35,121 bases of DNA from Comamonadaceae bacterium (GTDB lineage: Bacteria; Pseudomonadota; Gammaproteobacteria; Burkholderiales; Burkholderiaceae). Position numbers and translations under genes: made by a program. Below the pieces are notes generated by a model that had not been told where the DNA came from, searched no databases, and was given only the letters and a program-made list of their open reading frames with translations. This document shows positions 1 through 35,121 of the stretch, one piece after another (position 1 is the stretch's first letter; each line of letters opens with the position of its first letter). The stretch covers positions 1 to 35,121 of the forward strand of contig CANCGU010000003.1 of assembly GCA_947377705.1 (NCBI GenBank). Direction: 5' to 3'.

Positions 1-1
1 A

Positions 2-1084
2 TTTTTCTCTTCGCTTTTCCTGATTCATATCTTTCGAATTGTTATTTCAAGTCGAACTCTGCGCGGCATTGGCGTGCTGTGTCAGTTGGGATGGGTTGGC
101 TTTTTGTTCAGCGGTGGGCGTTTGGAGTACGTGCTCGATGTGTATTGGACCGCGAGTGTGGTGCTGGTTTATGTGTTTTTTATTTTCAAGGCGCTGTTCA
201 GCAAGTCGAATGTCAATCCCTTGGTTGCATGCATGTTTTTGGCTTACTTGTTGATCTCTGGGGTTTTTGCCGTTCATGATTTTTTGATTCAAGCGGGCAT
301 TGTGATTTTTAGAGATTTTGGCGGCAATAGTGTTCTATCGGTGGTTGCAAATGCCGTGTATCTGTCGCATTTTTCGCTGCCAGCATTTTTGTTTACGGCT
401 GGATTTTTTCTTTTCAAAGATTTCAATGACAACAAGCGTGACTTGATCAGGTCAATTTCTGAGAACACAAAAATCAGAGAGGCCCTTATTTCTGACATTC
501 ATGACGGTGTGGGTGCGCGCTTGAATGTGCTTTTGTTGGGCGTAGAAATGGGAAATTTCAAGTCTGAAGATTTGCTTTCCGATATTCGCCAATGCGTGGA
601 AGAGCTGCGATTTGTATTGACGCCCGAAGAGATCAAGGTGTCTTATTTGATGAATTTGATTTTGAATTTTTGCCATGAATTCAAAGAAAAATTAGCGTTT
701 AAAAACATCGAGTTTTATTTCTTGATCAATTACAAAGAAGACTCACACATATCGCCCAGAGTCGCTTTGGTGGTGTATTGGATCACGCTTGAGTGTTTGA
801 GCAATGTCATCAAGCACGCGGTGAGTTCGTGTTCTCGGGTGAGTTATGTGTTGAACATTGACGCACACTCAGTGTCGCTGCTTGTGGAGGACGACGGACC
901 CGGTATTCGAGGCTGGCGTGATGCAGACCAAAGCGTCATGTTGGCTGACGCGAGGGTTGGGTTGGGGCTTAAAAGCTTAATCAATCGCGCCAAGTCGGTC
1001 GGTGGCAGCGTTTGGATTGCTTCTGGGCCGAAAACTGGAACGGTGGTTTCTGCCTCGTTCGAGACCGCTGTTTCACCGACCTAA
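2..1084 (+). CDS. membrane sensor histidine kinase (5' end outside window)
   Basis: The reading frame is open to the left edge, so the N-terminus is missing; a GTG at 74 is possible but cuts into what looks like membrane sequence. The N-terminal half has several hydrophobic segments in the style of 7TMR-DISM sensors. A short linker leads to a HisKA_3-like dimerisation segment with the motif DIHDGVGARLN (His codon 500-502), the predicted phosphorylated histidine. The C-terminal HATPase_c domain has an N-box (ECLSNVIKHA), a G1 box (VEDDGPGI) and a glycine-rich G2 box (VGLGLKSL). This is a NarX/DesK-class two-component sensor kinase. Its response regulator is not in the window and may lie to the left. 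The 3' end overlaps the convergent next gene by 12 bp. The signal sensed is unknown. Confidence 0.85.
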   Translation, partial: FFSSLFLIHIFRIVISSRTLRGIGVLCQLGWVGFLFSGGRLEYVLDVYWTASVVLVYVFFIFKALFSKSNVNPLVACMFLAYLLISGVFAVHDFLIQAGIVIFRDFGGNSVLSVVANAVYLSHFSLPAFLFTAGFFLFKDFNDNKRDLIRSISENTKIREALISDIHDGVGARLNVLLLGVEMGNFKSEDLLSDIRQCVEELRFVLTPEEIKVSYLMNLILNFCHEFKEKLAFKNIEFYFLINYKEDSHISPRVALVVYWITLECLSNVIKHAVSSCSRVSYVLNIDAHSVSLLVEDDGPGIRGWRDADQSVMLADARVGLGLKSLINRAKSVGGSVWIASGPKTGTVVSASFETAVSPT

Positions 1085-1960
1085 TTGGGTCCTTTTTTCA
1101 TGGACAGGCGCCAATACTTTGAGCCATGTGGTGGCAGGCAAGGGCCAACGCGCTTGAATGGCTTGTGCTTGTGAAAGCAAGGCTTGCGGGTCCCACACGC
1201 GAGCTTGGCGAAAGGCCAACACAATGGTGTTGCCCGCTGTGGTGGGTTTGAATGCCCACACCGCATCTGGGCCAAACACGGCTGCGATTTTTTTCAAGCT
1301 GGCGTCATCGCGAGCGTCTCGACCAAATAAGTTCACGGTCATGCAGCCATCATGGGTGAGTGCGCGGTGGCAATCGCGGTAAAAATCTTCGGTGTCGAGG
1401 ACAGGGCATGCGGCATCTTGGTCATACAAGTCGACTTGCAGAATATCAATTTTTTCATGCCAGAGGTCTTGACGGATAACTTCGCCAGCATCGCCCAGCA
1501 CCACTTGAAGTTTCGCGTTGTCGTCAGGTAGATTGAACCAAAGTCGGCAGGTTTCAATGACGTGCGGGTTTAGCTCGACCGCCGTGGTGTGCATGTGCAA
1601 CTGTGAATGACAAAATTTTGTCAACGATGCAGCGCCTAATCCCAGCTGCATGGCGTGCAACTGGCTGACGCGATCTAAATTTGTAAACAGCAGCCAAGCC
1701 ATCATGCGTTGCACATAGTCGAGGTGAATTTCAAATGGCTTGCTGATTTTCATGGAGCCTTGCACGGCGGGTGTGCCTAAGTGCAAAAACCGCATGTCGC
1801 CGTAGTCGAAAAAATTGACCTCAGGTAAATTCCCATGACGTTGGCCAGAAAACGCACGGGCTTGTTTCTTTGCTAAAACAACGCCGATCAAGAGAGCAAA
1901 AACACAAGCGGTTAGACCGAAGGCTAAGTCGGCCCATGTGAAGTGGTTTGATAGGTCCAT
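1073..1960 (-). CDS. spermidine/spermine synthase-like methyltransferase-fold protein, membrane-anchored
   Basis: The Rossmann core resembles polyamine aminopropyltransferases. It has a GxG-type motif (LGLGAASLTKF), an acidic loop after beta-2 (AVELNPHV) and the segment LQVVLGDAGEVI followed by DILQVDLYDQD, which corresponds to the catalytic loop of spermidine synthases. One N-terminal hydrophobic helix (FGLTACVFALLIGVVLA) suggests anchoring in the inner membrane. Such stand-alone SpeE-like proteins are common in Burkholderiales and are often annotated as spermidine synthase although the substrate is unproven. I chose the ATG at 1960 because it leaves 68 bp for promoters of the divergent gene at 2029. 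An in-frame ATG at 2005 would add 15 residues. Neither start has a clear ribosome binding site. The 3' end overlaps the histidine kinase gene. Confidence 0.75.
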   Translation of the reverse strand: MDLSNHFTWADLAFGLTACVFALLIGVVLAKKQARAFSGQRHGNLPEVNFFDYGDMRFLHLGTPAVQGSMKISKPFEIHLDYVQRMMAWLLFTNLDRVSQLHAMQLGLGAASLTKFCHSQLHMHTTAVELNPHVIETCRLWFNLPDDNAKLQVVLGDAGEVIRQDLWHEKIDILQVDLYDQDAACPVLDTEDFYRDCHRALTHDGCMTVNLFGRDARDDASLKKIAAVFGPDAVWAFKPTTAGNTIVLAFRQARVWDPQALLSQAQAIQARWPLPATTWLKVLAPVHEKRTQLGR

Positions 1961-2028
1961 ATTTAAGAGGTCTACAACTGAGACTGCTGGTATTCTCTGT
2001 GGCATCAGCGGTATGAGGGGTTAATGTA

Positions 2029-2979
2029 ATGAAAAAAATTGTCTTTGGCGTGTTGTTTAGTCTGATGAGTTGCACGGCGTGGAGTCAAAACAATACCTAT
2101 TTGTGGCCTACCATCTTGTTTGTCAAAGGCCAAGATTTGTGCCAGTTTGAAGAGTCTTATGGCAGCACTCGCATTGAACAAATCAATGAAATGACTGGGC
2201 AATTGAAGGACCTGATGCGCTTAGGGGCAACGACCCAAGAGGGGGTGAATGCTTTGCTCAACCTCGATGCCATGTCGGATCGACACCGTGCGCAGTCCAC
2301 ATCGGGTGCGCGTCTGGATGTCACGCTAGAGGCCAGTTTGAAGGCTTATTTAGATCGCATGTACTTGGGGTTTAACCAAAATGACATCAAGCTTCAGTTT
2401 TTTAATTCAGGCCCTTTGAGTGAGCTGGTTAAAAACCTACGCGCGCACCAACGCCAAGAAAGTTTAGATGTTCAGCAGTTGTCGGTGCTGAGCGGCTTAG
2501 CTTGGGGTACTTACGCTTATGGGCCAGGGTGTAAGGGCGATTTATTGGTGACCTTGCACATCCAACTGATCAACGGCACGGGCGTGAGTTTTCAGGCACA
2601 AGGCAAGCCTGAGATGGTCATGTCTTATATTGCCGCTGACATGGTGCGTTACTTTCAGCGCACGACGTTTCCCACGGTTGTGGTGATGGGCGAAAAAAGT
2701 TTGATCTTGGTGGGGACGGCTGGAAGCCCAATCAACACAGCGCCTAATCCGGTGATTGCTGAAAAGTCATGTGCCCTGATCAAAGCGCGCTTGCCCACTT
2801 TGGATGAGTATGAGTTTTTGTCAATCAAGGGTGATTGGAACAATGGTGTTTCTCTAGACCACAAGCTCTGGGCCATGGCTGGTAATCGCGTGCTGAACCC
2901 AGATGCGCGTAACCCAACACCGGTCCGCACACACGCGGATAACAACTATGAGCCGGTGTCTTTTTACTGTGTACGTTAG
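2029..2979 (+). CDS. exported protein with Lcl_C/DUF1566-like C-terminal domain
   Basis: A Sec signal peptide is clear (MKKIVFGVLFSLMSCTAWSQ, cleavage near WSQ-N). The central 200 residues have no motif I recognise. The last 70 residues read C-ALIKARLPTLDEYEFL ... W-AMAGNRV ... SFYCVR-stop. This matches the outline of Lcl_C/DUF1566 and other formylglycine-generating-enzyme-like or C-type-lectin-like folds: an RLPT-xx-E motif, a following aromatic strand and a terminal YCVR. The two cysteines, one before ALIKARLPT and one in the terminal YCVR, could form the disulfide typical of that fold. A GAGGGG ribosome binding site lies 8 bases before the ATG. The gene appears monocistronic and is convergent with yqjK. 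Function is unknown; a cell-surface or periplasmic binding role is inference. Confidence 0.7.
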   Translation: MKKIVFGVLFSLMSCTAWSQNNTYLWPTILFVKGQDLCQFEESYGSTRIEQINEMTGQLKDLMRLGATTQEGVNALLNLDAMSDRHRAQSTSGARLDVTLEASLKAYLDRMYLGFNQNDIKLQFFNSGPLSELVKNLRAHQRQESLDVQQLSVLSGLAWGTYAYGPGCKGDLLVTLHIQLINGTGVSFQAQGKPEMVMSYIAADMVRYFQRTTFPTVVVMGEKSLILVGTAGSPINTAPNPVIAEKSCALIKARLPTLDEYEFLSIKGDWNNGVSLDHKLWAMAGNRVLNPDARNPTPVRTHADNNYEPVSFYCVR

Positions 2980-2985
2980 CGTGAG

Positions 2986-3279
2986 TTAGTCGGCTCTCTC
3001 ATGGCTAAGCCAAAGGCGTAAGCGTTGAAAAGTGAGCCAGCCGGTCCACAAATATTTACCCCATGTCAGTGCGCGTCTGGGTTTGAGCAGGGCCAGTGCC
3101 ACCAGGGCGATGCTTGGGTAGATCGGGTTTTTGTAAAGCCACTGAAGGCCCGCACGCGCATCGTCGATGACGTGTAATCGCGACTGTATGACCCGTGTGT
3201 CTTGACTCAGTGTGTCGCGCAACTGCGCACTGCGTATCTGCAAGCGTTGTTGGCGCAACAGTAATTCAATGTGATTCAC
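2986..3279 (-). CDS. yqjK: YqjK-like protein
   Basis: A 97-residue basic protein with an N-terminal helical, Arg/Gln-rich half and one hydrophobic stretch (YPSIALVALALL) near the middle. Size, composition and position as third gene after YqjD-like and YqjE-like genes fit the YqjK family. Its start overlaps the end of yqjE by 14 bp, indicating translational coupling. Function is unknown. The whole trio is associated with the inner membrane and stress or stationary phase in enterobacteria (family knowledge). Identification rests more on synteny than on sequence motifs. Confidence 0.7.
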   Translation of the reverse strand: MNHIELLLRQQRLQIRSAQLRDTLSQDTRVIQSRLHVIDDARAGLQWLYKNPIYPSIALVALALLKPRRALTWGKYLWTGWLTFQRLRLWLSHERAD

Positions 3280-3664
3280 GATGATCTGTGGCTTGAAGGT
3301 TGGCTCGGTCGCTTTGCAATTCTGTGCTGCTCGCGTAGAAGATGCCCATGGGACTTTTCAACCGATGGCGTGACTGGACCAGCAAAGCCACACCCATGCT
3401 GAGGCATAAAACGCAGAGCGCGGCGATGGCGGCAAGCCGATAGCCTTCCCAAAAAAGTAAGACGACAAAGCCGCACAGCAAGAGCAAGCCCACGCCTAAA
3501 AAAACCATGGCGGCAGCGGCGATCACGATGCCGTCAAACAATCGTCTTTTTTCAAATTCAAGCTCTGTGCCTAAGAGCTCAAGTCGAACCTGTGCGATTT
3601 CGAGTGCCGTGGCGGTGACTTGGCGCAAGGAGGCAAAGAGCCCTTTGGGGTTGGCTTCAGGCAT
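3266..3664 (-). CDS. yqjE: YqjE-like phage-holin-family membrane protein
   Basis: A 132-residue protein with an amphipathic N-terminal helix, then two closely spaced transmembrane segments (VIAAAAMVFLGVGLLLLCG and AAIAALCVLCLSMGVALLV) separated by a short EGYR loop. This is the layout of the Phage_holin_3_6 (YqjE) family. It is the middle gene of the yqjD-yqjE-yqjK operon, 12 bp after yqjD. These proteins are chromosomal membrane proteins and not evidence of a prophage. Exact function is unknown. Confidence 0.82.
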   Translation of the reverse strand: MPEANPKGLFASLRQVTATALEIAQVRLELLGTELEFEKRRLFDGIVIAAAAMVFLGVGLLLLCGFVVLLFWEGYRLAAIAALCVLCLSMGVALLVQSRHRLKSPMGIFYASSTELQSDRANLQATDHRESH

Positions 3665-3676
3665 GTGAATTCCAAA

Positions 3677-3988
3677 TCAGCGGCGGCTGATCAGTAAACC
3701 AATCACCAAACCCACACCGGCTGCGATGCCGACGGATTTCCAGGGGTTCTCATGGACAAACTCGTCGGTGGCGTGACCTGCCGCTTTGACATGTTCGACA
3801 GCTGCGGCTTGCAGGTGGTTGAGTTCGGCAGTAGCTTGCTCCAAGCGGTCGGTCATGCGTGCGCGAATGCCTTCAGCCTGATCGCCAACTTGATCGGCAG
3901 TCATGCGCAGCAACTCTTCGGCATCGGTGATCACGGTGCGAAGCTCGCTCATCAATTTGTCTTTGTTTGGCAAGTGCGTGTGTGTCAT
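3677..3988 (-). CDS. yqjD: YqjD/ElaB-family (DUF883) tail-anchored protein
   Basis: A 103-residue protein made of a long amphipathic helix with coiled-coil character and one C-terminal transmembrane segment (SVGIAAGVGLVIGLLISRR). The motif ENPWKSVGIAAGVG before the anchor is the hallmark of the DUF883/YqjD/ElaB/YgaM family. E. coli members bind ribosomes and dock them at the inner membrane in stationary phase (family knowledge). An AAGGA ribosome binding site sits 7 bases before the ATG. It is the first gene of the yqjDEK operon and is preceded by a near-ideal class II FNR-type promoter (4021-4062). That suggests induction under low oxygen or nitrosative conditions. Confidence 0.88.
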   Translation of the reverse strand: MTHTHLPNKDKLMSELRTVITDAEELLRMTADQVGDQAEGIRARMTDRLEQATAELNHLQAAAVEHVKAAGHATDEFVHENPWKSVGIAAGVGLVIGLLISRR

Positions 3989-4020
3989 GGGGTTTCCTTG
4001 TGATTGAAAGCAATGGCTAA

Positions 4021-4062
4021 ATCATAAAAGTCGAATTTCGCTTTGTATTTGACAAGTGTCAA
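4021..4062 (-). promoter_or_regulatory. class II FNR/Anr-type promoter of yqjDEK
   Basis: The palindrome TTGACAAGTGTCAA (4049-4062) fits TTGAY-N4-RTCAA perfectly. On the minus strand a TATGAT -10 hexamer occupies 4026-4021, giving a predicted start at about 4014. The palindrome centre (4055.5) then falls at exactly -41.5, the canonical class II position for FNR/CRP-family activators. The leader would be 26 nt and contain the AAGGA ribosome binding site of yqjD. What is seen is the sequence and spacing; that FNR itself binds is inference. NO-responsive Dnr/NnrR relatives recognise the same site type. Confidence 0.75.
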
Positions 4063-4113
4063 GCTAATGCGATTGCCTCGATGCCTTCAGTTTCGCTCGA
4101 TCAGTCGGGTCTT

Positions 4114-5295
4114 TTATTCTGGAAACAGGGGGAGGTTTTCATAACCGAATAAATATGGGGTCAGCCTCAAGTCGAGCAATAAACCCCCTTGGGCCGGTGG
4201 CTGGCAAAGTCGTTCGTAATCACTTGGGCTGAGCGTGCGAACCTTTTGCGCATCTCTGATGTGGTTGAAGACGCCGTGGCGCCATTGATAGACCTCGTTG
4301 ATTTTTTCTTTGAAGGTGTATGCGTTGTGATGGTCGTTGTAAAAGTCATCAAACTTTCCCCGGCCTAAATAGATGGCATTCGACCCCTCATAGCCAGTGT
4401 CTGCATAAGTGACCGGGTCTGAGTTTAAAAAATAGACCCAATCGCCCGGCACAAAGTGTTTTGGGGCAACGCCACGTTGAATCGCGAGCAGTTTGCCGGG
4501 TATCGGACGCTGTGTTGGGTCGTAGTTGGGTTCGAAATCCCATGTCTCGCTGGGTTCGATATTGAGTAACGGGTCTTGGTCATACAACAAACGTAAGCGA
4601 ATCAGCTGCGCTTTTTCAGGGGCGTTGCGCACGCGTTGGTAATAGTCGAGTACCCCATGTGCGTAGCTGAGCTTGCTGGCTGCATAGCAGCCGATGGCGT
4701 AATTTTTCGGGTTGATGAAGGCATCGAGCAGCGCATCGTCAATTTTGGCAAGGTTGCTTGGGGTGCCGTTTTTCCATTTTGAGGTGTCCCAACAAGCAGC
4801 GCCGCCATCTGGCCAAATCCATTCAATTTTTTCAACCCATGCCACCACGTTTTGTCGCACGCCAACGTGTTCGCGCAGCGCGTGGATACTGCAAGCGTCC
4901 CCTTTGAAGTGGGTCGTTCGGCCTGGATGAAGCAGGGATAGAAGAATTTCTTTTTTTGAAACGGTGCTAACTTTTTTAGGTTTGTTTTTCGGGCCTCGAA
5001 TCACCACGATTTCATTTCTTAAATGAAAGGGGGCATGGCGCGAAAGTGCCAAAGTGCTGGTGCCTGTGGTCTTGAGCGTGTAGGCCACACCGCCATCGGG
5101 CGTGTTGCTTTGTGACACCTGCCTTGGATCAATGCGCAGCTCTCGCAAATAGCGGTTCATTTCGGCAGGCAGTTTTTCTTGCGCACTGGCATTGCATGAG
5201 AAAACCAAGCCATCAAAGGACGTTTGTGCAAAAGCAGAGGGGCCGATGAGTAGCCCCCACAACAAAAGGATTCGGGTGAATGGGTTGACTTTCAT
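4114..5295 (-). CDS. exported Tgl-like (Bacillus spore-type) transglutaminase homologue
   Basis: A predicted signal peptide (MKVNPFTRILLLWGLLIGPS, cleavage after AFA) is followed by a 370-residue protein. Two blocks resemble Bacillus protein-glutamine gamma-glutamyltransferase Tgl. One is NYAIGCYAASKLSYAHGVL around Cys203, comparable to the Tgl block with the catalytic Cys. The other is FVPGDWVYFLNSDP, followed after a short gap by YEGSNAIYLGRGKF, comparable to the Tgl PGD-Y-NPD and QGEN blocks. From memory of Tgl, the Glu before the Cys and the Glu of GEN act with the Cys; here they are Gly202 and Ser305. Catalysis may therefore be altered or lost. The N-terminal 190 residues also resemble the Tgl layout only loosely. 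An upstream ATG at 5376 would bury the signal peptide, so 5295 is preferred. An FNR-type palindrome lies 38 bp upstream. Confidence 0.65.
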   Translation of the reverse strand: MKVNPFTRILLLWGLLIGPSAFAQTSFDGLVFSCNASAQEKLPAEMNRYLRELRIDPRQVSQSNTPDGGVAYTLKTTGTSTLALSRHAPFHLRNEIVVIRGPKNKPKKVSTVSKKEILLSLLHPGRTTHFKGDACSIHALREHVGVRQNVVAWVEKIEWIWPDGGAACWDTSKWKNGTPSNLAKIDDALLDAFINPKNYAIGCYAASKLSYAHGVLDYYQRVRNAPEKAQLIRLRLLYDQDPLLNIEPSETWDFEPNYDPTQRPIPGKLLAIQRGVAPKHFVPGDWVYFLNSDPVTYADTGYEGSNAIYLGRGKFDDFYNDHHNAYTFKEKINEVYQWRHGVFNHIRDAQKVRTLSPSDYERLCQPPAQGGLLLDLRLTPYLFGYENLPLFPE

Positions 5296-5332
5296 GAGGG
5301 ACCTATTTTTGTAGGGCACAGTGTCACCGCGA

Positions 5333-5346
5333 TTGACCCATGTCAA
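5333..5346. promoter_or_regulatory. FNR/Anr-type palindrome between the Tgl-like gene and the phosphorylase gene
   Basis: TTGACCCATGTCAA fits TTGAY-N4-RTCAA. For the leftward Tgl-like gene a centre at -41.5 predicts a start at 5298, with AAAAAT (4 of 6 to consensus) at the -10 position (5310-5305). The message would then be almost leaderless, which agrees with the lack of a Shine-Dalgarno sequence before the ATG at 5295. For the rightward gene at 5399 no good -10 lies at the matching distance. Binding and direction of action are inferred. Confidence 0.5.
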
Positions 5347-5398
5347 TAATAGATGGACCATGGTTCTCAATTTCACGCTTCAGGTGTAGGCTACCCCA

Positions 5399-6997
5399 AT
5401 GACCACAGATTCTTTTGATGCATCACAGCCCGATGTGGCACTGACCCCTCATGGCCCCTCGTCGCAATTGGCGTTGCGGCGTGTGGCGATAGACACCTAT
5501 CACGAGAACGTTGTGTACTTGAACCGTGAATGTGCTCTTTACCGTGCAGAGGGCTTTCAAGCGCTTTCCAAAGTTGAAGTGCGTGCCAATGGCCAGAAAA
5601 TTTTGGCCACGCTCAATGTGGTTGACGATCCTGCGATTGTTGGGTGTGCAGAGGTGGGTTTGTCGGAGGACGCCTTTGCACAGATGGGTGTCGAAGATGG
5701 GCACAAAGCCACGGTGTCGCAAGCCGAGCCTCCGGAGTCGATGGAGGCGCTGTTTCGAAAAATCAATGGCGAACGCTTGAACAAAGATGACTTCTTGTCC
5801 ATCGTGCGCGATATTTCGCACCACCATTATTCAAAAATTGAATTGACGGCATTTGTCATTGCCACCAACCGTGGCGAGATGGACCGGGAGGAGGTCTACT
5901 TCTTAGCGGATGCCATGGTCGCCTGTGGCCGAAGACTAGATTGGCATTCGCCGTTGGTGGTGGACAAGCATTGCATTGGTGGTATTCCTGGCAACCGCAC
6001 ATCGATGTTGATCGTGCCGATTGTGGCGGCCCATGGCATGTTGTGTCCCAAGACATCGTCGCGTGCCATTACGTCGCCCGCAGGAACGGCAGACACGATG
6101 GCCGTGTTGGCGAATGTTGAACTGCCTTTTGACCAACTTTCGAAAATTGTGCACGACCACCGTGCTTGTTTGGCGTGGGGGGGTACGGCTGATTTGTCGC
6201 CCGCCGATGATGTGTTAATTTCAGTCGAGCGGCCACTCTCGCTTGATTCACCCGCGCAAATGGTGGCTTCCATTTTGTCTAAAAAAATTGCAGCCGGTTC
6301 TACGCATTTGGTGCTGGATATTCCGATCGGTCCTACCGCCAAGGTGCGCTCGATGCCAGAGGCTCAAAAGTTGCGCCAACTTTTTGAGTACGTGGCCTCG
6401 CGCATGAAGCTGTCCTTGGATGTGGTGATCACCGACGGGCGCCAGCCTATTGGCTTTGGTATTGGCCCTGTTTTGGAGGCCCGCGATGTGATGCGTGTGC
6501 TAGAGAACGACCCGCGTGGCCCCAATGACTTGCGGCAAAAGGCGCTCCGTTTGGCTGGGCGATTGATTGAATGCAACCCCGATGTGCGTGGTGGCGATGG
6601 CTTTGCGATTGCCCGTGATATTTTGGATTCCGGCCGCGCGTTAGCCAGTATGAACGCCATCATCAAGGCGCAAGGTGCGAGACCGTTTAACCACAACCAG
6701 CCTCAGCTCGGTGCGTTGACGTTTGACGTACTGGCTGCCGCATCAGGGGTGGTCACGGGCATCGATAACTTTCATATTGCCCGTGTTGCAAGATTTGCAG
6801 GCGCCCCCAAAGTAGAGAGTGCAGGTGTTGACTTGATGCGCAAACTTGGCGACGTGGTGAAGGCGGGTGATGTACTTTATCGGGTGCATGCAGAGTTCTC
6901 TTCTGACTTAGAGTTTGCAAGGCAAGCGAGTCTGAAATTAAGTGGCTACACCTTGGGCAATGCCAGTGATTTGCCTCATGTGTTCGTGGAGTTCTGA
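5399..6997 (+). CDS. deoA: AMP phosphorylase/thymidine phosphorylase, long archaeal-type form
   Basis: A 532-residue protein of the nucleoside phosphorylase family II. An N-terminal extension of about 90 residues precedes the helical and phosphate-binding core. Key blocks are [19 protein letters not shown] and [18 protein letters not shown], which are closer to archaeal AMP phosphorylase than to E. coli DeoA. A C-terminal PYNP-like domain starts near [20 protein letters not shown]. Archaeal members convert NMP and phosphate to base and ribose 1,5-bisphosphate; bacterial members of this subgroup are usually named thymidine phosphorylase without proof. Its TGA overlaps the ATG of the PRPP-synthetase homologue by one base, so the two proteins probably act in one route. 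Substrate (nucleoside or nucleotide) is uncertain. Confidence 0.85.
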
Positions 6998-7887
6998 TGT
7001 CTTCTGATGCCTGTTTGCTTTACTTTGAAGATGAGGCCAAATTTGCGCTAAAGCTTGCCCATGAGGCAGGCATAACGCCAGAACTTATTCATCGGCATCG
7101 ATTCCCTGATGGTGAGCTGAAGCTGCGTTTGCCTCCACAACTGCCCAGCCATGTGGTGGTGTTGCGCAGCTTGTCAGATGCCAATGAAAAGTTGGTGGAG
7201 CTTTTGTTGGTGGCACGCACGGCACGCCAACTAGGCGCGCAGCACTTAACCCTGGTTGCACCTTACTTGGCCTATATGCGGCAAGACATCGCTTTTCAAC
7301 CTGGGGAGGTGGTGAGTCAGCGTGTGGTGGGCCATTTCCTGGCTTCTTTGTTTGATGCCTTGATCACGGTTGATCCGCATTTGCATCGCATCACGACGCT
7401 GGATGAAGCCATTCCCCTCGCGCATGCCGTGGTGGTCAATGCCGCGCCATTGTTAGGCGACTTGATTGCACAGCATCATGTGCGTCCATTTCTCATTGGG
7501 CCGGATAGCGAATCAGCACAGTGGGTGAAAGCGGCTGCACAGCCGCATGGCTTTGACTTTGCTGTTTGCGAGAAAGTTAGGCATGGCGACCGGTCGGTGG
7601 ACATTCAATTGCCAGCTCTGGATGTCAAGGGGCGTGCTGTCGTGGTGTTGGACGACATGGCCAGCAGTGGTCGAACGTTGGCTCGCGCGGCGCAGCTTTT
7701 ATTGGCACTGGGAGCCGCTTCTGTGGATGTGGCGGTGACGCACGCGTTGTTCGCCGACGATGCGTTAGAGGTGATTGCAAAGGCTGGCGTGTTTCATATG
7801 TGGAGCACCGACTGTGTCTTGCACGCGACAAACTCTGTCAGTGTGAGTTCTTTAATAGCATTTGAATTAAACAAATTGAATACTTAA
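6997..7887 (+). CDS. prs: PRPP synthetase homologue (ribose-phosphate diphosphokinase family)
   Basis: A 296-residue protein with paired phosphoribosyltransferase-type domains. Motifs seen are RFPDGELKLRL (ATP-site FxDGE), YLAYMRQDIAFQPGEVVS, ITVDPHLHRI (metal/PRPP loop) and VVVLDDMASSGRTLARAA (PRPP-binding motif, canonical DD-xxSSG-T). The flexible loop region CEKVRHGDRSVDI is nearer to archaeal class III enzymes than to the bacterial housekeeping Prs. A second, housekeeping prs is therefore expected elsewhere in the genome. It is translationally coupled to the upstream phosphorylase (TGATG overlap). The coupling suggests recycling of ribose phosphate from nucleotides into PRPP, but that is inference. 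Confidence 0.85.
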   Translation: MSSDACLLYFEDEAKFALKLAHEAGITPELIHRHRFPDGELKLRLPPQLPSHVVVLRSLSDANEKLVELLLVARTARQLGAQHLTLVAPYLAYMRQDIAFQPGEVVSQRVVGHFLASLFDALITVDPHLHRITTLDEAIPLAHAVVVNAAPLLGDLIAQHHVRPFLIGPDSESAQWVKAAAQPHGFDFAVCEKVRHGDRSVDIQLPALDVKGRAVVVLDDMASSGRTLARAAQLLLALGAASVDVAVTHALFADDALEVIAKAGVFHMWSTDCVLHATNSVSVSSLIAFELNKLNT

Positions 7888-7996
7888 TATTATTTAAAAT
7901 TAAATGGTTATTAAAGCCTTGTCTATTTGTGGTCTAGTTGATGAAGGGGTTCTTAGGAACAATTAAATCTGAATTGATAAAGTTGGTGAATTGAAT

Positions 7997-8722
7997 ATGG
8001 ACGCACGAACTCAAGCAAGCAAGATCAAGGTCGCTTGCTCTAACTGCAATCTGCGAGAGTTGTGCATGCCAGTCGATTTGAGTCCGGCAGATATGGATCG
8101 AATCGAAGAGGTGGTTTCATCACGACGCAAAGTGATGAGGGGCGACAATTTATTTCAGAATGGCGAAAAGTTCAAAGCGCTGTATGCCATACGTATTGGA
8201 TTTTTCAAGACAAGTTTTGCGTCACCCGACGGCCGAGAGCAGGTGACCGGGTTCCAAATGGCGGGTGAAATCATGGGGCTGGATGGCATTGTCAATGATC
8301 GTCATACCTGTGACGCGATTGCTTTAGAGGATGCCGAAGTTTGCGTGATGAACTTTGATCACATCGAAGCGCTGTCTCGCGAGATCACAGGTTTGCAGCG
8401 CCATGTGCACAAAATCATGAGCCGTGAAATTATGCAAGACCATGGTGTGATGCTGTTGCTGGGTAGCATGCGTGCGGAAGAACGTCTGGCCACTTTCTTG
8501 CTCAATTTAGGGCAGCGTTTGCACACCCGAGGCTTCTCGCCCTCGGAGTTGGTTCTGCGTATGACGCGTGAGGAAATCGGTAGCTATCTCGGTATGAAAA
8601 TCGAAACAGTTAGCCGAACTTTTTCAAAATTCGTCGATGACGAGATCGTCGAGGTCAAACAACGTCAAATCCGTATCTTGAATATGGAAGCGCTGAAGCA
8701 ATTGGTCAGCCCCCAAAATTGA
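7997..8722 (+). CDS. fnr: FNR-type oxygen-responsive Crp/Fnr transcriptional regulator
   Basis: A 241-residue protein from the ATG at 7997, preceded by GGTGA; an in-frame TTG at 7991 is too close to that site. Cys14, Cys17 and Cys23 (CSNCNLRELC) and Cys116 (EVCVMNF) reproduce the spacing of the four [4Fe-4S] ligands of E. coli FNR (C-x2-C-x5-C and 93 residues to the fourth). A cNMP-binding-like beta-roll, dimer helix and C-terminal helix-turn-helix follow. The recognition helix IETVSRTF carries the E-xx-SR triad (Glu203, Ser206, Arg207) that reads TTGAT half-sites. It is therefore very probably an oxygen sensor that binds TTGAT-N4-ATCAA. The roughly 110 bp upstream are AT-rich and show no FNR site. 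The gene is convergent with phaC, 11 bp apart. Confidence 0.93.
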   Translation: MDARTQASKIKVACSNCNLRELCMPVDLSPADMDRIEEVVSSRRKVMRGDNLFQNGEKFKALYAIRIGFFKTSFASPDGREQVTGFQMAGEIMGLDGIVNDRHTCDAIALEDAEVCVMNFDHIEALSREITGLQRHVHKIMSREIMQDHGVMLLLGSMRAEERLATFLLNLGQRLHTRGFSPSELVLRMTREEIGSYLGMKIETVSRTFSKFVDDEIVEVKQRQIRILNMEALKQLVSPQN

Positions 8723-8733
8723 TCGGTGTGATT

Positions 8734-10461
8734 TCAATCGTTGTAGCGAACCTGAACATAAGAACCAGGTGCATTTTGCAGCGAGGCGGCATTGGCAATT
8801 CCCTTGGCTTTCATGGGCGTGCTGCTTTTCTGTTTGAGCCAAGTGCACCAAGCAGGCCACCACGAACCCTCATGAATGGGCGTCTTGGTTTGCCATTCAT
8901 CTGAATCCACCCAGCCATGGCCTTTTGGCATGCTGTTGATTTGATAGCTTCGATGCGGATGACCAGGCTCCGAAATAATGCCGGCGTTATGCCCCCCAGC
9001 GGCCAGAATAAACGTAGTTTCGGTATCGGTAGATGCGTGAATTTTGTAGACTGATTTCCATGGCGAAATATGGTCGCGTGTGGTCCCCACCACCATCAAG
9101 GGTTGTTGAATGTCCATCAAGTCCACGGCTTTGCCATCGACGCGGTAATGACCTTCGCTGAGTGAGTTGTTCAGAAATAGCGAGTCTAAGTACTCTGTGT
9201 GCATCCGCGCGGGGAGGCGGGTGGTGTCTTTGTTCCAGCTCACCATGTCATTGCCAATCTCTTCGCGGCCCAATAAATAGCGTTGCGTGTTGCGAGACCA
9301 AATCAAATCACGCGAATTCAAAAATTGGAATGAACCCGCCATTTGTTTGCCTGACAGGTAGCCGGTTTTGGCCATCTCTTCACGCAGCGTCAGCAACTGG
9401 TCGTCATCGATGAAAACGCCCAGTTCGCCAGGCTCAGAAAAATCAGTTTGTGCCGCCAGCAAGGTGACGCTAGCCAAAGGCGATTTTTTGTTTTCTCTCC
9501 CTAAAACCGAAGCGGCAATTGACAAGAATGTGCCACCCAAGCAATAACCCATCGCATGCAAACGATGGGTTGTCGACAGAGATTGAACCGCCTTGATGGC
9601 ATCAAATAAACCCATCTGGATGTAATCATGCATGCCTAGATCGCGGTCTTTGCTGTCAGGGTTGCGCCAAGACACCATGAAGACGGTAAACCCTTCGCTG
9701 ACCAAATACTTCACCATGGAGTTGTGAGGGGACAAATCCAAGATGTAGTACTTCATGATGCAAGAGGGCACGATGAGCAGTGGCTCTGGATGCACTTTGC
9801 TGGTGGTGGGGGTGTATTGAATCAGTTCAATCAAATTGTTTTTGTAAACCACCTTGCCAGGTGTGATGGCGACATCTTTCCCCACTTCATAAGACGACGT
9901 GATCGCTTCGGGCGAATCGATCTTGAAGTGCTGTGCCGATATTTTTTTCAAATCATCCGCATATTGCTGCATGCCTTTGAGCAAGCTTTGGCCACCTGTT
10001 GCGGTGATGTTGTCCAAGACTTCGGGATTTGTGGCGGCCCAGTTGGACGGGGAGACCGCATCTAGCCACTGGCGCGTAAAAAACCGCATCAGATGCTCAT
10101 GGTGTTTGGACATGCCTGTCACATGGAGGGATTCTTTCCACCACGCTTCGTTGGCTTGGTAGTTGTCTTTGAGTAATTTGTAGGGCCAGTTCGACCATGC
10201 TTTGTTGTCGAACCGGACGTCTTTCGCGTATGGCGTGTTGTCGGGGTTGGTGTTGACTTGTTGAGAGACGGTGTCTTGGCAAAGCTTGGCTGCCAGCTGC
10301 ATCAACGCAATTTGCTTGGCCGGCGAAGCGCTCAGGTGCATCGCCCAGTCTGCATAGGCCAAGGCCAATGAAATGGGCGATAACCCCATGGCCAATTTGG
10401 AGAGTTGGGCATGAACCAAGTCGTCGAGCGACGGGGTGGGTGATGGGGTTGTATGTTTCAA
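8734..10461 (-). CDS. phaC: class I poly(3-hydroxyalkanoate) synthase PhaC
   Basis: A 575-residue class I PHA synthase. It polymerises (R)-3-hydroxyacyl-CoA, usually 3-hydroxybutyryl-CoA, into storage granules. The lipase-like box GYCLGG holds the catalytic Cys307; Asp463 (TTRDHISPW) and His491 (GGHNAG) complete the triad, at the usual spacing. The N-terminal PhaC_N domain is present (DNKAWSNWPYKLLKDNYQ). The start codon is TTG at 10461, with AAGGA five bases upstream; no ATG or GTG with a better site lies nearby. It is the second gene after a methyltransferase, with a gap of 12 bp, and probably shares its promoter with an FNR-type site. No phaA, phaB or phasin gene is adjacent. Confidence 0.94.
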   Translation of the reverse strand: MKHTTPSPTPSLDDLVHAQLSKLAMGLSPISLALAYADWAMHLSASPAKQIALMQLAAKLCQDTVSQQVNTNPDNTPYAKDVRFDNKAWSNWPYKLLKDNYQANEAWWKESLHVTGMSKHHEHLMRFFTRQWLDAVSPSNWAATNPEVLDNITATGGQSLLKGMQQYADDLKKISAQHFKIDSPEAITSSYEVGKDVAITPGKVVYKNNLIELIQYTPTTSKVHPEPLLIVPSCIMKYYILDLSPHNSMVKYLVSEGFTVFMVSWRNPDSKDRDLGMHDYIQMGLFDAIKAVQSLSTTHRLHAMGYCLGGTFLSIAASVLGRENKKSPLASVTLLAAQTDFSEPGELGVFIDDDQLLTLREEMAKTGYLSGKQMAGSFQFLNSRDLIWSRNTQRYLLGREEIGNDMVSWNKDTTRLPARMHTEYLDSLFLNNSLSEGHYRVDGKAVDLMDIQQPLMVVGTTRDHISPWKSVYKIHASTDTETTFILAAGGHNAGIISEPGHPHRSYQINSMPKGHGWVDSDEWQTKTPIHEGSWWPAWCTWLKQKSSTPMKAKGIANAASLQNAPGSYVQVRYND

Positions 10462-10473
10462 AATTATCCTTAG

Positions 10474-11313
10474 TTAATGAGGTAACCCGAGATGGACCAA
10501 TCCGTACATGGGGCCACCTGAGAAAGGGGTGAGCAGCAACTCAGCCACACAGCAAACCAAGCCGTATGCCTCCGAGACGCTGCGCTGTGACAAAACTTTG
10601 AGTCTGGGGTGTGCCGAGGCAATTTGCGTTGCATTGTGGCTGCCCCATGTAAATTCAGCACCTGTAGGGCCCACGCTCGGATGAAACGCAGCCTGCCCAA
10701 TCCCAATGGGGGACATGAAGTCGAAAATGATTTCAGAGCCCGGTGGCGCATGTTCCCCCACCTCAGCAAGTACCGCTTGTACTTGCTGAGGGGTGAGGTA
10801 CATCAATACGCCTTCGCAAATTAAAAAAACAGGTCGTGCGCGTGGACCTGTGGGGAGCTTCAAGTGTTTCCACCATCCAGGTTGCGTGATGTTGATGGTT
10901 TTGTTTTGACAATGCGGTTGAAGGAACTGAAAACAGCAATGGCGTAGGCGAATGACTTCAGCCAAATCTGCATCAATCCAGTGATTGCTCCCATTGTCGA
11001 ACCACTGAAAATAGCTGGAGAGCCCCGACCCCAAATTCACGCCTGAGCTTTTTGGGTGGCGCGCGAAGAAATGCAAGCCTACTGCCTTGATGACTTCTGT
11101 TCGCCACAGCACATTGAGCACGGTGGCCCAGTCGCTCAAGTACCTTTCCACATTGGTTTGCAGCGCCTCTAGCACGGGTGTAGCATATAAATCATGCGGA
11201 TCAAGCTGAGGCAACCATCGGGCACCCTGGGCGCGTGCTGCCAATGGAATCAACAAAGTGCTGGGCACGTAGCCGAGCGACTTGATGGAGGGATCCATGG
11301 ATGTGCGTTTCAT
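10474..11313 (-). CDS. SAM-dependent methyltransferase, leucine-carboxyl-methyltransferase/PPM1 (COG3315-like) family
   Basis: A 279-residue class I methyltransferase. The SAM-binding segment reads GVNLGSGLSSYFQWF, with the acidic WIDADLAEVIRLR after beta-2, and the downstream motif PVFLICEGVLMYLTPQQV is the hallmark of the LCM/PPM1 and TIGR00027/COG3315 families. Members O-methylate carboxyl groups or polyketides; the substrate here is unknown. It sits 12 bp upstream of phaC in one transcription unit, an unusual partner for a PHA synthase. The ATG at 11313 lacks a well-spaced ribosome binding site (AGGAGA lies about 20 bases upstream); ATG 11298 is an alternative. A perfect FNR box lies at 11368. 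Confidence 0.8.
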   Translation of the reverse strand: MKRTSMDPSIKSLGYVPSTLLIPLAARAQGARWLPQLDPHDLYATPVLEALQTNVERYLSDWATVLNVLWRTEVIKAVGLHFFARHPKSSGVNLGSGLSSYFQWFDNGSNHWIDADLAEVIRLRHCCFQFLQPHCQNKTINITQPGWWKHLKLPTGPRARPVFLICEGVLMYLTPQQVQAVLAEVGEHAPPGSEIIFDFMSPIGIGQAAFHPSVGPTGAEFTWGSHNATQIASAHPRLKVLSQRSVSEAYGLVCCVAELLLTPFSGGPMYGLVHLGLPH

Positions 11314-11367
11314 GGTGTGGTTGTGTTGTGAACATCTCCTTTTTAAAACAAGGCACAGGCCGTGACG

Positions 11368-11381
11368 TTGATAAGTATCAA
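11368..11381. promoter_or_regulatory. perfect FNR box between methyltransferase-phaC and HD-GYP genes
   Basis: TTGATAAGTATCAA is an exact match to the FNR consensus TTGAT-N4-ATCAA. For the leftward methyltransferase-phaC operon a -41.5 position predicts a start at about 11333, with TAAAAA (4 of 6) at the -10 position (11345-11340). For the rightward HD-GYP gene (ATG 11409) activation at -41.5 would place the start inside the gene. For that gene the site is more likely to repress or have no effect. Binding by the FNR encoded at 7997 is inference. Confidence 0.75.
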
Positions 11382-11408
11382 TTCACCGTGAATTAATAAA
11401 GTTAAAAA

Positions 11409-12671
11409 ATGAAGCTTATCTCTCTCTCCGAACTGCTAACGGCGATATCGCGGGCGCTGGACACCATGCATCCTGCGCTTCAGGCGCATCAAGCACGCAC
11501 CTGCTTGATTGCTTGCCGCTTGGGCCTAAAACTGGGGTTTGCGCCAAAAGACATGCGGCAATTATTTTGTGCAGCGTTGTTGCATGACATTGGTGCGATT
11601 GGTTTAAAGACGCGATTAGATTTGATGGATTTTGAGGAGGTGGATGCCCACCTACATGCTTTTATGGGTGCGGCACTTGTAGAGAAATCAGCACTCCTAA
11701 AAGATACAGCGCCCATCATTGCCTATCACCATGTTTTATGGAATCACGGTGCGGGACAGCTGTATCAAGGTCATGCGGTGCCAGAGATGAGTCATTTGAT
11801 TCATCTGAGTGACCGTATCGAGGTGCATTGTCATGGCGACAATGTGCTTGCTCGCGCAGAAAATATTAGACAAGGCATTGCCAATCAATCGGGTCATACA
11901 TTCAAGCCCGAGTATGTGGACGCATTTTTGTCTGTTTCAGCACATGATTTTTTCTGGTTTGAATTGGCAGAAAATAACCTCGACGCGTTACTTGTCGATT
12001 TAATTCCCGATGTCGAAATGTCGGTGAGCTTGGATGTTTTAGAGGAGTTCTCTGAGTTTTTATCTCTGGTTGTAGATTCGCGAAGTCGTTTTACCGCACG
12101 CCATTCGTCTGGTGTGGCATCCGCGGCTAAATTTTTGGCTGAAAAAATGATGCTGTCGCCAGACGAAATTCAAGAAATAAAAATTGCAGGATTTCTGCAC
12201 GACATTGGCAAGTTATCGATTCCTGTCGAGCTTCTTGAGAAGGCAGGGCCGCTTTCACCCGATGAGCGTGCATTGATGAAGTCACATGTTTATATGACTT
12301 ACAAAATTCTGTCCAAAGTACATGGCTTGGCTTCGATCACGCAGATTGCATCTGCGCACCATGAGCGAGGTCAGGGCGAAGGGTATCCAATCGGCTTGAA
12401 ATCGGACGCGCTGAATTTGTCACAAAAAATAATGGCTGTTGCCGATGTGTTCACTGCGTTGACAGAAGACCGCCCCTACCGTGTGCAAATGACGAAGGCG
12501 CAGGCGCTGGATGTTTTGAAGAAAGAGGCAAACGCACACGACTTGGATGCGTCAGTTTGCGCATGCGTTTTCCAGCACTACGAAGCTTTGAATACGCATG
12601 TCATGCAAGCACAGCAACACGCAGTTGAACAGCTCGATATGTTTTGGCGCTTGGCCGCGCAACGACGCTAA
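11409..12671 (+). CDS. tandem-HD (HD-GYP) cyclic-di-GMP phosphodiesterase
   Basis: A 420-residue protein with two HD domains in tandem. The first (about 1-190) keeps the HD pair (LLHDIG, His59-Asp60), the HH pair (107-108) and a later Asp (LSDRIE) but has no GYP. The second (about 205-400) is canonical: FLHDIGKLSIP (264-265), HHERGQGEGYP (317-327) and ADVFTALTEDRPYR. HD-GYP proteins hydrolyse c-di-GMP to pGpG or GMP. No receiver or membrane domain is present, so it is cytoplasmic and regulated by partners or expression. It lies between the FNR-linked phaC operon and the tail of the MSHA operon, convergent with mshG, which suggests a role in pilus or biofilm control. The ATG at 11409 has only an A-rich, weak ribosome binding site. 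Confidence 0.87.
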   Translation: MKLISLSELLTAISRALDTMHPALQAHQARTCLIACRLGLKLGFAPKDMRQLFCAALLHDIGAIGLKTRLDLMDFEEVDAHLHAFMGAALVEKSALLKDTAPIIAYHHVLWNHGAGQLYQGHAVPEMSHLIHLSDRIEVHCHGDNVLARAENIRQGIANQSGHTFKPEYVDAFLSVSAHDFFWFELAENNLDALLVDLIPDVEMSVSLDVLEEFSEFLSLVVDSRSRFTARHSSGVASAAKFLAEKMMLSPDEIQEIKIAGFLHDIGKLSIPVELLEKAGPLSPDERALMKSHVYMTYKILSKVHGLASITQIASAHHERGQGEGYPIGLKSDALNLSQKIMAVADVFTALTEDRPYRVQMTKAQALDVLKKEANAHDLDASVCACVFQHYEALNTHVMQAQQHAVEQLDMFWRLAAQRR

Positions 12672-12701
12672 GCTCCCACTGTAGGGATATCTCGCTGATA
12701 T

Positions 12702-13925
12702 TTATCGAATCAATTGGGTCATGTTCCACATGGGCATGAAGATGCCAAGTAGCAGCACCAGCACCAAACCTGCCATGAAAAGTAACAAGACGGGTTCTAA
12801 CGTTTCACTGAGTTGACTTGCTTCGTATTCAACTTCTTCTTGGTAAAGCGTGGCGAGTTGCTGCACCATGCCTTCAATGTCACCCGTTTCTTCACCCACA
12901 GAGATCATCTGTAGTTCCATGGGGGTGAACAGGCCTGCAGATAAAAAGCAACGCAGCAAACTGTCGCCGTGCGAGACCCCCTCACGCATCAGCAAAATTC
13001 GTTCGCGGTAAAACGAGTTGTCAACCACACGCGACACCAAGGTAAATGCGGTCACGATAGGAACGCCGCTTTTCACTGCGGTTTCAAAGCTACGAAAAAA
13101 CCTTGCTGTGGTGGCTTTGGTCAACACAGGGCCAATCACGGGAATGTGTAGCTTGTATTTGTCCCAGTTGTAACGACCTTCTGGGGTTGATAAGTAATAA
13201 CGAATCGCCATCACTATGACGGCCATGAGGATGAGTATGAGCAACCAGTTTTTGGAAGCAAAGCTTGATACCGCAATCAAGATCACGGTCATGCCAGGCA
13301 AGTCCATGTTCATGCCACTGTAGACATTGCTGAACGAGGGAATCACATACATGGTCATGATGAACATGGCTGCGATGACAGCGCTAAATACAAACGAGGG
13401 GTAGCGCAGAACACCCTTGATTTTTTGTCGCATGCGGCGATCGAAATCAAGCTGTGTGAAAAGTCGATGAAAGATTTCATCCAACTTGCCAGAGCTTTCA
13501 CCGACGCGAATCATGTTGATGTAGTAATCGTCAAAGAAATCAGGGTGTCTAGACATGGCTGCGCTGAGTTCAGAGCCTTTGTCTAAGGACGCATGCAACG
13601 AACGCAGTAGCTTGGTCATCGACGGGTTTCGACTGCTCGTTTTCAAGCCATTCACCGCCTGAATCATGGGGACACCGGCTTTCATGAGGGTGCCCATTTG
13701 TCGGGTCAGCAAGAGCAGATCGGTGTCGGTGAGTTTTTTGGCCCCTTGCAAAGCACGAATCCATCCGGGTTGATCTTTGAGGGGATCTTCTTTCAGTTGT
13801 ACATGAATCGGGGAGATGCCAGTGGAGGTCATCCAATTCACGACGCCTTCGGCATTCGGCGCTTCAACGGTGCCTTGCATCACGTCTCCGCGCTTGTTGC
13901 GTCCTTTGTATTCATAGATTTCCAT
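12702..13925 (-). CDS. mshG: MSHA biogenesis inner-membrane platform protein MshG (GspF/PilC family)
   Basis: A 407-residue GspF/PilC-family protein with the two repeated T2SSF domains. Features are LLLLTRQMGTLMKAGVPM near residue 70, RVGESSGKLDEIF in repeat one, SVGEETGDIEGMVQQLA in repeat two, and hydrophobic helices near 170, 220 and the C-terminus (LLLFMAGLVLVLLLGIFMP). PilC-type proteins form the cytoplasmic-membrane platform on which the ATPase acts to insert pilins. It is the last gene of the leftward mshA operon, 31 bp after mshE. In Vibrio mshG also follows mshE. Confidence 0.92.
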   Translation of the reverse strand: MEIYEYKGRNKRGDVMQGTVEAPNAEGVVNWMTSTGISPIHVQLKEDPLKDQPGWIRALQGAKKLTDTDLLLLTRQMGTLMKAGVPMIQAVNGLKTSSRNPSMTKLLRSLHASLDKGSELSAAMSRHPDFFDDYYINMIRVGESSGKLDEIFHRLFTQLDFDRRMRQKIKGVLRYPSFVFSAVIAAMFIMTMYVIPSFSNVYSGMNMDLPGMTVILIAVSSFASKNWLLILILMAVIVMAIRYYLSTPEGRYNWDKYKLHIPVIGPVLTKATTARFFRSFETAVKSGVPIVTAFTLVSRVVDNSFYRERILLMREGVSHGDSLLRCFLSAGLFTPMELQMISVGEETGDIEGMVQQLATLYQEEVEYEASQLSETLEPVLLLFMAGLVLVLLLGIFMPMWNMTQLIR

Positions 13926-13956
13926 GAGATGACCTTGGCTTTCTCGCGCGCACGCG

Positions 13957-15663
13957 TTATTCAGACATCAATGCGTTTTTGGTAACTTCCGCTACCGTGG
14001 TTCGCCCTTGGAAGATCAGATCAAACCCGTGGTGCATGATGCTGTTTCTTCCGATTTGCTGACGCGCGACAGCTTCAAATTCGATGGGATCTTCTTTGTG
14101 CAAGGCCAAGGCCAATTCAGGGGTCATTTCCAACAATTCAAAAATGCCGATACGCCCGTGGTAACCCGAGCCATTGCATGCCGAGCATCCTTTGCCACTT
14201 TTCAGTGTGGCGTTGCTGGGTACTTCGCCGTAATGGCGTTTGACCCATTCCGCTTCGTCTGCAGTGAGCTCATGCGGTTGTGCGCATTCATTGCACACCA
14301 AACGCAGCAAACGTTGTGAAAGGACGGCTCGCAATGTGGTCGCGATCATGAAGCCAGGGACACCCATGTCCATCAACCGCGAGGGTGTGCTGACCGCATC
14401 GTTGGTGTGCAGGGTTGAAAGTACCAAGTGACCCGTCATCGCTGCGCGCGTGGCAATTTCAGCTGTTTCGTTGTCACGAATTTCACCCACCAACAAGATG
14501 TCGGGGTCTTGCCGCAAAAAGGAACGCAACACTTTCGGGAATGTGAGGCCAATTTTTTCGTTTACCTGCACTTGGTTGATGCCACCAATGCGGTACTCCA
14601 CCGGGTCTTCACAGGTGAGAATTTTTACTTCTGTGCTGTTGAGGCGAGACAGTGCGCCATAGAGCGTGGTGGTTTTTCCGCTACCCGTGGGCCCTGTGGA
14701 GAGCACGATGCCACTTGGGGATGCAATGGCTTTGATGAACTTTTGAAACAGTTCCTCTGGCATGCCCAAGGCTTTGAGGTCTTTCATGCCTTGGCTTTGC
14801 ACCAAAATTCGCAGCACCACAGATTCGCCATACTGTGTGGGCATGGTTGACATACGAATGTCAAGCTGCTTGGCTTCTGTGCGGATGGAGATACGGCCAT
14901 CTTGTGGCAAGCGTTTCTCTGCAATGTCCAATCCTGCCATCAACTTTAGTTTGACCACCAGCGGGGGCGCGACCTTTAAGTCTGCCTCGACTTGGGTGTG
15001 CAACACACCATCAATTCGGTAGCGCACCACCAGTTGTTTGTCTTGTGGCTCAATGTGAATGTCTGAGGCGCGTAGCTGTGTGGCATCTCGAAAAATAGTT
15101 TGCAGCAGTTTCACAACGGGGGCATCGGCATCATCCACCGTGGCCGTGATCTGGCTGAGGTTGACGATGTTGCTTTCGTTGTCGACATCAGACTCCACGG
15201 CACGCGCAAAGGCGGTGAGTTGTTCGTCTTTGCTGTAGGCCTGTTCAATCAACGTGTTGAGTTGGTCGTTGGTGATGACGGCAATTTCAAGGGGGCGATG
15301 CAAACTCGCGGACAGTGCATCTTGTGCAGATAGGTTGTATGGGTCAGAAACCGCAACCAAGTAAGTTGTTTTTCGATCCTCTAACACCACAGCCCGGTAT
15401 TTGCGCGACTGCATTTCATCTAGTTTGGTCACTGTGTCCAGATTGACGGTGTAGTTTTTGAGGTCAATATAGGGCAGTCCTTGCTGGGAGGCCAACACGC
15501 GTGCAATTTGCTCTTCGCTCACATAGTTGTTGTCCAGCAGAATCTGCCCCAACTTACGACCTGTGCGCTCTTGCTCAGCGAGTGCTTCAGCCAATTTTTT
15601 AGCCGACAGATAACCTTTGGCGACCAGTTCTTCGCCCAGCATTTGATTTTTAGTTGCTTGCAT
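13957..15663 (-). CDS. mshE: MSHA pilus extension ATPase MshE (GspE/PilB family) with c-di-GMP-binding MshEN domain
   Basis: A 568-residue assembly ATPase. Two MshEN motifs lie at residues 8-31 and 37-60, matching LG-x2-L-x3-G-x6-L-x3-L-x2-Q; the first starts with Met and the second with Lys instead of Arg. In Vibrio cholerae MshE this domain binds c-di-GMP and activates the ATPase (family knowledge). The ATPase domain has Walker A GPTGSGKTTTLYG, an Asp box (CEDPVEYRI), Walker B ILLVGEIRDNETAEIA and the His box GHLVLSTLHTND. A CxxC...CxxC zinc motif is present near CNECAQ and CSACNG. The ATG at 15663 is chosen; a TTG at 15699 overlapping the previous stop would add 12 residues but has no ribosome binding site. 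Confidence 0.94.
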   Translation of the reverse strand: MQATKNQMLGEELVAKGYLSAKKLAEALAEQERTGRKLGQILLDNNYVSEEQIARVLASQQGLPYIDLKNYTVNLDTVTKLDEMQSRKYRAVVLEDRKTTYLVAVSDPYNLSAQDALSASLHRPLEIAVITNDQLNTLIEQAYSKDEQLTAFARAVESDVDNESNIVNLSQITATVDDADAPVVKLLQTIFRDATQLRASDIHIEPQDKQLVVRYRIDGVLHTQVEADLKVAPPLVVKLKLMAGLDIAEKRLPQDGRISIRTEAKQLDIRMSTMPTQYGESVVLRILVQSQGMKDLKALGMPEELFQKFIKAIASPSGIVLSTGPTGSGKTTTLYGALSRLNSTEVKILTCEDPVEYRIGGINQVQVNEKIGLTFPKVLRSFLRQDPDILLVGEIRDNETAEIATRAAMTGHLVLSTLHTNDAVSTPSRLMDMGVPGFMIATTLRAVLSQRLLRLVCNECAQPHELTADEAEWVKRHYGEVPSNATLKSGKGCSACNGSGYHGRIGIFELLEMTPELALALHKEDPIEFEAVARQQIGRNSIMHHGFDLIFQGRTTVAEVTKNALMSE

Positions 15664-15691
15664 TGGAGTGCTTTCTATATTAATTCGACCA

Positions 15692-17179
15692 TCAGTCAAA
15701 AACGATTTCGTTCCACTGGCTTATCTTGGCGCTCGATCGCGCGATGCGGTGAACCTTTGTGGGGTCGACGCCACTTAGGCAAATAAATCCCCCTGCCCAT
15801 TGCTGTGCCGCATTGGTGGCGCGTGTCAGTGCAAACGTCGTGGATGAGCTCACAGATGCCGGGTTATTGAACAGCGCACAAATACCACCACAGACGGTGG
15901 CATTGTTGAGCGCAACCGTCGGCACTGCGGTGACTTGAAATTGGGTTTTGTTGGTGATGTCAGCGGCGACTTGGGTGTTGCCCACCAAGCTTCCGGTTCC
16001 ACTGTAGACCTTCAAAATCGTGCCAGCTTTGAGCGTGATGGCGGAGGGTACGGTGATGGTGTTGCCCACAGACGTTGCGCCTGTGAGCAGCACATAGGGG
16101 TTGTAGGTGTACCAAATTTCAGAGAACACATCGCCAAATACACCCGGTGTTGTGCCGTCAGTGTTGGGGAAGTGTGCGATCCATTTCAACGCAACAGGCT
16201 GTGCTGGACTGCCCGCGGTGTTAAACACCACAGAGGAGAAAGCGCCAGTGACGTTGTCACTCCCTCGACCTGAAACACCGAACACCAAAGTGTCAGACGC
16301 GTTGCACCAATTATTAGCTTCACCGCTGGACGTGTCGCCTGTGGTGACAGTTTGGTTCGAGGTATTGGCCGTTCGCTTTTTGTCGGCGAAATGGCCCTTG
16401 ATGACAGGCTGTCCCAGCAGCCCTGGCATGACCATGCCAACCTCTGCATAGTTCCTGTCATCGCTGAGTGTCTGAACCACATCGACGCCAGTCGTGGCGC
16501 CAATGCCAACCGCTGTACCCAGTGTTCCTATGCTGGGGATACCGCTGCTGGATTCAATGTTCCATTGCATGCCGCATGAGGGCAGCGAGCAGGCCGCGGC
16601 ATCCGCTTGCCCACCCAATGTGGTGTGCCCCGTACTGCCATGGCGACGCCAAGCTAAGTTAAACACGGCAACGCCCGGCACATTGGCGTTATTTTCTAGT
16701 CGCATGGCGATGTTGCGACCATAGCCTGCTGTGCCAATTTCCGACGAGACACTGACCAGGGATTGAACTGTGCGCTGCGCTTGGTTAAATTTTCCAATCA
16801 CGCGAATACCGCAGGTGCCCACGGGGGGCGTCGGCGTGATGTTGCTTTCGTATTGAAAACTTCCACCTGCAAATGGCACGGTATTGCTGCTGCCATCGTT
16901 GTTTTTTCTTGCGGCAGCGCAGGCAGCATCTAGTTGACTTTCATCGCCGACGATGGTGCTTGAAATCGTGCCGATCGCACGTTCTACGCCGCTCTCTGCG
17001 ATGTACAGTGCTTTCATGCCGTTGAGGTATTGCACCGAGTCGATGCTTTTATTGCCCAGCATGCCAAGTGTTTGCGTGAGGACGAAAAACACGGTGAGGA
17101 TGACGAAAAAAACAGCCGCGATAGATACGAATCCGCCTTGACGATGCCCGAGGTGTTTGTTTTTGAATGGGTGCATCAT
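15692..17179 (-). CDS. mshP: PilX/MshP-like minor pilin or pilus accessory protein, unusually long
   Basis: A 495-residue protein with a prepilin-like N-terminus: RQGG followed by a hydrophobic helix (FVSIAAVFFVILTVFFVLTQ) and ALYIAESGVERAIGTI, as in PilX/MshP proteins. The Glu5 of true pilins is missing, as in PilX-type and GspK-like proteins. The remaining 420 residues are Thr/Gly/Ser-rich with several Cys (for example AACSLPSCGMQW, CGGICALF) and look like an extracellular beta-rich domain. Vibrio MshP is only about 150 residues, so this may be a fused or expanded form that replaces MshQ. It overlaps mshO by an ATGA and leads into mshE. Symbol assigned by position. Confidence 0.72.
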   Translation of the reverse strand: MMHPFKNKHLGHRQGGFVSIAAVFFVILTVFFVLTQTLGMLGNKSIDSVQYLNGMKALYIAESGVERAIGTISSTIVGDESQLDAACAAARKNNDGSSNTVPFAGGSFQYESNITPTPPVGTCGIRVIGKFNQAQRTVQSLVSVSSEIGTAGYGRNIAMRLENNANVPGVAVFNLAWRRHGSTGHTTLGGQADAAACSLPSCGMQWNIESSSGIPSIGTLGTAVGIGATTGVDVVQTLSDDRNYAEVGMVMPGLLGQPVIKGHFADKKRTANTSNQTVTTGDTSSGEANNWCNASDTLVFGVSGRGSDNVTGAFSSVVFNTAGSPAQPVALKWIAHFPNTDGTTPGVFGDVFSEIWYTYNPYVLLTGATSVGNTITVPSAITLKAGTILKVYSGTGSLVGNTQVAADITNKTQFQVTAVPTVALNNATVCGGICALFNNPASVSSSTTFALTRATNAAQQWAGGFICLSGVDPTKVHRIARSSAKISQWNEIVFD

Positions 17180-17709
17180 CCGTTCCTGAGTGCGACCAGC
17201 GAATGAAGTTCGACCGGTATGGCATCGGGTGCCGCGATTTTTAAATTAATTTGTACAAACCGTATTTGACTCATGCTGAGCGGTGTGCTCATGCTGGCAT
17301 CAAAGTACTGTAATGAAAAATCAGTCACATGTTCCGCTAACACAGACTCTGAACTTGGCGTTGGACTGCTCAGCATCAAAGACTGACCGCTCAAGCGAAC
17401 TGTGACTAACTTATCAACGTCCAACTCGGATTTTGTAAAACTCATCTGTGTCAGATCAGCGGCAGAGATCAAGATCAGTTTTGTATTGGTATCAAATGCG
17501 ACTTGTCTAATTTCGCGACTGAGGCGCTCCACGGCATACCTTGCTGTGCTTGTGTTGGCATTCCCGTTGTTGATGATGCGGGTGGTGGAGTAACTGTCAG
17601 AGATCATGTTCAAGCTAACGACGGACAGAATTCCCAGCAAGACAATGACCAACACCATTTCCAGCAAGGTGACACCGCTTTGGCTGTGGGGACGAGGAGG
17701 GGTGTGCAT
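17176..17709 (-). CDS. mshO: MSHA minor pilin MshO-like (PilW/GspJ type)
   Basis: A 177-residue prepilin. The leader ends SQSG and is followed by VTLLEMVLVIVLLGILSVVS, the class III signal with Glu5 for cleavage by the prepilin peptidase. The segment NTSTARYAVERLSREIRQVAF is typical of PilW/GspJ-like minor pilins, which help initiate and cap the pilus. It is the fourth gene in the leftward operon; its stop overlaps the start of the PilX-like gene and it starts one base after the end of mshD. Confidence 0.85.
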   Translation of the reverse strand: MHTPPRPHSQSGVTLLEMVLVIVLLGILSVVSLNMISDSYSTTRIINNGNANTSTARYAVERLSREIRQVAFDTNTKLILISAADLTQMSFTKSELDVDKLVTVRLSGQSLMLSSPTPSSESVLAEHVTDFSLQYFDASMSTPLSMSQIRFVQINLKIAAPDAIPVELHSLVALRNG

Positions 17710-17710
17710 G

Positions 17711-18130
17711 TCAATACTTCATCAGTTGAAGCGTCATTGGGCCAATGGTCCCCATCGTGCTGTTAACCTTGATTTCTACCAGTTGGCAGGTCGCGTTGAT
17801 TGGGCAACTGTTGCCTGTATAAGTCGACGTGGTGGTAATTTCAAAGTTGTTGTTGTCAGACTTGGTGGCGACAGGTAAGGCCTCGCAACTCGCATCAAAA
17901 TCCGGTGTCCCATTGAAACCGGAGAGGCGACGCGTTGATATCACATGCTCGGCGCACGCTTGCAAGAGCTGCGTGTCGCTTTGTAGATCACGAATGCTGT
18001 TGTCGCTTTTGAAGAGACCGCCATTGAGGTGGATGATGGCGGCTGATGTGATGCTCAGCAACACAATGATGACCACGAGCTCAATCAGTGTGAAACCACG
18101 CTCTGCGGTGGGCAACGATTTGAACCTCAT
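17711..18130 (-). CDS. mshD: MSHA minor pilin MshD-like
   Basis: A 139-residue prepilin with leader ending AERG and mature N-terminus FTLIELVVIIVLLSITSAAI. The following segment LLQACAEHVISTRRLSGF resembles MshD proteins, which have a conserved CAE-xx-RR region. Four cysteines in the globular part could pair. The ATG overlaps the mshC stop (ATGA). It is probably a low-abundance component of the MSHA pilus tip. Confidence 0.83.
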   Translation of the reverse strand: MRFKSLPTAERGFTLIELVVIIVLLSITSAAIIHLNGGLFKSDNSIRDLQSDTQLLQACAEHVISTRRLSGFNGTPDFDASCEALPVATKSDNNNFEITTTSTYTGNSCPINATCQLVEIKVNSTMGTIGPMTLQLMKY

Positions 18131-18630
18131 AGCCCTCCCGGGGTAATGTTCACATAGCCTGTTAAGGCTGAAATATCGACGCGAAAAGCAGATGCACTCA
18201 TCGGCGCTGAGACGACATAGCGTGTGGCATGGTTGGGCTGCCCCGCACTGTTGAATGCAAGAGGCGGCACGATTGCCGCATTGATCAGCGAAATACCATT
18301 TTTGAAATCACCCGCAAAGGCAAGTCCTGTGGCTGGGTCGATGAAAGGAGCTGCGGGCTGAGCACATTGAACAACGCTGTAATGCGTGCCGCTGGCTTGC
18401 ACGCACAGACTGATACCTTTGACGCTGGCTAACAGTTGAACCCGGCGTAGATCTGAGGCGAATGCTTTGGTTTGAGACTCGAGCGTGGCGGCTGAGAGGC
18501 TGATAAGGCGAGGGGCTGAAACAACACCCAGTATCCCAATCAACACCAACACAACCACCATCTCTAGCAGCGTGAAGCCCGCCGCAGCGCGTGGCAGTTT
18601 TTGAGAACCGAGGCGCTGGGTGGGTTTCAT
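18127..18630 (-). CDS. mshC: MSHA minor pilin MshC-like (GspH/FimT type)
   Basis: A 167-residue prepilin with leader ending AAAG and mature N-terminus FTLLEMVVVLVLIGILGVVS. The body resembles GspH/FimT-like minor pilins (SQTKAFASDLRRVQLLASVKG), with two Cys (SLCVQ, VQCAQ) that may form a small loop. It follows the major pilin gene by 18 bp, the order seen in Vibrio (mshA-mshC-mshD). Confidence 0.84.
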   Translation of the reverse strand: MKPTQRLGSQKLPRAAAGFTLLEMVVVLVLIGILGVVSAPRLISLSAATLESQTKAFASDLRRVQLLASVKGISLCVQASGTHYSVVQCAQPAAPFIDPATGLAFAGDFKNGISLINAAIVPPLAFNSAGQPNHATRYVVSAPMSASAFRVDISALTGYVNITPGGL

Positions 18631-18648
18631 CTGCAGGGTTAACAGACG

Positions 18649-19002
18649 TTAGTTAGGAAGAACCACTGTCGCGCTTTTTCCGCTGTGCGTGATCTTGCAT
18701 TCAGTACCAGAAAGCGCTGCTGTGTAGCCGTTGGCAGTCAATGTTGGTGTGACCAATGGATCTAATCCAGCAAGTGAACATACCACAGGGGTTTGGCTCG
18801 TTGCATAGGCGGCGGCGGCACCGCTGGTGACGTTCGCAGCCATGGCATCGACTGCAGCTTGGTCTGCTTTTCCTGTCAAACCCATGAACTGAGGAATTGC
18901 GACTGCAGCCAAGATGCCAATGATCACAATCACGATGATTAATTCAATCAAGGTGAAACCTGCTTGTTTTGCGTGGTTCATTTTTTTCGTCAAATTTTTC
19001 AT
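18649..19002 (-). CDS. mshA: MSHA major pilin MshA
   Basis: The start at ATG 19002 is fixed by GGAG eight bases upstream; an in-frame start at 19029 would lie upstream of that site. The 117-residue prepilin has a short basic leader ending KQAG, then FTLIELIIVIVIIGILAAVA with Glu5. The mature protein of about 100 residues has an Ala-rich helix and a single Cys pair (VVCSL, GTECKI) near the C-terminus that defines a D-region. It is first in the leftward operon, as expected for the most abundant subunit. An FNR-type palindrome (19082-19095) and an AATAAT -10 (19040-19035) lie upstream. Confidence 0.93.
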   Translation of the reverse strand: MKNLTKKMNHAKQAGFTLIELIIVIVIIGILAAVAIPQFMGLTGKADQAAVDAMAANVTSGAAAAYATSQTPVVCSLAGLDPLVTPTLTANGYTAALSGTECKITHSGKSATVVLPN

Positions 19003-19034
19003 AAAGTTCACTCCGGTTTTAAAAGACACATCGA

Positions 19035-19095
19035 ATTATTTGTGGAACTTCTGATGAATGAAAGTGCCAAATTAGTCAAACTTGATAATTGTCAA
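19035..19095. promoter_or_regulatory. mshA/mshI divergent control region with FNR/Anr-type palindrome
   Basis: TTGATAATTGTCAA (19082-19095) fits TTGAY-N4-RTCAA, within a longer imperfect palindrome starting CTTGA and ending TCAAG. Leftward, AATAAT (19040-19035, 5 of 6) predicts an mshA start near 19028 with the palindrome at about -60.5, close to the class I position. Rightward, TCTCAT (19118-19123, 4 of 6) would put the palindrome at -41.5 for mshI with a start near 19130. One site could therefore serve both pilus operons. Spacing is observed; activation is inferred. Confidence 0.6.
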
Positions 19096-19201
19096 GAGAG
19101 CTTCGTATTTGTTTAAATCTCATCGTCTAAGACCACACGGCTGGTGTGATGCACTCTAGACTTCAGCCATCGTCGGAAAATTTACGGATGGGTTTCAACA
19201 G

Positions 19202-20149
19202 ATGACATTCAAATGGCTTTGGCCAAGTGGCCCTGATGGCTGGACAGCCATTCACTGTCACGGTGGCATGTTTGGCGTGAGTGTGAAATCGCCGCGCTCA
19301 TTTGGTGAGCGCGCGGTGGTCACCAAGCATGCAGCCCTGCCGGGTGTGAGTTTGGATCAAGGTAATTTGGTTCAGATGGACAAATTGATGCATGGTCACG
19401 GCTTTCCATTGATTCATGTGTTGGACCGCAAGGAATACCAAATGTTTTTGGTAGATAAGGCTGCTGTTAAGCCTGAAGAGATGGAAGGCAGCTTACGTTG
19501 GTCGTTAACGCCGCTGCTGGACTATCCCGCGGCAGAGGCCAATTTGTCTTGGATGGAAATTCCTGTAACGCCTACGGTCAATGTGAACCGCACAGCGCAG
19601 CTCTATGTGGTTGCGGCGCGACGTGAGCTGATGGATCAACGTGCAGACTTATTTGGACGTGCACATACACCGGTGACTGTGCTGGAGATTCGCGAGACGG
19701 GTCAGCGTAATATTTCGGCGGCCATCAAAGCACAAGATGCAGCGGTATGTTTAATTTATGCGGAGCCCGATGGCGTGCAGCTGACCGTGACCTACAAGGG
19801 TGAGTTGTTCTTGGAGCGCTACATTCGCGAATCTTTGTTTGACGCTGATCACACAGCCACAGAAGCCACCGAGGCGCAAAAGTTTGACCGTGTGGCACTG
19901 GAAATTCAGCGTTCTATTGATTTTGTACATCGCAACGCAGCATCAATGCCATTTGACGGCATCTTTGTCGCTCCTACGCAAAGTGACATTGGTTTACAGG
20001 AAAAGTTGCAAGCACGTTTGCTGACCGAGATCCACACGCTTGATTTGAATGCGCTCTTTGAATGGCCAGAAGGTTCTGATCTGCACAAGCCTGAAGTGCA
20101 AGCGCTGTATTTCAACGCCTTGGGCGCTGCCCTGCGATTGAAGGAGTAA
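19202..20149 (+). CDS. mshI: MSHA biogenesis protein MshI (PilM-like)
   Basis: A 315-residue cytoplasmic protein resembling MshI/PilM actin-like assembly factors (for example KLMHGHGFPLIHVLDRKEYQ early and VAARRELMDQRADLF in the middle). PilM-like proteins couple the ATPase to the PilN/PilO inner-membrane complex. It is the first gene of the rightward operon, 199 bp from mshA on the other strand, with the shared control region between. Neighbours confirm the identity: PilN-like, PilO-like, MshK and MshL genes follow without gaps. Confidence 0.85.
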   Translation: MTFKWLWPSGPDGWTAIHCHGGMFGVSVKSPRSFGERAVVTKHAALPGVSLDQGNLVQMDKLMHGHGFPLIHVLDRKEYQMFLVDKAAVKPEEMEGSLRWSLTPLLDYPAAEANLSWMEIPVTPTVNVNRTAQLYVVAARRELMDQRADLFGRAHTPVTVLEIRETGQRNISAAIKAQDAAVCLIYAEPDGVQLTVTYKGELFLERYIRESLFDADHTATEATEAQKFDRVALEIQRSIDFVHRNAASMPFDGIFVAPTQSDIGLQEKLQARLLTEIHTLDLNALFEWPEGSDLHKPEVQALYFNALGAALRLKE

Positions 20150-20152
20150 TTC

Positions 20153-20746
20153 ATGACACAACACATCAACCTTTTGACTAGGCACCGCGCGCGCCAAAGC
20201 ATGGCTTGGTTCGCTACACGAGGTTTAACGGGATTGTTGGGCTTGTTCGTGCTTTGGGCATTGGTAACAGAAGTTGGTTTACAAAAACTTTCGCTTGCGA
20301 ACGACGATGTGCAGCAAACGATGCTGACACTTAAAGCAGAGTTAGAGGCTAAGCGGCGTGAAGCAGGTCTAGAGGATGCACAGGCTTTAGCCAAAGAGTC
20401 TGCAGGTTTGCGACGCAGAATGGAAGAGCACCTTGTGCTCATGCAACTTGTACAGAAAGGCGAGTTGGGTAGTTTGGCGGGGCACTCGCGTGTGATTCAA
20501 GTGTTGGCAAGCACACCGCAGCCAGGTGTCTGGCTTCAAGGTGTTGACATTACCAGTGCGGGGCAACACTTGAATGTTTTGGGTTATGCCAATTCGACCG
20601 CTGCGGTGATGCAGTATGCCGAGCAGTTGAATCGGTCATTTCAAACGATGAACATTGAGTTTTCTTCACTTGAAATGTCAACGGAAGATGTGTCTGCAAC
20701 GGCAACTTCGCCCAAGAGCAGTGCCATCAAATTTAGACTTCATTGA
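20153..20746 (+). CDS. PilN-like MSHA inner-membrane alignment protein
   Basis: A 197-residue bitopic protein with a short cytoplasmic N-terminus (MTQHINLLTRH; the INLL motif is the PilN signature that binds PilM), one transmembrane helix (GLTGLLGLFVLWALV), a periplasmic coiled coil (about 45-100) and a ferredoxin-like fold. PilN partners PilM/MshI and PilO/MshJ. In Vibrio the PilN-like portion is usually annotated as part of MshI or MshI2. It starts 3 bases after the mshI stop. Confidence 0.85.
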   Translation: MTQHINLLTRHRARQSMAWFATRGLTGLLGLFVLWALVTEVGLQKLSLANDDVQQTMLTLKAELEAKRREAGLEDAQALAKESAGLRRRMEEHLVLMQLVQKGELGSLAGHSRVIQVLASTPQPGVWLQGVDITSAGQHLNVLGYANSTAAVMQYAEQLNRSFQTMNIEFSSLEMSTEDVSATATSPKSSAIKFRLH

Positions 20747-20754
20747 AGGCGATT

Positions 20755-21423
20755 ATGAATTTACTTTTTTCATTCAGTCGAATTCGAGACAGATTTTACG
20801 TTTTGTCGATGCGAGAGCAGTTGTTGGTTGTGCTGGTGCTAGGTGTCGCTATCTATTTTGTATTTGAGAGTTTGGTGTTCGGGCCGCAAAGACTGCGTCA
20901 TATTGAATTGATGACATCGCGTGCGACAGCCGAGTCGCGCTTGGTGACATTGCGTTCTGAGATTTTGGTAGCAGCGCACAGCGATGGGGCCTTGAGAAAA
21001 GAACAAGATGAAAATAGCCAATTAAAAAAACAGTCCGCTATGTTGACTGCCGTGATCGACAGCATGCAAGGTCCCACCCCCCAAGTGGGAGACTTGGTGC
21101 GCCGCGTGCTCAAAGACTATCCACATGTTGCTTTAGATTCTTTGAAGACCTTACCAGTCAAAACTTTGATGGCTGCGCCACAAGCTAAGGCAGAGGGCAC
21201 CAAACCTAAGGGTGGACCTGCTAAAAATATCTACAAGCATGGGGTTGAGGTAGAGCTCCATGGCAACTACCTCGATTTGTTGTCTTATCTAAAAAATCTA
21301 GAAAACAGTTCTCAAAATGTTTTTTGGTCTGATGTGACATTGCGTACCGTGAAGTACCCAGAGACTTCGCTGCGTTTGACGATTTTCATTCTGAGTGATC
21401 AGCCAATTTTGAAAATTTCTTGA
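20755..21423 (+). CDS. mshJ: MSHA biogenesis protein MshJ (PilO-like)
   Basis: A 222-residue bitopic protein with a cytoplasmic segment (RIRDRFYVLSMREQ), a transmembrane helix (LLVVLVLGVAIYFVFESLV), a periplasmic coiled coil and a ferredoxin-like domain ending LRLTIFILS. ATG 20755 has AAGG six bases upstream; a TTG at 20743 overlapping the previous stop is less likely. It should heterodimerise with the PilN-like protein. A Lys/Pro-rich linker (about 140-155) separates the two periplasmic parts. Confidence 0.86.
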   Translation: MNLLFSFSRIRDRFYVLSMREQLLVVLVLGVAIYFVFESLVFGPQRLRHIELMTSRATAESRLVTLRSEILVAAHSDGALRKEQDENSQLKKQSAMLTAVIDSMQGPTPQVGDLVRRVLKDYPHVALDSLKTLPVKTLMAAPQAKAEGTKPKGGPAKNIYKHGVEVELHGNYLDLLSYLKNLENSSQNVFWSDVTLRTVKYPETSLRLTIFILSDQPILKIS

Positions 21424-21426
21424 CCT

Positions 21427-21840
21427 ATGAACTACGCTTTACGATCCATATTTTTGACGGCATGGCTGACTTGCGGGGTGAGTTCGGGTTGGGCTCAAAG
21501 CAGCTTGCATGACCCCATGCGTCCCCCGAGTGCCACATCGTTTGCCGCGCAGCTACCAACCTCGGATGCAGCGAATCCTGCGGGCGAAAAAATTCAAATG
21601 TTAATCATTGGTCGACAACGCGCTTTCGCCATGATTGATGGTTTGCTCGTCAAGCCTGGTGAGTCTGTGAACCAATGGCAGTTGGTCAGCATTGGCCACC
21701 AAAGCGTGGTGATGCGCAATGCATCTGTGACACAAGAAATTAGCATCAACCCATCTGTTGTTAAAACGATTCGTAGACCGAGTCAGCAAATCAGCAGCAA
21801 CGATTCAGTCGACAATAAAACCTCAAGGAACCGTCCATGA
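21427..21840 (+). CDS. mshK: MSHA biogenesis protein MshK (PilP-like role)
   Basis: A 137-residue exported protein with a signal peptide (MNYALRSIFLTAWLTCGVSSGWA), the segment HDPMRPP near the mature N-terminus, which is typical of MshK/PilP-like pilotin partners, and a small beta domain (IQMLIIGRQRAFAMIDGLLV...GESVNQWQL) like GspC/PilP homology regions. It probably links the inner-membrane complex to the MshL secretin. Its stop overlaps the mshL start (ATGA). Confidence 0.85.
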   Translation: MNYALRSIFLTAWLTCGVSSGWAQSSLHDPMRPPSATSFAAQLPTSDAANPAGEKIQMLIIGRQRAFAMIDGLLVKPGESVNQWQLVSIGHQSVVMRNASVTQEISINPSVVKTIRRPSQQISSNDSVDNKTSRNRP

Positions 21841-23705
21841 AATGGAATACTCTTGCCCTCATCGCTCCTTTGGCGTTGACAACCGCGTGCTCATCGATGT
21901 ATCCAACCCCCGATCTTTCAACGCAAGATCGTGTCACGCGTGAGTTGGCGCAAGCCGCTTCCAATAAGTCGGGTGTGCCTCATTCTGTGATGCCTCCTGC
22001 TGTGTTGAACGAGTTGCTACTGCCATCGCTCAACAGTTTGGTCCGTCAGGCGCCATCGCGTGCCAAGGAGCAGCACTTTGACTTGGTCGTGAACGATGCG
22101 CCGATCGCCCAAGTGTTATCGGGTCTGGTGGCAGGTACTGAGTACAGCATCATGCTCAAGCCCGTGAGTGCGCAGTCTGCCGCTGCCGGTGTTGACGTTT
22201 TGGAAACACGGGTGTCTTTGAACTTAAAAAACATCACGCTGTTTCAAGCGCTCGATGCGCTGCGGGATGTGTATGGCTACGACTACACGTTAGATAAGCA
22301 GCGAATTTTGGTGCAACCCGCTCAATTGCAAACCCAACTCTATTATGTGAATTACATCTTGGGTCAACGTCGTGGTGTGAGCGATTTGCAGGTCATTGGG
22401 GGTGCCTCTGTGGGCCACTCCTCTAGCTCGTCGTCGTCAACGGGTGCAACATCCACGACTTCCAGCTACGCTTCGGTTCAGGCCACAGGGTTGAGCACCA
22501 CCGTCAAGTCTGACATTTGGGGCGAGGCGGAAGATGCCCTGCGCACCGTTTTAGGTTGCAATATTCCAAAAGCTTCCGCGACTGTGGCGACTTCGAGAGC
22601 CATCGCATCCAGCCAAGGCAATGCTTCGCGTGCGGATGTGACACATCCAAGCGATGCCCCTTTGGGTGAGCGCCTGCGCGGGTCGGACGGGTGTGTGCAA
22701 GGGCGAGCCCTGTCTATCAATCAGATGAGTGGCACGATTTTGGCCCGTGGCATGCCCTCCGAGTTACGTACCGTCGAGAAATTATTGAAGTCAATGCAGC
22801 TGAGTATTTCTCGTCAAGTCATCATCGAGTCCAAGATCATTGATGTCGAGTTAAACAAAGATTCTCAACAGGGTATCAACTGGGGTTCATTTCCGGATGG
22901 CTTACATCGTTTCTCAGTAGGTGCCAATGCCAGCGGGATAGGGACGAACCAAGCTGGGCAATTTGGTGGTGCAGTGACAGCGAGCAGTTTGCAAACTTTG
23001 CTAGGTAAAAATCAAGCGCCTGCCAATGCGCTTTCGAGTGCATCAGGCATTGCAGTGCAAACGCGTAATTTTTCTGCCTTAATTAACTTTTTGGAATCTC
23101 AGGGCCGAGTGCATGTGCTGTCTAGCCCACGTATTGCCACTTTGAATAATCAAAAAGCCGTGATCAAGGTTGGTAGTGAAGAGCCTTTTGTGACCAGTAT
23201 CACGGGCGGGAGCACCACTGTGCCCACTGTTGGTGCGCCGGTTAATGTGCCGCCTACGCTTTCATACCAGCCGTTCTTTTCTGGCATCTCTTTAGATGTG
23301 ACGCCACAAATTGATTCTGAAGACAACATCACTTTGCATGTGCATTCGATGGTGAATAACGTGGTTGAAAAAGCCAAACTCGCATTGCTAGATGCATCTG
23401 CCGAAATGGTGCCATTTGCTGTAAATACCATCAATGAAACAGACAGCGTTGTCAAAGCTCGCGATGGCCAAGTGATTGTCATTGGTGGCCTGATGACCGA
23501 GAAAACTTCTGATGTGCGCAGTGGTGTACCGGGGGCGCGTGATATTCCTGGCGTTGGTGCTTTCTTTAACTGGGGTGCACAAACATCGGTCAAACGTGAG
23601 TTGGTCATTTTGTTGAAATCCACAGTGGTGAAAGATGACAGTGCTTGGTCTGATGACATCAGTGCCACTGGTGATCGCATCGGCGCGATGAGCGCACCAC
23701 GTTAA
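21837..23705 (+). CDS. mshL: MSHA outer-membrane secretin MshL
   Basis: A 622-residue lipoprotein secretin. The lipobox LTTAC places the lipidated Cys at about residue 18. An STN-like domain follows (FDLVVNDAPIAQVLSGLV), then a Ser-rich linker (about 196-215) and a Cys-bounded insert, an N1-type domain, and the C-terminal secretin domain with VHVLSSPRIATLNNQKAVIKVG and DGQVIVIGGLMTEKT. It forms the outer-membrane pore for the pilus. It overlaps mshK by 4 bases and precedes mshM by 18. Confidence 0.94.
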   Translation: MKWNTLALIAPLALTTACSSMYPTPDLSTQDRVTRELAQAASNKSGVPHSVMPPAVLNELLLPSLNSLVRQAPSRAKEQHFDLVVNDAPIAQVLSGLVAGTEYSIMLKPVSAQSAAAGVDVLETRVSLNLKNITLFQALDALRDVYGYDYTLDKQRILVQPAQLQTQLYYVNYILGQRRGVSDLQVIGGASVGHSSSSSSSTGATSTTSSYASVQATGLSTTVKSDIWGEAEDALRTVLGCNIPKASATVATSRAIASSQGNASRADVTHPSDAPLGERLRGSDGCVQGRALSINQMSGTILARGMPSELRTVEKLLKSMQLSISRQVIIESKIIDVELNKDSQQGINWGSFPDGLHRFSVGANASGIGTNQAGQFGGAVTASSLQTLLGKNQAPANALSSASGIAVQTRNFSALINFLESQGRVHVLSSPRIATLNNQKAVIKVGSEEPFVTSITGGSTTVPTVGAPVNVPPTLSYQPFFSGISLDVTPQIDSEDNITLHVHSMVNNVVEKAKLALLDASAEMVPFAVNTINETDSVVKARDGQVIVIGGLMTEKTSDVRSGVPGARDIPGVGAFFNWGAQTSVKRELVILLKSTVVKDDSAWSDDISATGDRIGAMSAPR

Positions 23706-23723
23706 TCCGAAAGAAAAATCCTG

Positions 23724-24629
23724 ATGTACCTTGAGCACTTTGGACTGAAAGAGTTTCCATTCAGCATCACACCTGACACAGAATTCTTTTTTTCATCAGG
23801 GGTTTCTCAGGAGGCGTTAAACACCTTGTTGATTGCCGCGAGAACGGGTGAGGGTTTTATCAAAATCACGGGCGAAGTGGGAACAGGCAAGTCCATGTTG
23901 TGTCGCAAGTTGATGGCGAGTTTGTCATCCGACTTTAAGGTGGCTTACATTCCCAACCCGTATCTCGATCCAGATTCTTTGTTCATGGAGCTGGCGGCGG
24001 AACTTGATGTCGAGTTCGATACCGAAACCATTGCCAAACACCAAGTGCTGCGCGCGATCAAAGAGCGTTTATTGAGCCTGAACAATGCGGGCAAGCGCGT
24101 CGTGGTTTGTTTGGATGAGGCGCAAGCCATGCCGATTGAGACGCTAGAAGCGTTGCGTTTGTTGAGTAACCTTGAAACAGAGAAGCGAAAGCTGTTGCAA
24201 GTCATTATTTTTGGGCAGCCTGAGCTAGAGGACAAGCTCAATCACCCCTCTATTCGCCAGCTCAAACAGCGAATCGCATTTGAATACTGCTTAGCGCCTA
24301 TGGGTCGTGATGAGATCGACTATTACATCCAGCATCGGCTGTCGATTGCAGGTCATCAGGGAACCCGCATGTTCACACGGCCTGCGTTGTGGTTGCTCAA
24401 GTTGCGTACCCATTGCGTGCCTCGCTTGGTCAACATCGTGGCGCACAAGTCATTGTTGAGTGCCTATGGGCGTGGACGTAAAAATGTGACATTTTGGGAT
24501 GTGAATGCGGCGGTCAACGACACAGCGTCTCTGAGTGAATTCGATTCAAAATTCCGCCTTCTTTTTTTGTTAGTAATGTTGTTTGGCAGCGTGTGTTTGT
24601 TGCTGATTGATAAAGGATATTTCCGATGA
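23724..24629 (+). CDS. mshM: MSHA biogenesis AAA ATPase MshM (ExeA/GspA-like)
   Basis: A 301-residue protein starting MYLEHFGLKEFPFSITPD, the typical ExeA/MshM opening. Walker A is GEVGTGKSMLCRKL and Walker B is VVVCLDEAQAMP, with sensor region LLQVIIFGQPELEDKL. One C-terminal transmembrane helix (LLFLLVMLFGSVCLLLI) anchors it. ExeA-type ATPases help the secretin pass or assemble across peptidoglycan (family knowledge). Its stop overlaps the mshN start (ATGA). Confidence 0.92.
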   Translation: MYLEHFGLKEFPFSITPDTEFFFSSGVSQEALNTLLIAARTGEGFIKITGEVGTGKSMLCRKLMASLSSDFKVAYIPNPYLDPDSLFMELAAELDVEFDTETIAKHQVLRAIKERLLSLNNAGKRVVVCLDEAQAMPIETLEALRLLSNLETEKRKLLQVIIFGQPELEDKLNHPSIRQLKQRIAFEYCLAPMGRDEIDYYIQHRLSIAGHQGTRMFTRPALWLLKLRTHCVPRLVNIVAHKSLLSAYGRGRKNVTFWDVNAAVNDTASLSEFDSKFRLLFLLVMLFGSVCLLLIDKGYFR

Positions 24630-25615
24630 GTCTCATCAACCAAATGCTCAAGGATATTGACAAACGCCATGCGTCGTCGTCCATGCCAGCCGCGAATCAT
24701 GACTTACAAGGTGTGATGAAGTCCGAGTTTCCGTTGCGCACGGTGTTGATGGGGGGCGGGCTTGTGGCTGCGTTGGTCGTCGCGACTGTGTTGGTGTTCA
24801 ACGGCAAGCGTGTACAAGGACCGACTGTCGTCACTGTACCGGCGGTCGTCGCCAACGTACCTGTCATCGTGGCGAACGAGCCAACACCTGTGGCGTCAAG
24901 TGCGACGGTGCGTTTGGCCAGTGCTGCAGCGGAGGTCAAGACAGAGGCGCCACTCAAGGTGGTGCCTCCTCCTGTGTTTGTGACCGTCCCCAAACCTGTG
25001 GTTGAAACGGTTGCTAAAAGCGGTTCTTTCACACGCGTGCTCACAGCCGAGCAGCGTGCAGAAAACTTATACCGTGATGCGATTGAGCAAATTCGACAAG
25101 GCCGCATGTCCGACGCGCAAGGCGTGCTCAAGCGGGCCTTGTCTGAATATCCCCTGCATCACGCCTCGCGTCAGTTGCTGGCTCGTTCCTTGGTCGAAGC
25201 AGGGCAAGCAGACGATGCACAGACCTTGCTGCGTGATGGACTCACCCTTGTGCCACAGCGCTTAGATTTCTTCATGGCCTTGGCGCATGTGAGTTTGAGC
25301 AGCAATGACTTGGATGGCGCGATCAAAGTGATGGAAAGTGGTTTGCCGGTCGCTGCAGACAATGCTGAATTTCACGCATTCCTTGCCACCTTGCTTCAAC
25401 GCAATAATCGACACGATGAAGCGATTCAGCACTACGTGACGGCTTTGCGTAAAGCACCGGACACCGCCAACTGGTTGCTCGGGTTGGGTATTTCATTGCA
25501 AGAAAAGAAAGACAGAAGCAGTGCAGTTGAGGCGTATCAACGTGCCATAGATTTGGGATTGCCCCCTTCATTGATGCAATTTGCGCAAGACAGACTCCGC
25601 CAGCTCAACAAATAA
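24626..25615 (+). CDS. mshN: MSHA biogenesis TPR protein MshN
   Basis: A 329-residue protein beginning MSLINQMLKDIDKRHA, the conserved MshN/GspB-like opening, then one transmembrane helix (VLMGGGLVAALVVATVLVF), a Val/Pro-rich periplasmic linker (about 70-130) and four to five TPR-like helices (for example RQGRMSDAQGVLKRALSEYP and NNRHDEAIQHYVTALRKAP). It pairs with MshM as GspB pairs with GspA. It ends 19 bp before the PilT-like ATPase gene. Confidence 0.88.
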   Translation: MSLINQMLKDIDKRHASSSMPAANHDLQGVMKSEFPLRTVLMGGGLVAALVVATVLVFNGKRVQGPTVVTVPAVVANVPVIVANEPTPVASSATVRLASAAAEVKTEAPLKVVPPPVFVTVPKPVVETVAKSGSFTRVLTAEQRAENLYRDAIEQIRQGRMSDAQGVLKRALSEYPLHHASRQLLARSLVEAGQADDAQTLLRDGLTLVPQRLDFFMALAHVSLSSNDLDGAIKVMESGLPVAADNAEFHAFLATLLQRNNRHDEAIQHYVTALRKAPDTANWLLGLGISLQEKKDRSSAVEAYQRAIDLGLPPSLMQFAQDRLRQLNK

Positions 25616-25634
25616 CTTCTGTAGAGCGGCACAC

Positions 25635-26684
25635 ATGAATATTCAAGACATGCTACGTCAATGTGTTGAGCGTCGCGCTTCTGATTTGCATCTCTCATCG
25701 GGCGTGCCGCCTATCTTGCGAATTGATGGTGATTTGACGCGTTTGTCAGATGTCGCGCTGAGCCATGAAGATATCTACCAAGCCGTGTTGGGTCTCATGA
25801 ATCCAATTCAGCAAGAGCATTTCAAGAAAACGATGGAGTGCGATTTTTCCTTTGAGATTCCCCAGGTTTCACGCTTTCGGGTCAATGCGTTTCATCAGTC
25901 GCGTGGCGTATCTGTCGCGTTTCGAGGTATTCCCAGTCGCATGCCCCATTTGGATGAGCTGAACGCACCGCCCATCTTTTCTGAATTTATGCGAAGTCCG
26001 CGTGGCTTGGTTTTGGTGACAGGCCCAACAGGTTCAGGGAAGTCCACCACGCTGGCAGCCATGATTGACTTACTCAATCAAAATGCGTCTAAGCATATTT
26101 TGACCATTGAAGACCCGATTGAGTTTGTGCATACGCCCAATCAATGCTTGGTTAACCAGCGGGAGGTGGGTGGGCATACTTTGAGTTTTGACAATGCCTT
26201 GCGCGCAGCGATGCGGGAGGATCCCAACGTGATTTTGGTGGGCGAGATGCGGGATTTGGAAACCATTCGGTTGGCCATGACTGCTGCTGAAACAGGCCAT
26301 TTGGTGTTGGGTACTTTGCACACCTCGGGTGCCGCCAAAACCATTGACCGCATCATTGACGTCTTTCCAGCCGAAGAGAAAGAGATGGTTCGCAGCATGC
26401 TGTCCGAGTCACTCAATGCGGTGATTTCACAGGTACTTTGCAAGCGCAAGGACGGCAGAGGGCGCATTGCCGCTTATGAAATCATGGTGGGAACTTCTGG
26501 CATTCGTAACCTGATTCGCGAAGGCAAGGTGGCGCAAATGTATTCAGCCATCCAAACAGGGAGTTCTGCTGGTATGCAGACCTTGGATCAAAGCCTCTCT
26601 ATTCTTGTGAACGAAGGTTTGATTGACGCTTCTCAAGCGCGGACCAAAGCCAAATACCCGGAGAATTTTGGGACTGTCAATTAA
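25635..26684 (+). CDS. pilT: PilT-family pilus retraction ATPase
   Basis: A 349-residue ATPase starting at ATG 25635 (MNIQDMLRQCVERRASDLHL); an earlier in-frame codon at 25581 lies inside mshN. Motifs: PPILRIDGDL, Walker A GPTGSGKSTTLAAMI, Asp box (IEDPIEFVH), Walker B VILVGEMRDLETIRLA, His box GHLVLGTLHTSG, and a C-terminal GIRNLIREGK like the AIRNLIRE motif needed for PilT retraction. Vibrio MSHA uses the chromosomal PilT encoded elsewhere, so a PilT-like gene as the last gene of the msh operon points to a dedicated retraction motor. Its stop overlaps the stop of the convergent diguanylate cyclase gene. Confidence 0.88.
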   Translation: MNIQDMLRQCVERRASDLHLSSGVPPILRIDGDLTRLSDVALSHEDIYQAVLGLMNPIQQEHFKKTMECDFSFEIPQVSRFRVNAFHQSRGVSVAFRGIPSRMPHLDELNAPPIFSEFMRSPRGLVLVTGPTGSGKSTTLAAMIDLLNQNASKHILTIEDPIEFVHTPNQCLVNQREVGGHTLSFDNALRAAMREDPNVILVGEMRDLETIRLAMTAAETGHLVLGTLHTSGAAKTIDRIIDVFPAEEKEMVRSMLSESLNAVISQVLCKRKDGRGRIAAYEIMVGTSGIRNLIREGKVAQMYSAIQTGSSAGMQTLDQSLSILVNEGLIDASQARTKAKYPENFGTVN

Positions 26685-28207
26685 GCATTGAACATGTACT
26701 CAACATGTCGATTTCGACCCTGAGCCTTGGCTTGAAGCATAGCCTTGTCAGCTTCGTCGACCAAATCTTCTTCGAACAGGTTCGTGTTCAAAACCGACGT
26801 CACATGACCGATGCTGACGGTCAGTTGTGGGTGATCACCGTTGGTGCATTGAAGTTGGATCTCTCGAACGGCGGCCAGGATGTCGCCAGCAATTTTTTGC
26901 GCTGCGTTTCGATTCGTCTTGGGTAGGACGACCACAAACTCTTCGCCCCCCCATCGACAAACAAAATCGAGAGGCCTGTGAATACAGGACGAGATTGTTT
27001 CAGCGACGGCTTTTAATGCAACGTCGCCACTTTCGTGGCCATAGTTTTCGTTGAAATATCGGAAGTAATCAATGTCGATGAATAGCACGCTGATTGGCGT
27101 TTGTGATCGTTTTGATTCACGCAATAGTGCAGGCAATAGCTCATCCAGTGCCCGTCTGTTGTGCAGCTGAGTGAGTGGATCGTGCATCGATGATATTTGC
27201 GCCGCAGTCAATTTTTTTGACATTGCGTGCAAGTAAGAAAAGATCGCCGTAGAAAATAACAAGCCTAAAAACGCATACAACATCAAATATTTATTGCCCG
27301 CTAGAAATTCATATCTGACTCTTGAGAGGGGAAACGTGGCGTAGGTGACAAGCTCGTAAGTGGGAGATTTGGCAGAGTCCATCAGCTGGTCTTCGTTCCC
27401 TATCGCAGGGCTTGTCATGTTTGAATTATTGTGAGCCAACGCAGCCAAAAATTCTTTAGACGGTGCATCTGCGGTGTTTGGGGGGGGGAATACAAAAGAT
27501 GGCTCACTATCTTCAATGTGCGCCATCAAGCGTTCAAAGTGACTCGGGTCTGCATAGTGCATCAGCTTGTTGGCAATGTCTGCTTCTAGAATTTGCTGAA
27601 CCAAGACACCAGCAAATTCTCCGTTTTTTCCACGAACAGGAACAGACAGATGAAACACCCATTTGCCTGTTGTTCTCGCGAAAACAAGCGGGCCAACGGT
27701 TTGATGGATATCGGGGTTGTCGCGAGGTTGGTAGAAATACAAACGATCAGAAAAATCAAGGTCTGTATTTGCATGCCCGCTGCTCTGGGCATACAGCTTG
27801 CCATTTTTATCTACGAAAAATAACAGACCAAACACATCTGTTTTGTTAAACGCTTGGAATTTGGCATAACTTGTTTTCAGAATTTGGCTCGCGAGAGCTT
27901 GATTCATTTGATCTGACTGAATCGCTTTAGAGAATGCCGTCTGTGTGCTGTCCAGCGATTTCGCTGCACTCGCAAGTGCCGACTCAATTAAGAAGTTCGC
28001 CATGTTCGCGCTGCGCACCAAACGCGAATGCGCAATTTCTACTCGAACAGTCCAGTTTTGGTAGAGCGCATACCACGTCCCGACGGAGATGGTCACAAAG
28101 ATAAAGATGAAAAGGCACGCAATGGTTTTGGAGATCTTGCTGCTGAACTGCGTCGTGGTCAGCGTGTTGTGATGTTTTTCGTTAATTTGTTGCAGATCAG
28201 CTGTCAT
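26681..28207 (-). CDS. membrane diguanylate cyclase (GGDEF) with extracytoplasmic Cache-like sensor
   Basis: A 508-residue protein with transmembrane helices at about 28-48 and 308-326 flanking a 260-residue periplasmic region. That region has the dCache-like motif FSDRLYFYQPRDNP. The cytoplasmic GGDEF domain has DPLTQLHNRRALDELL, DIDYFRYFNENYGHESGD and an active GGEEF (420-424). The inhibitory I-site RPLD (411-414) lies five residues before it, so product feedback is expected. It makes c-di-GMP from two GTP. AAAGGG lies 8 bases before the ATG. It is tail-to-tail with the pilus operon and has an FNR-type palindrome 117 bp upstream. Confidence 0.92.
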   Translation of the reverse strand: MTADLQQINEKHHNTLTTTQFSSKISKTIACLFIFIFVTISVGTWYALYQNWTVRVEIAHSRLVRSANMANFLIESALASAAKSLDSTQTAFSKAIQSDQMNQALASQILKTSYAKFQAFNKTDVFGLLFFVDKNGKLYAQSSGHANTDLDFSDRLYFYQPRDNPDIHQTVGPLVFARTTGKWVFHLSVPVRGKNGEFAGVLVQQILEADIANKLMHYADPSHFERLMAHIEDSEPSFVFPPPNTADAPSKEFLAALAHNNSNMTSPAIGNEDQLMDSAKSPTYELVTYATFPLSRVRYEFLAGNKYLMLYAFLGLLFSTAIFSYLHAMSKKLTAAQISSMHDPLTQLHNRRALDELLPALLRESKRSQTPISVLFIDIDYFRYFNENYGHESGDVALKAVAETISSCIHRPLDFVCRWGGEEFVVVLPKTNRNAAQKIAGDILAAVREIQLQCTNGDHPQLTVSIGHVTSVLNTNLFEEDLVDEADKAMLQAKAQGRNRHVEYMFNA

Positions 28208-28323
28208 AGCCAGTCCCTTTCTTCGCTTAAAGAGTCCTAGCGGCGGCGCTGGCTAATTTGGATGGCTGATTCTTGAGGCTACGAGGCATAGGATAATTTT
28301 TCCATCGGGGGCCCTTTTAAATT

Positions 28324-28337
28324 TTGATAAATGTCAA
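28324..28337. promoter_or_regulatory. FNR/Anr-type palindrome upstream of diguanylate cyclase
   Basis: TTGATAAATGTCAA fits TTGAY-N4-RTCAA. On the minus strand a -41.5 position predicts a start at about 28289, with AAAAAT (4 of 6) at the -10 position (28301-28296) or AATTAT three bases further on. The leader to the ATG at 28207 would be about 80 nt. Binding is inferred. Confidence 0.55.
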
Positions 28338-28490
28338 GCAAGTAGCTGCTATGGGCGCTACCCGTCGTATTTATGTCAATGCGCTCAATAATTTGGGAGC
28401 TCATGCTTGTCCCTAGTGGCGGATCAAAATTAAAAGCCTGTGATTCGCCGCCCACCGGATAACGCACGGATAGACACGTTCGTGAAATAA

Positions 28491-28518
28491 CTTGACTAGC
28501 CTAGGCAAGCATTGCTTG
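28491..28518. promoter_or_regulatory. operator-like overlapping inverted repeats at the catabolic promoter
   Basis: Two inverted repeats overlap. CTTGACTAG-C-CTAGGCAAG (28491-28509) has 8 of 9 arm bases paired. CAAGCA-T-TGCTTG (28506-28518) is a perfect 6-1-6 palindrome running into the -35 hexamer at 28516. A repressor bound here would block the promoter. No regulator gene is adjacent in the window. Confidence 0.5.
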
Positions 28519-28544
28519 ACAGCCTAAAACCAGTTGGTAATAAT
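28516..28544 (+). promoter_or_regulatory. sigma70-type promoter of the VOC-Rieske operon
   Basis: TTGACA (28516-28521, perfect -35), a 17-bp spacer and AATAAT (28539-28544, 5 of 6 to TATAAT). The predicted start is near 28551, giving a leader of about 75 nt before the ATG at 28626. It is the best housekeeping promoter visible in the window and is embedded in inverted repeats. Confidence 0.65.
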
Positions 28545-28563
28545 TCGCATGCGATTCAAATTG

Positions 28564-28589
28564 GAAACGTTGTTTCTTTAGTGAAACAA
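28564..28589. promoter_or_regulatory. triple half-site repeat GAAAC/GTTTC/GAAAC in the leader
   Basis: GAAAC-GTT-GTTTC (28564-28576) and TTGTTTC-TTTAGT-GAAACAA (28570-28589) share the middle half-site, so three alternating half-sites lie just downstream of the predicted start. The arrangement suits a dimeric repressor such as an IclR- or LacI-type protein, or the second element could be an RNA hairpin in the leader. No poly-U run follows, so it is not an obvious terminator. Confidence 0.45.
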
Positions 28590-28625
28590 TCTTTTGAAAA
28601 AGAAAAGACATAAAGGGCAGCTTGC

Positions 28626-29591
28626 ATGCAGATCTTGGGCATTGAGGAAATCACATTTGGCGCCACCGATTTGGCCAAATGTCGTCAGTTCTTTTTAGAC
28701 TGGGGTTTGGTGCTGGTGGCCGAAGCCGATCAAGCGTTGGTCTTTGAATGCATGAACGGTTGCCGTGTGGTTGTGGCGCATTCAGAAAAGCCGGGTCTGG
28801 CAAAAGGCATTGAGGCAGACCCCACTTTGCGTGAAGTGGTGTGGGGGGTTGCCAGCCAGGGTGAGTTGGACCAATTGCGCGCACAGTTACAACAGCTGCC
28901 AGATTTCAGCGATGCCGGTCAGCGCATCGGTTGTACCGATCCCAATGGCTTGGCCTTGCGTGTTCAAGTGAGCCAAAAACGCCCCGTCGATGTGGTGTGC
29001 GCGCAAACCAACACATGGGGCCAACACAACCGCATCAACCAACCTAGTCCCGCCTATGAACGTGCCCAGCCTATTGAGGTCGGGCATGTGGTGTTCTTCG
29101 TCACAGATTTAGCCGCTACCAGCGCGTTTTACGAAAAGTATTTGGGTTTTGTGGTGTCTGACCGCTATCCCGAGCGGGGTTGTTTTTTGCGATGCGCCCC
29201 GCAAGGCGGGCATCACAATTTGTTTTTGTTGCAGCTGCCTCAGCCTCGTGCAGGCTTGAACCATGTCGCGTTCACTGTGCGTGATTTGCATGAGGTGTTT
29301 GGTGGTGGCCTGCACATGTCGCGTTGCGGTTGGGACACCGAGCTGGGGCCAGGCAAGCACCCGATTTCATCAGCGATTTTTTGGTATTTCAACAACCCAG
29401 CCGGTGCGTTGGTGGAGTACTACACCGACGAAGATGAGCTGACAGCCGACTGGCAACCGCGAGAATTCACACCGGGGCCCACCATGTTTGCGGAGTGGGC
29501 GATCAAAGGTGGCATCGACGGCCATACCCGTCGACAAAAAGATGCAGAAGCACCCACAGGGCGCTTCATGACCGACAAATCAAAAAACTGA
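28626..29591 (+). CDS. two-domain VOC protein, probable type I extradiol ring-cleavage dioxygenase
   Basis: A 321-residue protein with an N-terminal VOC module lacking metal ligands (1-118) and a C-terminal catalytic module. The three expected Fe(II) ligands are His154 (VGHVVFFV), His213 (LNHVAFTV) and Glu264 (LVEYYTDED), the 2-His-1-carboxylate set of BphC/XylE-type extradiol dioxygenases. His196/His197 could serve as the catalytic acid-base. AAAGGG lies 8 bases before the ATG. It is first in an operon with a Rieske oxygenase and reductase, which suggests cleavage of a catechol-type product. The true substrate is not readable from sequence. Confidence 0.82.
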   Translation: MQILGIEEITFGATDLAKCRQFFLDWGLVLVAEADQALVFECMNGCRVVVAHSEKPGLAKGIEADPTLREVVWGVASQGELDQLRAQLQQLPDFSDAGQRIGCTDPNGLALRVQVSQKRPVDVVCAQTNTWGQHNRINQPSPAYERAQPIEVGHVVFFVTDLAATSAFYEKYLGFVVSDRYPERGCFLRCAPQGGHHNLFLLQLPQPRAGLNHVAFTVRDLHEVFGGGLHMSRCGWDTELGPGKHPISSAIFWYFNNPAGALVEYYTDEDELTADWQPREFTPGPTMFAEWAIKGGIDGHTRRQKDAEAPTGRFMTDKSKN

Positions 29592-29604
29592 ATGGAGATT
29601 ACCC

Positions 29605-29832
29605 ATGCGTCAACTTCCTCCCCTGTCGAATGAAACCCACCAACACCGAAGCGCACCCCCGACGGCCTATGAGAACTTGCTAGGCGACTCGATTGAGCGT
29701 GCTTTTGGACAAGGTATCCATGAGCTGCCCGCGTTGGTGGACTACCTCAACACGGCAGGGCCCTCTGGTCCCGATGGCCAAGCCTGGACCGCCGCATCGT
29801 TCGAACGCGAAATGGCGCGTTTGGGTAACTGA
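29605..29832 (+). CDS. small recombinase-like helix-turn-helix family protein
   Basis: A 75-residue acidic protein with the central block LLGDSIERAFGQGIHELPAL and the tail WTAASFEREMARLG. It resembles the small 'recombinase-like HTH' proteins found beside Rieske oxygenase genes in Proteobacteria. The name comes from fold similarity only; no catalytic residues exist. GGAG lies 7 bases before the ATG and spacing to both neighbours is under 20 bp, so it is translated as part of the catabolic operon. Its role is unknown; a chaperone-like, regulatory or structural partner of the oxygenase are all possible. Confidence 0.7.
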   Translation: MRQLPPLSNETHQHRSAPPTAYENLLGDSIERAFGQGIHELPALVDYLNTAGPSGPDGQAWTAASFEREMARLGN

Positions 29833-29850
29833 TAGAGATAGGAGCTTTAC

Positions 29851-30888
29851 ATGACCACCTCAACCATCCAATTTCAACAAGACCCGATCGAAGCCACCTT
29901 GGCCGCGGGTTTGAAAGACTTGTGGTACCCCGTGTGCCCCTCTAGTTTTGTGAAAGAAAACCCTGTCTCGCTGCGACGCTTGGGCTACAAAATTGTGCTG
30001 TGGCGTGACCAAGCTGGCAAAGTCCACGCGTTAGAAGACCATTGCCCACACCGTGGCGCGCCGCTGTCACTGGGTGTAATTTTGGGCGACCGAATTGCTT
30101 GCCCCTACCACGGGGTAGAGGTGCGTTGCGACGGTACCGTCACGCGTGTGCCTGGTAGTCCGGGTTGCAAACTGGAAGGCTCACGCCAAACCCGTACTTT
30201 CCACACGGCAGAGTCTCATGGCGCGATTTTTCTTTTTAATGCCCTAGATCCTCAACTCGAAACACCACCCCCTCTGCGCTTGCCCGAAGAGTTGACGTCG
30301 CCCGAATGGTCATCCTTCATTTGTTACACAGAGTGGGGTTGTGACTACCGTTACGTGATGGAGAACGTGGTCGACCCGATGCACGGTGCTTACTTGCACA
30401 AGCAGTCGCACACCATGGCTGACGGTGAGTTGACCGCTGATTTTCAAATTCGTGAAACCGAGACGGGCTTTTCGTTTGAAAAGAAGGGGCAGCGCAATGT
30501 CAACTTTGACTGGACCGAATGGATCGAAACCGACATTCATTTGATGCGCTTGGAAATTCCTTATCCCAAGACCGGTGGCCCCGGTGGTCCTTTCACCATC
30601 ATTGGCAGCTATGTGCCTATCACGCGTGACGCGGCGGGTATCTTCTTCTGGCGTTGCCGAAAAGTGTCGGGCTGGCAGCGTGACACCTGGCGCTTCTTGT
30701 ACAAGAATCGTTTAGAAGCTCGCCACTGGAATGTATTGGAGCAAGACCGCGTGGCGATGGAGCACATGGAGCCTGATGCCAACCAGCGCGAGCATCTGTA
30801 CCAGCACGACATGGGCATTGTGCGTTTGCGCCGTATTTTGAAAAATTTGGCACAACAGCAACTCGACAAACAAAACGTCAAGGCTTGA
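29851..30888 (+). CDS. Rieske non-heme iron oxygenase, alpha (terminal) subunit
   Basis: A 345-residue oxygenase of the phthalate/vanillate (group I, single-subunit) type. The Rieske [2Fe-2S] ligands are Cys65-x-His67 and Cys84-x2-His87 (HCPHRG ... CPYHG). The mononuclear iron site reads ENVVDPMHGAYLH, giving Asp175-x2-His178-x4-His183 with the usual bridging position. It hydroxylates or O-/N-demethylates an aromatic or similar ring using electrons from the reductase gene 6 bp downstream. AGGAG precedes the ATG. No small beta subunit is present, consistent with this subclass. Substrate is unknown. Confidence 0.92.
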   Translation: MTTSTIQFQQDPIEATLAAGLKDLWYPVCPSSFVKENPVSLRRLGYKIVLWRDQAGKVHALEDHCPHRGAPLSLGVILGDRIACPYHGVEVRCDGTVTRVPGSPGCKLEGSRQTRTFHTAESHGAIFLFNALDPQLETPPPLRLPEELTSPEWSSFICYTEWGCDYRYVMENVVDPMHGAYLHKQSHTMADGELTADFQIRETETGFSFEKKGQRNVNFDWTEWIETDIHLMRLEIPYPKTGGPGGPFTIIGSYVPITRDAAGIFFWRCRKVSGWQRDTWRFLYKNRLEARHWNVLEQDRVAMEHMEPDANQREHLYQHDMGIVRLRRILKNLAQQQLDKQNVKA

Positions 30889-30894
30889 TGACAC

Positions 30895-31854
30895 ATGGCT
30901 TCGAACACTTTGCAAGTTTTTGTGCACACCCTGCGGTATGAGGCCGATGGCATCATCAGCATTGATTTGCGCGCGACGGATCGGCAAGACCTGCCCGCGT
31001 TCGAAGCGGGCTCGCACATCGACTGTCATTTGCCAAACGGCTTGGTGCGCAGCTATTCCCTGTTGAACGATTGCAGTGAACGTCACCGCTATGTTTTGGG
31101 CGTGCTGAAGGATGCCAAGAGCCGTGGCGGTTCGAAGGCGGTGCATGAGCAACTCCGCGTGGGTATACATTTGGATATTTCTGTACCTCGTAACAACTTT
31201 GCCTTGCACGAAGAGGCCGCGCACTCGGTGTTAGTGGCCGGTGGCATTGGCATCACACCGCTCTTGTGCATGGCCAAGCGCTTGCGTGCATTGGGCAAAT
31301 CGTTTGAAGTGTTGTACTTTGCGCGTTCGCGCGCGAATGCGGCCTTCATCGAGGATATTGAAGCCCTGGGTGCCAAGGTGCATTTTCATTTCGACGATGT
31401 CCAAGGGGGCCCCCCTGATTTGAAAGCCTTGCTGGCGGCGCGCCATGCCGCCAACACACACTATTACGCATGCGGACCTGCCGTCATGCTGGATGCGTTC
31501 GAGGCACATTGTCAGTCGTTGGGCTATGCCAATGCGCACATTGAGCGGTTTGCTGCCGTTGAAGTGGCTGCCTCCAGCGATGCGCAGCAGTGCTACACGG
31601 TCGAACTTAAACGATCGGGGAAAGTGATCGAAATCACCCCAGCGCTGTCACTGCTGGCTGCTTTGCAACAAGCCAAGGCCGATGTCATGACCAGTTGCGA
31701 AGAGGGCATTTGTGGTTCATGTGAAACCCGTGTGCTGGAGGGGGTGCCAGACCACCGCGACTCGGTGCTGAGCCCCGCAGAGCAAGCGAGCAATCGGGTG
31801 ATGATGGTCTGCGTGTCTGGCTGTCAATCAGAACGATTGGTGCTTGATTTGTAA
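30895..31854 (+). CDS. phthalate-dioxygenase-reductase-type oxidoreductase (VanB-like)
   Basis: A 319-residue reductase with an FMN-binding barrel (GLVRSYSLLND, the RxYSL flavin motif), an NAD(P)H domain (VLVAGGIGITPLLCMAKRL, and YYACGPAVMLDAF) and a C-terminal plant-type [2Fe-2S] ferredoxin domain (SCEEGICGSCETRVLEG ... MMVCVSG, C-x4-C-x2-C and a distal Cys). This domain order matches phthalate dioxygenase reductase and VanB. It passes electrons from NAD(P)H to the Rieske oxygenase. It is the last gene of the rightward operon; a hairpin follows. Confidence 0.93.
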   Translation: MASNTLQVFVHTLRYEADGIISIDLRATDRQDLPAFEAGSHIDCHLPNGLVRSYSLLNDCSERHRYVLGVLKDAKSRGGSKAVHEQLRVGIHLDISVPRNNFALHEEAAHSVLVAGGIGITPLLCMAKRLRALGKSFEVLYFARSRANAAFIEDIEALGAKVHFHFDDVQGGPPDLKALLAARHAANTHYYACGPAVMLDAFEAHCQSLGYANAHIERFAAVEVAASSDAQQCYTVELKRSGKVIEITPALSLLAALQQAKADVMTSCEEGICGSCETRVLEGVPDHRDSVLSPAEQASNRVMMVCVSGCQSERLVLDL

Positions 31855-31866
31855 GGTTGAGGCCGT

Positions 31867-31885
31867 GCGTGTGATGCTCACACGC
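31867..31885. terminator. hairpin between convergent catabolic operons
   Basis: GCGTGTGA-TGC-TCACACGC is a perfect 8-bp stem with a 3-base loop. It lies 12 bp after the reductase stop and spans the stop codon of the convergent SDR gene. There is no long T run on either side, so it is a candidate bidirectional or processing hairpin and not a classic intrinsic terminator. Confidence 0.5.
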
Positions 31886-32654
31886 CTGCAAAAGAGCCGC
31901 CATCGAGCAAGATGTTTTGCCCATTGATGTAGCCTGCGTGCACACTGCACAAAAACGCGCAGGTGTTGCCTAGCTCTGGCGGATGACCCAAGCGTTTGGC
32001 TGGGTGCTTGGCGATGCGTGCGGCACGCACCGCCTCGGGTGTGCTGCTTTCGCGTTGTGCTTGTGCTGCAAAGTTGCCGGCCAAGCGCGCGGTGTCAAAC
32101 GTTCCGGGTAAGAGGTTGTTGATGGTCACCCCCCGTCCCACTGTGCTGCGCGCCAAACCTGCCACAAAGCCTGTCAAGCCACTGCGCGCACCGTTGGACA
32201 AACCCAAGCCATCGACCGGCGCTTTGACGGCGCTGGAGGTGATGTTGATGATGCGCCCAAAGCCACGCGCCATCATGCCGTCGACGGTGGCTTTGATGAG
32301 TTCAATGGGGGCCAGCATATTGGCGTCTAGAGCCTTCAACCATGTGTCGCGGTCCCACTGACGAAAATCACCTGGCGGTGGGCCACCGGCATTGGTGACC
32401 AAAATGTCCACCTGCGGGTGCTCAGCCAAAATGCGTTGCCGACCTGCTTCGGTGGTGACATCTGCGGCGACCCAAGACACGTCGCCAGCTTTCAAATCGC
32501 GCAGGGTTTGGGCAGCTTGTCGCAAGTTGTCTTCGGTGCGTGCGACGATGACCACATGCACGCCTGCTTCCACCAAAGCCTGCGCACAGGCAAACCCCAA
32601 GCCTGCACTGGCGCCGCAGACCAATGCTTTTTTTCCGGCAATGCCTAAATCCAT
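31878..32654 (-). CDS. SDR-family oxidoreductase with non-canonical active site
   Basis: A 258-residue Rossmann protein with the cofactor motif GASAGLG (14-20) and VTNAGG (87-91) of classical SDRs. The catalytic Ser is kept (ITSS, 140-141), but the YxxxK motif reads SNGAR, so the Tyr is Ser153 and the Lys is Arg157. A FabG-like subgroup with an LSNGxR signature shares this change. The C-terminus has the usual INGQNILLDGG. Start ATG 32654 has AGGGA close upstream; the frame stays open to 32951 only across the end of the aldehyde dehydrogenase gene. It is last in the leftward operon and probably acts in the same catabolic route. Confidence 0.85.
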   Translation of the reverse strand: MDLGIAGKKALVCGASAGLGFACAQALVEAGVHVVIVARTEDNLRQAAQTLRDLKAGDVSWVAADVTTEAGRQRILAEHPQVDILVTNAGGPPPGDFRQWDRDTWLKALDANMLAPIELIKATVDGMMARGFGRIINITSSAVKAPVDGLGLSNGARSGLTGFVAGLARSTVGRGVTINNLLPGTFDTARLAGNFAAQAQRESSTPEAVRAARIAKHPAKRLGHPPELGNTCAFLCSVHAGYINGQNILLDGGSFAGV

Positions 32655-32682
32655 GGAGTCCCTATCGCGTGATGACGTGTTG

Positions 32683-34155
32683 TTATGCCGTTGCCCAAGG
32701 CATGGGATGTTCATTGAGCCCCCAGTAGAAGCTCTTTTGGCTGGTGTATTCCAAAATACCCAAGCGGCCTTTTTCACGACCCGTGCCGCTGAGTTTGACG
32801 CCGCCAAAGGGTGTGCTGACCGAGAACACCTTGTAGGTGTTGATCCACACCGTGCCCGTTTGCAAGGTTTGCCCAATGCGCCATGCGGCTTTGTAATCGC
32901 GGGTCCAAATGCCAGAGGCGAGGCCATACACGTTGTCGTTGCATTGCGCAATCAAATCAGCCTCGTCTGACCAAGGCAGCAGGGCTAACACGGGGCCAAA
33001 GATTTCTTCTTGGCACATGCGAGCTTGGTTGGGTAAGCCTTCAATGACGGTGGGCATGTAGTAGCTGCCTTTGTCGTACAAGGCGCCTTGCGGACGCTGG
33101 CCACCCAACAAAACCTGGCCACCTTCGTCGATGCCCAGTTGCACATAGCGCTCCACCGAGGCGCGGTGGCTCATGTTGACCAATGGGCCCATCTGCGTGG
33201 CCTCACTGGCCGGATCGCCCACACGCAAGTTTTTCACACCAGCGAGCAAGCGGCGTTTGAATTCGTCGTACACGCTGGCATGCACAAAGGCGCGTGAACC
33301 GGCAATGCATGACTCGCCTGAGGAACTGAAGATGCCGTACAACACGCCTGCGACAGCGTGGTCTAAATCTGCATCGGCACACACAATGGTGGGTGATTTG
33401 CCGCCCAGCTCAAGTGAGGTGGGCATTAGCTTTTCGACGGCCAAGCGTTGAATGCCCATGCCCACCGTGGTGCCGCCTGTGAAAGCAATGCGTTTGATGA
33501 GGGGGTGCTTGACCAAGGCATCGCCGACCACCGAGCCTTTGCCGGGAAGGACACTCACAATGCCGTCTGGCACACCGGCTTGCTGCGCGATTTTGGCCAA
33601 TTCAATGGCCATGCGGGGCGTGATTTCAGCAGGCTTGAACACGACGGCACAGCCTGCCGCGAGTGCGGGGGCCAACTTTTGTGCTTCACTGGCAATGGGC
33701 GAATTCCAAGGGGTGATGGCCCCCACGACGCCCAAGGGCTCGTGCACGCTCATGGTCATGTAGTCGCCACGCGCAGGGGTGAGGGTGTCTTCCCCTGTTT
33801 CGCATGCGGCAGCAAAGAACTGAAAGGTGCCTGCCGCACTGGCCACGAGGGCGCGTGTTTCGTTGATGGGTTTGCCGTTGTCTAAGCGTTGCAGTTGCGC
33901 CAACTCTTCGCCACGCGCACGAATGCCGGAGGCGATACGATGCAAGATGCCCGCGCGTTCATGGCGCTTCAGATTCGCCCATGCCGGCTGATGGCGCGCG
34001 ACTTCTGCTGCTTGCACTGCTTCGTTCACATCGTCTGCGGTGGCGGCATGCAAACGGGCCACCGTGCTGCCGTCTGCGGGATACTCGGTGCTGTATTCAG
34101 GTCCAGAGGCATCGCGCCATTGACCTGCAATGAGGGTTTGAATTTTTTCGGTCAT
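32683..34155 (-). CDS. NAD(P)-dependent aldehyde dehydrogenase
   Basis: A 490-residue ALDH-superfamily enzyme. It has Asn151 in ITPWNSP, general base Glu249 (LELGGKSP) and nucleophile Cys283 (SSGESCIAGS), with the cofactor segment FTGGTTVG. It resembles betaine-aldehyde and hydroxymuconic-semialdehyde dehydrogenases. It probably oxidises a semialdehyde from the pathway to the acid. It is third in the leftward operon, 14 bp after the aspartate-dehydrogenase-like gene and 28 bp before the SDR gene. Confidence 0.93.
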   Translation of the reverse strand: MTEKIQTLIAGQWRDASGPEYSTEYPADGSTVARLHAATADDVNEAVQAAEVARHQPAWANLKRHERAGILHRIASGIRARGEELAQLQRLDNGKPINETRALVASAAGTFQFFAAACETGEDTLTPARGDYMTMSVHEPLGVVGAITPWNSPIASEAQKLAPALAAGCAVVFKPAEITPRMAIELAKIAQQAGVPDGIVSVLPGKGSVVGDALVKHPLIKRIAFTGGTTVGMGIQRLAVEKLMPTSLELGGKSPTIVCADADLDHAVAGVLYGIFSSSGESCIAGSRAFVHASVYDEFKRRLLAGVKNLRVGDPASEATQMGPLVNMSHRASVERYVQLGIDEGGQVLLGGQRPQGALYDKGSYYMPTVIEGLPNQARMCQEEIFGPVLALLPWSDEADLIAQCNDNVYGLASGIWTRDYKAAWRIGQTLQTGTVWINTYKVFSVSTPFGGVKLSGTGREKGRLGILEYTSQKSFYWGLNEHPMPWATA

Positions 34156-34169
34156 AGAGTTTTGCTCAT

Positions 34170-34970
34170 TCAGATCGTGATGGGCGCGGTTTGATTTTGC
34201 AAAAACCGCACCGCTGACAACACGGTCAGCGCCGATGTTTTGGGGTTGTCAGGTAAAGGCTTGCCGCGCATGGTGAGGTGCATTTCGCCAAACGTGCCTT
34301 GGACGTGAATTTCATGGATGTTTTCGGTCACGCTGGGATCGGCAATCAAGCGAACGCGTGTGGCATCAAGTCCCAAGCCCGCCAATGAAATGGTGGCTGC
34401 CACGTTGGCATTCTTTGGGTAAAGCCGTGCCGCTTCACGGGCCGATGCTTCCAAGATCACGGCGGGTTCGGTCAACTGGTCTAAGTTCACCACCTGCTCG
34501 GCGGGTGAGCCGCGCCAACCTGTAGGTGGTTTGCGTCCTGTGTAGGTGACATGCGTCAAACCGGCGGTACGTGCTGCGGCGATGGCATCAATGCCACCAA
34601 TCGCCCCTGCCAACAAATGCACTTGTGCATGGCCTTGGCGGGCGGCGTCTTCCAAGCGTTCAGGCAAACCCACTTCAGACAAAGCACCGACAGACAACAC
34701 GCCGCAAGTCACCCCGCGTTGCAGGGCAGGTAGCACATGGTCGGTGAGGGCGGTATGGCTTGCACATTCCAAGACCAACTGGGCATCGGCTGGCACAGCG
34801 GCACAGGCGATTGCCTCATGGCCTAGCTGTGCTTGGGTGTCGGCCACTTTGCTCTCGCGCACCACGACGTGCGAAATGCGCACCCGTGTGTCCTGCGAGA
34901 GGCGTTGAAAAATAGAACGTGCAATCGCCCCCCAGCCAATCAAGGTGACTTGCAGAACGGTTGGTGTCAT
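34170..34970 (-). CDS. aspartate dehydrogenase-like protein (NadX/DUF108 family)
   Basis: A 266-residue protein with an N-terminal Rossmann motif (LIGWGAIARSIFQRL), LLAGAIGGIDAIAAA in the middle, and a C-terminal domain with PKNANVAATISLAGLG, ADPSVTENIHEIHVQG and NPKTSALTVLSAVRFL. These match L-aspartate dehydrogenases, where the His of the N-x-HEI region is implicated in catalysis (family knowledge). Classical NadX makes iminoaspartate for NAD synthesis. Here the gene sits between a ThDP enzyme and an aldehyde dehydrogenase, so a catabolic amino or imino acid reaction is at least as likely. Its ATG lies 4 bases after the ThDP enzyme stop. Confidence 0.88.
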   Translation of the reverse strand: MTPTVLQVTLIGWGAIARSIFQRLSQDTRVRISHVVVRESKVADTQAQLGHEAIACAAVPADAQLVLECASHTALTDHVLPALQRGVTCGVLSVGALSEVGLPERLEDAARQGHAQVHLLAGAIGGIDAIAAARTAGLTHVTYTGRKPPTGWRGSPAEQVVNLDQLTEPAVILEASAREAARLYPKNANVAATISLAGLGLDATRVRLIADPSVTENIHEIHVQGTFGEMHLTMRGKPLPDNPKTSALTVLSAVRFLQNQTAPITI

Positions 34971-34974
34971 GGAC

Positions 34975-35121
34975 TCAGTCCTTTTTCAAAATAGGGCCCG
35001 CAAACTTCGCGGCAAAAGGTCCCCATGCATTCATGTCGATTTCGACCACCACAGGGCCTGCTTGTTCAAAGGCTTGTTTGAGGACTGCGGCAGATTGCGC
35101 AGGGTCGGTGAGTTTGTAATG
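34975..35121 (-). CDS. ThDP-dependent enzyme of the acetolactate-synthase family (C-terminus only)
   Basis: Only the last 48 residues are in the window. They read DPAQSAAVLKQAFEQAGPVV, then VEIDMNAWGPFAAKFAGP and a short basic tail. PGPVVVEIDM-xx-GPF is the typical end of ThDP-dependent enzymes such as acetolactate synthase, benzoylformate decarboxylase and relatives. It is the upstream gene of the operon with the aspartate-dehydrogenase-like, ALDH and SDR genes, which would fit a decarboxylase feeding an aldehyde to the ALDH. The full gene runs off the right edge. Confidence 0.75.
   Translation of the reverse strand, partial: HYKLTDPAQSAAVLKQAFEQAGPVVVEIDMNAWGPFAAKFAGPILKKD

Follow-up and report, generated by a model that had tools for sequence, protein, structure and literature searches.

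Five candidate FNR operators around an fnr paralogue in a Comamonadaceae locus for MSHA-type pili, c-di-GMP, and PHB

What do five FNR-type palindromes do around an fnr gene, in a locus for pili, c-di-GMP, and PHB? The window, which is the whole 35,121-nucleotide stretch analysed here and probably comes from a freshwater beta-proteobacterium, contains exactly five strict matches to TTGAY-N4-RTCAA, and we name each by its first position (Table 1). All five are intergenic, and each is a TTGAT/C-N4-A/GTCAA palindrome 5' of a gene, the form by which we recognized an operator. One hundred dinucleotide shuffles gave a mean of 0.18 matches (SD, 0.41; largest, 2), and none reached at least five. By our gene list, intergenic DNA amounts to 1,784 bases (5.1%) of the window, and the probability that five random matches would all fall there is about 3e-7 (this and all other p values were computed post hoc). 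These counts confirm the original prediction that five intergenic palindromes are far above chance. With up to one mismatch, the window had nine matches, the additional four being at 19839, 25527, 26623, and 34546, and the reversed control pattern had five. Therefore, the excess is confined to the perfect sites. The intergenic status of site 5333 depends on where the Tgl-like gene begins: the ATG near 5295, followed by a signal-peptide-like stretch, leaves the site outside the gene, but the GTG at 5376 would put it inside.

Table 1. Genes and candidate FNR sites of the window
Feature	Position	Strand	Basis and remarks
YqjK-like protein	2986..3279	-	Pfam
YqjE-like protein (Phage_holin_3_6)	3266..3664	-	Pfam
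YqjD-like protein (DUF883)	3677..3988	-	Pfam
Candidate FNR site before yqjD-yqjE-yqjK	4049..4062	-	TTGACACTTGTCAA toward yqjD; TATGAT follows after 22 nt, a class II spacing
Tgl-like secreted protein	4114..5295	-	Pfam TGL, 3.9e-9; GTG-started ORF to 5376, likely start near 5295
Candidate FNR site before deoA-like/prs-like/fnr	5333..5346	+	TTGACCCATGTCAA; pattern search
Thymidine/AMP-phosphorylase family protein (deoA-like)	5399..6997	+	Pfam
Ribose-phosphate pyrophosphokinase-like protein (prs-like)	6997..7887	+	Pfam
FNR protein (a paralogue, judging from the relatives)	7997..8722	+	Four Cys ligands, E-TV-SR; an upstream TTG at 7991 could also start the ORF
PHB synthase PhaC, subfamily with recurrent FNR site upstream	8734..10461	-	Sequence comparison
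LCM-type methyltransferase, directly 5' of phaC	10474..11313	-	Pfam
Candidate FNR site, methyltransferase-phaC/HD-GYP gap	11368..11381	-	22 nt to TAAAAA toward phaC
HD-GYP c-di-GMP phosphodiesterase-like protein	11409..12671	+	Pfam HD_5; what we take to be the HD and GYP motifs in translation
MSHA-type pilus genes mshG, mshE, mshQ-like, minor pilins	12702..18630	-	Translations; names inferred except pilin N_methyl domains
Major MSHA-type pilin (mshA-like; name inferred)	18649..19029	-	Pfam N_methyl
Candidate FNR site between mshA and mshI	19082..19095	.	41 nt to AATAAT (mshA), 61 nt to TAGACT (mshI)
mshI-mshN-like genes and PilT/PilU-type ATPase (names inferred)	19202..26684	+	Translations, gene order; mshI Pfam PilM_2 below cut-off
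Diguanylate cyclase-like protein with GGEEF	26681..28207	-	Pfam, motif; dCache match below Pfam cut-off
Candidate FNR site before diguanylate cyclase gene	28324..28337	-	Pattern search

Counterparts in two close relatives and promoter spacing

Two Comamonadaceae MAGs, G001 and G002, carry the locus. All five sites have counterparts in both, nine of them strict and one, the G002 mshA/mshI site, with one mismatch; in G001, a single site is shared by two genes. The 14-mer at 11368 is identical in G001, and the counterpart of 28324 is strict in G002. The deoA site reads TTGACGCATGTCAA in G001; in G002, deoA lies on a separate contig (L112), and the identical 14-mer is still found 34 nt before its start. 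An RNase II-type gene sits between the 28324 counterpart and the cyclase gene in G001. A one-mismatch match near that cyclase gene (L066:15202) was not counted, because it lies inside the reading frame. The inner bases of the sites are partly conserved in both relatives, and position 5 alternates between C and T among orthologous promoters. Recurrence in two close relatives makes it probable that the sites are functional switches.

FNR activation calls for a -10 element some 22 or 42 nt past the site. The yqjD site lies 22 nt from a -10-like hexamer in all three genomes (TATGAT in the window; TATATT in G001 and G002). Before methyltransferase/phaC, a hexamer with two mismatches to TATAAT follows at N21-23 in 9/9 loci with the site (in G004, at one of its two sites), and on average 13% of nearby positions score equally well. 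A -10-like hexamer follows at N41 toward mshA in 3/3 genomes. The mshA spacing and the mshI spacing are each unchanged across the window, G001, and G002, which is weak evidence because the gap aligns nearly without indels. By eye, the window also shows a GG/GC-like stretch that might have been a sigma-54 promoter for mshA, but neither relative conserves it. The spacing would suit FNR activation before yqjD, methyltransferase/phaC, and mshA. This supports that part of the original target list; for the cyclase gene, a search across the window and relatives found no shared -10 spacing. The promoter spacing of deoA is not fixed, with a shared TAGGCT 22 nt (G002), 33 nt (G001), or 40 nt (window) from the site.

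Site 5333 had been tied to the Tgl-like gene. However, the window, G001, and G002 all keep the site next to the deoA-like gene, and no Tgl-like gene was found at that place in either relative, so we dropped Tgl as its main target. A class II start would also fall at about the Tgl ATG. By sequence comparison, site 5333 goes with deoA-prs-fnr. Between the end of site 11368 and the HD-GYP ATG there are 27 nt (33 nt in G001), too few for the HD-GYP gene to be kept as an activated target; FNR bound there could repress it but could hardly activate it. The VOC/Rieske operon was rejected as a target of 28324: it has a better promoter-like sequence about 200 bp off, and a different gene takes its place in G001. 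The original prediction left several neighbours unnamed, namely the deoA-like and prs-like genes (5399-7887), the HD-GYP gene at 11409, and the VOC gene at 28626, whose own promoter-like sequence, seen by eye, is the one about 200 bp from site 28324.

The FNR paralogue and the reader of the sites

The window FNR (ATG at 7997) has C-x2-C-x5-C and a fourth Cys. C14, C17, C23, and C116 align with Cys residues of Aliivibrio fischeri FNR (E = 3e-55). The recognition helix is ETVSR, versus ETISR in A. fischeri FNR, and is conserved in G001_C56 and G002_C56. This alignment agrees with the original reading of the gene as an fnr with all Fe-S ligands and E-xx-SR. Two close FNR proteins are encoded in G001, with 89% and 74% identity to that of the window, and three in G002. 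The second G001 fnr adjoins hemN, and its product has the same E-x-x-S-R motif; E-T-V-S-R is common to the window FNR and G001_C127. In a tree, the FNRs of the local type from the window, G001, and G002 form a clade of their own (100/99). By comparison with its relatives, the window FNR is a paralogue.

Genome-wide, 4/36 strict sites of G001 fall in the 26.7 kb of the locus (of 2.2 Mb; p = 9e-4), and 3/47 of G002 fall in 19.1 kb (of 2.3 Mb; p = 0.007), in genomes that are not independent of the window. One G001 site on C15 appeared twice in the output and was counted once. The enrichment expected of a genome scan was thus seen in the two relatives, but the region of the second fnr in G002 (C37) is at least as dense, with three strict intergenic sites within 8.5 kb. 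About half of the strict sites are coding (18/36 in G001, 23/47 in G002), as called by a codon-usage script, with a few sites at contig or gene edges. L001:1722, called coding, was recounted as intergenic because the aligned HD-GYP (1688) and methyltransferase (1790) starts flank it. G001 has 18 strict intergenic sites in all. Further intergenic sites there adjoin genes that FNR typically controls (COX1, cation ATPase, Usp, fnr/hemN, DksA, and cytochrome c), and some others in the relatives face genes without a known FNR link (MTHFR, TctC, LysR, and GntR). Since about half of the sites are coding and some face such genes, the pattern match by itself is weak. The term "local regulon" used in the original prediction is too strong, given the second FNR and the 18 intergenic sites in G001 and the second-fnr region in G002, which has at least the same density.

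These observations bear on which protein reads the sites. We give an even chance to the sites being real operators of a global FNR regulon under the fnr-hemN type, with the local paralogue incidental or modulating and the grouping an outcome of ordinary gene-order clustering. The several FNR proteins of G001 and G002, the shared E-T-V-S-R, the separate clade of the local trio, and the denser C37 region all favor this, as do the three Fnr orthologues of Herbaspirillum seropedicae (PMC5934665). However, all three genomes retain the local paralogue beside these sites, and in either gene order one of the sites lies upstream of it. A different CRP/FNR-family member (FixK-, DNR-, or NnrR-like), recognizing the similar TTGAC-N4-GTCAA palindrome, is improbable as the binder. 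Several sites do have TTGAC/GTCAA half-sites and G001 encodes further CRP/FNR relatives (24-26% identity), but the locus itself encodes an FNR with all ligands, and position 5 swaps between C and T in orthologous promoters. That the palindromes are functionless products of chance and local AT-richness of the gaps is very improbable: the pattern is short and the coding half of the relatives' matches is probably nonfunctional, but no shuffle reached five, base composition predicts about 0.009 strict sites in the intergenic DNA of the window, and the recurrence with partly conserved inner bases already disfavors it.

A low-oxygen model and published systems

We consider it likely, from the sequence, that the five palindromes are working FNR-family operators in the following model. 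At low oxygen, the five sites would be bound by [4Fe-4S] FNR, whether of the local type, of the fnr-hemN type, or of both. Activation of yqjDEK and methyltransferase-phaC would be of class II, with the site centred near -41.5, and that of mshA of class I, with the site near -60.5. FNR may also feed the deoA-prs-fnr unit, and hence its own paralogue, act on the diguanylate cyclase gene, and either block the HD-GYP phosphodiesterase gene or leave it alone. As oxygen falls, the cell would make storage polymer and MSHA pilin and raise c-di-GMP, a ligand of MshE-type ATPases. The N terminus of the window MshE-like ATPase resembles what we take to be the MshE c-di-GMP-binding motif. MshE is a pilus ATPase that binds c-di-GMP, and the available text of that report does not mention FNR control (PMC5013675).

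The locus would be a specific, testable case, in one Comamonadaceae lineage, of oxygen sensing wired in cis to a pilus, to c-di-GMP-making and -breaking enzymes, and to carbon storage. A stronger proposal is a self-contained oxygen-to-attachment switch, in which a dedicated in-cluster FNR paralogue with its own operator sets the c-di-GMP balance, turning the cyclase up and HD-GYP down through a promoter operator, and switches MSHA pilin and PHB on. We hold this to be unlikely; if true, falling oxygen would make cells attach and store carbon. With its sites before genes of surface attachment, second-messenger signalling, and carbon storage, the locus is probably a known kind of switch with some new targets.

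Reports on Herbaspirillum, Pseudomonas, and Burkholderia already describe several of these couplings. In H. seropedicae, RNA-seq and ChIP-seq showed that Fnr1/Fnr3 act directly on phaC1, dksA-phaC2-fabI, phbA2, and a gene for a phasin (PMC5934665). This species is likewise a beta-proteobacterium and has three Fnr orthologues, but a term count of the main text gave no pili, pilus, or c-di-GMP. Pseudomonas extremaustralis has Anr boxes 5' of phaBAC, the type IV pilus gene pilG, and morA, and its anr mutant attaches and aggregates poorly (PMC3797731). However, those targets are pilG and morA and not MSHA pilin, and the available text does not present them as a single locus around the regulator gene. 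The Anr core regulon is the subject of another report (PMC6588701). The Burkholderia cenocepacia lxa locus is a low-oxygen-induced chromosomal cluster with phbB that is required for anoxic persistence, and its deletion reduces host-cell attachment (PMC6127331). It differs in having 50 genes, with six universal stress proteins and, in the text available, no named MSHA genes; its proposed regulator, BCAM0049, lies outside BCAM0275-0323, whereas the window fnr lies inside the locus. The lxa type is marked by universal stress proteins, a chaperone, and phosphotransacetylase; no Usp was found among the 20 of 35 window proteins scanned by Pfam, and lxa was compared by gene names. In Rhodobacter capsulatus, FnrL directly regulates 42 genes, including c-di-GMP signalling genes, but this is an alpha-proteobacterium, and the text available names flagella and gas vesicles instead of MSHA pili (PMC7232146).

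Published precedents thus exist for phaC under FNR, for pilus and signalling genes under Anr, and for low-oxygen genes grouped in one locus; MSHA pilin together with c-di-GMP enzymes beside an fnr paralogue looks new. In the open-access literature searched, we found no description of FNR-MSHA control or of a joint FNR/PHB/pili/c-di-GMP regulon. The earlier statement, of knowing no described regulon that joins these functions in one locus, agrees with this literature for the full combination and not for its parts.

Wider recurrence of the phaC site

The conservation check proposed for related Comamonadaceae found counterparts for 5/5 sites in the two close relatives and, except for phaC, not beyond them. 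In wider relatives, strict deoA sites were found in 0/29 (5/29 with one mismatch), and strict mshI sites in 0/40 distant homologues with upstream sequence (2/40 with one mismatch; 1 of 41 loci, L173, had no upstream sequence). PhaC loci had strict sites in 5/30, versus 0/30 for the reversed control; with one mismatch the separation was less clear (8/29 versus 3/29). By this comparison of sequences, the phaC site is the only one of those compared that recurs outside close relatives. A PhaC subfamily in which the FNR operator and spacing recur in several distant genomes would make low-oxygen PHB synthesis predictable from sequence. In the window-type subfamily, the strict upstream site was present in 8/11 loci, versus 1/21 other PhaC loci (Fisher p = 1e-4).

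Palindromes and genes of the window

The five TTGAY-N4-RTCAA palindromes are a genuine cluster of probable FNR operators, specific to this lineage and set around an fnr paralogue, and an oxygen-to-attachment circuit at this locus is plausible, as a testable proposal. An exact-match scan of the window placed all five where the original prediction had them and found no sixth. Dinucleotide shuffles held a mean of 0.18 such strict sites, and five were reached in 0 of 100. Allowing one mismatch added four sites, and the reversed control pattern gave five. Because this gain is no better than the control, the signal is carried by the perfect sites. All five are also intergenic, as had been claimed, lying inside the 5.1% non-coding part of the window gene list provided that the Tgl-like gene has its start near 5295. 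Alignment to A. fischeri FNR bore out the predicted ligands and recognition helix of the local FNR (three N-terminal Cys, one central Cys, and E-TV-SR).

Pfam domains were sought in 20 of the 35 listed window proteins, and the matches include YqjK, YqjE-type, and DUF883 (yqjD) proteins, a Tgl-like protein, a nucleoside phosphorylase (deoA-like), a PRPP synthetase-like protein, FNR, PhaC preceded by an LCM methyltransferase, an HD-GYP protein, type IV pilins, a GGDEF protein with a Cache match slightly under the cut-off, and a glyoxalase-fold protein. The MSHA names of the pilus genes come from translations and gene order.

Features of the window and of two related loci
Position	Feature	Remarks
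2029-2979	316-aa protein	Secreted-looking; no Pfam match
4049	Strict site	yqjD
5333	Strict site	deoA-like gene
4049-5346	Tgl-like gene between yqjD and deoA, with one site on each side	Inner bases of the two sites are similar to those of the yqjD and deoA sites that G002 has at separate places
7997	fnr gene	Encodes the local FNR
11368	Strict site	methyltransferase-phaC/HD-GYP
19082	Strict site	mshA/mshI
28324	Strict site	Diguanylate cyclase
28626-34970	Genes for glyoxalase-fold protein, Rieske oxygenase, reductase, SDR, aldehyde dehydrogenase, aspartate-dehydrogenase-like protein	Looks like an aromatic degradation cluster; named from translations, except the glyoxalase-fold protein
L066:15328-16815 (G001)	RNase II-type gene	Between FNR site and cyclase; not there in window or G002
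L068:2760 (G002)	Strict site	Flanked by a hemerythrin-like gene (named from its translation) and an unclassified divergent gene

Conservation and density in two relatives

A PhaC scan led to two MAGs of Comamonadaceae in which much of the locus is present (L001 in G001, 88%; L002 in G002, 79%) and to four more distant loci, and counterparts were located by mapping the window proteins onto the relatives' loci. Each of the five sites has a counterpart in both MAGs (10/10, 9 strict). These are nine physical sites, eight of them strict, since one strict site in G001 is common to yqjD and deoA; it is the single FNR site between these genes. In G002, yqjD has a strict site in common with fnr, and deoA, on a separate contig (C7), has a 14-mer identical to that of the window 34 nt upstream of its start. 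The methyltransferase-phaC 14-mer of G001 is likewise identical. G002 has a strict site upstream of phaC, and no methyltransferase gene was found adjoining that phaC. The mshA/mshI site is strict in G001 and has one mismatch in G002. The cyclase site is strict in G002, where a divergent GGDEF-EAL response regulator gene shares it, and was identified by its flanks in G001. There, a relative (84%) of the 316-aa window protein directly adjoins the site instead.

Genome-wide, G001 has 36 strict sites (control pattern, 5) and G002 has 47 (control, 3), of which 18 and 24, respectively, are intergenic according to a purpose-written gene caller, with one site recounted. In post hoc tests, 4 of the 36 G001 sites fall within the 26.7 kb of the locus (p 9e-4), and 3 of the 47 G002 sites within its 19.1 kb there (p 0.007); the window has 5 sites where the relatives' densities predict 0.57 to 0.72 (p 3e-4 to 9e-4). 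The proposed local enrichment is seen in the relatives, but the second fnr locus of G002 (C37), with three sites within 8.5 kb, is denser. C37 is presumably equivalent to the hemN- and COX1-bearing loci of G001. Scanning of 20 flanking proteins covered some of the 42 intergenic sites in the two MAGs. Other intergenic G001 sites adjoin COX1, cation ATPase, Usp, hemN/fnr, DksA, and cytochrome c genes, as in an ordinary FNR regulon; further ones adjoin MTHFR, TctC, LysR, and GntR genes.

The local FNR and its neighbours in G001 and G002 form one clade (100/99) apart from the fnr-hemN copy, in a tree with seven of nine inner branches open. The recognition motif is identical in both FNR types, so the sites are not assignable to either by sequence.

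Promoter spacing

In class II FNR promoters, 22 nt separate the site from the -10 element; class I sites lie at least one helical turn further upstream. Toward yqjD, 22 nt are followed by TATGAT, TATATT, and TATATT in the three genomes. At nine site-bearing methyltransferase/phaC loci (window, G001, G002, G003, G004, G015, G022, G026, and G030), a hexamer two mismatches from TATAAT follows at 21 to 23 nt, where nearby control positions score equally at 1 to 29% of places per locus (average, 13%); G004 has two sites, of which only one has the hexamer. Toward mshA, AATAAT follows at 41 nt in 3/3 genomes, and toward mshI, TAGACT, TAGACT, and TAAACT follow at 61 nt. This gap is nearly indel-free, so equal spacing is expected there. 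A common TAGGCT lies 40, 33, and 22 nt from the deoA site (window, G001, and G002, respectively), and no common element was found for the cyclase. Toward HD-GYP, 27 nt (window) or 33 nt (G001) separate the end of the site from the ATG, a position that would suit repression, not activation.

Wider relatives and precedents

Within the PhaC subfamily (at least 40% identity; G031, whose contig begins within the gene, left out), 8 of 11 loci have a strict upstream site, versus 1 of the 21 other PhaC loci fetched. The site stands before the methyltransferase gene in G001 and G003 and has one mismatch in G011; none was found upstream in G013 or G050. From a larger number of deoA matches in 399 family genomes, the top 29 loci were taken, G001 aside (77 to 82% identity); none had a strict site within 400 bp, and five had a one-mismatch site within 300 bp (control, 0). 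For distant mshI homologues whose contigs include upstream sequence (24 to 35% identical, not necessarily all in MSHA loci), strict sites were found in 0/28 and 0/12 additional ones, and one-mismatch sites in 1/28 and 1/12. Given these counts, the phaC operator is widespread, and the remaining sites were seen in the window's lineage only.

Literature searches found no precedent for FNR-MSHA control or for a joint locus, and the portions seen of two papers (PMC11980369 and PMC11227560) show no FNR control of MSHA or of a cyclase. FNR-family control of PHB, pilus, and c-di-GMP genes has separate precedents. Direct targets of H. seropedicae Fnr1 include phaC1 and dksA-phaC2-fabI (PMC5934665). In P. 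extremaustralis, Anr acts on pilG, morA, and attachment, and phaBAC bears an Anr box (PMC3797731). In R. capsulatus, genes of c-di-GMP signalling are under direct control of FnrL (PMC7232146), and the low-oxygen lxa locus of B. cenocepacia includes phbB, its loss leading to less attachment (PMC6127331).
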